Assembly (NCBI GenBank): GCA_944472135.2
Contig: OX235264.1
Location: forward strand, 95,800,319 to 95,864,318
Source: Trichobilharzia regenti
Taxonomy: Eukaryota > Platyhelminthes > Trematoda > Strigeidida > Schistosomatidae
Length of the DNA stretch: 64,000 bases
Reading direction: 5' to 3'
Shown one piece after another: positions 1 through 64,000 of this stretch. The notes below the pieces were generated by a model, which saw only the letters and a list, made by a program, of their open reading frames with translations, made no database searches and was not told the DNA's origin. Position 1 is the stretch's first letter, and every line of letters starts with the position of its first letter. The position numbers and the translations under genes are program-made.

Positions 1-417
1 AATTAAAAAATTAAAATGAGATATAGTATAGTATTTATTACTATATCTTGTGAAGTAGTCACATATTATTTCATACACATATGGAAATAATTATCACGTT
101 TGGCTTTATCTCACTATTGACCGTTAAAGAGACCAGAAGAGTGACCACTGTAGACTTAAGTCATATGGTTGTTTAGCATGTGAATTAAAATAACGAATTC
201 TATAAATACTTGACTTTTTGCATGGATTGTTCAGACATACAGTAACTGACGTATTATCAACCCATGTCTCCTCTTAAGGTAAATGAAAGTGTTTAACTCT
301 TTCAGAGTATCAATTTTTGTACTCATGTTCAACCGTAATTTCTTTTATATTAGGCTGTTCTGTTTATAAGATTTGATAGTGTGAAATATTCCTATATTAT
401 GAATTAAAAGTCAATCT
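1..417. other. AT-rich intergenic stretch, no gene seen
   Basis: No open frame of note, no recognised repeat and no splice-site pair that I can defend. Confidence 0.5.
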
Positions 418-1185
418 GAACGAAGAATATTCTTTTCAATAATTTCTCCTCTTCAGGATCGTACAATTATAAAATATAATATTTATGGTCGTTACAATAT
501 AGGCCAGTTATGCGGCAGATACATTTTTAACGTAGAATAACAGATTAGCAGTTATGGGGTGTCAAAATAAATAGTCATATTTGCGTGACAAACGTGCTAG
601 GCTGAAATCGATTAGAAGTATTGTAAAACAGGAGACAATAGTGGTGATTAATCATAATAGAATTGTAGAGTGTGGGGTAGGAAAATTGACAAATCAGTTC
701 AAGGTTATAAAAGTTGTCAAGTGAGTGGCTATTACAAAGTGGTCTGTGTTAAACAGGAGATAGTTAGACTGGAATGAGAGGTTCATATTGAGATAACGAA
801 TATGTTAAATGAAACAGGTGGAGGCATATATTGAGCGAACAGATAATATCACTAATAATAAGTCCGGACAGTAAAGATGAAATATACGATAGTATCAAGG
901 GAATGTTTGCATAAAGGGCATAAATTATGACGAATAATAATAACTGTAATAATAATATTTGTAATAATAAGCAAAGTAAAAAGAAAGAAGAAAAAACCAA
1001 GAGGGTTAAGGGGAAGGAGCACTCTTGGTGAGAAGAAAAATCTTCAATCCATAACTAATCTGTTATTCTACGTTAAAAATATATATCCGTCGCATAACTG
1101 GCCTTTATTGTAACGACCATAAATATTATATTTTATAATTGTAAGAACCTGAAGAGGAGAAATTATTGAAAAAAAATGTTCTGTT
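418..1185. repeat. Foldback (inverted-repeat) element
   Basis: The segment 418-557 reappears as its reverse complement at about 1049-1185 with small differences. Between the arms lie about 490 bp of AT-rich DNA without a coding frame. Arms of about 135 bp around a short non-coding core fit a foldback or MITE-like element, or an inverted duplicate. No transposase is present and I could not define a target-site duplication. The frames on the minus strand at 764-1000 are low-complexity Leu/Ile/Ser runs and I do not consider them coding. Confidence 0.6.
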
Positions 1186-1584
1186 CATCTTTCTGATATA
1201 TGCCGCTGATTATTTCGTGGTTTGTGGTGCGAGAGGTAAGCAATGCTGAAAATAATAAACAAATGATAGTATAATGTAATAGGAATATTTTAAATGAAAA
1301 ATCTGAAGACAATGAGGTGTACTAGTGTGATTTAGCAAATAATAAATTTATGATATCGAAAAGGAAGTGAGAGATCCGTATGTGTGATTATATGAGAGAA
1401 TAAGTGAGAACAACGAATAGGATGCAGTGTAAGACCATGGAAAACATTCCCAAACCTCAAAGAAAAGAGGTTGAAAAAAACAGCGAAGTTTACCAAAGCG
1501 AAGGTCAAAAATATCCGAAAAAACAGGTAAACCGAAAAGAAATTCAAAGCGTAGACAGGAAGCTGTGAACTAAAATGCGATCGG

Positions 1585-2345
1585 AAAAGAATGGAAAGCA
1601 GAAGAAGAAGAAGAATACTGGGGTAAGGCATACAACCAGTGGAACAGCATCCAAGTCAATCAAATCGTCTTCTCTATTTATAAGTGTAATTGTGAAATCA
1701 TAGGCGTTTGTCAATCGCGCTTGTGTGTCTTTTCTCGAGAGCTGACGCCTTGTAGATTTTCTTCTTTCTTCCTCAAATAATAGTATTACTAAAATAACCA
1801 TGATTGTTCTAAGTACTACTGAACACCCATTAGAGTAAAGAATAAAGTAGTCTCAGTGGTATTAGTTATTTCCTGATTAGTGGCTGACTGGCTCCTCTTA
1901 GCTCATGTATCATACAGATTAATTAATATTCTTCATATACTCTTTTCACTTTCAGAAAATAATCACACCTTGTCAACACGTAAGTGATCATTTTATCACA
2001 ATATACATCGTTTCAATAAAAAGAAACATTTAATGACAACTTGAACGCATTCAGGTGGCTGACTAACTCCTCTGTCCTGATTTGGTAAATGATGATTGAT
2101 TCCTAGTGGAGTCCAGACTGCACGGTTCAAACTGTTCAGTTAGCACTAATAAGCCAAGCCTACCACCAGTACCATACTGACTGGTGGTGTTTCTGCTGAC
2201 AATCCAACCTAAAACCAATTGTTTCAAACCTCACAGTATTGAGTATTAATTAGTCTGCTGAACAAGCAGAGACTCGTCTTTCTTTATTGTCGTCTCATCA
2301 TTAAAACATGTATGCACACATAGTTGATGAGGATACATGTCTTTA
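1585..2345 (+). repeat. Tandem duplication, copy 1
   Basis: This stretch is repeated about 1.2 kb downstream (2797-3420) in the same orientation. The best conserved part is 1800-2040, which ends in a polypyrimidine tract, AG, 24 nt and GTAAGT. A short CTGG/CTAG simple repeat lies at about 2360-2390, just beyond this copy. Confidence 0.6.
1956..1979 (+). other. Candidate 24-nt micro-exon (copy 1)
   Basis: A pyrimidine-rich tract ending in CAG at 1955 is followed by 24 nt and then a perfect GTAAGT donor at 1980-1985. The length is a multiple of three and reads KIITPCQH in the frame that starts at its first base. The same 24 nt with both splice signals is conserved at 3169-3192 although the flanks differ. 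Schistosome micro-exon genes are built from symmetric exons of this size (known of the family). No transcript supports this one, and the partner exons are not established, so it remains a candidate. Confidence 0.3.
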
Positions 2346-2574
2346 GTATTCCAGCTGCTAGGCTGGCTGGCTGGCTAGCTAGCTAGCTACCACCCATCAG
2401 ATAATATCTCGTAGGAGTGGAAAACACAATCAGAATGTCTCCACTCGGATCCATTGTAAAACTATATTCGCCAAAATTCAAGAGGTTTCATTCAGTTGAT
2501 GGTATTTCTGATCCGATGAATAATAGGTGATTTGTCGTCATCTATGTATTCTAAGTCTGGCTGTTGTTGTGCAG

Positions 2575-2685
2575 TTACGTCGTATAAGAGGACAGCCTAA
2601 CTCCTCAGACGAAGATATTCACTTCAATGTAGATATGAATCAGAAAATATTGAATAACTTGGAAAAAATATCAAGTGAAAAATGA
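2575..2685 (+). other. Candidate terminal coding exon of a micro-exon-like gene
   Basis: A strong acceptor (pyrimidine-rich tract ending TTGTGCAG at 2574) opens a 37-codon frame ending in TGA at 2683-2685. The encoded tail is hydrophilic and acidic/amidic (it includes NSSDEDIHF and ends ISSEK). It lies between the two copies of the 24-nt candidate micro-exon, so it could be the last exon of copy 1. There is no homology I recognise. A chance open frame of this length is quite possible. Confidence 0.25.
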
Positions 2686-2796
2686 CGACCACCTGTGTAG
2701 TACTTTGAGTATGTCAATCCCATCCGTTAACAAACGATGAGCCTAATGAAACTTCACAGCTCACTCTCGAAGCTGTATATTAATTCCACAACTGTC

Positions 2797-3420
2797 GGAA
2801 ATGAATGGAAGGAAGAAGAAGTATACTGTGGTAGGGCATATTACCAGTGGAGAATTGTGCAAGTCAATGAAATCTTCTTCTTTTTTTATATGTGTAATTG
2901 TCAAAACCTAGGCGTCTGTCATTCGAGCTTGTGTCTTTCTTAACACCTGAGGACTTGTAAATTTTCTACTTTCTTCCTGAAATAATACTATTTATTACTA
3001 AACTAACTAACCATGATTGTTCTGAGGACTACTGAACACCTAACAGACTGAAGAATAAAGCAGTCTCAGTGGTATTAATTATTTCCTGATTAGTGGCTGA
3101 CTGGCTCCTTTTAGCATATCTATCATACAGATTAATTAATATTCTTCATATACTCTTTTCACTTTCAGAAAATAATCACACCTTGTCAACACGTAAGTCA
3201 ACATTCTATGACACTACACATAGTTTGAATAAAAAGAAACATTTAATGACCACTTAAACGCATTGAGCTTTCACTTGCGTTTGTGTCTTGCTAACGAGTT
3301 AATTACTTTTTTATTTTATTTTAGTGCATTGAATACTTATTTTGTCTTTCTTTTCTCTCGACTCATTTAGATTCATTGACACATAGCTGACGAAGATACA
3401 TGTCGTCTTTATTCAGTCTT
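2797..3420 (+). repeat. Tandem duplication, copy 2
   Basis: Second copy of the 1585-2345 block, diverged by many substitutions and small indels. The 68-codon frame at 2737-2943 overlaps it, but it is disrupted in copy 1 and is probably not a gene. Confidence 0.6.
3169..3192 (+). other. Candidate 24-nt micro-exon (copy 2)
   Basis: Identical 24 nt to the candidate at 1956-1979, again preceded by TTTCACTTTCAG and followed by GTAAGT, while the sequence after the donor has changed. Conservation of exactly exon plus splice sites is what makes it worth listing. Confidence 0.3.
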
Positions 3421-3692
3421 TTATTGTCATTTCTTCTATTTTGTCTCTTTTTTTGTATTACTTAACCTGAAATTATTTTACTTTTCCTTTATTTTGGTGG
3501 ATGTGAATTTGCATGCTCTGCTTTTACTCTTTTTCCTATTTCTTGAACCTTTTCCATCTTCTTCTTGCGAATGATTGACATAATGCTATAGCCTTTACGT
3601 CAATCTCTATGTACACTTTCACATGAAGTTTCTTTGACACCTGTACGTGCAGAACTATTTGAATCTTCCACTATTGGTGTAGCGAGCATGTT
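3256..3692. other. T-rich intergenic stretch
   Basis: Pyrimidine-rich sequence with no credible frame. It leads into the decayed Penelope element that begins at about 3693. Confidence 0.4.
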
Positions 3693-4555
3693 TTGAAATG
3701 GTTACTAATACACAGAAACTCTCAATTGAATGCATCATCATTTAATATCATTTCCAGTCTACTAGAATCAGATTCAACGCTATCACAAAGATGTCCACTG
3801 GACACCAGTGAAATAATTAAGATCTTGAAATTCGCTATAGATAGTAATTATTTTACATTTAATGGAAGTTTATATAGACAGACAAATGGTGTTGCTATGG
3901 GTTCACCAGTTTCCCCCAATATTCGCTGACCTTTTCATGAATAGATTCGAAGATAACATCATTTCAAGCATATTCACGCCTGAAATGTGATTAAGATATG
4001 TAGATGATACTTTTGTAGTACTGAAATGAGATGTACACAATTCATTCTTGAAGAAAATAAACAATCTATCTTCCAGAATCCAGTTTACTTCCGAAGCAGA
4101 ATCAGACGTTGGTGAACTACTATTTCTATACTGCCTAGTTAAGCGGAGGGAAAACGGACATTTTAGCATATGTATATTCAGGAAGAAAACCCACTCCAAT
4201 AAATATTTACACTTCGGATCATCACACCCAATCAGCTCATTCTTTGATGTTAACGGATGAGAAAGACAAAGAAGAAGAAATATCAAACATTCCTGAGACT
4301 CTCGAGCAAAACAACTACCCAAACAACTTCATCAACAAAATCAACACTGACATTAAATATAGTCAAAAACATGTTCCGAAAACATGGACCTCAACAATTG
4401 TCATTCCATACAGAGCAGAGACGTCAGACGATATCAGAAGAAGAGTACTCAATCAGCTGGACATTAGAGTTTTCTTCAAAACATCAGACATGCACATTAA
4501 AAGCAACCTTGTCCATATAAAAGACCAAATCCCCAAAATATTCTCAATCTAATTG
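3693..4555 (+). pseudogene. Decayed Penelope-like element, reverse transcriptase fragment
   Basis: Translated pieces in different frames match the intact-looking copy at 12980-14295 in the same order. The YRQTNGVAMGSPVSPN block (RT catalytic region) is at 3870-3925 and RYVDDTFVVLK is at about 3990-4025. An FTSEAESDVGELLFLYC block follows at 4080-4135, then a RKKTHSNKYLHFGSSHP block, and an IVIPYRAETSDDIRRR block at about 4390-4445. Frame changes at about 3925 and 4245, plus stop codons, break the protein. The GIY-YIG endonuclease end is barely traceable after 4540. The element is dead. Confidence 0.75.
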
Positions 4556-4689
4556 TGTCTATAAAATAAAATGTTTGGAATGTGATGCGATATACATCTG
4601 ACAATTTGTCTGAGGCTCGCTAGTGACTTGCTACCTGATGGAGTTTCCTGGAATTCCAGTGAGAAGTCTTGATCAGTGAGCTCCATCTA

Positions 4690-4850
4690 GATGTCACGTG
4701 TGAGAATGGATGCCCCATCCACGACATTGGTTCTGGTCGCACAAATTCACGAATTGGTAGAAGTTAGAATTCATGGGCTGGCTATTGAATCGGGTCCCAG
4801 TGGCTGAATAGTACACGAGCTTGCCTTGTAACTGGATGGACCACACTGAT
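4690..4850 (+). repeat. tRNA-derived SINE, truncated copy
   Basis: A tRNA-like head starting GGGTCCCAGTGGCTGAATAG lies at about 4793-4840 after a roughly 100-bp leader. The same leader and head occur in opposite orientation at 5640-5442. This copy is cut before the B-box region and lacks the ribozyme part. Confidence 0.55.
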
Positions 4851-5395
4851 CACGACATCACATTACACCACACAGAAAACTCCTTTTTGTAGCAAGCTAA
4901 TAAACAAGTTATTATAAGCTGTACAATTTCAGCACAGTGGTTGTGCATAATTAAATGCCTACATAATAAGATTATTTTATTCGAAGACAATTTTCCGTAT
5001 CTTTGTGACGGGTTTTATTCCATGCCTATTACTCGTGTTGAACGCTGATTGGATGAATAAAACTTCAGTGTTTAATCTCTCTACCTCCTCCGAAATAAAT
5101 CTGTCACCCTGTCCAACTTTATCATAACACACATAAAATTGGTTATCAGATAGACTTCTTTAATATGAAATTACAGTAATGACATACGTAAAAATCTCAG
5201 CGAAACTGAAATAAGTAATTCCAAAGTTTCGTTTGACAAACTGGATCAAAACTTCTTTAGTGAAATTGATCAAAATCAACATACAGAGGTTTATATTTAG
5301 AAAAAATATTTAAGTGTTGGTTTGTAGGGATTTGGTTGGTTTCAGGATTTCATCATGAGCTGACATCAGTTAGAGAACCATTGGAAAACCTGGGA

Positions 5396-5441
5396 GTACT
5401 GGACAGCTATTTCGTCCTAGTTTGGGACTCTTCAGCAGTAC
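5396..5441 (-). ncRNA. Hammerhead ribozyme in a SINE
   Basis: Read on the minus strand: a stem I strand GUACUG (5441-5436), then the core CUGAAGA (5435-5429; consensus CUGANGA). Stem II is a GUCC/GGAC hairpin, followed by GAAA, a short palindromic stem III segment ending UGUC (cleavage after GUC), and then CAGUAC, which closes stem I with 6 perfect pairs. All invariant core positions of a type I hammerhead are present. In schistosomes such ribozymes are known in SM-alpha SINE repeats. It directly follows a tRNA-like head, as in that family. Self-cleavage is inferred, not shown. Confidence 0.75.
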
Positions 5442-5640
5442 GCACCCACCGGGATTCGAACCCAGGACCTTCCGGTTACAACGCGAGCTCGTATACCATT
5501 AAGCCACTGGGACCCGATCCATTGGTCCTTAAATTCTAACTTCTGCCAATTCACGACATAGCGCGACCGCTAGCCAATGTCTTCGGCGAGTATTTGTCCT
5601 CACACCCGACCCGAAATGAAATGAATTAAAAATCTTTTGC
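5442..5640 (-). repeat. tRNA-derived SINE head and leader (SM-alpha-like)
   Basis: On the minus strand the tRNA-like part runs from about 5515 to 5442. It includes an A-box-like AGTGGCTTAATGG and a perfect B-box GGTTCGAATCC, the internal RNA polymerase III promoter. It is preceded by a leader (5640-5516) shared with the copy at 4690-4792 and followed by the hammerhead at 5441-5396. It is not a functional tRNA gene: the cloverleaf is continuous with SINE sequence on both sides. Confidence 0.7.
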
Positions 5641-5866
5641 ATTCATATGAGTCATGAATCAGCATCAAAAGAAAATAAACAAAGCTGCATGACCTGTGAT
5701 CAGAATTTGACCTCAGACTTACAAATATTAGTCCACTTCTGCTAAACACTGTAAACGGTTTGTACTTTTTCATCCGATTTTTAGTGATTACGTTAGGCTA
5801 AAGTTCATGATCGTAACATTTTTCTAGTTTCAGCCTTCACTTTATTCAATGTCGCACTTGACTTTG

Positions 5867-6375
5867 TCATGTTAGCTTTTTCAAAGTGGTCGACATTAAA
5901 GTGATCAATAGGTTTCTTCCATAATCTACGGAGATCATAACAACCGTGGTATTGCTGCTAACTTCTCTTATAATGACCATCGATCTACCTCTCTTTGCGG
6001 TGGTAGGTTTAATGCCGGTTACTCGTCTTTGCTCATATTCGGCGTATTCGGTTTCTGATTTTGTAGAACAGATGTAATTTTGTGTCTTATGACGCTTTCC
6101 CTTTTCGGATGTCACACAGTTTAACGACGGTTCAATGGCTGGAACTATTTCGAGGGCCAATAAATGTCTTTTGTTTTTAAACTACAATTGAGTCCGTTTT
6201 TAAAGAGGGGAAGTTCACAATCAAATAAATTTCTGCCAGAGAGATTAACCACCACTTTGTTCGTGTCTAGAATGTTATGACTCGGTGTATTTTCAGAATG
6301 GTGTTCAAGATTGCAGTTTAATTGAATCTTTTTGATTTGTCTTCCTTTGAATATTGAAGATAAAATTCTTCTCAT
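5867..6375 (-). pseudogene. Decayed Penelope-like element, N-terminal region
   Basis: Two overlapping minus-strand frames contain blocks typical of the N-terminal part of Penelope proteins. VVVNLSGRNLFDCELPL and KNGLNCSLKTKD occur at about 6270-6160, and SMVIIREVSSNTTVVM with SVDYGRNLLITL at about 5985-5890. Compare the ADKGNATVVLDKSDY block at 12800-12840. A frameshift near 6150 separates the frames. No RT motifs remain here. Confidence 0.55.
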
Positions 6376-6654
6376 TTACCTGGTTTATTTTGTTAATGAG
6401 AGTCTTCAATTCAGGTGTGACTAGGACTGATAAGATTTCATCAATATTTGAAACTCACATTCAGAATGATTCCATATTTTTGGTTGCTGCATGAATGAAT
6501 TCTCGTATAAACGACTTGAACCGTTAGTGCTTCAGCTGTGCACAGAAGTCATGGTCTTACTCCCTTTGATAGATTTCATCAGATCTCGTATAGGACTTTC
6601 CCAATAGAGTTGAGTGTTATGAGTTCACCACTGTGGTAGGATACTATATTATCA

Positions 6655-7085
6655 TGAAGAAGATTTATTTGATAAAGTCTCACAGTAATACTTACTGATG
6701 ATGTTTTGAACACAATTCAATACCTATAAGCATATCAAGATACTCACAAAACTTTCCAGCCTCGTTTATATAATTCATTTAGATTTCAATTTGATTGGCA
6801 GTAATACGACAAATACCACAGATATGGAAAATATTAGTGTCAATCGTGTACACACACACACACAAATAATTATATATAACTGCGATTGTACAGCTATGTG
6901 AATGTATTCGACGCAAACAGTCCCTTCGCTGGACGTCTTCTCTTTTTCATATGACTCAATGGGAATTTTTAATCTACTTAAATCCATAGATAAGTTGATA
7001 TGATTAAGAGGAATAAATTGTGTTCGAGACATCATCAATCAATATTACATGATAACTCTTTGAGACGTCATCAAATAAGTTTCGT
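6655..7085. repeat. Penelope terminal region in inverted orientation
   Basis: The sequence at 6655-6790 (minus sense) and 6950-7080 (plus sense) are two diverged copies of the 3' region of the Penelope elements at 14500-14620 and 62570-62690. They face each other around a spacer with a (CA)n run at 6849-6864. The same inverted layout flanks the better preserved copy at 60870-62740, so this is probably the relic of the element whose N-terminal part lies at 5867-6375. Confidence 0.5.
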
Positions 7086-7635
7086 TCATGCAACAAAGAT
7101 TAATCAAGCAATCCTGCTTCACTAACTTTTGTTGTTTCTTTTCAATTCGTATCAGGAAATAAATGCTTCCAAGTTTTCTTCATGCTGGAATTATGTTGTC
7201 CGACAAAGGCCAAGTTCTATTCTTATATTATTCGTAGACCAACATTTGGTGAACTCAGTACACTTAATTCCATTTCGAAAATCTAAGAACATTCTTTGTA
7301 GAATTACTAATTACTCCAGCTAAAACTTTCAGGGTTTTCGACTGTGACTGTAATAACTGTACTGAGTTAATCAACAAAATCCAAGTTAGTGATGTAGGCT
7401 ATCGTGCTAAATAAGTATGGAACATGCATGCGAAATGGAATAATTTATGACAATAAATAATACTAGCAGCAGAAATAATATATGGTCTGCATGAAATATT
7501 AACTATCCAGTATTTCCTCATGAAACCTAACCAGGGCTTTGATGAGGTAATGACTCACCAGTTGGAGAGCCTTTATATTAAACAGTTCACACAAATACTA
7601 AACATGTCAAGCTCAGTTTAACAAATTAATTGCAT
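7086..7635. other. Intergenic, nothing recognised
   Basis: A small frame at 7129-7323 has no support. No repeat family is recognised. Confidence 0.4.
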
Positions 7636-7815
7636 CGAATTTATTGTTTATTGGATGGTGACTAATAGTGGAATCTAGAATACACATTTTGTCATATTTG
7701 GGAATCATCACCTGTACTCCCCGCCCCCGTGAGTGACAGTGCTGTTATTGAGACTTGAACTCTGCACACATTGTTTCAAATACCGAAGTATCATTCTCTA
7801 GACCACTTGGGTCAC
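7636..7815 (-). repeat. Degenerate tRNA-derived SINE with ribozyme remnant
   Basis: On the minus strand a tRNA-like segment (about 7815-7745, ACCACTTGGG complement side) is followed by a sequence matching the ribozyme-containing tail of the inverted SINE at 57494-57780. The core has decayed (GTGATGAT for CTGANGAG, ACAAAAT for CGAAA), so no ribozyme activity is expected. Confidence 0.5.
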
Positions 7816-8042
7816 AACAACCACGTCTTGCACAAGGAATATCAATGATTACTCGCCCAAATGAAGAAGTGGACATATTAACAAAGACCTAACAATTCCG
7901 TCCAGTATAATTAATCAACCATCAACACTGTATGAAATTAAACACAGGCAACCGCTTCAAAGTAGAGATTTTAATCGTTCATCTTCTTCGTTTGTTGTGA
8001 TTTTTTTTCTAAATTTAACTTTTAAAAATTATTTAACTGTAG

Positions 8043-8212
8043 GTGGTGATATTGGAATATATGTACGAAGATCCGGTAATCGACGTATTCGCATACATAG
8101 AGGAGTTGGACTTTGGGGGCAACGAAGATGTATGATTCGAGGAGGTATTCGACTAGGGTGTTGCAGACGTTGTGTACGTGTTCACCGGTGCTCCTGCTGT
8201 CCTATTTGTTGA
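8043..8212 (+). CDS. Candidate terminal exon of a secreted Arg/Gly/Cys-rich peptide (partial gene)
   Basis: An acceptor (TTATTTAACTGTAG, ending at 8042) opens a frame that starts in phase 1 with GT and runs to TGA at 8210-8212, about 55 residues. The product is rich in Arg and Gly, with seven Cys crowded in the second half, and ends CSCCPIC. The phase and first residues (GGD) parallel the last exon of gene P1 (GAD) in this window, which suggests a mature-peptide exon joined to a signal exon upstream. A possible poly(A) signal (AATAAA within ATAATAAATAATC) follows about 50 bp after the stop. I could not find the upstream exons. It could also be a chance frame. Confidence 0.4.
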
Positions 8213-8648
8213 ATTACGTTAAATTTCTAATATAATCGAATGAAATTTCAATTGAATAATAAATAATCTTCTTCTCCTAATGCAAGGTCTCTAACTGTTA
8301 ATTCTGACTATTTACTTCTTCTTATTTAATGTTAAATTGGTTTAAAACTTTTTCGAAATAAATTGAATATCTTGTTGTTGGTTTGGTTGCAAGTTCTTTT
8401 ATATTTACTGGTGCTGGAATAGGTTTTCAATTACTTGAGTGCTTTCAATCTAGCGAAGTATTATTTCGAGCTAATACTTCTGCAAAATATTCATATTTGT
8501 ATGGTAACAGTCGCTGGCCATTTTGAAGATCTATACAGCTATAATGGAGTAAGCATTCATATGTAAACAGAAAGCAAGTATAAGCATATTTTTTAATCCT
8601 ATAGTCTAACTCGTCATCAACTGGTCTTTAAGTGTAGTCTGTATTTAT
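8213..8648. other. 3' flank of the Cys-rich exon and intergenic DNA
   Basis: AT-rich; holds the candidate AATAAA at about 8263-8268 and nothing else I can name. Confidence 0.4.
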
Positions 8649-8860
8649 TTATTTTTGATTACAGCTTGATTCCACACGGTATTTTTGGTACAAGTATGGA
8701 ATTTTCAGCATGGATATCGGTAGCCCAAATTTTGCAGGCTGACCATAGATATCAGGTGTGTGTCGGCGGGGGATCGAACCTCGGACCATGTGCATGGTCG
8801 GCAAGAGTCCTAACGTAGTGGAGTGGATGGAATAGCTCCGCATTGTTAGATATCTGCAAC
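8640..8860 (-). repeat. tRNA-derived SINE, second family
   Basis: Minus-strand copy: a tRNA-like head with a B-box GGTTCGATCC (about 8775-8765) and a 3' body containing CTGATATCTATGGTC, ending in A/T-rich GTAATCAAAAATAAATAAAT. Other copies lie at 18424-18595, 35935-36106, 42735-42935, 48437-48625 and 55043-55216. Confidence 0.7.
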
Positions 8861-9500
8861 GCTATCCTAACTCAAACTATATAAAACTGAGTAACTACCT
8901 TAGAAATTCTCACAGGTGACTAGTAGACCATGCAACCAAACTTAAACAAGACGCATATTAGGTAAATGAATCTTTTTTTTAAAACAGTTTACAAAATGCT
9001 TGAAGTAGAGAACATTTTAATGGGGAGTAGGGAATAGATTTGAAATTACGAAAATCAAAATGAAAGACTAGGCCGATCTTGTGAACAAATTTGAGACGTT
9101 CCAATTAGGACTACCAACTGTTTATTCACCTCTTCAAAACTTGCATATCTCAGAATGTTTCAGACTAACATTTGTTGACTTAATGGGTTGATCCCATATT
9201 CCAACCTGGCTAACTTTCATTAACTTTCACCATAATCATAATTTATCTAATGACGTTTAGGTAATGATCAGTTTTATGATTATGCGTAGCTTATTTGCTT
9301 GTAATACTCAACATTATACAGTCTACTGTCCAATTACTTTTTCGCATAGGAAATAATAAATCAGAAATATGAAAAGATAAGAACAAAGAGTTCAGCGAAA
9401 AGTTTGCTTTAGGAAATTATATCCATTTGATATTTATGTGCAGTTATTTTGTTGAACATGTAGAAGGCATTGACACATTGAAGCAGTTTACCGGCTGTCG
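8861..9500. other. Intergenic, nothing recognised
   Basis: No credible frame or repeat. Confidence 0.35.
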
Positions 9501-9519
9501 TTATCTAGGATTCTTAATA

Positions 9520-9720
9520 AGGCTGGAATTAGGGTGGTATTTAAACAAATCAGCTAACTGAGGAACAAACTATGTCGACCTGAAGACCCGTTAGATCTAA
9601 TAACACAAAATAATATAATTTACCAAGCATTATGTAATAAGTGTAAAATCAACTACACAGGTCGAAGTAGCATTAGATTGAATAAAGCTAGAAAAACAGT
9701 TTGTGCAGAATAATGTAGTA
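9520..9720 (+). pseudogene. Penelope GIY-YIG endonuclease remnant
   Basis: Nucleotides at about 9560-9700 match the endonuclease end of the element at 14060-14210. They encode a decayed version of the NNIIYKIPCNDC and YIGQTSRS blocks, with stops. Short dead fragment. Confidence 0.6.
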
Positions 9721-10628
9721 CCATCACTTATCTCGCTGGGTTCTCATCAGCTGCTTATAGCATAAATAACGTATTTCGTTTATGTACGGCAAAGTTTCAA
9801 CATACCTGCAAATCTTATAATGATGTCAGTTGACAGGAGGTTCAAAATTTGGATTGCGAGGAAAGAAAGGAAGGCACACCTTCGATTTCCTGAAGGTGTA
9901 CAGAAAAGCCTAGGTTTCAAGAGAACAAACACTTACATTAATGGCAGTTGCACAGATGTGCAGCAGTTCGAGTTGCCACTTTCCATGTAAGCCAAAAGGT
10001 CAATAAATTATAAGTTTATTCTCTATGCCAGACTATCAGAACAGTGTTGTGCATTAAAATGGTTCATAGAGCAGTTCAAAAGCAAGACCACCAATACACA
10101 GATATGTAACGGCAGGAGACAAGAGCCAGGCAACAGGTCGTTTATTGAGACAGTCAAGAGTTGCACATAAATCTTTATGTACATTATTACAGGTTATGTT
10201 TAGCAGAGAAATAGCTTGTTCTGACTGGTTGTTCTCCCAATGAAAGTTATTCTGTCATCACTTTGTGGACATCCCTTTGAAGGTCAGACCATATACCTGT
10301 GAACAGTAACCACACACGATAAGTCTTTGATATTGTTCTTCGATTCTCCAAGATTTGGGACGTTAAAATTGATGCAAATTGCTGTCTCGTTCGGATAAAT
10401 TCATGAACTTATTTACAGAGCTTGCACACCGTCAAAAAAAATGTTGGCCGGCACTAAGTGCCGTCTAGGATAGCATTCCATCCAACAAGAAAATAAAGCA
10501 ATGCATGCAACGAACTAAATTTATGTGAAAATATCTGAAATATTGAACAGTTGGCAGTTCGCACAATTCAGCTTCATTATGACCAGAAATATATGCCAAC
10601 ATTGGATGATGACCCCGACGAGGATCGA

Positions 10629-11132
10629 TTATTTGCGAGATTCTTTCACCGTCTTCGTCACCTTCTTCGTAGTCGTCACATCTGATGCACCGCCTCCTAC
10701 GCTCGGTGCCCTCTCATTCGGACAAGCCCAATGGACCACCTTCTTGACCAGCTTCTTCAATGTCGGAGGGAGAATGTTGAACATCTTATCGAGAACTGAG
10801 TTGAATCAAGTGTGCATTTGTGCATTAGTGGCATTGGATGTGATGCATTGTGTTGAGTATTTTGTATTGTGATTTGGCATTATTTTGATTGACAGAGAGG
10901 AGGGGTTGGCGAAAAATGAAGAGAAACAGATCATCATTATCGCGAAATGGGAACATTGATATCGGTATGAATTCAGCTGTTAACAAATCTCGTGAACTTA
11001 CTCAAGCCTTGCGTTTGACTGATGAGGACGGTTAGGCAGATGAGGAGGAAGATGCACTGATAGAATTTCCCGATAGGGAGAGAGGGAGAGAGAGAGACAA
11101 TTACTTGACTAGAATTTTACACTCACCTTCAT
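10629..11132 (-). CDS. P2 secreted peptide gene, unit A copy
   Basis: Three coding exons on the minus strand: exon 1 ATGAAG (11132-11127; donor GTGAGT), exon 2 of 55 nt (11056-11002; acceptor ATCAG, donor GTAAG), and exon 3 of 167 nt (10795-10629; acceptor CTCAG, stop TAA). Product 75 aa: a signal peptide (MKCIFLLICLTVL-), then a mature part beginning near ILDKMFNILPPTLKK. This is a short amphipathic basic helix followed by a single Cys (WACPN), a Gly/Ser linker and a Lys/Thr-rich tail. It differs from the unit B copy by Val to Ile in the signal peptide. The first exons and phase match P1. Function unknown; secretion is inferred from the signal peptide. The opposite-strand frame here is only a shadow. 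Confidence 0.8.
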
Positions 11133-11192
11133 TTTGTGTTGATTGGGGTAGAGGTGATTGGGAATATTTTGCTGACGGGAATTCTAGCTGGA

Positions 11193-11202
11193 AATATATA
11201 CA
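11193..11202 (-). promoter_or_regulatory. TATA box of P2, unit A
   Basis: GTGTATATATTTC on the minus strand, about 68 bp before the P2 ATG. It is conserved at the same spacing in the other two P2 copies. Confidence 0.55.
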
Positions 11203-11339
11203 CCCAATCGGGTAAATTGATTCTTGTTTTGCATATAATCCATTGTCTCTTGTCAGGTGAATTCTTGATGACTGAGTGACATTTGAATTTGATTTGAGAA
11301 GTGAATGATTATATGACTGAATATGACAGGGTAGCAGAT

Positions 11340-12050
11340 TGGCCATGTTGTCAGTCGGCGTGTTTGAACTATTTATGAGGTGTATTTTGGGAGGAGAATT
11401 TTTGGGTGTTTCCCTAGTTTACGCTTTACGGATTTTGTAGTTCGATATTCGATGTGGTTTTCTGTCTTCATTATTTTTAGTGTTCCAGATGCTGTAGATG
11501 TTTTGGTTTGATTTACTGGTGATGCTGAATGTCGCATATGGAGCCACCGAACTATGAGAGTTAGTGAGTTGTTCGCTTCACGTCGGCTTCCTGTAGGTGG
11601 ATCTCTTTAGTGTTCCATCTTGGTCACGTCTTGTTAGCTGAATGTAGAGAAAATGTTTTGAGCATAACTCCTTCTCGAATGTGAACTGGATTCTAGGGTG
11701 GCAGTTGTCGAAAGTATCCAGATTAAACTCCGAATTCCCTCATTAATCAGGATATTGGAAGTGACATCCACGTATATTTTGTAAAACCCAAATCCGTCAA
11801 CCATTTTCTTCAATTATGTGTTCTGGTGTTTTGAAATGAAGCAATCTGCAATCACTGGGCCTAATAACGAGCCCGTTAATATACCATTCATTCGCCAATA
11901 TATTTCATCATTATTAGGATTGATTTGGATAATTAGGATGCATTTGAAACTGTAGTTCCTTCAAGTAGTCACTGAGTATACCAATGTAGATCCTGTATGA
12001 ATCAATGTTTTCGCACGTGTTCCATATTGTGTTAATCAGTGTGATATTTG
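11340..12050 (-). pseudogene. Old Penelope-like relic within unit A
   Basis: Read on the minus strand, the pieces NGILTGSLLGPVIADCF, an IYVD block, and LTRRDQDGTLKRSTYRK with frame breaks follow the RT order of Penelope proteins. The relic is shared by units A, B and C, so it predates the amplification. It lies just upstream of P2 and may underlie part of its promoter region. Confidence 0.55.
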
Positions 12051-12071
12051 TATACAGTGATAGCTCCTTGG

Positions 12072-12303
12072 GTGGGCGTCTGTAGCATTGCGGTTAGTAC
12101 GCTCGCCGACCATGCACATAATCTGAGTTTCGATCCAGGCCGACGCACTCCTTTACCTCACTAAGCCAGAAATAATGCTAATAAAGATGAAAGGTTGGGA
12201 ATGAGGCCAGCATATACAACATGTAAAAATAAACACTGATACGAAAACTTCAAGCCCTAGGTTGACGCCCTGTGTTTCACTAGAGGACGTGAAGGAAAAA
12301 AGT
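12072..12303 (+). repeat. tRNA-derived SINE in units A and B only
   Basis: tRNA-like head (AGCATTGCGGTTAGTACGC, B-box-like GTTTCGATCC), then a body containing CCTTTACCTC and GAAAGGTTGGGAATGAGG, ending GACGTGAAGGAAAAAA. The same SINE body occurs at 59022-59250 and 63715-63945. Unit C lacks it at the matching point (about 50960-50985). Confidence 0.7.
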
Positions 12304-12686
12304 GTTTTGATTAGAGACACTGACATTTTCGATGGAGTTGACAAATTCATATGAATTGCAGAGTGAGTGGCAGGAGGCTTGCCTTCTGACTGGTTCTAAC
12401 ATATTGTTAGGTGTGTTTATCAGTTATAATATGCGTATGGCTCCAGGTCTGACCGGCCTTCCATATACCCAGGAATTGCATGGGGGCCAGTCTTGTTGGT
12501 TAATCGTCCAGTCGCAGTGATGACGGTGGGGGAAATCATCATCTCTCACACAGTCGGTATGGAGAAACTGGCCTGGGTTGAGTGATAAACCACAGTCAAC
12601 ATTTTGATTGTCAGTGTAACCAATACTAACATAGAAGCAGCACTAAACTCAATAGATAAGACTACAGCAGAAGAGGTTCGAGCACA

Positions 12687-14295
12687 ATGTGCATTAACAC
12701 TAAAAATCAAAAGAAAACAAAATCAAACTTAACAAAATCGGAAAGGGAAGCTTTAATTAGTCTTAAACAGGATAAAAACATTGTCATCGCAAAAGCTGAC
12801 AAAGGAAACGCCACCGTAGTATTGGATAAATCTGACTACATCAAAAAAGTTACTGAACATATTCAAATGGGTCCATATGAGGAAATTAAGAAGCCTGTAG
12901 ATACAATAATGAATAAGGTTAAGAAATCTACAGCGGAACTAATACGCCATCGCTGGGTGAGTCTAAATGGTTTAATTTAATGCCTAAAACTAATAATGCT
13001 AGTAGAATATATGGTACCATAAAAATACATAAGCCAGGTTACCCCATAAGACCAATAGTAGATTTTAGAAATACCCCCACGTATGAACTATCAAAACACT
13101 TAGCTCTAATACTATGCCCCATTAGAAATCGTTCAAACTCTAGATTAACTAATTCATATGAGATGAAAAATAAAATAAATGACATTCAACTAGCGAATGA
13201 TGAAACAATGGTTAGTTTTGATATAACTAGTCTTTATACTAATATACCAGTTAATATGGCCTTAGAAGCAGTTAAAAAAGAATTAACTGCGGATCCGGAA
13301 CTCAGTCATAGGACAAAGCTGTCCATTGAAGAAATTATTTTAGGAATTCAGTTATGCCTCACATCTACTATCTTTAAGTTCCAAGGTGCAATATATAGAC
13401 AAACAGAAGGTGTAGCAATGGGATCACCAATATCCCCTATCGTAGCAGACATATTTATGGACAGCTGGGAAAATAGTGCCCTCAATACATTTAACCCTAC
13501 TCCGAAAATATGGTGGAGATATGTGGATGACACTTTCACAGTGTTAAAAACAGAACACATCTCTAGCTTCTTGACACATATAAACTCACAAGTTGAGGGA
13601 ATAAAATTCACATTTGAATCAGAAAATGAACAAGGAGAATTAGCTATGTTAGATTGTAAGATAAAAAGAATAGAAGAAGGCAAACTACACACTAGTGTTT
13701 ATAGAAAACCAACGCATTCTAATAGATATTTAGACTTTAATTCGTCTCATCCTTTAACTGTTAAGGCAGGCTTAGTTAAATGTTTAACAAACCGAGCAGT
13801 GGCACTAAGTAGCACAAAAAAGATCTAAATAATGAATTAAAACAGATAGAGAAAGCGTTGGTGTTGAATAACTATCCTATAAAATTCATTAGGAAGATCA
13901 CTAAAGGCCAAAAACAAAATAAAAATAATTGTGAAACTAGTAATAATAACATAAATAAGAAAGAATATAAGTCATCCACAGTTATACCATATAAAGAGGG
14001 GACATCTGAGACACTACGTAGGATTCTGAATAAAATAGGAATTAGGGTGGCATTTAAACCTACAAACTCACTCAGGGACAAGCTCTGTAGGTTAAAGGAC
14101 CCAGTTGACCCAATTAGACAAAATAATATTATTTACAAAATACCATGCAATGACTGTGAGGTCAACTACATAGGTCAAACTAGTAGGTCAGGGGTAGTCA
14201 GATTGTCAGAGAATAAGAGTTTAGCTAAGGTAAGAATGGTTGACCCCGAGAAGATAAGTAATTTAGAAAACAGCTCAGCAATTGCAATGCATTAA
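12687..14295 (+). pseudogene. Penelope polyprotein (RT plus GIY-YIG), frameshifted
   Basis: Three frames together cover one protein. The N-terminal part (12687-12980) holds AKADKGNATVVLDKSDY. The RT (12980-13828) holds YGTIKIHKP, SFDITSLYTNIP, GVAMGSPISPIVADIFM and the catalytic YVDD (in WWRYVDDTFTVLK). The linker and endonuclease (13858-14295) hold the Cys pair and YIGQTSRSG of the Penelope-type GIY-YIG domain. Frames change near 12980 and near 13815. At 13815 an A run has six As where the copy at 61690 has seven. The RT copies RNA at the target end and the endonuclease nicks DNA. This copy is inactive as read. Confidence 0.85.
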
Positions 14296-14534
14296 CACAC
14301 AACCACACAATAGGGTGGGAGAGGGTTAAAATTCTAAAAAGTAATCTAGGTAGGTGGAGAGAGAGGTTGATTACTGAAGACTTGTTCATCGAGACTACAC
14401 CCAACACATGCAATAGGAATGGCTCGTCGCTCATACCTGAAATATGGAAAATACTATTACCAATCAACTCAAGTGAAAATCAAGAGAAAAACAATGGAAT
14501 ATTATAAATGAATTTAGGAAGTCGTGTGATTACC

Positions 14535-14579
14535 TTGATATGATTATGAGCAATAAATTGTGCTCGAAACGTCATCAGT
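14535..14579 (+). ncRNA. Hammerhead-like fold in Penelope 3' region (divergent core)
   Basis: UUGAU (14535-14539) pairs with AUCAG (14574-14578) as stem I. GAGCA and UGCUC form stem II just before GAAA. ACGU is a palindromic mini stem III ending in GUC. Penelope elements are known to carry hammerheads of this form. The stretch that should read CUGANGA is AUGAUUAU, so C3 and G8 are changed and one base is extra. The fold is conserved at 62592-62635 and 60975-60932. Probably weak or inactive. Confidence 0.4.
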
Positions 14580-14685
14580 AAATATTACTGTATAACACTG
14601 TGAGACTTTATCAAAACAAAATTAACCCATAATGGAATTACACTCTACCACAGTGCACAAGTTTTATACTTATATTAATAATACT

Positions 14686-16060
14686 CACACACATTCACCC
14701 AGGGACAGAAACTCTCGCTAATATCCTGATTATCACCATCCTACAATGCGCGGAACTCCTCCTTTCCTCTCCATAACATTGAATCAAGTCAAAATCTCAA
14801 CAATAACGCCACCAGTCAATAATTGATGACACTGACTGAAAACAAATCGACTTCTATTTCATCAATACACAACACTCATTATTTGTTGACCAAAATATAC
14901 ACAAATGCACACAAACATCCACACACCAGTACACCAGTACACACAAATACACAATCAGCATTATCCATCCATCCACAGATTAACACACCTCTCCTGCTAA
15001 AATACACACAGTAACCAGCCTCTCCCCCTACATACATCACAGTGACAACTGACACTGATAGTTCTACTGTCACCACAAACACGTTCACTCACATTCCACC
15101 AACATTCACAGAATATTACTAGGCTGATACAACCAGGCTGGCACTACTTCCAGCGCCACTGAGAAGGTGGAACTGAAACGTCAACATTCTTACCATAATG
15201 CAGCATCTGTGTACCCTCTCTTCCACCTAATTTACATTATTGTAAGCAATGCCACTCTGGCTTTCCACTTGGGGAGATTTTGAGAATATATGTGGATTCG
15301 ACAGCTCATCCACTTATTGAAACAAAGGTATGGTTTCATGAAATAATAGTATGGAATGCAATTGAAATGAGTTTGTGGTACTATTACATACTGTGTCATC
15401 AAATCTCACTTCGTGTTACGCAAAATTTGATTTGCCTATTGTTCCCAGAATTTTACGCCCCTTTCAACAGTTATATATCCTAAGAATTAATGTGTATATG
15501 ACATTACTTGTTTTATCCTTTCATATTTAACATGAATATAACCACAATCATTGTATTTACATTTCATACTATTAATACTTTATTTGTTCCTATTTATGGT
15601 TCAATTCACTCACCGGATAAAATTTCCTAAAAACTATATACATGAGATTACGATTGTACAGCATGGAAATAAATTCCGTGCAAAGAGTCAATACGCTGAA
15701 TCACTCCTGACTTCCTGATGACCCAATGGAAATTATGCTCGAACTAGCCACTTATCGCACGAGAAAACTTTCTAATTCACTAAGGTGAATCATCATAAAG
15801 CATGATGCAGTTTCCATAAACAAACATGAACAGGGTAATTAGAAACACACAATATCATATAACAACACACAAATATTCAAATAGAAGAACTCTTGGTAAT
15901 CTCTTCACCGAGACACCTAAACCACAAATCACCAGTCCACCAGTTTCACGAAAAAATATCAAGTGAAGAAACCACTAAATGGTCATTCATTCATATAATT
16001 GACAAGTCAGGTTAGTCAACGACACTTCAATCAATCTATGGATTCATTGTTGGACAAGTG
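14686..16060. other. Unit A intergenic region upstream of P1
   Basis: Conserved in units B and C. CA-rich tract at about 14890-14990. Frames at 14823-15014, 14879-15088 and 15280-15483 recur in the copies but show no family features. I see only spacer and upstream P1 sequence. Confidence 0.45.
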
Positions 16061-16065
16061 AATAC

Positions 16066-16073
16066 TATATAAG
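16066..16073 (+). promoter_or_regulatory. TATA box of P1, unit A
   Basis: TATATAAG, 75 bp before the P1 ATG and followed by a CACTCA-rich leader. Identical motif and spacing in units B and C, and conserved in D. Confidence 0.65.
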
Positions 16074-16140
16074 CATTAGGATTTCCACCTCACTCACTAA
16101 CTCACTCACTCACACAAATAGTCAAACATCGACAAGAACA

Positions 16141-16511
16141 ATGAAGGTAAGACTGCCGTTTCTAACTTCATATTTACATTCTTTCCTACCTTGCTTCCTC
16201 CCTTCACTGACAGAATCTCACGCTCCTCATCTTCACCACAATTCTCATCGCTCTCATCTGCACACCAGGTAAGTGTGTTCACTGGTTGTTGGCCGATGCA
16301 CTGCGTTGCACAGTGAGATTCGAAACTGTGTAGAACTCTCTTCTGATTCTGTCCTAATCTCCACGTGTTCTCTCGTCGTGTAGGTGCTGACGGTATGCTG
16401 GCTATGCTCCCGGTGACAATCAGAGCTGTACTGGCACCGGTGCTCAAGTTGGGATGCAAATTCGTTCCTAAATTCCTGTTTCCGACTGACGAGGAGGTGG
16501 CCAGCTTCTAG
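16141..16511 (+). CDS. P1 secreted peptide gene, unit A copy
   Basis: Exon 1 ATGAAG (16141-16146, donor GTAAGA), exon 2 of 55 nt (16214-16268, acceptor CTGACAG, donor GTAAGT), exon 3 of 128 nt (16384-16511, acceptor TCGTGTAG, stop TAG). Product 62 aa: a hydrophobic signal peptide (MKNLTLLIFTTILIALI-), then a mature part starting near ADGMLAMLPVTIRA, with a hydrophobic helix, one Cys (KLGCKF), and an acidic end (TDEEVASF). Exon 2 length and phase equal those of P2. The mature motif M-x-x-M-L-P-x-T ... C aligns with P2, so the two are paralogues. A poly(A) signal AATAAA lies at 16585-16590. Secreted; function unknown. Confidence 0.82.
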
Positions 16512-16599
16512 TGAATACAAGCACACGTTACCTACCACTTGTTGTGTAGACGACCATTGTGAATCCAGAAATAGTCTTGATTGTAATAAAATCAGTGTG

Positions 16600-18423
16600 T
16601 GTATTTGATTGCGTTGCTTTTATTGTGTTTTTGTTATGAATGGAGTGGTGTGGTTAGTGATGATTCAGGTCGAGTGGTAGTAATTCTAGTGATATTGTTC
16701 AAGATGCGTAATTTTGGATTCGGAATTTACAAGAACCGTCATATGATGCATTTCGACGATTATGCGATACGTCTGTTCTTCGCTTTCAACGAGACAACGG
16801 GGATCTTCTGAGTCTTTCTGCATGCCTCCAAGAGATTCAAATATGCTAGAAGATATATCCGTATATTCCCTAGGATTATCTGTTAATTTCAACAAGCTTT
16901 TAAAACTGGTGAACTGCGTAAAAGAGAGCAGCTCCCAAGCAAATAATTTCACTCGCCACACCATTTATAAAACAAGATACAGTCACACAAATGAAAGCCT
17001 ATCTTCATGATATCGCAGCGTTTGTGGACGTGAATTCTGGTGAGAAAAATATTTTACGTGATGTCGGGTGACATATTTATCTGCATAAGTGGTAGGCCTT
17101 TCGGCGAGTTTATTGTTGAGAATAACGCAAGATAACAAATGGATCGGAAGACTCAGTGTGCATCGATTGGATTGACAAAAATCCACCAAATACCCCTCCC
17201 AGGTCTTTTGGAGAATGAAGCAAAGCATAGTGAGCATTCACACATAAGAACGTGACTGAATGAGCAAAGTATATTTGAACTGCTTCAAAATGAAGCGAAG
17301 CCTCTTCCGTACACCACATAACGGACCAATCAACACTGAGGCAATATTACTCAACTGGAAATATGTCACATCAAAATCGTCAAGTTTGGAAATATTGCCT
17401 ACATTACATACCCGTATGTACAATTGTATGTACGGGTGGTTGAAGATAATAATAAGATATCCATATTATACAGATGATGATGAATTGACAAGTGATCAAG
17501 CGCATGGGGAAATGTATTTCTTATGTGGCTCTCTGAATCACACACTGATGATTGGCTTTATATCGGAATTAGATAATACCTACCCAAAAGTACAGTGACG
17601 CCATTGACAGGCAGAATTACTCGATTACGTTTTGTATTAACAACTATGTTCAAACACATGGATCCTATAAAACCCAATTCACTGTGGTCACTCGTAATTT
17701 GCTGATCTTAACTGCCTGAAAACAGAATAATTAACCGATGGATTTGGAATAAAACTGCAGTGCTAAACATTCGGTTTATATTTCGAAATACTCAGAACAT
17801 CACAATTGCAAAGAGACCGTTATTTTCAAGTTGTGAATGGTGATATAACGCTTGGTAATTCAACCATCTACAACTGCATCAAAATCATCCACGTAAGGTA
17901 CACATCATCTCCATTATTCTCCCGGAATACTGTTACGAAATGTGTACTACTTTTATAGATGAATTTGATAAAAATGTCTCAAGAAACGTAAAATTACAGT
18001 AAATGTTATTTCGTCGATTTTGAGATATTAGGACTAATTCTGCTTTAATTTGACAAAAAATATTTTGTCTGGAAGATTAATTGAATCATCTGCATTAAAC
18101 CATCCAGTTCAGTGGGGCCAGTAACACTGAAATCAGTCACATTTCTTACCTAATATCCATAAGTGAAATCTCGTGAAATGCTTTGCATTGAGTGATAAGG
18201 CGATTTACCGTGTTGACCGATAATTAAGTAACATAGATATGTAAACGTGTCGGATGGCCGTGTATTCCTAGAAAGTGGTATATAAATCAGCTACACAGAA
18301 AAATCAAAATAAGGAACACTTCAACAGCAACCATTGTTTGTCAGCGATGTAGTGGAATGAATGCGGAAACATCCTTGAGAAGCTTTCATAAGTTGAACGT
18401 GTCGTGAAGTGAGCTACTGCGTC
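16600..18423. other. Unit A region downstream of P1
   Basis: Conserved in units B and C. The frames 16686-16964 (-) and 17260-17598 (+) stay open in all three copies. Coding is not supported: several changes in unit C alter residues, and no domain is recognisable. A palindrome of about 20 bp (CCCGTATGTAC / GTACATACGGG) lies at about 17411-17440. Confidence 0.45.
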
Positions 18424-18595
18424 TCATATACACAGTGGTTAGGACTGTCGCCGACCATGCATATAATCCGAGGTTTCATCCCTTGCTGACGCACACCTGA
18501 TATCTATGGTCGGCCTGCAAAATTTGGGCTATCGATATCCATGCTGAAAATTCCATACTTGTACCAAAAATACAGTGTGGAATCAAGCTGTAAAC
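18424..18595 (+). repeat. tRNA-derived SINE, second family (unit A)
   Basis: Head CACAGTGGTTAGGACTGTCG, then the body with CTGATATCTATGGTC. Shared by units A, B and C, so it predates the amplification. Confidence 0.65.
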
Positions 18596-18891
18596 ATGAT
18601 AAAGAAAATTTGTAGCTCAGGTGGATGATTTTGATGTGGTTGTGTTCTCTGAGCTGGATGGTTGATTTGCGAAACTTTCATCACCCTACTAGGTGACATC
18701 TTCAGCGCATACTTCAATTTGAAATGAGCTTTCAGATTTCTCCACGAGTTTATTAATTATCTCTCCCAAGCTGTAAACAAAAATAATGATAAAAAAATAA
18801 TGACAATCTGATGTATAAGCAGTTGTACGAAATTCCCGTGTGAATTCACACAACATTGGGTTAAACTTGATTCAGTTATATTTACCGGTGT

Positions 18892-19166
18892 TGATAGGAT
18901 CCCACATATTTTGGTATTGACTGTTAATTTTGCATATATGGTATATTATCATTCTCACACATTTTCGTATTGACTGTTAATCTTGCATATATGGTATCGA
19001 TAAATTCTTGCTGCATTATCGTACGAATGTAAAAGGACAGTTATGTGTCAGACACACAGATCACACTCTATCCAGTACCACGCAAAGGTCAACTCGACAA
19101 AGAAGAGCTCCGAAACCTTTTCAAATAGATCCAAAAAGCAAGTCCTACACTCTTTACGGGGGGAGG
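18892..19166 (+). repeat. Extra LTR start plus integrase tail upstream of the 5' LTR
   Basis: 18892-18990 is the first part of the LTR. It then switches inside a tandem repeat to the integrase C-terminal end and polypurine tract (18991-19166; same as 25108-25278). This reads as the remains of a second, head-to-tail element sharing the LTR, mostly deleted. The small minus-strand frame at 19048-19233 is a shadow of it. Confidence 0.7.
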
Positions 19167-19756
19167 TGATAGGATCCCACATACTTTGGTATTGACTGTT
19201 AGTCTTGCATATATGGTATATTATCATTCTCACACATTTTGGTATTGACTGTTAGTCTTGCATATATGGTATATTATCATTCTCACACATTTTGGTATTG
19301 ACTGTTAATCTTGCATATATGGTATATTATCATTCTCACACATTTTGGTATTGACCGTTAATCTTGCATATATGGTATATTATCATTCTCACACATTTTG
19401 GTATTGACTGTTAATCTTGCATATATGGTATATCATCATTCCCACACATTTTGTTATTGACTGTTAATCTCGCACATATGGTATATTATCATTTCTCACA
19501 CACTTTGTTATTGGCTATTAAGATCAATTATTTCAAATGCTGTTAGCTGTCCATATTGTTGTAAAATGTATAAATACCATGGCTTTCTTTGTCGTTGTTG
19601 TTGTACTACGATACACAGTCACAGTCCAGCCTTTGTCTTTTGATATTTGCATGCTTCACTGAATCGGAAGGTACGACAAGCAGATAGGCAGATTAGTTCA
19701 GGCGCAGACAGAACAAGGTGAAAACGTCTTCATTTTAATTCCCTACAGTTATAACA
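19167..19756 (+). repeat. Gypsy 1 5' LTR with 53-bp tandem repeats
   Basis: Starts TGATAGGATCCC, ends TATAACA. About six tandem units of roughly 53 bp (each containing TTGGTATTGACTGTTAATC and CATATATGGTATA) fill 19180-19510. The 3' LTR (25279-25752) has fewer units, 474 versus 590 bp. In the LTR U3 region such repeats may act as enhancers (inference). Confidence 0.8.
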
Positions 19757-19877
19757 AATTGGCGACGGGGTTTTACCCTAACTCATTGAAGCTATAACAA
19801 GCAAGCGACGACGCGTTTTATTCTGTTCAGCGCAGCTATAGATTATTTTTGACTGTGTTAATTACAACCCAATTACA

Positions 19878-20834
19878 ATGTCTATCTCTCTGGACGATCT
19901 CAAATCTATCTTGCAGCAGCAGCAAGTTCAGAATGAAGCAGCTCAACTAAAATTAATCGAAGCTCTCACTCAGAAGCTGCCCATTCAAGTTCCATCAACA
20001 TCTCATTCAGACAAATATGAAAGCATCTCAAATTCCATCAGTGAGTTCAACTACGACCCAATATCTGGTATCGTATTTGATGCATGCTTCAATCATTACG
20101 AAGACGTTTTCCGTATTGAATGCTACATGTTTGATGATGCTGCCAAAGTCCGATTGTTACTAAGAAAACTTGGTACTGTTGAGCACAACAGATATGTTAA
20201 CTTCATTCTGCCCAAGAACCCACGTGAGTTATCATTCGATGAGACAGTCACCGTTTTATCACAAATCTTTGGTGAACAGTCATCCATGTTTAATATTCGG
20301 TATCAATGTTTTCAGTTGACAAAAATGCCTTCCGATGATTATGTCACTTACGCTGGCAAAGTGAACAAGGAATGTGAAAGGTTCAAACCACACGAAATGA
20401 CATCAGATCAGTTCAAGTGTTTGATTTTTATTTGTGGGTTGAAGAACCCAGAAGATACTGACATAAAAACTCGACTTCTGTTACTCGTGGAACAAGATCC
20501 GAAAATGACTTTACAAATGGTGACAGCAGAATGCCTGCGCTTAATCAACTTGAAGCACGATACTGCTATGGTGGAGTGCAAACGACAGTCGTCTGAATTT
20601 GGTTCAATTAACACAGTGAAAAGTCCTCCGATCACCGTTAAGCACACAGCACGTCAGTCTCAGAATTCAGCTAAACCTCCTTCAGTGTGCTGGCACTGTG
20701 GTTCGTGGCATTTTGTCAAGTTCTGTCCTTTCAAGAAACATAAATGCCGTAATTGTCACCGTTTTGGACATAAAGAGGGTTACTGTCCACGGCAGAAAAA
20801 TCCTTCGGTGAGGAACAGAAGTAGTCGTTTCTAG
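19878..20834 (+). CDS. Gypsy 1 gag (left arm)
   Basis: 318 aa. Gln-rich start, a capsid-like central region (DDAAKVRLLLRKLG, then EQSSMFNIRYQC), and two zinc knuckles at about residues 271-303. The first is CWHC-x3-H-x4-C, the second CRNC-x4-H-x4-C. Gag packages the element RNA. It ends at a TAG that lies in frame with the downstream protease, while the related gag-protease at 45040-43505 has no stop there. The frame continues open until the CsRn1 insertion at 20910. The protein is identical to that in the right arm. Confidence 0.85.
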   Translation: MSISLDDLKSILQQQQVQNEAAQLKLIEALTQKLPIQVPSTSHSDKYESISNSISEFNYDPISGIVFDACFNHYEDVFRIECYMFDDAAKVRLLLRKLGTVEHNRYVNFILPKNPRELSFDETVTVLSQIFGEQSSMFNIRYQCFQLTKMPSDDYVTYAGKVNKECERFKPHEMTSDQFKCLIFICGLKNPEDTDIKTRLLLLVEQDPKMTLQMVTAECLRLINLKHDTAMVECKRQSSEFGSINTVKSPPITVKHTARQSQNSAKPPSVCWHCGSWHFVKFCPFKKHKCRNCHRFGHKEGYCPRQKNPSVRNRSSRF

Positions 20835-20909
20835 CTGAAACAATCTCCTCGAGTACAGACCATTTTCACAACTTCCAAAGTCGATTTCGCCAGCAAACGT
20901 AAGTACATT

Positions 20910-21390
20910 TGTATGGGACTAATATTAGAGTTCACTTTCATTCCAAATATAAAAGTAATAATCCAAGTCAGTGGAGTGTTAAATCACAATATATTACCAA
21001 AAATACAGTGACGAGTTATAGCAACAAAAATGATTACTTGGATATAAAGTCTAATTCCTCGGCTACAAATTAATTATATAATCCACGGGCACGTTAATTG
21101 TTTGGACTGCGTCTGCTGTAGCTGCTGTGTTCCGGTTGTAGAAATGTCTTCGGTTGAGAGTAGTAGGCTCCTACAATAAATCCGAAGTATACAACACTGT
21201 GTGAGTGGAGCAAGTAAGCAGAAGTGACCAGGGAGAATACGAAGTCTCCAACAGCAGAGTGTATTTTTCAATTGTCCCAGGAAGTTATATATATTTCAAC
21301 AAGAAGCGTTTTAAACAAAAATTATGTACAATATCTCGAATTTATACAAGTAACCAAAAAGTGTACAATCACATTGTTACGCACTCCACA
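20910..21390 (-). repeat. CsRn1-type 3' LTR (left arm)
   Basis: 481 bp, on the minus strand starting TGTGGAGTGCG and ending TCCCATACA, with a polypurine tract (CTAGGGGGGAG) just upstream in element sense. A 4-bp target duplication CATT flanks the element at 20906-20909 and 24553-24556. The small plus-strand frames at 21205-21451 are not genes. Confidence 0.8.
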
Positions 21391-21863
21391 CGGCTCCCCC
21401 CTAGAGGTCCAGAGAGACCACCGGAAAATGATGAGTAAAACTATGAAGTAAATAATAATAGTAATAGCAATTTTTGGTTAAAAATAGGGATATATTACAA
21501 CATGCATAAACGCGAGAAGGTATGTGAATCATGTAAAGTCTGAAAGCATATACAATGAGTTCAGCAATAAAAATTGAAATAGAAAGTCATGTCACTTAAA
21601 TTTGCACTAACCATGAACATAGATTTTTAATGTATAAAGAAAAATATGTAAATACACAGTAATTAAGGAGGGGAAAGAAACATTTAAAAAAATATGGATT
21701 AAAGATCAATAGTTTTTGAAAAGGACAATACCTGTTTTTTAGGTGAGATACATATAAATAAATAAATGATAGTAACATCAAAGTTTACGACGAAATACTA
21801 ACTGTCATGATGATAATGTCTAAACGAAAAAGATAATAATAATTTTTAATTATTTTTCTTTTG
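21391..21863 (-). other. CsRn1-type 3' untranslated region (left arm)
   Basis: AT-rich stretch between the integrase stop and the polypurine tract; mirrored at 32664-33136. Confidence 0.6.
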
Positions 21864-22534
21864 TTAGTCCTCAAAATGAACGTAGCGAGCCGGTTTACTG
21901 ATTTGCCGACCACTACGTGTGTGATATGGAGGGAGGATAAGACTTGGTGCCGGTGGGGTGGAATCGGATGTTTGATTATTTGATTGCGCGGCTGCCGATG
22001 TAGATTCGAAGTCGTTGTCGGTGTATGCGGGTTTGATTCGATCAATTGAAACAGTCTCTCGTCTTCCATTCTTGTTCACTGTAAAGTGTTTGTCTGAACG
22101 TTTAATAACTTGAAAGGGTCCTTCGTATGGAGGTTGCAATCCTTTTCTGATGGCGTCGACTCGAATGAAGACGAATTTGCAAGTTTGTAGATGTTTGTTG
22201 ATCTGATCTCTTCGGGTAGATTGTCGAGGTACTGTTGGTTGAAGTTGAAGCATTTGTCTAGTTAATCGGTTAGTGAAGTCGGCAATGTTCACGTCTGTGG
22301 AATCGGCTGAGGGGACTAGCTGTCCAGGCAAGGTTAGGTTGGTGCCATAGACAAGTTGAGCCGGTCTACATCCTAAATCTTCTTTGATAGTAGAACGGAT
22401 ACTAAGTAAAATCAAAGGTAAGTATTCACTCCACTTAGAGGTATCATTCTGCGCCATCAGGGAGCTTTTCAGTTGTCTGTGGAATCTTTCCACTAGACCA
22501 TTCGCTGCCGGATGATAGACTGTTGTGAAGATAT
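21864..22534 (-). pseudogene. CsRn1-type integrase C-terminal end (left arm)
   Basis: Minus-strand frame covering the last part of integrase: a HPAANGLVERFH block with the third catalytic acidic residue (Glu), a core end ending near RPAQLVYGTNLTLPG, and a C-terminal EGPFQVIKR module. It is cut at 22535 by the gag-only LTR element. The rest of the polyprotein (RT, RNase H, most of integrase) is absent in this arm. Identical to the right-arm copy at 31993-32663. Confidence 0.85.
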
Positions 22535-22539
22535 GTTTC

Positions 22540-24366
22540 TGTGGTGATTGACAATTTCTATGTCTGTATTGTTTAAAATACTTACTGTTGACTGTTGATA
22601 TGTTTCTTATATGAATTGCATAATAATTCCGCTAAATACAAATTCCTGATTTCTGCCCTCTCTGAGTTTTGGTTGGATTCGTGTAATTCAGTCATCTCGA
22701 AATACTAATATTCCAAGTACAATAAATTACTACAAATTGGCGTCGCGATGGAGCTAAGTAACCTGGGAAAATTCCCCATTAATGGGTCTCCGCGGGAGAT
22801 TGCTGATTATTTGGAATGCTTCGATGCGTGGTGCATTTCAAAGAATGTTCGGGATGACAAAATACCAGCACATTTCATCACTGCTATTGGGCTTGATGCA
22901 TATAGCCTAGTGAAGAATCTGGCGTTTCCAGATAAACCCATTTCTCTGCCATATGCTAAGCTCTGTGAAATTCTTATAGATCACTTCCACATAACTACTT
23001 TTGAGACGAGAGAGAGGGCTCAGTTCAATAAACTGGTGCGTGCTCCCAACCAGAAGATTCGAGACTTTATTCGGCAACTCCAAATACAAGCCTCAAACTT
23101 TAATTTTGGAGATCAGCTGCATACTCAACTACGTGATCGTCTAATTGCTGGAATCAATATTCCTAAATTGGAGAAAGAGTTAATTCAGATTCCTTCTTGT
23201 ACTTTTCAAACTGCTAAAGATGTATGTATTACATATGAAGATGTCAATAATGAATACTCTGCTCCCACTACGTCAGTGCCTGATGTTATGCTTTCTAAAG
23301 TCGAAAATACAACTGGTAATGGAAAGCAATCCAAACTGCCGTCCACACGTAATAGAATGCAGCGAGAGATCAAAAACATTAAACCGTGTTTATCCTGTGG
23401 AAAGTTACATCTACGAAGCACTTGCCGTTTTCGGGGTGCTAAGTGTCACAAATGTGGTAAAGTTGGACACATCAAGACGGTTTGCATAAGTTCGAATACA
23501 TATGTTGCTCAACATTCTTATAATTCTCCCAACCTGTCTAGCAAAATGGAGTCAATGTGTCTTTCAACCTTTCAAAATACTCAAGCCAATCCAATGAAAA
23601 CCTCCACTACAAGTTCGGCAACTCAAGTGTCAACTGTTTTCAAAAATGAGGTAGCTGAGTTGCAATGCGAACTGTCGAAAACACGAGAAAAACTGAATGA
23701 GATGAGAGAGCAACTGATTAAAATTGAGGAATTACTGCATATGCATAGACTGCGTCTGTCGAATGCAGGGCATACAAGTACCCGTGAAAGTCCTGCAAAA
23801 CTATTCAAATCTCGAATTCTCAGAAAGCATCTGATGTCCACGACTTCTAATGTACATTATTACAAAGGTAATAACTATAGACCTGTTGGAATTATACTAC
23901 AAAAAATGGGAAATCGAGTGGTGAAGATATTAGACATCAAAGATCACTCAGTTCATAACGGACACCTGGAAAAAGTGACAATAAATGAAGTAGGTCGTTC
24001 CAATTATAATATTATTGATTCCGCTAATAATCCTGATTTTGTAGATAATTCAGAAATAGGTCCAGATAATACTGATGAAAATAGTATCACAGAATCAGTT
24101 AGTTCGAAGCTACTTGCAAGCAAACCGAGACATCGCTATAAATACGCGAGGAGATATTCGAGGTGTGGCGGATGTGGTGATTGACAATTTCTATCTCTGT
24201 ATTGTTTAAATACTTACTGTTGACTGTTGACATGTTTCTTATATGAATTGCATAATAATTCCGCTAAATACAAATTCCTGATTTCTGCCCTCTCTGAGTT
24301 TTGGTTGGATTCGTGTAATTCAGTCATCTCGAAATACTAATATTCCAAGTACAATAAATTACTACA
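22540..24366 (+). mobile_element. Gag-only LTR retrotransposon (TR-GAG type), left arm
   Basis: 1827 bp: a 195-bp LTR (22540-22734, TG...CA), a primer-site-like AATTGGCGTCGCG, one 478-codon frame, and a 194-bp LTR (24173-24366). No protease, RT or RNase H, so it must borrow enzymes from a full element. The flanking 5-mers differ (GTTTC left, GTGGA right), unlike the right-arm copy, which has matching GAAAC. This shows that the left copy is a recombinant of two insertions. Confidence 0.85.
22748..24184 (+). CDS. Gag with integrase-tail fusion of the TR-GAG element (left arm)
   Basis: 478 aa. A gag-like N-terminal half (YLECFDAWC, FETRERAQFNKLVR), two zinc knuckles at residues 214-246 (CLSC...C then CHKCGKVGHIKTVC), a predicted coiled coil at about 301-338, and near 377-412 a module RPVGIILQKMGNRVVKILD. 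That module resembles the C-terminal domain of gypsy integrases (inference). This would be a gag fused to an integrase tail by internal deletion of a full element. The start ATG follows the primer site by a few bases. The stop lies inside the 3' LTR. Open and identical in both arms. Confidence 0.8.
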   Translation: MELSNLGKFPINGSPREIADYLECFDAWCISKNVRDDKIPAHFITAIGLDAYSLVKNLAFPDKPISLPYAKLCEILIDHFHITTFETRERAQFNKLVRAPNQKIRDFIRQLQIQASNFNFGDQLHTQLRDRLIAGINIPKLEKELIQIPSCTFQTAKDVCITYEDVNNEYSAPTTSVPDVMLSKVENTTGNGKQSKLPSTRNRMQREIKNIKPCLSCGKLHLRSTCRFRGAKCHKCGKVGHIKTVCISSNTYVAQHSYNSPNLSSKMESMCLSTFQNTQANPMKTSTTSSATQVSTVFKNEVAELQCELSKTREKLNEMREQLIKIEELLHMHRLRLSNAGHTSTRESPAKLFKSRILRKHLMSTTSNVHYYKGNNYRPVGIILQKMGNRVVKILDIKDHSVHNGHLEKVTINEVGRSNYNIIDSANNPDFVDNSEIGPDNTDENSITESVSSKLLASKPRHRYKYARRYSRCGGCGD

Positions 24367-24552
24367 GTGGAGCAAGTAAGCAGAAGTGACCAGGGAGAAG
24401 GCGAAGTCTCCAACAGCAGAGTGTATTTTTCAATTGTCCCAGGAAGTTATATATATTTCAACAAGAAGCGTTTTAAACAGAAATCATGTAAAATATCTCG
24501 AATTTATACAAGTAACCAAAACGTTTACAATCACATTGTTACGCACTCCACA
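24367..24552 (-). repeat. CsRn1-type 5' LTR, outer part (left arm)
   Basis: Matches the first about 186 bp of the LTR at 33137-33617. It is followed by the target duplication CATT and gypsy 1 protease. The inner part of this LTR and the whole gag-pol interior were lost by recombination at the gag-only element. Confidence 0.8.
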
Positions 24553-24556
24553 CATT

Positions 24557-25278
24557 ACAATAGATATTAACGGCAAACATATTCTTCTTCATTTGGATAC
24601 GGCATCAGATATCACCTTATTTTCCCGATCTACGTGGCGCAAACTTGGGTGCCCACAGATTCTGCCGACCGAGCATTTCGCCAAGAATGTCTCTGGAGAT
24701 ATACTGAAACTCGTGGGTGAGATAAATTGCCAGCTTCAGTTTGGTGAGCATCAATTCAATGGTGTATGTTACGTTACAAACTACCATGATTTGAATTTGC
24801 TTGGTCTTGACTGGTTAGACAAGCTCCATATCTTCAATGTACCATTAAATTCAGTATGCTCTAATGTTTCGTCCTCACCACACAACGTTGTTCCCGGACA
24901 TTTATCTGATCAATCTCTCTTGCAAAGCCTGCGTCAAAAGCACGCTTGTGTCTTCCAGGACAAACTTGGTTGCTGCAAACTGTCCGGCATCCAGCATATT
25001 CGTAGCCCCCGTATCATCCCCAATCGAATGGACAGGCTGAACGTTTCGTCGACAACTTTAAGCGTGCTTATGCAAAAGCGAAGTGGGAGGGAAAAACAGA
25101 AGAAATTTTGGATAAATTCTTGCTGCATTATCGTACGAATGAAAAAGGACAGTTATGTGGCAGACACACAGATCACACTCTATCCAGTACCACGCAAAGG
25201 TCAACTCGACAAAGAAGAGCTCCGAAACCTTTTCAAATAGATCCAAAAAGCAAGTCCTACACTCTTTACGGGGGGAGG
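24557..25278 (+). pseudogene. Gypsy 1 protease and integrase tail, RT deleted
   Basis: The protease carries the LDTASD active-site motif (about 24593-24610) and an LGLDWLDKL segment. After a GCCKLSGIQH block the frame jumps to integrase: in another frame, AERFVDNFKRAYAKAK, LLHYRTNEKGQ and a tail ending just before the polypurine tract at 25270. RT, RNase H and the integrase core are missing. The related element at 42994-45667 also lost the same central part. Confidence 0.75.
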
Positions 25279-25752
25279 TGATAGGATCCCACATATTTTG
25301 GTATTGACTGCTAATTTTGTATATTATCATTCTCACACATTTTGGTATTGACTGTTAATCTTGCATATATGGTATATTATCATTCTCACACATTTTGGTA
25401 TTGACTGTTAATCTTGCATATATGGTATATCATCATTCCCACACATTTTGTTATTGACTGTTAATCTCGCACATATGGTATATTATCATTTCTCACACAC
25501 TTTGTTATTGGCTATTAAGATCAATTATTTCAAATGCTGTTAGCTGTCCATATTGTTGTAAAATGTATAAATACCATGGCTTTCTTTGTCGTTGTTGTTG
25601 TACTACGATACACAGTCACAGTCCAGCCTTTGTCTTTTGATATTTGCATGCTTCACTGAATCGGAAGGTACGACAAGCAGATAGGCAGATTAGTTCAGGC
25701 GCAGACAGAACAAGGTGAAAACGTCTTCATTCAATTCCCTACAGTTATAACA
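25279..25752 (+). repeat. Gypsy 1 3' LTR
   Basis: 474 bp, TGATAGG...TATAACA, with about three 53-bp tandem units. It is followed by target duplication GGTGT. Confidence 0.8.
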
Positions 25753-26205
25753 GGTGTGCATAAATTGCCTACACTTCGGTGGAAAGCGTTTGAATTTCCG
25801 TAATGGCATGATCACAGTATCTGTGCTTTAACTGAGAGGTGCATACATGAACAAGGAGAACGCATTGATTTCTAATCTTGTAGGTTTTTGTGTGATTGTG
25901 TGTATACGTTTCACAATATGGATACCTAAATAAACTGATAAAATCCTGCTGATTTCAATCGTGCAATCTTTGATTTGTCTAAGCATTTATTTCTGCCCAG
26001 TGTTCCTTTGCTGTTGATTTTTATGTGATTTCATAGAGATCATATCTTCACCAGATTCTTATATTACGTAGTATATAAAAGTGATATCGGTTGAAATTTT
26101 CTAGTTATAAACAAAGTATTTACTTGTATTCTGGGCACCTTCTGAATTGGAAATACTCATTGCGCTTCACTTTGTTTTCCAGGATGTCTAGGAGAGGCAT
26201 TTGGC
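25753..26205 (+). repeat. Unit flank continuing unit A
   Basis: Matches 55506-55957 of unit C with few changes. It stops at about 26206, where it is joined to a truncated gag-only LTR: the inversion junction of the A/B palindrome. Confidence 0.85.
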
Positions 26206-26394
26206 AATTTATTGTACTTGGAATATTAGTATTTCGAGATGACTGAATTACACGAATCCAACCAAAACTCAGAGAGGGCAGAAATCAGGAATTTGTATTT
26301 AGCGGAATTATTATGCAATTCATATAAGAAACATATCAACAGTCAACAGTAAGTATTTTAAACAATACAGACATAGAAATTGTCAATCACCACA
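26206..26394 (-). repeat. Truncated LTR of a second gag-only element
   Basis: 189 of about 194 LTR bases, minus orientation. It lacks its first few bases at the junction and is followed by TCCAC, which pairs as a target duplication with GTGGA (24367-24371) of the left arm. Confidence 0.8.
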
Positions 26395-26694
26395 TCCACT
26401 CACACAGTGTTGTATACTTCGGATTTATTGTAGGAGCCTACTACTCTCAACCGAAGACATTTCTACAACCGGAACACAGCAGCTACAGCAGACGCAGTCC
26501 AAACAATTAACGTGCCCGTGGATTATATAATTAATTTGTAGCCGAGGACTTAGACTTTATATCCAAGTAATCCTTTTTGTTGCTATAACTCGTCACTGTA
26601 TTTTTGGTAATATATTGTGATTTAACACTCCACTGACTTGGATTATTACTTTTATATTTGGAATGTTAGTGAACTCTAATATTAGTCCCCTACA
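26395..26694 (+). repeat. CsRn1-type 5' LTR, inner part
   Basis: Matches about the last 300 bp of the LTR at 33137-33617 and ends CCCCTACA. Confidence 0.8.
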
Positions 26695-26701
26695 AATTAA
26701 T

Positions 26702-26717
26702 TGGTGAGCCCGATAAG
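26702..26717 (+). promoter_or_regulatory. Primer-binding site, tRNA-Trp-like
   Basis: TGGTGAGCCCGATAAG, eight bases after the LTR end. It resembles the complement of the tRNA-Trp 3' end used by CsRn1-type elements (known of the clade; match is partial). Confidence 0.5.
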
Positions 26718-26834
26718 AACACGGATTATTTTGGCATATTCATATTCTTATTTTTGCTATTTTGTATATTCATTGTGATTTTGTGTGTGGTTTATATTTG
26801 TATCCTAATTTGCACCAATAACCTCATATTTATA

Positions 26835-27722
26835 ATGTCATCACCTCAGTCCGGTACATCAAACGAGCAGACAACTAATAGCGAGACAAATGCCACAATA
26901 AATGCCATCACTGATTTTCGTTTACCCCAATACGGTTTCGCAGAACCAAGGATTTGGTTTGCGGTAATTGAACCGTTGCTAGAAGCACGGGGCATTAAGT
27001 CCCAAATAGCCAAATATGGTATGGTGCTGGCAGAACTCCCTCCGTCAGTATTGACAGAAATCAGCGATTTCATCGAAGATCCTCCGACGGAACATCAATT
27101 TGATAAACTTAAAGCCCTCCTCATACAACGTACCAGTTTGTCGGATGAGAAAAGAATCCAACAATTGCTCACAGGCTGTGAACTAGGCCCACGTAAACCA
27201 TCCCAGCTGCTCAGGCACATGCGCCAGTTAATCGGACATCATAAAGTAGACGAGGTAGTGCTGAAACAGATGTGGTTGCAACGTTTACCTAGAAATGTCC
27301 AGCAAATTTTAATCATCTCAGGAAAGTCGTATGACTTAGACCAACTAAGTGACATGGCAGATAGTATTATGGATGTTTTATCCGATAACACCATAAGTCA
27401 CGTAGCATCTGATAGTGCCACACCGTGTCATTCCACACCCACGGCAGACACACCGATACTCGCCGCCATTGCAGACTTAGCGGCAAGGATTGACAAGTTG
27501 GAAACTAATAGGTCTGATCGACAAGTCCGGAGACGGAGTTCACAAAGAAGGTCACCATCACGACGACGATCCTTCTCACGACAGCGTTCTTACACGTCTT
27601 CTCGGGATAGCAATATATGCTGGTATCACTGGAAGTTTGGACGTCATGCCCTGAAATGTGTAAAACCGTGCAGCTTTAGCGAAGCCAACCAGGCTCAGGG
27701 AAACGCCTCAGCCAGACAGTGA
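26835..27722 (+). CDS. CsRn1-type gag
   Basis: 295 aa from the ATG at 26835 (MSSPQSGTSN). The frame opens earlier, at 26754, with a hydrophobic run, but this start gives the usual gag beginning. It has a capsid-like region (FAEPRIWFAVIEPLLEARG, LPRNVQQIL), an Arg/Ser-rich stretch, and near the end a CWYHWKFG-x4-LKC finger. This is the CHCC-type arrangement of the CsRn1 clade rather than a CCHC knuckle. The stop TGA overlaps the next ATG (TGATG at 27720-27724), which would suit reinitiation for the protease frame. Confidence 0.8.
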   Translation: MSSPQSGTSNEQTTNSETNATINAITDFRLPQYGFAEPRIWFAVIEPLLEARGIKSQIAKYGMVLAELPPSVLTEISDFIEDPPTEHQFDKLKALLIQRTSLSDEKRIQQLLTGCELGPRKPSQLLRHMRQLIGHHKVDEVVLKQMWLQRLPRNVQQILIISGKSYDLDQLSDMADSIMDVLSDNTISHVASDSATPCHSTPTADTPILAAIADLAARIDKLETNRSDRQVRRRSSQRRSPSRRRSFSRQRSYTSSRDSNICWYHWKFGRHALKCVKPCSFSEANQAQGNASARQ

Positions 27723-28321
27723 TGGCGACAGCTGTTACTGGCAAGCAAACAAGTCGCCTCTTCTATGTGAAGGATAAAACTTCAGACACTTTATTCCTGG
27801 TAGACACGGGAGCAGAAGTTAGCGTAATCCCTCCTTCACTATCCAGGCGATCTACACGGACACCCGGAAAACTGTCTCTCCGGGCAGCTAACCACACAAG
27901 CATACAGACGTATGGAGAGCAATCCCTCATACTGGATCTAGGTTTACGTCGGCGTTTCACATGGATTTTCATAGTAGCCGACGTCAGTCACGCCATCCTC
28001 GGAGCAGATTTCTTGAGTAATTTCAACCTGTTAGTTGACGTCAACAATAAAAAACTGATTGATAACAACACCCATCTAAAGATCCATGGAATTATCTCCA
28101 GCTATTCTGTCTATAATATCAGTATTGAAAGACCAGCAGATTGCCCTTTTTCCTCCCTACTTCACCGTTTCCCTAAAATTCTTAAGCCGTCGTACAACAT
28201 CGAGGACGTCCCTCACACAGTTACTCACAAGATAGTTACTACGGGTCAACCAGTTCGTGCTCGTCCCGTAGATTACCCCCGGACAAATTGGCAGCAGCCA
28301 AGGCAGAATTTGAACACATGA
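27722..28321 (+). pseudogene. CsRn1-type protease, frame broken before RT
   Basis: Aspartic protease with LVDTGAEVSVIPP (active-site DTG) and an ILGADFL segment. The frame runs out of register with RT near 28265, at a C run one base short, so protease and RT are in different frames. Whether this is a mutation or programmed is not settled; the run length suggests mutation. Confidence 0.75.
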
Positions 28322-30162
28322 TGCAGCTCGGCATCATCAGACCCTCCAATAGTCCTTGGTCTTCGCCCTTACACATGGTGCCTAAAGCTGATCATGATTG
28401 GAGGCCATGTGGGGATTACCGACATTTAAACAATGCCACAGTTCCCGACCGTTATCCTATTCCTCATCTTCATGATTTCTCCCTGACATTACACGGAAAA
28501 ACCATTTTTTCTAAAGTAGACTTGGTCAGGGCCTATCACCAAATACCAGTTGCCCAAGAGGATATCGAAAAAACGGCCATCATCACACCTTTCGGTTTGT
28601 TTGAATTTCTCCGCATGCCATTTGGCCTAAAGAACGCAGCACAATCCTTCCAACGTTTCATGGATCAGGTCACACAAGGTTTGGACTTTGTATTTGTATA
28701 TATCGATGACGTTTTAATTGCTAGCTCGTCGCCCGAAGAACATACTGATCACCTCACCATCTTATTTCAACGATTTGAGCAATATGGAGTCGTCATTAAC
28801 CCCAAAAAGTGCATATTCGGTGTCTCCTCTATACAGTTTCTGGGACACCACATAACCGCGAATGGTATTACGCCTACGGAGGAAAAGATAGAGTCCATCA
28901 AAAACTTCCCCGAACCAGATTCACTCAAGAAGGTCAGACGTTTTTTGGGGATGTTTAATTTCTATCGGCGTTTCATTCCTTCGTGTGCCTCCATCGTCCA
29001 GCCGTTAACCGACCTCCTTAAAAATGATCCTAAAAAGTTTCAGTGGTCAGCTGAAGCACACGAATCATTTTGCAACGCAAAAGATGCCTTATCCAGAGTC
29101 ACTATGCTATCCCATATCAACCCCGAAGCGTCGCTTATTTTGTGCACAGATGCCTCCCAAGTAGCTGTAGGGGCAGTATTACAACAAAAGATGAAGGGCG
29201 AAGTCACCCCACTCGCATTCTTTTCTAAGAAGTTGGAACCGGCTCAGACACGATACAGCACTTTTGGGAGAGAATTGCTGGCCATATATCTTGCAGTGAA
29301 GCATTTCAGTTACTTACTACAGGGCCGGCATTTCACTATTTTTACTGACCACAAGCCCCTGTGTCATGCTTTCACTACTTCACTCGATAAACACTCCCCT
29401 AGAGAAGCCAGACAGTTGGATTATATCTCCCAATTTTCAACCGACATCCAGTACATCAAAGGGGATGCGAACGTGGTAGCCGATTCTCTTTCAAGAAGTG
29501 ACATTAACCAGCTCCAAACGTCGGTAGACATCAGTCTTGATCGTATGGCTCAATTACAAAGAGATGACGTTGAACTCCAAACCTGCCGCAGAAACTCTTC
29601 CTTACAGCTCAAAGATGTGCCTATCCCCTTATCAGATGCAACCATAGTCTGCGATGTATCTACCGGCACTAATCGTCCATTTGTCCCTCTCAGTTGCCGA
29701 AAAGCATTGTTCGAACATTTACATTCGCTTTCTCACCCTGGAGTACGCGCCACGGTCAGACTGATCAGCGAACGCTTCGTGTGGCCTAAAATGAACTCTG
29801 ACATTCGGAGATGGGCACGAGAATGTATCCAATGCCAATGCTCCAAAGTACACCGCCACACTATTACAACCCCGAAGACGTTTGAATTACCCGAAAGGAG
29901 ATTTCAGCATATCCATATAGATATCGTGGGACCATTGCCAACATCAAGGGGATATACACATATCCTGACAGCGATTGATAGATTTACTCGTTGGGCTATT
30001 GCATGCCCCTTAAACGACATATCTGCTGAAAACGTTGCTTTAGTTTTTCTCGACCGTTGGGTGTCAAACTACGGTGTACCAACTACTATTACATCCGACC
30101 GCGGTCCTCAATTCCAATCGACACTCTTTCGCGAACTGACGAGACTTCTGGGAGTGAAACTG
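28288..30162 (+). pseudogene. CsRn1-type RT, RNase H and integrase (interrupted)
   Basis: RT with [14 protein letters not shown], and the catalytic YIDDVLIAS (about 28700-28725). RNase H with [13 protein letters not shown] and FTDHKPL. Integrase with a His-His-Cys-Cys finger ([10 protein letters not shown] ... CIQCQC), the first Asp in HIDIVGPLP, and the second Asp in [10 protein letters not shown]. The frame is cut at 30162 by the gag-only element. The remainder, including the catalytic Glu, lies at 31993-32663. The element has the full enzyme set in pieces. Confidence 0.88.
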
Positions 30163-31987
30163 TAGTAATTTATTGTACTTGGAATATTAGTATTTCGAGA
30201 TGACTGAATTACACGAATCCAACCAAAACTCAGAGAGGGCAGAAATCAGGAATTTGTATTTAGCGGAATTATTATGCAATTCATATAAGAAACATGTCAA
30301 CAGTCAACAGTAAGTATTTAAACAATACAGAGATAGAAATTGTCAATCACCACATCCGCCACACCTCGAATATCTCCTCGCGTATTTATAGCGATGTCTC
30401 GGTTTGCTTGCAAGTAGCTTCGAACTAACTGATTCTGTGATACTATTTTCATCAGTATTATCTGGACCTATTTCTGAATTATCTACAAAATCAGGATTAT
30501 TAGCGGAATCAATAATATTATAATTGGAACGACCTACTTCATTTATTGTCACTTTTTCCAGGTGTCCGTTATGAACTGAGTGATCTTTGATGTCTAATAT
30601 CTTCACCACTCGATTTCCCATTTTTTGTAGTATAATTCCAACAGGTCTATAGTTATTACCTTTGTAATAATGTACATTAGAAGTCGTGGACATCAGATGC
30701 TTTCTGAGAATTCGAGATTTGAATAGTTTTGCAGGACTTTCACGGGTACTTGTATGCCCTGCATTCGACAGACGCAGTCTATGCATATGCAGTAATTCCT
30801 CAATTTTAATCAGTTGCTCTCTCATCTCATTCAGTTTTTCTCGTGTTTTCGACAGTTCGCATTGCAACTCAGCTACCTCATTTTTGAAAACAGTTGACAC
30901 TTGAGTTGCCGAACTTGTAGTGGAGGTTTTCATTGGATTGGCTTGAGTATTTTGAAAGGTTGAAAGACACATTGACTCCATTTTGCTAGACAGGTTGGGA
31001 GAATTATAAGAATGTTGAGCAACATATGTATTCGAACTTATGCAAACCGTCTTGATGTGTCCAACTTTACCACATTTGTGACACTTAGCACCCCGAAAAC
31101 GGCAAGTGCTTCGTAGATGTAACTTTCCACAGGATAAACACGGTTTAATGTTTTTGATCTCTCGCTGCATTCTATTACGTGTGGACGGCAGTTTGGATTG
31201 CTTTCCATTACCAGTTGTATTTTCGACTTTAGAAAGCATAACATCAGGCACTGACGTAGTGGGAGCAGAGTATTCATTATTGACATCTTCATATGTAATA
31301 CATACATCTTTAGCAGTTTGAAAAGTACAAGAAGGAATCTGAATTAACTCTTTCTCTAATTTAGGAATATTGATTCCAGCAATTAGACGATCACGTAGTT
31401 GAGTATGCAGCTGATCTCCAAAATTAAAGTTTGAGGCTTGTATTTGGAGTTGCCGAATAAAGTCTCGAATCTTCTGGTTGGGAGCACGCACCAGTTTATT
31501 GAACTGAGCCCTCTCTCTCGTCTCAAAAGTAGTTATGTGGAAGTGATCTATAAGAATTTCACAGAGCTTAGCATATGGCAGAGAAATGGGTTTATCTGGA
31601 AACGCCAGATTCTTCACTAGGCTATATGCATCAAGCCCAATAGCAGTGATGAAATGTGCTGGTATTTTGTCATCCCGAACATTCTTTGAAATGCACCACG
31701 CATCGAAGCATTCCAAATAATCAGCAATCTCCCGCGGAGACCCATTAATGGGGAATTTTCCCAGGTTACTTAGCTCCATCGCGACGCCAATTTGTAGTAA
31801 TTTATTGTACTTGGAATATTAGTATTTCGAGATGACTGAATTACACGAATCCAACCAAAACTCAGAGAGGGCAGAAATCAGGAATTTGTATTTAGCGGAA
31901 TTATTATGCAATTCATATAAGAAACATATCAACAGTCAACAGTAAGTATTTTAAACAATACAGACATAGAAATTGTCAATCACCACA
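30161..31987 (-). mobile_element. Gag-only LTR retrotransposon (TR-GAG type), right arm
   Basis: Mirror of 22540-24366, flanked by GAAAC at 30156-30160 and 31988-31992: a clean single insertion in the integrase gene, antisense to it. LTRs 30161-30354 and 31793-31987. Confidence 0.9.
30343..31779 (-). CDS. Gag with integrase-tail fusion of the TR-GAG element (right arm)
   Basis: Same 478-aa protein, residue for residue, as at 22748-24184. It has gag-like N-terminal half, two zinc knuckles (residues 214-246), coiled coil and integrase-C-terminal-like module. Its intact frame and clean target duplication mean that this insertion is young. Trans-mobilisation by a gypsy-type enzyme source is inferred. 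Confidence 0.8.
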   Translation of the reverse strand: MELSNLGKFPINGSPREIADYLECFDAWCISKNVRDDKIPAHFITAIGLDAYSLVKNLAFPDKPISLPYAKLCEILIDHFHITTFETRERAQFNKLVRAPNQKIRDFIRQLQIQASNFNFGDQLHTQLRDRLIAGINIPKLEKELIQIPSCTFQTAKDVCITYEDVNNEYSAPTTSVPDVMLSKVENTTGNGKQSKLPSTRNRMQREIKNIKPCLSCGKLHLRSTCRFRGAKCHKCGKVGHIKTVCISSNTYVAQHSYNSPNLSSKMESMCLSTFQNTQANPMKTSTTSSATQVSTVFKNEVAELQCELSKTREKLNEMREQLIKIEELLHMHRLRLSNAGHTSTRESPAKLFKSRILRKHLMSTTSNVHYYKGNNYRPVGIILQKMGNRVVKILDIKDHSVHNGHLEKVTINEVGRSNYNIIDSANNPDFVDNSEIGPDNTDENSITESVSSKLLASKPRHRYKYARRYSRCGGCGD

Positions 31988-31992
31988 GAAAC

Positions 31993-32663
31993 ATATCTTC
32001 ACAACAGTCTATCATCCGGCAGCGAATGGTCTAGTGGAAAGATTCCACAGACAACTGAAAAGCTCCCTGATGGCGCAGAATGATACCTCTAAGTGGAGTG
32101 AATACTTACCTTTGATTTTACTTAGTATCCGTTCTACTATCAAAGAAGATTTAGGATGTAGACCGGCTCAACTTGTCTATGGCACCAACCTAACCTTGCC
32201 TGGACAGCTAGTCCCCTCAGCCGATTCCACAGACGTGAACATTGCCGACTTCACTAACCGATTAACTAGACAAATGCTTCAACTTCAACCAACAGTACCT
32301 CGACAATCTACCCGAAGAGATCAGATCAACAAACATCTACAAACTTGCAAATTCGTCTTCATTCGAGTCGACGCCATCAGAAAAGGATTGCAACCTCCAT
32401 ACGAAGGACCCTTTCAAGTTATTAAACGTTCAGACAAACACTTTACAGTGAACAAGAATGGAAGACGAGAGACTGTTTCAATTGATCGAATCAAACCCGC
32501 ATACACCGACAACGACTTCGAATCTACATCGGCAGCCGCGCAATCAAATAATCAAACATCCGATTCCACCCCACCGGCACCAAGTCTTATCCTCCCTCCA
32601 TATCACACACGTAGTGGTCGGCAAATCAGTAAACCGGCTCGCTACGTTCATTTTGAGGACTAA
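31993..32663 (+). pseudogene. CsRn1-type integrase C-terminal end (right copy)
   Basis: Continues the integrase after the gag-only insertion. It holds the HPAANGLVERFH block with the catalytic Glu, then RPAQLVYGTNL and the EGPFQVIKR C-terminal module, and stops at TAA near 32663. In register with the part before the insertion once the insert and one target copy are set aside. Confidence 0.85.
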
Positions 32664-33136
32664 CAAAAGAAAAATAATTAAAAATTATTATTATCTTTTT
32701 CGTTTAGACATTATCATCATGACAGTTAGTATTTCGTCGTAAACTTTGATGTTACTATCATTTATTTATTTATATGTATCTCACCTAAAAAACAGGTATT
32801 GTCCTTTTCAAAAACTATTGATCTTTAATCCATATTTTTTTAAATGTTTCTTTCCCCTCCTTAATTACTGTGTATTTACATATTTTTCTTTATACATTAA
32901 AAATCTATGTTCATGGTTAGTGCAAATTTAAGTGACATGACTTTCTATTTCAATTTTTATTGCTGAACTCATTGTATATGCTTTCAGACTTTACATGATT
33001 CACATACCTTCTCGCGTTTATGCATGTTGTAATATATCCCTATTTTTAACCAAAAATTGCTATTACTATTATTATTTACTTCATAGTTTTACTCATCATT
33101 TTCCGGTGGTCTCTCTGGACCTCTAGGGGGGAGCCG
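32664..33136 (+). other. CsRn1-type 3' untranslated region and polypurine tract
   Basis: AT-rich; ends with CTAGGGGGGAGCCG (polypurine tract) just before the 3' LTR. Confidence 0.6.
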
Positions 33137-33617
33137 TGTGGAGTGCGTAACAATGTGATTGTACACTTTTTGGTTACTTGTATAAATTCGAGATATTGTA
33201 CATAATTTTTGTTTAAAACGCTTCTTGTTGAAATATATATAACTTCCTGGGACAATTGAAAAATACACTCTGCTGTTGGAGACTTCGTATTCTCCCTGGT
33301 CACTTCTGCTTACTTGCTCCACTCACACAGTGTTGTATACTTCGGATTTATTGTAGGAGCCTACTACTCTCAACCGAAGACATTTCTACAACCGGAACAC
33401 AGCAGCTACAGCAGACGCAGTCCAAACAATTAACGTGCCCGTGGATTATATAATTAATTTGTAGCCGAGGAATTAGACTTTATATCCAAGTAATCATTTT
33501 TGTTGCTATAACTCGTCACTGTATTTTTGGTAATATATTGTGATTTAACACTCCACTGACTTGGATTATTACTTTTATATTTGGAATGAAAGTGAACTCT
33601 AATATTAGTCCCATACA
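33137..33617 (+). repeat. CsRn1-type 3' LTR (right copy), complete
   Basis: TGTGGAGTGCG...CCCATACA, 481 bp, followed by AATG (target duplication; CATT in the left arm). Confidence 0.85.
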
Positions 33618-33692
33618 AATGTACTTACGTTTGCTGGCGAAATCGACTTTGGAAGTTGTGAAAATGGTCTGTACTCGAGGAGATTGTTTCAG

Positions 33693-34649
33693 CTAGAAAC
33701 GACTACTTCTGTTCCTCACCGAAGGATTTTTCTGCCGTGGACAGTAACCCTCTTTATGTCCAAAACGGTGACAATTACGGCATTTATGTTTCTTGAAAGG
33801 ACAGAACTTGACAAAATGCCACGAACCACAGTGCCAGCACACTGAAGGAGGTTTAGCTGAATTCTGAGACTGACGTGCTGTGTGCTTAACGGTGATCGGA
33901 GGACTTTTCACTGTGTTAATTGAACCAAATTCAGACGACTGTCGTTTGCACTCCACCATAGCAGTATCGTGCTTCAAGTTGATTAAGCGCAGGCATTCTG
34001 CTGTCACCATTTGTAAAGTCATTTTCGGATCTTGTTCCACGAGTAACAGAAGTCGAGTTTTTATGTCAGTATCTTCTGGGTTCTTCAACCCACAAATAAA
34101 AATCAAACACTTGAACTGATCTGATGTCATTTCGTGTGGTTTGAACCTTTCACATTCCTTGTTCACTTTGCCAGCGTAAGTGACATAATCATCGGAAGGC
34201 ATTTTTGTCAACTGAAAACATTGATACCGAATATTAAACATGGATGACTGTTCACCAAAGATTTGTGATAAAACGGTGACTGTCTCATCGAATGATAACT
34301 CACGTGGGTTCTTGGGCAGAATGAAGTTAACATATCTGTTGTGCTCAACAGTACCAAGTTTTCTTAGTAACAATCGGACTTTGGCAGCATCATCAAACAT
34401 GTAGCATTCAATACGGAAAACGTCTTCGTAATGATTGAAGCATGCATCAAATACGATACCAGATATTGGGTCGTAGTTGAACTCACTGATGGAATTTGAG
34501 ATGCTTTCATATTTGTCTGAATGAGATGTTGATGGAACTTGAATGGGCAGCTTCTGAGTGAGAGCTTCGATTAATTTTAGTTGAGCTGCTTCATTCTGAA
34601 CTTGCTGCTGCTGCAAGATAGATTTGAGATCGTCCAGAGAGATAGACAT
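33693..34649 (-). CDS. Gypsy 1 gag (right arm)
   Basis: 318 aa, identical to the left-arm protein, with the same two zinc knuckles near its C-terminal end and the same in-frame TAG before the protease region. No protease follows: the CsRn1-type element begins at 33617. Confidence 0.85.
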   Translation of the reverse strand: MSISLDDLKSILQQQQVQNEAAQLKLIEALTQKLPIQVPSTSHSDKYESISNSISEFNYDPISGIVFDACFNHYEDVFRIECYMFDDAAKVRLLLRKLGTVEHNRYVNFILPKNPRELSFDETVTVLSQIFGEQSSMFNIRYQCFQLTKMPSDDYVTYAGKVNKECERFKPHEMTSDQFKCLIFICGLKNPEDTDIKTRLLLLVEQDPKMTLQMVTAECLRLINLKHDTAMVECKRQSSEFGSINTVKSPPITVKHTARQSQNSAKPPSVCWHCGSWHFVKFCPFKKHKCRNCHRFGHKEGYCPRQKNPSVRNRSSRF

Positions 34650-34770
34650 TGTAATTGGGTTGTAATTAACACAGTCAAAAATAATCTATAGCTGCGCTGA
34701 ACAGAATAAAACGCGTCGTCGCTTGCTTGTTATAGCTTCAATGAGTTAGGGTAAAACCCCGTCGCCAATT

Positions 34771-35360
34771 TGTTATAACTGTAGGGAATTAAAATGAAGA
34801 CGTTTTCACCTTGTTCTGTCTGCGCCTGAACTAATCTGCCTATCTGCTTGTCGTACCTTCCGATTCAGTGAAGCATGCAAATATCAAAAGACAAAGGCTG
34901 GACTGTGACTGTGTATCGTAGTACAACAACAACGACAAAGAAAGCCATGGTATTTATACATTTTACAACAATATGGACAGCTAACAGCATTTGAAATAAT
35001 TGATCTTAATAGCCAATAACAAAGTGTGTGAGAAATGATAATATACCATATGTGCGAGATTAACAGTCAATAACAAAATGTGTGGGAATGATGATATACC
35101 ATATATGCAAGATTAACAGTCAATACCAAAATGTGTGAGAATGATAATATACCATATATGCAAGATTAACAGTCAATACCAAAATGTGTGAGAATGATAA
35201 TATACCATATATGCAAGATTAACAGTCAATACCAAAATGTGTGAGAATGATAATATACCATATATGCAAGACTAACAGTCAATACCAAAATGTGTGAGAA
35301 TGATAATATACCATATATGCAAGACTAACAGTCAATACCAAAGTATGTGGGATCCTATCA
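34771..35360 (-). repeat. Gypsy 1 5' LTR (right arm)
   Basis: Mirror of 19167-19756, with the same set of about six 53-bp tandem units at 35020-35350. Confidence 0.8.
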
Positions 35361-35934
35361 CCTCCCCCCGTAAAGAGTGTAGGACTTGCTTTTTGGATCT
35401 ATTTGAAAAGGTTTCGGAGCTCTTCTTTGTCGAGTTGACCTTTGCGTGGTACTGGATAGAGTGTGATCTGTGTGTCTGACACATAACTGTCCTTTTACAT
35501 TCGTACGATAATGCAGCAAGAATTTATCGATACCATATATGCAAGATTAACAGTCAATACGAAAATGTGTGAGAATGATAATATACCATATATGCAAAAT
35601 TAACAGTCAATACCAAAATATGTGGGATCCTATCAACACCGGTAAATATAACTGAATCAAGTTTAACCCAATGTTGTGTGAATTCACACGGGAATTTCGT
35701 ACAACTGCTTATACATCAGATTGTCATTATTTTTTTATCATTATTTTTGTTTACAGCTTGGGAGAGATAATTAATAAACTCGTGGAGAAATCTGAAAGCT
35801 CATTTCAAATTGAAGTATGCGCTGAAGATGTCACCTAGTAGGGTGATGAAAGCTTCGCAAATCAACCATCCAGCTCAGAGAACACAACCACATCAAAATC
35901 ATCCACCTGAGCTACAAATTTTCTTTATCATGTT

Positions 35935-36106
35935 TACAGCTTGATTCCACACTGTATTTTTGGTACAAGTATGGAATTTTCAGCATGGATATCGATAGCC
36001 CAAATTTTGCAGGCCGACCATAGATATCAGGTGTGCGTCAGCAAGGGATGAAACCTCGGATTATATGCATGGTCGGCGACAGTCCTAACCACTGTGTATA
36101 TGAGAC
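35935..36106 (-). repeat. tRNA-derived SINE, second family (unit B)
   Basis: Counterpart of 18424-18595. Confidence 0.65.
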
Positions 36107-38020
36107 GCAGTAGCTCACTTCACGACACGTTCAACTTATGAAAGCTTCTCAAGGATGTTTCCGCATTCATTCCACTACATCGCTGACAAACAATGGTTGC
36201 TGTTGAAGTGTTCCTTATTTTGATTTTTCTGTGTAGCTGATTTATATACCACTTTCTAGGAATACACGGCCATCCGACACGTTTACATATCTATGTTACT
36301 TAATTATCGGTCAACACGGTAAATCGCCTTATCACTCAATGCAAAGCATTTCACGAGATTTCACTTATGGATATTAGGTAAGAAATGTGACTGATTTCAG
36401 TGTTACTGGCCCCACTGAACTGGATGGTTTAATGCAGATGATTCAATTAATCTTCCAGACAAAATATTTTTTGTCAAATTAAAGCAGAACTAGTCCTAAT
36501 ATCTCAAAATCAACGAAATAACATTTACTGTAATTTTACGTTTCTTGAGACATTTTTATCAAATTCATCTATAAAAGTAGTACACATTTCGTAACAGTAT
36601 TCCGGGAGAATAATGGAGAAGATGTGTGTGTGTGTGTACGTGGATGATTTTGATGCAGTTGTAGATGGTTGAATTACCAAGCGTTATATCACCATTCACA
36701 ACTTGAAAATAACGGTCTCTTTGCAATTGTGATGTTCTGAGTATTTTGAAATATAAACCGAATGTTTAGCACTGCAGTTTTATTCCAAATCCATCGGTTA
36801 ATTATTCTGTTTTCAGGCAGTTAAGATCAGCAAATTACGAGTGACCACAGTGAATTGGGCTTTATAGGATCCGTGTGTTTGAACATAGTTGGTAATACAA
36901 AACGTAATCGAGTAATTCTGCCTGTCAATGGCGTCACTGTACTTTTGGGTAGGTATTATCTAATTCCGATATAAAGCCAATCATCAGTGTGTGATTCAGA
37001 GAGCCACATAAGAAATACATTTCCCCATGCGCTTGATCACTTGTCAATTCATCATCATCTGTATAATATGGATATCTTATTATTATCTTCAACCACCCGT
37101 ACATACAATTGTACATACGGGTATGTAATGTAGGCAATATTTCCAAACTTGACGATTTTGATGTGACATATTTCCAGTTGAGTAATATTGCCTCAGTGTT
37201 GATTGGTCCGTTATGTGGTGTACGGAAGAGGCTTCGCTTCATTTTGAAGCAGTTCAAATATACTTTGCTCATTCAGTCACGTTCTTATGTGTGAATGCTC
37301 ACTACGCTTTGCTTCATTCTCCAAAAGACCTGGGAGGGGTATTTGGTGGATTTTTGTCAATCCAATCGATGCACACTGAGTCTTCCGATCCATTTGTTAT
37401 CTTGCGTTATTCTCAACAATAAACTCGCCGAAAGGCCTACCACTTATGCAGATAAATATGTCACCCGACATCACGTAAAATATTCCTCTCACCAGAATTC
37501 ACGTCCACAAACGCTGCGATATCATGAAGATAGGCTTTCATTTGTGTGACTGTATCTTGTTTTATAAATGGTGTGGCGAGTGAAATTATTTGCTTGGGAG
37601 CTGCTCTCTTTTACGCAGTTCACCAGTTTTAAAAGCTTGTTGAAATTAACAGATAATCCTAGGGAATATACGGATATATCTTCTAGCATATTTGAATCTC
37701 TTGGAGGCATGCAGAAAGACTCAGAAGATCCCCGTTGTCTCGTTGAAAGCGAAGAACAGACGTATCGCATAATCGTCGAAATGCATCATATGACGGTTCT
37801 TGTAAATTCCGAATCCAAAATTACGCATCTTGAACAATATCACTAGAATTACTACCACTCGACCTGAATCATCACTAACCACACCACTCCATTCATAACA
37901 AAAACACAATAAAAGCAACGCAATCAAATACACACACTGATTTTATTACAATCAAGACTATTTCTGGATTCACAATGGTCGTCTACACAACACGTGATAG
38001 GTAACGTGTGCTTGTATTCA
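36107..38020. other. Unit B region downstream of P1
   Basis: Mirror of 16600-18423. A (GT)n run at about 36624-36637 is expanded relative to unit A. The AATAAA signal of P1 is at about 37942-37947 on the minus strand. No supported gene. Confidence 0.45.
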
Positions 38021-38390
38021 CTAGAAGCTGGCCACCTCCTCGTCAGTCGGAAACAGGAATTTAGGAACGAATTTGCATCCCAACTTGAGCACCGGTGCCA
38101 GTACAGCTCTGATTGTCACTGGGAGCATAGCCAGCATACCATCAGCACCTACACGACGAGAGAACACGTGGAGATTAGGACAGAATGAGAGGAGAGTTAT
38201 TGCAGTTTCGAATGTCACTGTGCATCACAGTGCATCGGCCAACAACCAGTGAACACACTTACCTGGTGTGCAGATGAGAGCGATGAGAATTGTGGTGAAG
38301 ATGAGGAGCGTGAGATTCTGTCAGTGAAGGGAGGAAGCAAGGTAGGAAAGAATGTAAATATGAAGTTAGAAACGGCAGTCTTACCTTCAT
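38021..38390 (-). CDS. P1 secreted peptide gene, unit B copy
   Basis: Exon 1 38390-38385, exon 2 38317-38263, exon 3 38148-38021, all splice sites GT/AG. The predicted protein is identical to the unit A copy. The two exon-3 differences (GAC/GAT and CCG/CCA) are synonymous, while intron 2 carries about ten changes and a length difference. Conserved exons within a drifting intron argue for function. The minus-strand orientation places it divergent from P2(+) at 41341 as in unit A. The plus-strand frames here (37994-38188) are shadows. Confidence 0.82.
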
Positions 38391-38457
38391 TGTTCTTGTC
38401 GATGTTTGACTATTTGTGTGAGTGAGTGAGTTAGTGAGTGAGGTGGAAATCCTCATG

Positions 38458-38465
38458 CTTATATA
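38458..38465 (-). promoter_or_regulatory. TATA box of P1, unit B
   Basis: TATATAAG on the minus strand, same distance from the ATG as in unit A. Confidence 0.65.
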
Positions 38466-40316
38466 GTATTCACTTGTCCAACAATGACTGCATAGATTGA
38501 TTGAAGTGTCGTTGACTAACCTGACTTGTCAATCATATGAATGAATGACCATTTAGTGGTTTCTTCACTTGATATTTTTTCGTGAAACTGATGGACCGGT
38601 GATTTGAGGTTTAGGTGTCTCGATGAAGAGATTACCGAGAATTCTTCTAGTTGAATATTTGTGTGTTGTTATGTGATATTGTGTGTTTCTAATTACCCTG
38701 TTCATGTTTGTTTATGGAAACTGCATCATGCTTTATGATGATTCACCTTAGTGAATTAGAAAGTTTTCTCGTGCGATAAGTGGCTAGTTCGAGCATAATT
38801 TCCGTTGGGTCATCAGGAAGTCAGGAGTGATTCAGCGTATTGACTCTTTGCACGGAATTTATTTCCATGCTGTACAATCGTAATCTCATGTATATAGTTT
38901 TTAGGAAATTTTATCCGGTGAGTGAATTGAACCATAAATAGGAACAAATAAAGTATTAATAGTATGAAATGTAAATACAATGATTGTGGTTATATTCATA
39001 TTAAATATGAAAGGATAAAACAAGTAATGTCATATACACATTAATTCTTAGGATATATAACTGTTGAAAGGGGCGTAAAATTCTGGGAACAATAGGCAAA
39101 TCAAATTTTGCGTAACACGAAGTGAGATTTGATGACACAGTATGTAATAGTACCACAAACTCATTTCAATTGCATTCCATACTATTATTTCATGAAACCA
39201 TACCTTTGTTTCAATAAGTGGATGAGCTGTCGAATCCACATATATTCTCAAAATCTCCCCAAGTGGAAAGCCAGAGTGGCATTGCTTACAATAATGTAAA
39301 TTAGGTGGAAGAGAGGGTACACAGATGCTGCATTATGGTAAGAATGTTGACGTTTCAGTTCCACCTTCTCAGTGGCGCTGGAAGTAGTGCCAGCCTGGTT
39401 GTATCAGCCTAGTAATATTCTGTGAATGTTGGTGGAATGTGAGTGAACGTGTTTGTGGTGACAGTAGAACTATCAGTGTCAGTTGTCACTGTGATGTATG
39501 TAGGGGGAGAGGCTGGTTACTGCGTGTATTTTAGCAGGAGAGGTGTGTTAATCTGTGGATGGATGGATAATGCTGATTGTGTATTTGTGTGTACTGGTGT
39601 ACTGGTGTGTGGATGTTTGTGTGCATTTGTGTATATTTCGGCTGACAAATAATGAGTGTTGTGTATTGATGAAATAGAAGTCGATTTGTTTTCAGTCAGT
39701 GTCGTCAATTATTGAGTGGTGGCGTTATTGTTGAGATTTTGACTTGATTCAATGTTATGGAGAGGAAAGGAGGAGTTCCGCGCATTGTAGGATGGTGATA
39801 ATCAGGATATTAGCGAGAGTTTCTGTCCCTGGGTGAATGTGTGTGAGTATTGGTTACACTGACAATCAAAATGTTGACTGTGGTTTATCACTCAGCCCAG
39901 GCCAGTTTCTCCATACCGACTGTGTGAGAGATGATGATTTCGCTCGCCGTTGTCAATCCGACTGGATGATTAACCAACAAGACTGGCCCCCATGCAATTC
40001 CTGGGTATATGGAAGGCCGGTCAGACCTGGAGCCATACGCATATTATAACTGATAAACACACCTAACAATATGTTAGAACCAGTCAGAAGGCAAGCCTCC
40101 TGCCACTCACTCTGCAATTCATATGAATTTGTCAACTCCATCGAAAATGTCAGTGTCTCTAATCAAAACACTTTTTTCCTTCACGTCCTCTAGTGAAACA
40201 CAGGGCGTCAACCTAGGGCTTGAAGTTTTCGTATCAGTGTTTATTTTTACATGTTGTATTTGCTGGCCTCATTCCCAACCTTTCATCTTTATTAGCATTA
40301 TTTCTGGCTTAGTGAG
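38466..40316. other. Unit B intergenic region between P1 and P2
   Basis: Mirror of the unit A spacer without the Penelope insertion. The join at about 39848-39856 shows the empty target site. Confidence 0.5.
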
Positions 40317-40400
40317 GTAAAGGAGTGCGTCGGCCTGGATCGAAACTCAGATTATGTGCATGGTCGGCGAGCGTACTAACCGCAATGCTACAGACGCCCA
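40170..40400 (-). repeat. tRNA-derived SINE shared with unit A
   Basis: Counterpart of 12072-12303; absent from unit C. Confidence 0.7.
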
Positions 40401-40429
40401 CCCAAGGAGCTATCACTGTATACAAATAT

Positions 40430-41140
40430 CACACTGATTAACACAATATGGAACACGTGCGAAAACATTGATTCATACAGGATCTACATTGGTATACTCA
40501 GTGACTACTTGAAGGAACTACAGTTTCAAATGCATCCTAATTATCCAAATCAATCCTAATAATGATGAAATATATTGGCGAATGAATGGTATATTAACGG
40601 GCTCGTTATTAGGCCCAGTGATTGCAGATTGCTTCATTTCAAAACACCAGAACACATAATTGAAGAAAATGGTTGACGGATTTGGGTTTTACAAAATATA
40701 CGTGGATGTCACTTCCAATATCCTGATTAATGAGGGAATTCGGAGTTTAATCTGGATACTTTCGACAACTGCCACCCTAGAATCCAGTTCACATTCGAGA
40801 AGGAGTTATGCTCAAAACATTTTCTCTACATTCAGCTAACAAGACGTGACCAAGATGGAACACTAAAGAGATCCACCTACAGGAAGCCGACGTGAAGCGA
40901 ACAACTCACTAACTCTCATAGTTCGGTGGCTCCATATGCGACATTCAGCATCACCAGTAAATCAAACCAAAACATCTACAGCATCTGGAACACTAAAAAT
41001 AATGAAGACAGAAAACCACATCGAATATTTCGCCACAAAATCCGTAAAGCGTAAACTAGGGAAACACCCAAAAATTCTCCTCCCAAAATACACCTCACAA
41101 ATAGTTCAAACACGCCGACTGACAACATGGCCTATCTGCT
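40430..41140 (+). pseudogene. Old Penelope-like relic within unit B
   Basis: Counterpart of 11340-12050; its RT block NGILTGSLLGPVIADCF is at about 40587-40640 with frame breaks around it. Confidence 0.55.
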
Positions 41141-41270
41141 ACCCTGTCATATTCAGTCATATAATCATTCACTTCTCAAATCAAATTCAAATGTCACTCA
41201 TACATCAAGAATTCACCTGAAAAGAACCAATGAATTACAGGAAAAACAAGAATCAATTTACCCGATTGGG

Positions 41271-41280
41271 TGTATATATT
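41271..41280 (+). promoter_or_regulatory. TATA box of P2, unit B
   Basis: TGTATATATT, about 68 bp before the ATG at 41341. Confidence 0.55.
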
Positions 41281-41340
41281 TCCAGCTAGAATTCCCGTCA
41301 GCACAATATTCCCAATCACCTCTACCCCAATCAACACAAA

Positions 41341-41845
41341 ATGAAGGTGAGTGTAAAATTCTAGTCAAGTAATTGTCTCTCTCTCTCCCTCTCTCCCTAT
41401 CGGGAAATTCTATCAGTGCATCTTCCTCCTCATCTGCCTAACCGTCCTCGTCAGTCAAACGCAAGGCTTGAGTAAGTTCACGAGATTTGTTGACAGATGA
41501 ATTTATGAATACATCAATGTTCCCATTTCGCGATAATGATGATCTGTTTCTCTTCATTTTTCGCCAACCCCCTCCTCTCTGTAAATCAAAATAATGCCAA
41601 ATCACAATACAAAATACTCAACACAATGCATCACATCCAATGCCACTAATGCACAAATGCACACTTGATTCAACTCAGTTCTCGATAAGATGTTCAACAT
41701 TCTCCCTCCGACATTGAAGAAGCTGGTCAAGAAGGTGGTCCATTGGGCTTGTCCGAATGAGAGGGCACCGAGCGTAGGTGGTGGGGCATCAGATGTGACG
41801 ACTACGAAGAAGGTGACGAAGACGGTGAAAGAATCTCGCAAATAA
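41341..41845 (+). CDS. P2 secreted peptide gene, unit B copy
   Basis: Exon 1 41341-41346 (ATGAAG, donor GTGAGT), exon 2 41417-41471 (55 nt), exon 3 41679-41845 (167 nt, stop TAA). 75 aa: signal peptide to about residue 19 (TVLVSQTQG), then a basic amphipathic helix (LPPTLKKLVKKVVHW), a single mature-part Cys, GGGAS linker and Lys/Thr-rich tail (TTTKKVTKTVKESRK). Intron 1 has a long CT-rich tract (CTCTCTCTCTCC). No canonical AATAAA is seen in the next 200 bp. The net charge is strongly positive, opposite in character to the acidic end of P1. Role unknown. Confidence 0.8.
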
Positions 41846-42734
41846 TCGAACCTCGTCGGGGTCATCATCCAATGTCGGCATATATTTCTGGTCATAATGA
41901 AGCTGAATTGTGCGAACTGCCAACTGTTCAATATTTCAGATATTTTCACATAAATTTAGTTCGTTGCATGCATTGCTTTATTTTCTTGTTGGATGGAATG
42001 CTATCCTAGACGGCACTTGGTGCCGGCCAACATCTTTCTTTGACGGTGTGCAAGCTCTGTAAATAAGTGCATGAATGAATCCGAACTAATACAGTAGGAG
42101 ATAATTGAAAGATCTCAGTCGAGACGTGAAAATCTTTCATAAGGGTACTGTAGAAATCGGAAATGAGGAAGATGGAATGCATACAGGCGACGCTCGTAGA
42201 ATGCATTTGCATACTGCATTGAAAATACCTAGTACAGATGCCTCACTTCCAGAATGTTAGAGTTTCGATAGCCAGAAAAAAGAATCCCGATGTATTTGAA
42301 ACCATCACTGCATTTCGCTTTCTGCCTATTTTACATCATAAATTAGTAGCAGCTGTGTCACAGCTACATTCTTTCTGGTTTGACAGTGCGAACATCTATC
42401 AGTTATACACGAAGCTAAACATCACCAGTGTGACCATAATAATAAATGGGCTTAATCTAAACAGTTTATTTGTTACAGCATGAAATTCTCAGCAAGTTTA
42501 TCACAGAGTTGTTAAAAGAGCGTCGATGCTCTTGTCAATTTCGGCCCTCGTCATGTAGTGGTATTCCACACGAATGGGAACAACTATGTATTAAGAATGA
42601 TACTTAATTATATCTGTGGTGAGAGCTTTCTCCTAGCCAAAATTGGGAGACAGCAATTTACGTCAATGTTTACCTCCCAAATCCTGGTCATGAGAAAAAC
42701 AAGAACAAAGACTTAGCGTGGGCGGATACGATTC
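41846..42734. other. Unit B region downstream of P2
   Basis: Shared with unit C; unit A lacks part of it. Small frames at 42006-42212 (-) and 42238-42483 (+) have partner frames in unit C but no recognised domain. Confidence 0.4.
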
Positions 42735-42935
42735 ACATGTGAGTCGGTGGCACAGTGGTTAGGACTCTCCCCGACCATGCACATGGTCCGAGATTTGATC
42801 CCCCGCCGACACACACCTGATATCTATGGTCGGCCTGCAAAATTTAGGCTACCGATATCACACGCTGAAAATTGCATACTAGTACCAAAAAATACAGTGT
42901 GGAATCAAGCTGTAATCAAAAATAAAATAAATATA
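42735..42935 (+). repeat. tRNA-derived SINE shared with unit C
   Basis: Head GTGGCACAGTGGTTAGGACT, B-box-like GATTTGATCC, tail GTAATCAAAAATAAAATAAA. Unit A has an empty site at about 10290. Confidence 0.7.
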
Positions 42936-42993
42936 TGATCTGACCATGAAAGGGAAGGCCACAAAGAGATGACAGAATAAATTTCAGCGGGAG

Positions 42994-45667
42994 TGTTATG
43001 TACTCGTCGCTAAATAATTGTTATGGACTGGTCGAGAAACTAATAGTCCTGACGCGAGAAGGCGGAAATCAGAAGACCACTAGGTTTGCGATGATACTTC
43101 TATTGTCCAAACACAAGGAGACGAAAATAAATGGTCTCACACCAAAGTGGTAAGCAAGTCAAGTAGTTGTAAAGTAGTTCACACAAATTGTGAATGCGAA
43201 TATATATAAATAATTCAGACAAAGCGTGGGAAAAATCATTAGACAGTCTTAACATGAATGGCTAATTATAATGGAGTGTCGATCCAATTATACATAGCGA
43301 ATATAGCAGACATGCCAACAAACATATATGGATATATGTCACCAAGCAACGGACTGTCAACAAACACTCATATTATATATAATATAATATAAGGAGAATA
43401 CACATTATTAAAGGAGACAAGTTCATACAAGTGAAGTGGTCACAGACAAACAGAAAGAGAGACCAACATACACACACACATAAATATATATATGTGGATA
43501 CATATCACCTCCCCTTTTGAGAAGATGGATGATTAGTAGGATGTTTACCTGGGGGTTTATCTGGGACCTTTGGGCTTGTTGTTGACGCCTGTCGTTTCGT
43601 CTGATTGTTGGGTTTGCGGCTTCGGCTCCGTCCGGAATTGTCTAGCATTTTATGCTTCTTGGCTGCATTGCGTAGAGAATTTAGTGGGACATCAGCCAGA
43701 TGCAAACGATCGAACCAATCAAGTCCCAAAAGATTTAAATCATTCTTGGTGACGTAACAAATTCCTGTGAATTTGGTATTGCGGAAGGAAACAGAACATT
43801 TGAGTTCACCAATTAGTTTGAGCCGCCCACCACAGGCGCTGACAGGAGACTGGGAAGTATTGGTGATAGGTGGTCTGCCAATATAATTCCAAAGTTTCTC
43901 TGATATAACAGTAATATCAGAGGCGGTATCTAGCTGCAGACGTGCATCATGACCATTCATCTGAAGGTCAAGATATTTCCGCATAGCTGGTGTTGTGACT
44001 TGACAGGTTGCGAGTAGACTCAATGATCTTTTTGGAGATTTAGGACCAACATTTTGTTGAGCTTTTGCTGGATTATGACATCTGGGTTTGCGTGGCTGAC
44101 AAAAACCATTTTTATGACCGATGATTTTGCACTTGCTGCAACGATGATTTTTGTATGGGCAAGACTTTACAAAGTGCCACGCGCCACAATGCCAGCATGG
44201 TGATGGTGGGGTCTTCTTTGCAGTATTTTGTGAAGTTGGACGAGTATGTGTAGATTTCCGCGGAACATTAGGAGAAGTAGGTGGGTCAGGAGTAGCTGAT
44301 GAGAGATTTTTGCTCTTGCGTAATGCACGAATATCAGAGCTTCTCGGAGGTGTTGATTCGACCAAGTGTGTGTCTTTCTGCAGATTAATCAGCCGTTGAT
44401 ATTCATCAGCTATGTCATGTAATGTTAACTTGGGATTTTGTTCTAGCTGATTGAGCAGTCGAGTTCGGATATCTGTGAAACGAGGAGATTGGAGACTGCA
44501 TATGAGAATCAAGGCTTTGAACTGATCATCTGTTAAGGACCTGAGTCGAAATCTCTCACATTCTCGGTTGACTGTGCCAACGTGAGTAAGAAAATCATCA
44601 TTTTCATTCATTGCCAGCTTGAGGCAACGATAACGTATACTGAATAATGAGGAGTGGTCTCCGAAATGTTCACGCAGCAACTTTATTGTATCATCGAAAC
44701 AATTGTCACGTGGTTTCTGTGGTAAAATTAGGTTGCAGTACCGTTCATATTCTGCCGGACCCAATTTACGTAGCAAAACTCGCACCTTCCAGGCATCGTC
44801 TTGTGAGGCGAGATCAACAGTGAATAAATCCTCATAACGTTGATACCATGTGTCAAAAGTGACATTAGCCTCTGGGTCATAATTGAACTGTGAAATGCTG
44901 TTCACAATTCCGTCGACAGATGGTAGCATGGTATGATTGGGATTGCTTGAAGGTGGAGCTGGACCAGTCTGTTGGTTGACGAACATTTCCATTAATTTCA
45001 TTTGTCGTTCAAACAATAATTCCAATTTAATAGGATCCATAGTAAATTGTTATGTTGTTGCTGCTGTGTGGTTAATAGTAGTTTCCCTGTATTTTCCCCG
45101 TCGCCAAATTGTTATGTACTTTTTCCCCGTCGCCAAATTGTTATGTACTCGTCGCTAAATAATTGTTATGGACTGGTCGAGAAACTAATAGTCCTGACGC
45201 GAGAAGGCGGAAATCAGAAGACCACTAGGTTTGCGATGATACTTCTATTGTCCAAACACAAGGAGACGAAAATAAATGGTCTCACACCAAAGTGGTAAGC
45301 AAGTCAAGTAGTTGTAAAGTAAAGTAGTTCACACAAATTGTGAATGCGAATATATATAAATAATTCAGACAAGCGTGGGAAAAATCATTAGACAGTCTTA
45401 ACATGAATGGCTAATTATAATGGAGTGTCGATCCAATTATACATAGCGAATATAGCAGACATGCCAACAAACATATATGGATATATGTCACCAAGCAACG
45501 GACTGTCAACAAACACTCATATTATATATAATATAATATAAGGAGAATACACATTATTAAAGGAGACAAGTTCATACAAGTGAAGTGGTCACAGACTAAC
45601 CGAGCAAACAGAAAGAGAGACCAACATGCACACACACACATAAATATATATATGTGGATACATATCA
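42994..45667 (-). mobile_element. Non-autonomous gag-protease gypsy element
   Basis: 2674 bp with LTRs at 42994-43507 and 45139-45667 (TGATATG...CATAACA on the minus strand) and flanks GGGAG / TGGAG, a near-perfect 5-bp duplication. Unit C keeps the empty site near 48370. It encodes gag plus protease and a short integrase-like tail but no RT. The primer-site region is duplicated: CCCCGTCGCCAAATTGTTA occurs at about 45096 and 45125. Confidence 0.85.
43505..45040 (-). CDS. Gag-protease protein of the non-autonomous gypsy element
   Basis: 511 aa in one open frame. Capsid-like region (DDAWKVRVLLRKLG, DHSSLFSIRYRC), two zinc knuckles at about residues 282-314 (CWHC... and CSKC...), and aspartic protease LDTASD near residue 372. 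An LGLDWFDRL segment follows, and then an abrupt change to a Lys/Pro/Ser tail ending SSQKGR that abuts the LTR. The tail matches the place where integrase ends in gypsy 1, so RT through integrase core was deleted in frame. Related to gypsy 1 gag throughout but without its TAG between gag and protease. Confidence 0.82.
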   Translation of the reverse strand: MDPIKLELLFERQMKLMEMFVNQQTGPAPPSSNPNHTMLPSVDGIVNSISQFNYDPEANVTFDTWYQRYEDLFTVDLASQDDAWKVRVLLRKLGPAEYERYCNLILPQKPRDNCFDDTIKLLREHFGDHSSLFSIRYRCLKLAMNENDDFLTHVGTVNRECERFRLRSLTDDQFKALILICSLQSPRFTDIRTRLLNQLEQNPKLTLHDIADEYQRLINLQKDTHLVESTPPRSSDIRALRKSKNLSSATPDPPTSPNVPRKSTHTRPTSQNTAKKTPPSPCWHCGAWHFVKSCPYKNHRCSKCKIIGHKNGFCQPRKPRCHNPAKAQQNVGPKSPKRSLSLLATCQVTTPAMRKYLDLQMNGHDARLQLDTASDITVISEKLWNYIGRPPITNTSQSPVSACGGRLKLIGELKCSVSFRNTKFTGICYVTKNDLNLLGLDWFDRLHLADVPLNSLRNAAKKHKMLDNSGRSRSRKPNNQTKRQASTTSPKVPDKPPGKHPTNHPSSQKGR

Positions 45668-46130
45668 TGGAGAAATTGCAATTCGAAGACGCTGTTTCTC
45701 TCCTAATCATAGCCTGTAATAATTTTCATAAAATTATATAAGTATCTGTTGATTTTCTCAACAAACGATCTGTTGCCTGGCTCGTTTCTTCTGTCGTTAT
45801 ATATCTGCGTATTGAATGTTTGTCTTTTGAACTGCTCTATGATCCAGTGGGATGCACCACATTATTCTGATAGTCTGGCAGAGAGAATAGATTTATAATT
45901 TATTGGCTTTGTGGGCTGCATGGAAAGTGGCAACTCGAACTGCTGCACATCTGTGCAAATTTCTATGGTGAAACCAACCAGTCAGTCGGATAGTCGACTT
46001 ATTGGTTACGAGTCTTATATTTGCAGTCATAGCTAGTCTGACGAAACGTAATATTTGTAACACATATTCGTACACGGAATACTGTGACATGAGATTCATC
46101 CATGAAATAATGATTTTGTTTAGACTATAT
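45668..46130 (-). repeat. Unit B end after the gag-protease insertion
   Basis: Matches 47960-48370 of unit C in reverse complement. Its frame at 45893-46138 is a shared, unsupported frame. Confidence 0.7.
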
Positions 46131-46680
46131 TTTGCCATTGGATTATTAGAGACATTTTTGAGCTGCCTTATTAGTTAACATGCGTTATGAATTCAAGTGT
46201 TGTTATCGTGCTCAAGAAAATCTTCGTCTTTTCGATGTTAATCACACAAATAAATTTCACGAAGAATTCTGTAAGGAAAGTACAGTTAACGGTGCAACAG
46301 ACTATGGTGAAAGGGTACTCATGGATAATGGTGCAGAGGATCACTTGGAGATTGAACTTCATAGTTCAAGTTAAAGTGGATGTACACAATAACTTGATTA
46401 TGAGGTAAACGACAGTGAAGCTGTATCTCAAATAAAGTACGCATGCATACATCATACTTAGGCCAACTGTGACATCTGTTTCGAGCGTAGTCTCGTTTCA
46501 CACAACATCAGGAGATGGTTTGCACATTCATCTCTTGTAGAAACGTAATTTAATTTTTGAAGACATTTCCCACTCAATAGAAACTTCCTCTTGCATTCTG
46601 CGTTTGAATACTTTTTGTGAAAATATAGTGTTTCCAACTTTGCGCTACTACCTGTAGTGAAGGCATCCCTTGTGGTTTTG
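46131..46680. other. Spacer between units B and C, left part
   Basis: Unique to the loop of the B/C inverted repeat. Small frames on both strands, none recognised. Confidence 0.4.
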
Positions 46681-47290
46681 TCATTCCTTTTCTGTATGTT
46701 TAACTTGAATTACAGTGGCCTGTCTCCAGTTGTTTTGAATGATTTCAACTCCACCTTGAAGTTTCCTTGAAATAGATGATGGTCTGAGCCCACATCTGCT
46801 CCCCGTCTCGATTTTGTATCCAGCAGGCTGCGTCTCCATTTCCTTGAGCATCAATGAGTTGAAGTCTCTTTGGTCCGAAGTGTGTCCGTGAGGCGAAATC
46901 CATGTTGCGTTTTGTATATCCTTGTGTTTGTACACGCTTTCTCCGATCACCAAATCATTGAAACAGCAGATTCTGCGAATAATCCTCCGTTTTCGTTCAT
47001 TCCGCGACGCCACAGCCTGTCGACTAATGATGATTTCTGTTCCTGTGTCTTCTGCTCTCAGCTTGTCTAGCACTCATATCACCTATGAGGATAATCATGT
47101 TGCCAGTCTGCATATTGTCCATTACCATTTGGAGTTGCCTGTTAAAATCCTCCTTTTTCTACTATTCCGCGTTGTTCGTAGGTGCGTAGTGTTGGATAGT
47201 TGTTACTGTCCTTCCATTTTAATTGAATCTCGCTGTCATTATCCTGGATGAAATTGATTTCCACTGTATTAGGGCTTCGGCTGCCACTGG
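46681..47290 (-). pseudogene. RTE-like LINE endonuclease fragment, decayed
   Basis: Minus-strand pieces follow the order of an RTE-type apurinic endonuclease. A HYAPTNNAE block is at about 47195-47165, then LQMVMDNMQTGNMIILIGDM at about 47130-47075, and KHKDIQNATWISPHG with DQRDFN and PSSISRKLQG within 47073-46681. The catalytic DH end is lost and stops break the frame near 47075-47160. Schistosome RTE elements such as SR2 have this arrangement (family knowledge). A dead 5' fragment. Confidence 0.65.
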
Positions 47291-47954
47291 TAACATCATG
47301 ATAGCCACTCAATGCATCAGCGTGCTGTCGTCTGAATGACCAAACCAGAGTAGATTACCGACTCAAAAGTTGACACTTTTGACAATCCATATGCATTCCG
47401 TCTGCTTCTGTGCTATATCTTCGCATCTATTTGGCTACCTGGGCAGTCTTCTCAGTCTCATGCACTGTACGTACATTACACATCCCCATTCGTATTCTTG
47501 CTTTCATTGAGAGAAGATACATGGGGTGGCTGACTAGCATCTCTAGGCCTTACACCAGGTCTCTGTGTAATTTTGCCTGTCCGATTCGACTAAATATGGG
47601 ATTTTTATTTGAATATTTGGTATTTTCAATGTAATTGCTGTGTGTTGTGGTGGTTTAAAAGATTTAGTAGTTTGAAGTTGCCTTACGCCCAACCCTCCCA
47701 CTTTACCCGGGCTTCGGACCAGTTATAAAACTAGCGAGCTGGTTAATTAGGGGAGGTTTCCGTGTGAGTTGATTTGCTGTAAACTTGAGATTCTAATTCT
47801 CCTGAAGTAGTTCGCCTTACTAAGACGTCCGAAAATGGGATTTTGTTCTTAGATCCCTCCTCTCTTGTAAAATTGATGTCGATGAAGATTTTGTTCATTT
47901 AGTTTTGAGTTTTATCCAACTCATTTCTATTGATTATTGCAAATGTGAAAACGA
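47291..47954. other. Spacer between units B and C, right part
   Basis: Possibly more LINE-derived DNA; no block clear enough to name. Confidence 0.35.
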
Positions 47955-48436
47955 CGTACCGCATCCAAATTTTGGGTCACAGTACTACGTTTACGAATAT
48001 GTGTTACAAATCTTACGTTTCGTCAGACTAGCTATGACTGCAAATATAAGACTCGTAACAAATAAGTCGACTGGTTGGTTTCACCATAGAAATTTGCACA
48101 GATGTGCAGCAGTTCGAGTTGCCACTTTCCATGCAGCCCACAAAGCCAATAAATTATAAATCTATTCTCTATGTCAGACTATCAGAATAATGTGGTGCAT
48201 TCCACTGGATCATAGAGCAGTTCAAAAGTCAAACATTCAATACACAGATATGTAACGACAGAAGAAAAGAGCCAGGCAGCAGATCGTTTGTTGAGAAAAT
48301 CAACAGATACTTATATAATTTTATGTATATTATTACAGGCTATGATAAGGAGAGAAACAGCGTCTTAGAATTGGTATTTCTCCCGCTGAAAGTTAATCTG
48401 TCATCTCTTTGTGGCCTTCGCTTTCATGGTCAGATC

Positions 48437-48625
48437 ATATATTTATTTTATTTTTGATTACAGCTTGATTCCACACTGTATTTTTTGGTACTAGTATGGA
48501 ATTTTCAGCGTGTGATATCGGTAGCCCAAATTTTGCAGGCCGACCATAGATATCAGGTGTGTGTCGGCGGGGGATCAAATCTCGGACCATGTGCATGGTC
48601 GGGGAGAGTCCTAACCACTGTGCCA
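48437..48625 (-). repeat. tRNA-derived SINE shared with unit B (unit C)
   Basis: Counterpart of 42735-42935. Confidence 0.7.
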
Positions 48626-49527
48626 CCGACTCACATGTGAATCGTATCCGCCCACGCTAAGTCTTTGTTCTTGTTTATCTCATGACCAGGATTTGGGAGG
48701 TAAACATTGACGTAAATTGCTGTCTCCCAAATTTTGGCTAGGAGAAAGCTCTCACCACAGATATAATTAAGTATCATTCTTAATACATAGTTGTTCCCAT
48801 TCGTGTGGAATACCACTACATAACGAGGGCCGAAATTGACAAGAGCATCGACGCTCTTTTAACAACTCTGTGATAAACTTGCTGAGAATTTCATGCTGTA
48901 ACAAATAAACTGTTTAGATTAAGCCCATTTATTATTATGGTCACACTGGTGATGTTTAGCTTCGTGTATAACTGATAGATGTTCGCACTGTCAAACCAGA
49001 AAGAATGTTGCTGTGACACAGCTGCTACTAATTTATGATGAAATATAGGTAGAAAGCGAAATGCAGTGATGGTTTCAAATACATCGGGATTCATTTTCTG
49101 GCTATCGAAACTCTAATATTCTGGAAGTGAGGCATCTGTACTAGGTATTTTCAATGCAGTATGCAAATGCATTCTACGAGCGTCGCCTGTATGCATTCCA
49201 TCTTCCTCATTTTCGATTTCTACAGTACCCTTATGAAAGATTTTCACGTCTCGACTGAGATCTTTCAATTATCTCCTACTGTATTAGTTCGGATTCATTT
49301 ATGCACTTATTTACAGAGCTTGCACACCGTCAAAGAAAGATGTTGGCCGGCACCAAGTGCCGTCTAGGATAGCATTCCATCCAACAAGAAAATAAAGCAA
49401 TGCATGCAACGAACTAAATTTATGTGAAAATATCTGAAATATTGAACAGTTGGCAGTTCGCACAATTCAGCTTCATTATGACCAGAAATATATGCCGACA
49501 TTGGATGATGACCCCGACGAGGTTCGA
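48626..49527. other. Unit C region downstream of P2
   Basis: Shared with unit B; no supported gene. Confidence 0.4.
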
Positions 49528-50032
49528 TTATTTGCGAGATTCTTTCACCGTCTTCGTCACCTTCTTCGTAGTCGTCACATCTGATGCCCCACCACCTACG
49601 CTCGGTGCCCTCTCATTCGGACAAGCCCAATGGACCACCTTCTTGACCAGCTTCTTCAATGTCGGAGGGAGAATGTTGAACATCTTATCGAGAACTGAGT
49701 TGAATCAAGTGTGCATTTGTGCATTAGTGGCATTGGATGTGATGCATTGTGTTGAGTATTTTGTATTGTGATTTGGCATTATTTTGATTGACAGAGAGGA
49801 GTGGGTTGGCGAAAAATGAAGAGAAACAGATCATCATTATCGCGAAATGGGAACATTGATGTATTCATAAATTCATCTGTCAACAAATCTCGTGAACTTA
49901 CTCAAGCCTTGCGTTTGACTGATGAGGACGGTTAGGCAGATGAGGAGGAAGATGCACTGATAGAATTTCCCGATAGGGAGAGAGGGAGAGAGAGAGACAA
50001 TTACTTGACTAGAATTTTACACTCACCTTCAT
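49528..50032 (-). CDS. P2 secreted peptide gene, unit C copy
   Basis: Exon 1 50032-50027, exon 2 49956-49902 (55 nt), exon 3 49694-49528 (167 nt, stop TAA). Splice sites as in the other copies. 75 aa, same as unit A including Ile in the signal peptide, and otherwise as in unit B. The exon-3 codons for the Gly-rich linker agree with unit B at the nucleotide level and differ silently from A. Third intact copy. The 115-codon frame on the plus strand (49424-49771) is antisense to exon 3 and is not a gene. Confidence 0.8.
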
Positions 50033-50090
50033 TTTGTGTTGATTGGGGTAGAGGTGATTGGGAATATTGTGCTGACGGGAATTCTAGCTG

Positions 50091-50102
50091 GAAATATATA
50101 CA
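50091..50102 (-). promoter_or_regulatory. TATA box of P2, unit C
   Basis: GTGTATATATTTC on the minus strand, as in unit A. Confidence 0.55.
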
Positions 50103-50239
50103 CCCAATCGGGTAAATTGATTCTTGTTTTTCCTGTAATTCATTGGTTCTTTTCAGGTGAATTCTTGATGTATGAGTGACATTTGAATTTGATTTGAGAA
50201 GTGAATGATTATATGACTGAATATGACAGGGTAGCAGAT

Positions 50240-50950
50240 AGGCCATGTTGTCAGTCGGCGTGTTTGAACTATTTGTGAGGTGTATTTTGGGAGGAGAATT
50301 TTTGGGTGTTTCCCTAGTTTACGCTTTACGGATTTTGTGGCGAAATATTCGATGTGGTTTTCTGTCTTCATTATTTTTAGTGTTCCAGATGCTGTAGATG
50401 TTTTGGTTTGATTTACTGGTGATGCTGAATGTCGCATATGGAGCCACCGAACTATGAGAGTTAGTGAGTTGTTCGCTTCACGTCGGCTTCCTGTAGGTGG
50501 ATCTCTTTAGTGTTCCATCTTGGTCACGTCTTGTTAGCTGAATGTAGAGAAAATGTTTTGAGCATAACTCCTTCTCGAATGTGAACTGGATTCCAGGGTG
50601 GCAGTTGTCGAAAGGATCCAGATTAAACTCCAAATTCCCTCATTAATCAGGATATTGGAAGTTACATCCAGGTATTTTTGTAAAACGCAAATCCGTAAAC
50701 TATTTTCTTCAATTACGTGTTCTGGAGTTTTTACATGAAGCAATCTGCAATCACTGGGCCTAATAACGAGCCCGTTAATATACCATTCATTCGCCAATAT
50801 ATTTCATCATTATTAGGATTGATTTGGATAATTAGGATGCATTTGAAACTGTAGTTCCTTCAAGTAGTCACTGAGTATACCAATGTAGATCCCGTATGAA
50901 TCAATGTTTTCGCACGTGATCCATATTGTGTCAGTCAGTGTGATATTTGT
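50240..50950 (-). pseudogene. Old Penelope-like relic within unit C
   Basis: Counterpart of 11340-12050, slightly more diverged. Confidence 0.55.
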
Positions 50951-52684
50951 AAACAGGGATATCACTTTCGGTGAGAGTATATTTTGATTAGAGACACTGA
51001 TATTTCCGATGGAGTTGACAAATTCATATGAATTGCAGAGTGAGTGGCAGGAGGCTTGCCTTCTGACAGGTTCTGACATATTGTTAGGTGTGTTTATCAG
51101 TTATAATATGCGTATGGCTCCAGGTCTGACCGGCCTTCCATATACTCAGGGATTGCATGGGGGCCAGTCTTGTTGGTTAATCATCCAGTCGGATTGACAA
51201 CGGCGAGCGAAATCATCATCTCTCACACAGTCGGTATGGAGAAACTGGCCTGGGCTGAGTGATAAACCACAGTCAACATTTTGATTGTCAGTGTAACCAA
51301 TACTCACACACATTCACTCAGGGACAGAAACTCTCGCTAATATCTTGATTATCACCATCCTACAATGCGCGGAACTCCTCCTTTCCTCTCCATAACATTG
51401 AATCAAGTCAAAATCTCAACAATAACGCCACCACTCAATAATTGACGACACTGACTGAAAACAAATCGACTTCTATTTCATCAATACACAACACTCATTA
51501 TTTGTCAGCCGAAATATACACAAATGCACACAAACATCCACACACCAGTACACCAGTACACACAAATACACAATCAGCATTATCCATCCATCCACAGATT
51601 AACACACCTCTCCTGCTAAAATACACGCAGTAACCAGCCTCTCCCCCTACATACATCACAGTGACAACTGACACTGATAGTTCTACTGTCACCACAAACA
51701 CGTTCACTCACATTCCACCAACATTCACAGAATATTACTAGGCTGATACAACCAGGCTGGCACTACTTCCAGCGCCACTGAGAAGGTGGAACTGAAACGT
51801 CAACATTCTTACCATAATGCAGCATCTGTGTACCCTCTCTTCCACCTAATTTACATTATTGTAAGCAATGCCACTCTGGCTTTCCACTTGGGGAGATTTT
51901 GAGAATATATGTGGATTCGACAGCTCATCCACTTATTGAAACAAAGGTATGGTTTCATGAAATAATAGTATGGAATGCAATTGAAATGAGTTTGTGGTAC
52001 TATTACATACTGTGTCATCAAATCTCACTTCGTGTTACGCAAAATTTGATTTGCCTATTGTTCCCAGAATTTTACGCCCCTTTCAACAGTTATATATCCT
52101 AAGAATTATTGTGTATACGACATTATTTATATTGTCTCTTCATATTTAACTCGATTATAACCACAATCATTGTATTTACATTTCATACTATTAATACTTT
52201 ATTTGTTCCTATTTATGGTTCAATTCACTCACCGGATAAAATTTCCTAAAAACTATATACATGAGATTACGATTGTACAGCATGGAAATAAATTCCGTGC
52301 AAAGAGTCAATACGCTGAATCACTCCTGACTTCCTGATGACCCAACGGAAATTATGCTCGAACTAGCCACTTATCGCACGAGAAAACTTTCTAATTCACT
52401 AAGGTGAATCATCATAAAGCATGATGCAGTTTCCATAAACAAACATGAACAGGGTAATTAGAAACACACAATATCACATAACAACACACAAATATTCAAC
52501 TAGAAGAATTCTCGGTAATCTCTTCATCGAGACACCTAAACCTCAAATCACCGGTCCATCAGTTTCACGAAAAAATATCAAGTGAAGAAACCACTAAATG
52601 GTCATTCATTCATATGATTGACAAGTCAGGTTAGTCAACGACACTTCAATCAATCTATGCAGTCATTGTTGGACAAGTGAATAC
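50951..52684. other. Unit C intergenic region between P2 and P1
   Basis: No SINE and no Penelope insertion here, so this is the closest to the ancestral spacer. Spacer frames at 51442-51633, 51498-51707 and 51899-52102 recur in other units without coding signs. Confidence 0.5.
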
Positions 52685-52692
52685 TATATAAG
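52685..52692 (+). promoter_or_regulatory. TATA box of P1, unit C
   Basis: TATATAAG, 75 bp before the ATG at 52760. Confidence 0.65.
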
Positions 52693-52759
52693 CATGAGGA
52701 TTTCCACCTCACTCACTAACTCACTCACTCACACAAATAGTCAAACATCGACAAGAACA

Positions 52760-53130
52760 ATGAAGGTAAGACTGCCGTTTCTAACTTCATATTTACATTC
52801 TTTCCTACCTTGCTTCCTCCCTTCACTGACAGAATCTCACCCTCCTCATCTTCACCACAATTCTCATCGCTCTCATCTGCACACCAGGTAAGTGTGTTCA
52901 CTGGTTGTTGGCCGATGCACTGTGATGTGCAGTGACATTCGAAACTGTGTAGAACTCTCTTCTGGTTCTGTCGTAATCTCCACGTGTTCTCTGATCATTT
53001 AGGTGCTGACGGTATGCTGGCTATGCTCCCAGTGACAATCAGAGCTGTACTGGCACCGGTGCTCAAGTTGGGATGCAAATTCGTTCCTAAATTCCTGTTT
53101 CCGACTGACGAGGAGGTGGCCAGCTTCTAG
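52760..53130 (+). CDS. P1 secreted peptide gene, unit C copy
   Basis: Exon 1 52760-52765, exon 2 52833-52887 (55 nt), exon 3 53003-53130 (128 nt, stop TAG). Same 62-aa protein as in units A and B; ACG/ACC in exon 2 and CCG/CCA in exon 3 are silent. Intron 2 is nearer to unit D than to A at its 3' end (acceptor preceded by GATCATTTAG, also in D). AATAAA follows at about 53204-53209. The plus-strand frame at 52694-52891 reads through intron 1 and is an artefact. Confidence 0.82.
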
Positions 53131-53210
53131 TGAATACAAGCACACGTTACCTATCACGTGTTGTGTAGACGACCATTGTGAATCCAGAAATAGTCTTGAT
53201 TGTAATAAAA

Positions 53211-55042
53211 TCAGTGTGTGTATTTGATTGCGTTGCTTTTATTGTGTTTTTGTTATGAATGGAGTGGTGTGGTTAGTGATGATTCAGGTCGAGTGGTAGT
53301 AATTCTAGTGATATTGTTCAAGATGCGTAATTTTGGATTCGGAATTTACAAGAACCGTCATATGATGCATTTCGACGATTATGCGATACGTCTGTTCTTC
53401 GCTTTCAACGAGACAACGGGGATCTTCTGAGTCTTTCTGCATGCCTCCAAGAGATTCAAATATGCTAGAAGATATATCCGTATATTCCCTAGGATTATCT
53501 GTTAATTTCAACAAGCTTTTAAAACTGGTGAACTGCGTAAAAGAGAGCAGCTCCCAAGCAAATAATTTCACTCGCCACACCATTTATAAAACAAGATACA
53601 GTCACACAAATGAAAGCCTATCTTCATGATATCGCAGTGTTTGTGGACGTGAATTCTGGTGAGAGGAATATTTTACATGAGGCCGTGTGACATATTTATC
53701 TGCATAAGTGGTAGGCCTTTCGGCGAGTTTATTGTTGAGAATAACTCAAGATAACAAATGGATCGGAAGACTCAGTGTGCATCGATTGGATTGACAAAAA
53801 TCCACCAAATACCCCTCCCAGGTCTTTTGGAGAATGAAGCAAAGCGTAGTGAGCATTCACACATAAGAACGTGACTGAATGAGCAAAGTATATTTGAACT
53901 GCTTCAAAATGAAGCGAAGCCTCTTCCGTACACCACATAACGGACCAATCAACACTGAGGCAACATTACTCAACTGGAAATATGCCACATCAAAATCGTC
54001 AAGTTTGGAAATATTGCCTACATTACATACCCGTATGTACAATTGTATGTACGGGTGGTTGAAGATAATAATAAGATATCCATATTATACAGGTGATGCT
54101 GAATTGACAAGTGATCAAGCGCATGGGGAAATGTATTTCTTATGTGGCTCTCTGAATCACACGCTGATGATTGGCTTTATATCGGAATTAGATAATACCT
54201 ACCCAAAAGTACAGTGACGCCATTGACAAGCAGAATTACTCGATTACGTTTTGTATTACCAACTATGTTCAAACACACGGATCCTATAAAGCCCAATTCA
54301 CTGTGGTCACTCGTAATTTGCTGATCTTAACTGCCTGAAAACAGAATAATTAACCGATGGATTTGGAATAAAACTGCAGTGCTAAACATTCGGTTTATAT
54401 TTCAAAATACTCAGAACATCACAATTGCAAAGAGACCGTTATTTTCAAGTTGTGAATGGTGATATAACGCTTGGTAATTCAACCATCTACAACTGCATCA
54501 AAATCATCCACGTACACACACACACACATCTTCTCCATTATTCTCCCGGAATACTGTTACGAAATGTGTACTACTTTTATAGATGAATTTGATAAAAATG
54601 TCTCAAGAAACGTAAAATTACAGTAAATGTTATTTCGTTGATTTTGAGATATTAGGACTAGTTCTGCTTTAATTTGACAAAAAATATTTTGTCTGGAAGA
54701 TTAATTGAATCATCTGCATTAAACCATCCAGTTCAGTGGGGCCAGTAACACTGAAATCAGTCACATTTCTTACCTAATATCCATAAGTGAAATCTCGTGA
54801 AATGCTTTGCATTGAGTGATAAGGCGATTTACCGTGTTGACCGATAATTAAGTAACATAGATATGTAAACGTGTCGGATGGCCGTGTATTCCTAGAAAGT
54901 GGTATATAAATCGGCTACACAGAAAAATCAAAATAAGGAACACTTCAACAGCAACCATTGTTTGTCAGCGATGTAGTGGAATGAATGCGAAAACATCCTT
55001 GAGAAGCTTTCATAAGTTGAACGTGTCGTGAAGTGAGCTACT
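53211..55042. other. Unit C region downstream of P1
   Basis: Counterpart of 16600-18423; no supported gene. A (CA)n run at about 54515-54527. Confidence 0.45.
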
Positions 55043-55216
55043 GCGTCTCATATACACAGTGGTTAGGACTGTCGCCGACCATGCATATAATCCGAGGTTT
55101 CATCCCTTGCTGACGCACACCTGATATCTATGGTCGGCCTGCAAAATTTGGGCTATCGATATCCATGCTGAAAATTCCATACTTGTACCAAAAATACAGT
55201 GTGGAATCAAGCTGTA
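55043..55216 (+). repeat. tRNA-derived SINE, second family (unit C)
   Basis: Counterpart of 18424-18595. Confidence 0.65.
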
Positions 55217-55957
55217 AACATGATAAAGAAAATTTGTAGCTCAGGTGGATGATTTTGATTTGGTTGTGTTCTCTGAGCTGGATGGTTGATTTGCGAAGCT
55301 TTCATCACCCTACTACGTGACACCTTCAGCGCATACTTCAATTTGAAATGAGCTTTCAGATTTCTCCACGAGTTTATTAATTATCTCTCCCAAGCTGTAA
55401 ACAAAAATAATGATAAAAAATAATGACAATCTGATGTATAAGCAGTTGTACGAAATTCCCGTGTGAATTCACACAACATTGAGTTAAACTTGATTCAGTT
55501 ATATTCACCGGTGTGCATAAATTGCCTACACTTCGGTGGAAGGCGTTTGAATTTCGGTAATGGCATGAACACAGTATCTGTGCTTTCACTGAGAGCATGA
55601 ACAAGGAGAACGCATTGATTTCTAATCTTGTAGGTTTTTGTGTGATTGTGTGTATACGTTTCACAATATGGATACCTAAATAAACTGATAAAATCCTGCT
55701 GATTTCAATCGTGCAATCTTTGATTTGTCTAAGCATTTATTTCTGCCCAGTGTTCCTTTGCTGTTGATTTTTATGTGATTTCATAGAGATCATATCTTCA
55801 TCAGATTCTTATATTACGTAGTATATAAAGGTTATATCGGTTGAAATTTTCTAGTTATAAACAAAGTATTTACTTGTATTCTGGGCACCTTCTGAATTGG
55901 AAATACTCATTGCGCTTCACTTTGTTTTCCAGGATGTCTAGGAGAGGCATTTGGCAG

Positions 55958-57493
55958 TTTCTTCAAAATTTTGCTAAAAAACTCTTTTGCTGTGGTACCT
56001 CCGATCTTCATTAATTGTCACCATTAAATTGAATGTAAATCTTACGCGTTAGGTATCTGTATAGTCAGAAGGGAAGGGCCAGTCTACATATAGTTTGTTA
56101 GTAAATTTAAAAGATATTTATATATTTTCGTTTCGACGATTTTTATGCAGAGTATTAATAATTATTTAGCAGGGAATCTACTGGTTGTTTTCTCACTGTA
56201 GGTCATTCTGTCGTCTCTCTGTGGTCGTTTATTCGAAGGTCAGACCATATATCTGCGAATCGTGTTTGCGTACGCTTAGTCTGTTGTGATTAGTTGTTGA
56301 GTTCCTCACGGTTAGGCTTTGTTGTTGATGTTATATCTCGTGACCCGGATTCGGAAAATAAACACTGACGTAAATTTGTGTCTACAGTTATGGCTAGAAG
56401 ACAGTTCTCATCACATATCTAAACATGTTAAGCGTCTTCCCATGAAGTGTTCCTCCCTGCATAAGTAAACTCTAGGACTATTGTAGTATGATAAAGTGAC
56501 GCCTTAATTTGTCTGACTGAATCTAATTTTGTAATTCCTGCAGCAAATGAATGTGTCTAATTAGGAGCTGCTGTCTATCACGCACACAGCTGATTAGAAT
56601 TCAAGGGGGGCGTTTGAATTCAACTGTTTACATAAGAGCATCAATAATTATTTCTTCAAGCATATGTGATGCTCTTCCATGCATGTGTAAAATCACTTTA
56701 GCTTCATGTGCTCCGAATGCATCAGATGACATTTTGTATGAAGTTCGATTCCCGAATCACAGTTCTCAAACTATTTCACTAGAATTACTACCACTAGGAT
56801 GGAATCTGAATTAAGTAGACCAGATCAGAGAACGCAGAATTATTGAAATCTTTCACATTTCTTACCTAATATTCAGGGGTGAAATATGATGAATTTTTCG
56901 TTTACATTGCTAAGCTATGTTGTCCTCAGTACTGATATCTAAGTAACACAAAATAAATTTGTGTTATGGATGGCCGAATAGTCCTAAAAATTGGCATATG
57001 GATGAGTTAAACAGAAAAGCCAGGATAGACATCACCATAGTTTATTAGTTATTTAGTGCGTATAAGAGATGGAACTGCAAACATCATAATGAGTATAAGC
57101 AGTAGCGTCTCACACACACATATATATATATATATTTTATAAAGTCTATGACAATCACGAGAAATATGTTTAAGTGATGGTTTTAAACATTTGTGCACGC
57201 TCACATCTGCAAATCGCTACAAATAGGTTCGAAATGCACTCAATCATCTTTACGTCAAAATGTGTTCATTTTATCATTCATGCTTTGAAGTCCCCTCATC
57301 ACTACTTTCCAAGAAGATCTTGTTAAATTAGTTTTGGAATAAATACGTCACATGGCGGTTTCCGGTAAGGATATATCATTATTGAAGTGAATTCTTGATT
57401 TTCCCGTCGATTGATTGGACCGAAGTGCTCGGTCTCAGGTTGACATGTCGGCTTCTTGTGCAGATGCTTCGACGATGTCTGGGGATTTGATTT
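55958..57493. repeat. Diverged, shuffled unit fragments
   Basis: 56160-56430 resembles 48380-48780 (plus sense). 56500-56830 resembles 37560-37880 (the B sense of the P1 downstream region). 56840-57010 resembles 18115-18320 (plus sense). The order and orientation differ from units A-C and identity is lower, so this looks like an older, rearranged copy. No P1 or P2 exon remains. A (CA)n/(TA)n tract lies at 57111-57138. Confidence 0.55.
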
Positions 57494-57519
57494 GTATGCA
57501 ATTGGTGGATGGTGGCTAG

Positions 57520-57580
57520 CAGTGGAATCCAGGATGCGCATTTCGTCCTAATTGGGACTCGTCAGTTGGATGTACCTGCA
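57520..57580 (-). ncRNA. Hammerhead ribozyme, left arm of the inverted SINE
   Basis: Minus strand: stem I AUCCAA, core CUGACGA (57565-57559), stem II GUCC/GGAC, GAAA (57544-57541), palindromic UGCGCA, cleavage AUC, then CUGGAUUCC closing stem I. All core bases fit CUGANGA/GAAA/NUH. The pair next to the core is A-C instead of G-C, which may weaken it. Close to the known SM-alpha ribozyme in layout. Confidence 0.65.
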
Positions 57581-57699
57581 TTTCTCAGTGAGTGATGATG
57601 TTCCCACCGAGGTCTAGTGGATAACGCTTTGGCGTTTGAAACTATGGGTACTGGGTTCGAGCCTTGGTGGGAACATCATCACTCACTGAGAAATGCAGG

Positions 57700-57765
57700 T
57701 ACATCCAGCTGACGAGTCCCAATTAGGACGTAATGCGCATCCTGGATTCCACTGCTAGCCACCAT
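57700..57765 (+). ncRNA. Hammerhead-type sequence, right arm (core mutated)
   Basis: Stem I AUCCAG pairs fully with CUGGAU and the core CUGACGA (57709-57715) is intact. However, GAAA reads GUAA (57730-57733), which removes an invariant A. Expected to be inactive. Confidence 0.6.
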
Positions 57766-57780
57766 CCACCAATTGTATAC

Positions 57781-58353
57781 AAGGATATATCATTACTATT
57801 TTCTTGGATTCCGATTAGATCATAGAACTTCAACAGCACCTCTCTATTTCGTCCTTTTTTCTCCAGTCATGTTCAGCTAGCTTCCCCGATGGCCAAAATC
57901 TTCCATTGGCATCCCACACCATCTCATTCATGTCATCCAAACATCAACGCCCGATCTGCCGATTCCTGATGGGGTCCCAATCCAGTCATGGCGCGGAGAG
58001 CGATGTCACGTAGAGATCACCTCAGAGCGTCTCCAATCCATATCCATTTTCTTCGGTATATTTTTTCAGTTGTAAAATTTTAGTTGGCCCCCTTTCACAG
58101 TTTCCAACTGGTTATTCTTTCTAGCTAATTAACCCTCAGCATGGATCAAAAAGGTTATTAATGCAGTTCTCCGGTCTCTTGAAAATGCTTCGTTTGACGT
58201 GACATGTATATAACAAACGTAGAAGAACCAATTTGGCTTGTGTGTTTAAAATGGGGATGCCATACTTCATGCTGAGAGCAGAAGTTTTGCAGACCGACTT
58301 AAGAGTGATGAATTTCTCTCTTGCCTTTCCGATTCTAGTTTTTACACTGTCAT
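57781..58353. other. Intergenic, nothing recognised
   Basis: Contains a GC-richer stretch at 57870-58030 that may be transposon-derived, but I cannot name it. Confidence 0.35.
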
Positions 58354-59470
58354 CTATGCCGACAGCCTATAGTTAAGACGATGCTGCCTAGATAAGTGAG
58401 GGAAGTGAAATCCTTTAAATTTCCGTATCAGATAAGGAGGATTGCAACAGGGAACACTGAAGCAGTACCAACAACCAGATGACTTTTTGAGCACAAATAA
58501 TTTTTCATAATCACGTATGCAGTGTTGAATCGGTGGACAACGATTCAGTGATTGACCTCCTTCTCTCCACTCAACTAAATTAATTTCTAATACTTTCGAA
58601 CTGTTACACACTATTGTGCGAATATATGCAAGCGGATGCAATGCAGTGGCCGGACGTTTTTCCAGGTTATTTAACTTAGCAGGGTAAATTATTCCAGGTT
58701 TAACTAAACTGATGTGTTCCAGCAATCTGACTGATACCCATCACTTACTGTTTCGACTTGTGTAATTGATCTCACTCACAGTCATCAAATAGTATCTGCT
58801 AAATCACACAATTTTTCCTAACTGGATATATCGGATCATTAAACCGACACAGTCTTTCCTCAAAAAAGAGATGCTTGGTTAAAATGCCACCTTAATTCCG
58901 GTCCTAATAAAAATCCTATGTAAGGCCTCAGATTCTCCTTCTTTGTACGGCAGTATCATAGATGTTTTGAATTCCATATTATTTATGTTATTTTCCTCAT
59001 TTTCTCTACTAATTTCCATTTTCGGTGCGTCGGTGGTATATCCATTAGGACGCTCGCCAACCATGCACAAGCTCCGGGGTTCGATCCCTGGCCGACTCAC
59101 TCCTTTACCTCGCTAAGCCAGAAATATTGCTGGTAAGGAGGAAAGGTTGGGCATGAGGCTAGCAACCACATCCTGTAAGATAAACACTGCTACAGAAACT
59201 ACAAGCCATTAGCTTGAAGCCCTATATTCCACTGAGGAACGTGAAGGAAAAAAAAATATACCATTTTTACCATCTGTCTTTACGCATATCTGAATAAACT
59301 CAGATGGCTAGTTATTCACTAGTAATATTTCCTCCGTTTGCTTTATGCAATAAGTTGAGTCTTCTGGCTTACCAGTTAGGATCCTAGCCCGGTTATAGCA
59401 ACTTTTAACTAAACCTATCTTCGCCGATTCAGGATGCGATGAATTAAAATCTAAGTAAGTGGGTTCCCAT
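58354..59470 (-). pseudogene. Decayed Penelope-like element with inserted SINE
   Basis: Minus strand, from high to low coordinates. A THPES- or YLDFNSSHPES-like block is at about 59455-59400 and a MILPYKEGESEALHRIF block at about 58955-58905. The endonuclease end (NLEKRPATALHP ... LEINLVEWRE) is at about 58665-58560 and matches NLENSSAIAMH ... of the copy at 14255-14295 and beyond. A SINE (59022-59250, plus) splits it. Stops and frame changes are frequent. Confidence 0.6.
59022..59250 (+). repeat. tRNA-derived SINE (first family)
   Basis: Head GTGCGTCGGTGGTATATCC, perfect B-box-like GGGTTCGATCCC variant (GGGGTTCGATCCC), body with GAAAGGTTGGGCATGAGG, end GAACGTGAAGGAAAAAA. Confidence 0.75.
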
Positions 59471-59523
59471 AAGTGTTTGTATCAAACTAACCACTTTATT
59501 TTTGCTTTACTTTGCATTCTAGT

Positions 59524-59926
59524 TGTTATGTTCTCGTCGAGTAGTTAATAGTCCTGACGCGGAGAGAGGGAAATCAAAAGACCACTAGGTTTACGATGAT
59601 ACTTGTATTTTCCAGACAAGGAAAATAAATGTCACACAAGTTTGTGAGTGGAAGGGTGCTTAAATGTACGAAATGTGAGAACAAGAAATATATATAAAGT
59701 GTACAATGCAAAGTATATATGAAAATGGCTAGTACACATGATCCAATAGACAGTCTTAACATGATTGGTTGTAATGTCATATGACAACAAGGTTATACAT
59801 GTTTATTTAGTTAGTGGACAGACAGAAGCATATTGTTAGTTATAATGGAATATCGATCCATATACACATAGAGAAATATAACAGACTGTCAACAACAAAA
59901 CACACACATCATGTGGATACATATCA
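59524..59926 (-). repeat. Solo LTR of the gag-protease gypsy family
   Basis: 403 bp, similar to the LTRs at 42994-43507, flanked by perfect CTAGT duplications (59519-59523, 59927-59931). Formed by LTR-LTR recombination. Confidence 0.85.
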
Positions 59927-60084
59927 CTAGTATGACCAACGCACCATGCGTTTTTTCTAACTCATATATGAAATGGATTATGATGTCATTTGAGATTAAA
60001 TGTGGTAAAAACTGAGGGTACACTCAGATTTCCACACGGTGAATGTGTCATCCACTTATTGTTATAAGGGAGGTGAATGGAATA

Positions 60085-60543
60085 AACTCCGTCGCCAATT
60101 TGTTATCACTAAACTGATCTGAATACACCGTCGCTACATTGTTGTGTCTGCGCCTGCTAATTAATATAACGGTAATGAAATCAACTGATACACCAATACG
60201 TCTGTTTTCGCGTTATTACCTTCCGATTCACTCAGGAGACAGGCTGACACAGGCTGACCTGTGAATGTGAGATATTGTATTATACTCTACTACCATATAG
60301 TTTAAGAAACAACACAGTATTTATACATTATCATAAAATAAACGGCTCACTGGAAATGTCTATTCTCATTGGGTGGCTATCCGACAAAGGCCAAGGTGAG
60401 ACAAAAGATGATGAATTCATCTCACACACTAAATCACAATATGCGTGAAAAATTATAGATCATAAAAGTAACTCCATCATAAAATAAGTCACACGATTCG
60501 TGAGAAAGGATGATATAATATTTTATTCTGGGTCCTACTATCA
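60085..60543 (-). repeat. Gypsy-type LTR remnant with primer site
   Basis: 60101-60543 reads on the minus strand TGATAGTAGG...GATAACA and is followed by AAATTGGCGACGGAG, a primer-binding site like that of gypsy 1. No coding sequence of the element remains. Boundaries approximate. Confidence 0.6.
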
Positions 60544-60865
60544 CTTATCTCCACCATAACCTAGAGTCATCAAATCTCATCCAGTTGGTAATACTGCATC
60601 TCTGCGTCTTATTTCACATAAACTTGTTTAATATGGTGTTACAGTCTAACACAGTGTCCCAGTTTAACACTTAATTTATTCAAACTAACCTACTTGTATT
60701 TCTTTGCTCATCAAGTTAGGTTCAAAGTGAATAGAAACATTGAGATTCACTTTGTTCTGCGAGATGTCTACGCTATAAATAAGGCAGATGCTCCGAAATT
60801 CTGTTGATATGCTCTAAGTCATATATTCAGATTGAGCACATCCATTTTTAGCAAATATAAACTCA
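60544..60865. other. Possible diverged unit fragment
   Basis: 60690-60780 weakly resembles 55870-55950 of unit C (TTCACTTTGTT...GATGTCTA). Nothing else recognised. Confidence 0.3.
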
Positions 60866-60931
60866 CTGAAAATTCCATTATGGGTAAATTTTGTTTTGAT
60901 AAAGTCTCACAGTGTTATACAGTAATGTTTA

Positions 60932-60975
60932 CTGATGACGTTTCGAGCACAATTTATTGCTCATAATCATATCAA
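60932..60975 (-). ncRNA. Hammerhead-like fold, Penelope left end
   Basis: Same fold and same core deviations as at 14535-14579. Confidence 0.35.
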
Positions 60976-61214
60976 GGTAATCACACGACTTCCTAAATTC
61001 ATTTATATAGTTTCATTGTTTTTCTCTTGATTTTCACTTGATTTGATTGGTAATAGTATTTTCCATATTTCAGGTATGAGTGACGAGTCATTCCTATTGC
61101 ATGTATTGGGTGTAGACTCGATGAACAAGGATTCAGTAATCAACCTCTCTCTCCACCTACCTAGATTACTTTTTAGAATTTTAACCCTCTCCCACCCTAT
61201 TGTGTGGTTGTGTG

Positions 61215-62255
61215 TTAATGCATTGCAATTGCTGAGCTGTTTTCTAAATTACTTATCTTCTCGGGGTCAACCATTCTTACCTTAGCTAAACTCTTATTCT
61301 CTGACAATCTGACTACCCCTGACCTACTAGTTTGACCTATGTAGTTGACCTCACAGTCATTGCATGGTATTTTGTAAATAATATTATTTTGTCTAATTGG
61401 GTCAACTGGGTCCTTTAACCTACAGAGCTTGTCCCTGAGTGAGTTTGTAGGTTTAAATGCCACTCTAATTCCTATTTTATTCAGAATCCTACGTAGTGTC
61501 TCAGATGTCCCCTATTTATATGGTATAACTGTGGATGACTTATATTCTTTCTTATTTATGTTATTATGACTAGTTTCACAATTATTTTTATTTTGTTTTT
61601 GGCCTTTAATGATCTTCCTAGTGAATTTTATAGGATAGTTATTCAACACCAACGCTTCTTCTATCTGTTTTAATTCATCATTTAGATCTTTTTTTGTGCT
61701 ACTTAGTGCCACTGCTCGGTTTGTTAAACATTTAACTAAGCCTGCCTTAACAGTTAAAGGATGAGACGAATTAAAGTCTAAATATCTATTAGAATGCGTT
61801 GGTTTTCTATAAACACTAGTGTGTAGTTTGCCTTCTTCTATTCTTTTTATCTTACAATCTAACATAGCTAATTCTCCTTGTTCATTTTCTGATTCAAATG
61901 TGAATTTTATTCCTTCAACTTGTGAGTTTATATGTGTCAAGAAGCTAGAGATGTGTTCTGTTTTTAACACTGTGAAAGTGTCATCCACATATCTCCACCA
62001 TATTTTCGGAGTACGGTTAAATGTATTGAGGGCACTATTTTCCCAGCTGTCCATAAATATGTCTGCTACGATAGGGGATATTGGTGATCCCATTGCTACA
62101 CCTTCTGTTTGTCTATATATTTTGCCTTGGAACTTAAAGATAGTAGATGTGAGGCATAACTGAATCGCTAAAATAGTTTCTTCACTGGGAAGCTTTGTCT
62201 TATGATTGAGTTCAGGATTCGCAGTTAGTTCTTTTTTAACTGATTTTAAGGCCAT
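61215..62255 (-). pseudogene. Penelope RT and GIY-YIG, with one internal stop
   Basis: The first frame (62255-61512) has GVAMGSPISPIVADIFM, WWRYVDDTFTVLK and RKPTHSNRYLDFNSSHP. It stops at a TAG where the unit A copy has a Lys-Glu region (AGAG to ATAG change near 61512). The same reading continues to the endonuclease (61463-61215) with KIPCNDCEVNYIGQTSRS. Here the A run broken in the unit A copy is intact. The RT start is truncated relative to 12980. Confidence 0.8.
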
Positions 62256-62591
62256 ATTGACTGGTATATTAGCTCAACACTGTAATTCAAATGCCTAGTT
62301 TGGTGTTGAACTAATATGTTATTCATTTTATGAACTTAATCAAGATATTGCTGTCACAATGTGAGCACAAATTAGCCTGATAGATACCTGATAGATACCT
62401 GAAATATGGAAAATACTATGAGGTTGATTACTGAATCCTTGTTCATCGAGTCTACACCCAATACATGCAATAGGAATGACTCGTCACTCATGCCTGAAAT
62501 ATGGAAAATACTATTACCAATCAAATCAAGTGAAAATCAATAGAAAAACAATGAAACTATATAAATGAATTTAGGAAGTCGTGTGATTACC

Positions 62592-62635
62592 TTGATATGA
62601 TTATGAGCAATAAATTGTGCTCGAAACGTCATCAG
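62592..62635 (+). ncRNA. Hammerhead-like fold, Penelope right end
   Basis: Plus-strand counterpart of 60932-60975 within the inverted terminal copy. Confidence 0.35.
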
Positions 62636-62967
62636 TAAACATTACTGTATAACACTGTGAGACTTTATCAAAACAAAATTTACCCATAATGGAATTACAC
62701 TCTACCACAGTGCACAAGTTTTATTCTTATATCATTGAAAATTATAGGTTTAATGCACTAAACCAAGATGTAGGAATATCGAAATAAGGTTCTGAAACAG
62801 AATTCGCAAAATAGGAGCAGAATCATCACTCACCACATCAATCTAAACATAACAAAACAGTAAAAGCAACACAAGAATAAATACACACTGAATTTATTAA
62901 ATTCAACGAGGATTAAAGGGTTATAACAATTCTATTCATATCAGCTGGTAATGTGTGCTTGTATACA

Positions 62968-63338
62968 CTAGAAGCTGGCCACCTCCTCGTCAGTCGGAAA
63001 CAGGAATTTAGGAACGAATTTGCATCCCAACTTGAGCACCGGTGCCAGTACAGCTCTGATTGTCACTGGGAGCATAGCCAGCATACCGTCAGCACCTAAA
63101 TGATCAGAGAACACGTGGAGATTACGACAGAACCAGAAGAGAGTTCTACACAGTTTCGAATGTCACTGCACATCACAGTGCATCGGCCAACAACCAGTGA
63201 ACACACTTACCTGGTGTGCAGATGAGAGCGATGAGAACTGTGGTGAAGATGAGGAGGGTGAAATTCTGTCAGTGAAGGGAGGAAGCAAGATAGGAAAGAA
63301 TGTAAATATGAAGTTAGAAACGGCAGTCTTACCTTCAT
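62968..63338 (-). CDS. P1 secreted peptide gene, unit D copy
   Basis: Exon 1 63338-63333, exon 2 63265-63211 (55 nt), exon 3 63095-62968 (128 nt, stop TAG). Two signal-peptide changes (Leu to Phe at residue 4, Ile to Val near residue 13) and an unchanged mature peptide. This is the most diverged copy: its 3' flank has clearly drifted, yet all splice sites and the mature exon are kept. A poly(A)-like AATAAA equivalent (TTTATT) lies at about 62895-62900. Confidence 0.8.
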
Positions 63339-63401
63339 TGTTCTTGTCGATGTTTGATTGTTTGTGTGAGTGAGTTAGTGAGTGAGGTGGAAATCCTAAT
63401 G

Positions 63402-63409
63402 CTTATATA
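63402..63409 (-). promoter_or_regulatory. TATA box of P1, unit D
   Basis: TATATAAG on the minus strand, conserved position relative to the ATG. Confidence 0.6.
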
Positions 63410-63475
63410 GTATTTACTTGTCCAACAATGAATGCATAGATTGATTGAAGTGTCGCTAATTGACCTGACTTGTCA

Positions 63476-63714
63476 GTTTTAGGAAAAGATCAGTGTTCAT
63501 GAAGTCTTTGGACTTCATGCACGTCCGCACAACTTCTGGACACGAAAGTATGTAGTTATTTACCTGGGTGTTTCCCTTTCCAGAACGACACAGAATTCTT
63601 TCAGATGAATGTTTGCGTCTCAGGAAACTATTTTGTATGTTTTCCACCACATCTTTCGGGTGTTTTGACCTTAATTTCACAGATCTTTGCGAAGTTTCTC
63701 TAGTCTGATTAGGA
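63476..63714. other. Sequence interrupting unit D
   Basis: Replaces the expected continuation of unit D. The frame at 63456-63680 (-) has a Penelope-like flavour (RSKHPKDVVENIQ, Cys-containing) but I cannot confirm it. Confidence 0.35.
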
Positions 63715-63945
63715 TTTATCTTTCCTTCACTCTCCCCAGTGGAACATTGGGCTTCAAGCTAGTCGCTTAAAGTTTCTGTAGCAGTGTTGATTTTACAGGA
63801 TGGGGTTTCTAGCCTCATGCCCAACCTATCCTCCTTACCAGCAATATTTCTGGTTTAGCGGGGTAAAGGAGTGAGTCGGCCGGGGATCGAACCCCGGAGC
63901 ATGTGCATGGTTGGCGGGCGTCCTAACCACTATGCCACCGACGCA
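63715..63945 (-). repeat. tRNA-derived SINE (first family)
   Basis: Minus-strand copy of the SINE at 59022-59250: B-box GGTTCGATCC at about 63893-63884, body with GGTTGGGCATGAGGC. Confidence 0.75.
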
Positions 63946-64000
63946 TAATTCCATTGTTGGTTGAATCGACACATATTCACAAAATATTTCCAGGTAGAAA

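Follow-up and report, generated by a model that had tools for sequence, protein, structure and literature searches.

Head-to-head gene pairs for small, putatively secreted helical peptides in Trichobilharzia regenti

The bird schistosome Trichobilharzia regenti, an agent of swimmer's itch whose migration route runs through nervous tissue and many of whose gene products are unexplained, carries an amplified family of very small genes of two types, P1 and P2. These may encode short amphipathic-helix peptides that are secreted as a pair at the host interface and act like helical oesophageal MEG peptides, a reading built on analogy to which we assign a probability of roughly 45%. The amplification of this small-peptide family has largely involved divergently oriented gene pairs, and co-expression and heterodimerisation therefore become a concrete question. 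Given the heavy amplification, precise gene models, fixed cysteine register and two sister chains, the tissue, partner and membrane activity of the peptides are directly testable.

All seven genes proposed by the preliminary description in the window, the 64,000-nt stretch of DNA analysed here, were present at the coordinates given beforehand, with copies on both strands, and each showed the claimed ATGAAG coding exon, 55-nt exon 2 and mature-peptide exon. ATGAAG was followed by a GTAAG or GTGAG donor at all seven loci, exon 3 measured 128 nt in 4/4 P1 genes and 167 nt in 3/3 P2 genes (coding exons of 6, 55 and 128 nt versus 6, 55 and 167 nt), and all P1 and P2 introns in the window were GT-AG. 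The P1 genes, each encoding 62 aa, are P1a (16141..16511, plus strand; coding exons 16141-16146, 16214-16268 and 16384-16511), P1b (38021..38390, minus strand; 38390-38385, 38317-38263 and 38148-38021), P1c (52760..53130, plus strand; 52760-52765, 52833-52887 and 53003-53130) and P1d (62968..63338, minus strand; 63338-63333, 63265-63211 and 63095-62968), the last with two leader substitutions, L4F and I12V. The P2 genes, each encoding 75 aa, are P2a (10629..11132, minus strand; 11132-11127, 11056-11002 and 10795-10629), P2b (41341..41845, plus strand; 41341-41346, 41417-41471 and 41679-41845) and P2c (49528..50032, minus strand; 50032-50027, 49956-49902 and 49694-49528). Exon 1 probably also carries 5'UTR, the 6 nt being its coding part alone, because a TATA-like string lies 68-75 nt upstream of the ATG in all seven window genes; in P1a, TATATAAG lies 75 nt upstream of the ATG and AATAAA 73 nt downstream of the stop. 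None of the three window P2 genes has AATAAA or ATTAAA within 250 nt past the stop.

A strict scan, requiring ATGAAG, GT[AG]AG, an open hydrophobic 55-nt exon and a donor, gave seven matches in the window versus none in 60 windows simulated under an order-2 Markov model, and a looser scan of the window (any second codon, exon 2 of 43-76 nt) returned the same seven genes and no others. The leader is split between exon 1 (MK) and exon 2, which at 55 nt is not symmetrical; the leaders are hydrophobic, a hydrophobic stretch having itself been a scan requirement. The exon plan had been called rigid, which is true of the seven window genes but not of three P2-like leaders outside the window, where exon 2 is 64 nt. 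The earlier view of small flatworm precursors with a hydrophobic leader is correct. The spliced sequences agree with uncharacterized T. regenti proteins in UniProt: A0AA85KLR1 is identical to P1, including P1a, A0AA85KNL7 is 99% identical to P2a and fully identical to P2b, and A0AA85KGZ0 equals the protein of an older copy, P4, in every letter. The P1, P2 and P4 proteins were thus already deposited, listed without function, which the preliminary description had not remarked; we found no paper on the annotation method behind these entries.

The sequence evidence shows P1 and P2 to be paralogous, as the preliminary description had held; we read them as old sister branches within a single family. 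A single BLASTP comparison aligned them without gaps at 14 of 45 identical residues (E 2e-4), and shuffled P2 sequences reached the observed P1-P2 score in 0 of 20000 trials over the full protein length and in 48 of 20000 when only the exon-3 part was compared. Besides this similarity in excess of shuffled sequence, the two types have in common their exon phases, leader length and the register of Pro30 and Cys45. Among 16 distinct complete precursors, Cys is residue 45 and the position of Pro30 is constant in every one, and each has exactly one Cys from residue 21 on. The previously noted alignment M-x-x-[MI]-L-P-x-T, followed by a helix and one Cys, is real. Exon 3 would encode a short first helix, then a break at Leu-Pro, then an amphipathic helix that ends at the exon's only Cys, and finally a charged flexible tail. 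The tails do differ in charge as described, near neutral to acidic in P1 and in the older copy P3, whereas those of P2 and P4 are basic.

The lone Cys of exon 3 would permit disulfide-linked dimers, possibly P1-P2 heterodimers. The leaders contain Cys too (C18 in P1), and how many Cys the secreted peptide retains therefore depends on the putative cleavage site. An obligate secreted heterodimer, with P1 and P2 as its disulfide-linked chains, seems to us unlikely; behind it stand the single exon-3 Cys that both types carry at the same position, the tails unlike in charge, and the joint presence of both genes in an old locus as well as in a large recent amplification. If true, it would make P1/P2 a two-component secreted peptide system, of which we know no example of this kind from flatworms. 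Among the papers listed by a literature search on paired secreted-peptide genes in schistosomes, none was on this subject by title.

Across the 954 Mb T. regenti assembly we counted at least 23 P1-type and at least 26 P2-type mature exons (E cutoffs of 0.001 for P1 and 10 for P2), numbers that are lower bounds because the genome search scores best candidates only and that may miss P3-like copies elsewhere. A main cluster at C3:95.27-96.07 Mb holds at least 45 mature-exon copies, and four older copies (P3, P4) lie 57 Mb from it. Both types are present in both clusters, and the grouping of P2 copies with P4 has 99% ultrafast bootstrap support. The split between the P1 and P2 types is probably older than that between the two clusters. 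Complete models, counted by genome coordinate, number 35 in the window and fetched loci, and rise to 37 with two P4 copies that were read by eye; loci L001-L008, covered by later loci or the window, were excluded from the model scan. Five of the 40 start positions in that scan were dropped, four as alternative ATGs of genes already counted. The fifth, at 96002294, was rejected as a P2-like leader joined to a distant P1-type exon 3 across an 873-nt intron.

Three head-to-head P1/P2 pairs lie in the window, P2a/P1a, P1b/P2b and P2c/P1c. A large inverted repeat holds the first in its left arm (10389..24368, plus strand) and the second in its right arm (30159..42086, minus strand), and the third lies in a further copy of the unit (48380..55514) that matches the right arm at 98.3% and 98.8%. 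The left-arm pieces 10389-12631 and 14680-24368 match the right arm at 97.8% and 99.4%; between P2a and P1a lies an insert (12632..14679, plus strand) with a reverse-transcriptase ORF that is missing from the other two unit copies. In an order test that includes incomplete copies, P1 and P2 were head-to-head neighbours in 16 of 44 intervals, against a mean of 5.7 and a maximum of 13 in 20000 label shuffles. These pairs are not independent, because duplicated units carry orientation along, and the pairing may reflect shared duplication alone; the order in the older cluster is P4+ P3+ P4+ P3-, not head-to-head. The wider cluster, the large inverted repeat, the head-to-head pairing and the older copies 57 Mb away were all absent from the preliminary description. 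Intron 2 and exon 3 are the same in P1d and P1c, yet the flanks on both sides have diverged.

Comparison of distinct copies indicated average purifying selection on leader and mature parts, with pN/pS well below 1: 0.149 for the leader, 0.049 for the core and 0.154 for the tail in P2 (15 distinct sequences, 105 pairs), and 0.317, 0.382 and 0.175 in P1 (10 distinct sequences). Conserved leaders with diverging mature exons had been proposed, a pattern that fails on these averages but appears in some distant pairs: leader and core dN were 0.070 and 0.363 for P1a versus the copy at 96025325, 0.450 and 0.837 for P1a versus P3, and 0.699 and 0.909 for P1a versus P2a, and for P2 versus the copy at 95289197 it is the tail, not the core, whose dN (0.317) exceeds that of the leader (0.115). 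P2a versus P4 gave 0.288 for the leader and 0.269 for the core, with tail dN left out as not codon-aligned. Rapid evolution of the mature exon is thus weakened, average pN/pS speaking against it and some distant pairs in its favour.

The same values bear on whether the genes lack function and were simply carried along as passengers in segmental duplications, their likeness being due to recent copying and gene conversion. The window does hold retroelement ORFs and inverted repeats, and 12 of the 45 main-cluster copies (8 P1-type, 4 P2-type), which enter the mature-exon count and order test only, gave no complete model, and in two of these a stop interrupts exon 3. Yet pN/pS is well below 1 over distinct copies and the 37 complete models keep exon phases and Cys45 while protein identities fall to 31-47%, and we regard passengers as very improbable. 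High copy number and low average pN/pS would also suit dose amplification for a role inside the worm, in eggshell, gland lumen, reproductive tract or signalling, without host-cell action, and host contact is itself a proposal; secretions at the host interface are, however, presumably the more usual place for cationic amphipathic helices and an apparent restriction to one lineage, which leaves an internal role somewhat doubtful.

Helix amphipathicity was scored with our own script, not Heliquest, as the hydrophobic moment (Fauchere-Pliska scale) of the best 18-residue core stretch, a choice among several that biases towards amphipathicity, and core charge is that of the 22-residue core. The moment was 0.58 with charge +5 in 15 of 20 P2 copies, 0.61 with +3 in P4 and 0.61 with +2 in P3, values that shuffles reached in 0.15-0.8%; the other five P2 copies (0.45, +3) were marginal, their moment being reached by 4.6% of shuffles. 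P1 ranged over 0.25-0.39 with charge +1 to +3: 11 of 13 copies had 0.39, reached by 1.4-1.7% of stretch shuffles, one form was marginal (0.35, 4.4%), and the form at 96025325 was not significantly amphipathic (0.25, 34%), nor was P1 on the Eisenberg scale (0.316, 16.5%). AlphaFold2 placed matching mature helices at 20-27 and 31-47 in P1 and 19-27 and 31-44 in P2, at low confidence (mean pLDDT 65.5 and 52.6, pTM 0.35 and 0.30, from three-row alignments).

The host-interface reading takes its model from Schistosoma. On this reading P1 and P2, multiplied together mostly in head-to-head pairs, would be secreted by way of the signal-peptide-like leader of exons 1 and 2 at the host interface, a stage and tissue that we infer, and the putative helix would bind and probably destabilise host cell membranes, as has been proposed for short helical oesophageal MEG peptides. 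By description they resemble MEG-26, MEG-12 and other short oesophageal MEGs in being short, putatively secreted peptides with a candidate signal peptide, a predicted amphipathic helix and species-specific duplication. Excerpts of the relevant papers describe MEGs 9, 12, 26, 27 and 28 as small and head-expressed with a predicted amphipathic helix (PMC4671649), and two helices of MEG-8.2 as haemolytic (PMC11601278). Helminth defence molecules (FhHDM-1, Sm16), likewise compared by description, offer another parallel: trematodes secrete these proteins, which contain amphipathic helices, and members of the family are reported in T. regenti (PMC5825161).

P1 and P2 might instead be Trichobilharzia members, unrecognised by name, of MEG-26 itself, a head-expressed family with signal peptide and amphipathic helix. 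PMC5825161 describes species-specific duplications in that family, gives values for its helix (moment >0.4, net charge beyond 3) and counts seven members for S. japonicum, another seven for S. mansoni and three for T. regenti; the leader of P1 and P2, too, is split across exons 1 and 2. Unlike MEG-26 as excerpted, however, P1 and P2 have three coding exons, of which exon 2 has a length not divisible by three and exon 3 is longer, and form two paired branches of unlike tail charge. With MEGs generally they share small size, a leader and a very short coding part in exon 1, but very small symmetrical exons hold most of the MEG coding region in the part of PMC4350168 available, whereas most P1/P2 coding sequence lies outside such exons, in exon 3. 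When P1, P2 and a P3/P4 profile were used as queries, database searches that need shared exact words returned T. regenti proteins only, none named MEG, and membership of MEG-26 is in our view improbable. Neither P1 nor P2 fell into a Pfam family at E values up to 10, and PDB gave no match for P1; PDB matches of P2 at E 1.7-1.8 were rejected as chance. Orphans account for 10 of the 20 most transcribed T. regenti genes in cercariae and 8 in schistosomula, in the excerpt of PMC4749378.

Gene models in the window confirmed the four P1 genes (62-aa precursors, at 16141, 38390, 52760 and 63338) and three P2 genes (75-aa precursors, at 11132, 41341 and 50032) of the preliminary description, with P1a, P1c and P2b on the + strand and P1b, P1d, P2a and P2c on the - strand. 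Their rigid exon plan also held in 7/7 genes, such that coding exons of 6 nt (ATGAAG) and 55 nt precede a third, of 128 nt in P1 and 167 nt in P2; the first intron follows codon 2, and the second splits codon 21 behind its first base. A strict scan for this plan revealed 7 matches in the window and 0 in 60 simulated windows, and a looser scan within the window again found only the same seven genes. Because a TATA-like string lies 68-75 nt 5' of the ATG in 7/7 window genes, the 6-nt exon appears to be only the coding end of exon 1; such a string lies 64 nt 5' of the ATG in P3, which with P4 forms an older cluster 57 Mb away, and none was found at the corresponding place in three P1 copies elsewhere (95286330, 95295052, 95342580). 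P1 genes possessed AATAAA-type signals 69-73 nt 3' of the stop, while the three P2 genes of the window had none in 250 nt.

Searches of the 954 Mb assembly, in which the window spans C3:95800319-95864318, revealed at least 23 matches to P1 (E up to 0.001) and at least 46 to P2 (E up to 10), of which 26 correspond to mature and 20 to leader exons, these counts being lower bounds because scoring was restricted to the best candidates. Most mature exons (45/49; 21 P1-type, 24 P2-type) fell within C3:95.27-96.07 Mb, where ~400 kb (C3:95.373-95.776 Mb) without a family match lies between two cluster parts, and 4/49 (two P3, two P4) fell within C3 38.267-38.304 Mb; a P4 query added no mature exon, with a single extra match at E 2.56. 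Complete gene models numbered 13 P1, 20 P2, 2 P3 and 2 P4, and 8 P1-type and 4 P2-type mature-exon copies had none. The constancy of MK and the 55-nt exon 2 in these models arises partly from their selection, since the last filter required both; the preceding scan, open to any second codon and an exon 2 of 46-70 nt, gave just one other model, with an exon 2 of 64 nt. A third class of leader (MKFN...), which is P2-like and has an exon 2 of 64 nt, occurred three times in loci fetched from outside the window, at L020 2738 (+), L020 9582 (-) and L021 3795 (-), and L020 holds a short P2-like reading without Cys after such a leader.

Evaluating gene order in the main cluster, we observed head-to-head P1/P2 in 16/44 neighbouring intervals (incomplete copies included; exon-3 distances 2.7 to 13.4 kb), against a mean of 5.7 and a maximum of 13 in 20000 label shuffles, with the 16 not being independent events because copies were duplicated as units. 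Three such pairs occupy the window, namely P2a/P1a (ATG-ATG 5009 bases), P1b/P2b (2951 bases) and P2c/P1c (2728 bases). The first two belong to the two arms of a long inverted repeat (14680-24368 versus 39851-30159; 9.7 kb, 99.4% identical), whose ~5.8 kb spacer carries retroelement ORFs, and the third is a further copy of the pair unit at 48380-55514. The extra P2a-P1a length is accounted for by an insert at 12632-14679 with a reverse-transcriptase ORF (RVT_1), flanked by AATACT on both sides and putatively of Penelope-like type; both other copies have an empty site at this place. The old cluster is interleaved (P4+ P3+ P4+ P3-), not head-to-head. Together, P1 and P2 represent a genuine, co-amplified pair of predicted secreted-peptide gene families, constrained on average.

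The proposed relatedness of P1 and P2 was upheld, with 14/45 residues identical without a gap; among 20000 shuffles of P2, the full-protein score against P1 was reached 0 times and the exon-3 score 48 times. Pro30 and Cys45 were in register in 16/16 distinct complete proteins (37 copies), found by a model scan that demanded Met, an LP-like pair and Cys at loose spacing. An unrooted tree (nine sequences, 45 columns) separated P2 copies plus P4 with 99% ultrafast bootstrap and P1 copies from P3, P2 and P4 at 75, with remaining nodes at 29-60. Each cluster contains both types, and the P1 and P2 types probably split before the two clusters arose, because rooting between the types joins P3 to P1 and P4 to P2, and the tails point the same way.

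Pairwise pN/pS values, from pairs that are not mutually independent, were 0.149 (leader, exons 1 and 2), 0.049 (core of the mature peptide) and 0.154 (tail) for P2 (105 pairs, 15 distinct sequences) and 0.317, 0.382 and 0.175 for P1 (45 pairs, 10 distinct sequences), which is average constraint. A conserved leader with a diverging mature exon, as had been suggested, is thus not seen on average; it holds for some distant pairs, with core dN exceeding leader dN in P1a versus 96025325 (0.363, 0.070), P3 (0.837, 0.450) and P2a (0.909, 0.699), and not for P2a versus P4 (0.269, 0.288). Among window P1 genes, exon 3 differs at 0-2 sites, all protein-neutral, and intron 2 at 0-13 of about 115 sites. 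Intron 2 and exon 3 of P1d (62968-63338) match P1c exactly although their flanks diverge (51/257 aligned sites downstream, 37/268 upstream, plus gaps), which suggests a gene-conversion tract.

P1 matches an uncharacterized protein of 62 aa from the schistosomatid fluke Trichobilharzia regenti at 100% identity, and P2b is identical to a 75-aa T. regenti protein that P2a matches at 99%; these models are not proof of transcripts, because the way they were made was not found in the literature. The families are so far listed solely as uncharacterized proteins. Pfam (E up to 10) gave no family for either, PDB gave no match for P1 and for P2 only matches at E 1.7-1.8, and a P3+P4 profile retrieved nothing beyond a protein identical to P4 throughout (A0AA85KGZ0). 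That no relative outside T. regenti was found is weak evidence, since the P1, P2 and P3/P4 profile searches had just 1, 1 and 9 candidates.

In each type, the exon-3 part forms a predicted short helix, a Leu-Pro break and a second helix ending in one Cys, with low-confidence AlphaFold2 mature helices at 20-27 and 31-47 (P1) and 19-27 and 31-44 (P2). By one hydrophobicity scale, most forms have an amphipathic core; by a second the P1 core is not amphipathic, and one P1 form, evaluated on the first scale, is not on either count tried for it. The tails of the P1/P3 type have a net charge between -2 and 0, those of the P2/P4 type one between +1 and +4. Schistosome oesophageal micro-exon gene (MEG) products include small amphipathic peptides proposed to destabilise blood cells (PMC4671649, PMC5825161), synthetic MEG-8.2 helices are haemolytic (PMC11601278), and both liposome binding and red-cell agglutination are reported for MEG-24 and MEG-27 (PMC10526429). 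On these grounds, the most likely reading (probability about 0.45) is that secreted P1 and P2 helices would bind membranes at the host interface. That P1 and P2 would join as a disulfide dimer is possible and rather unlikely. We rejected a canonical MEG, as most P1/P2 coding sequence lies outside tiny symmetrical exons, which hold its bulk in the MEG definition excerpted from PMC4350168; the split signal peptide, a MEG-26 feature, is no more than a lead towards membership of that family. P1 and P2 are known in kind, as short amphipathic trematode secretions, while their paired arrangement is apparently new, judged by title and abstract from part of the matching literature.

The window also holds tandem arrays of a 53-bp unit (19178-19521, 25319-25518, 35006-35349) and three type I hammerhead ribozymes, each exceeding the gathering score set by Rfam (5396-5441, -; 57527-57571, -; 57703-57747, +), two of them ~130 bases apart on opposite strands.
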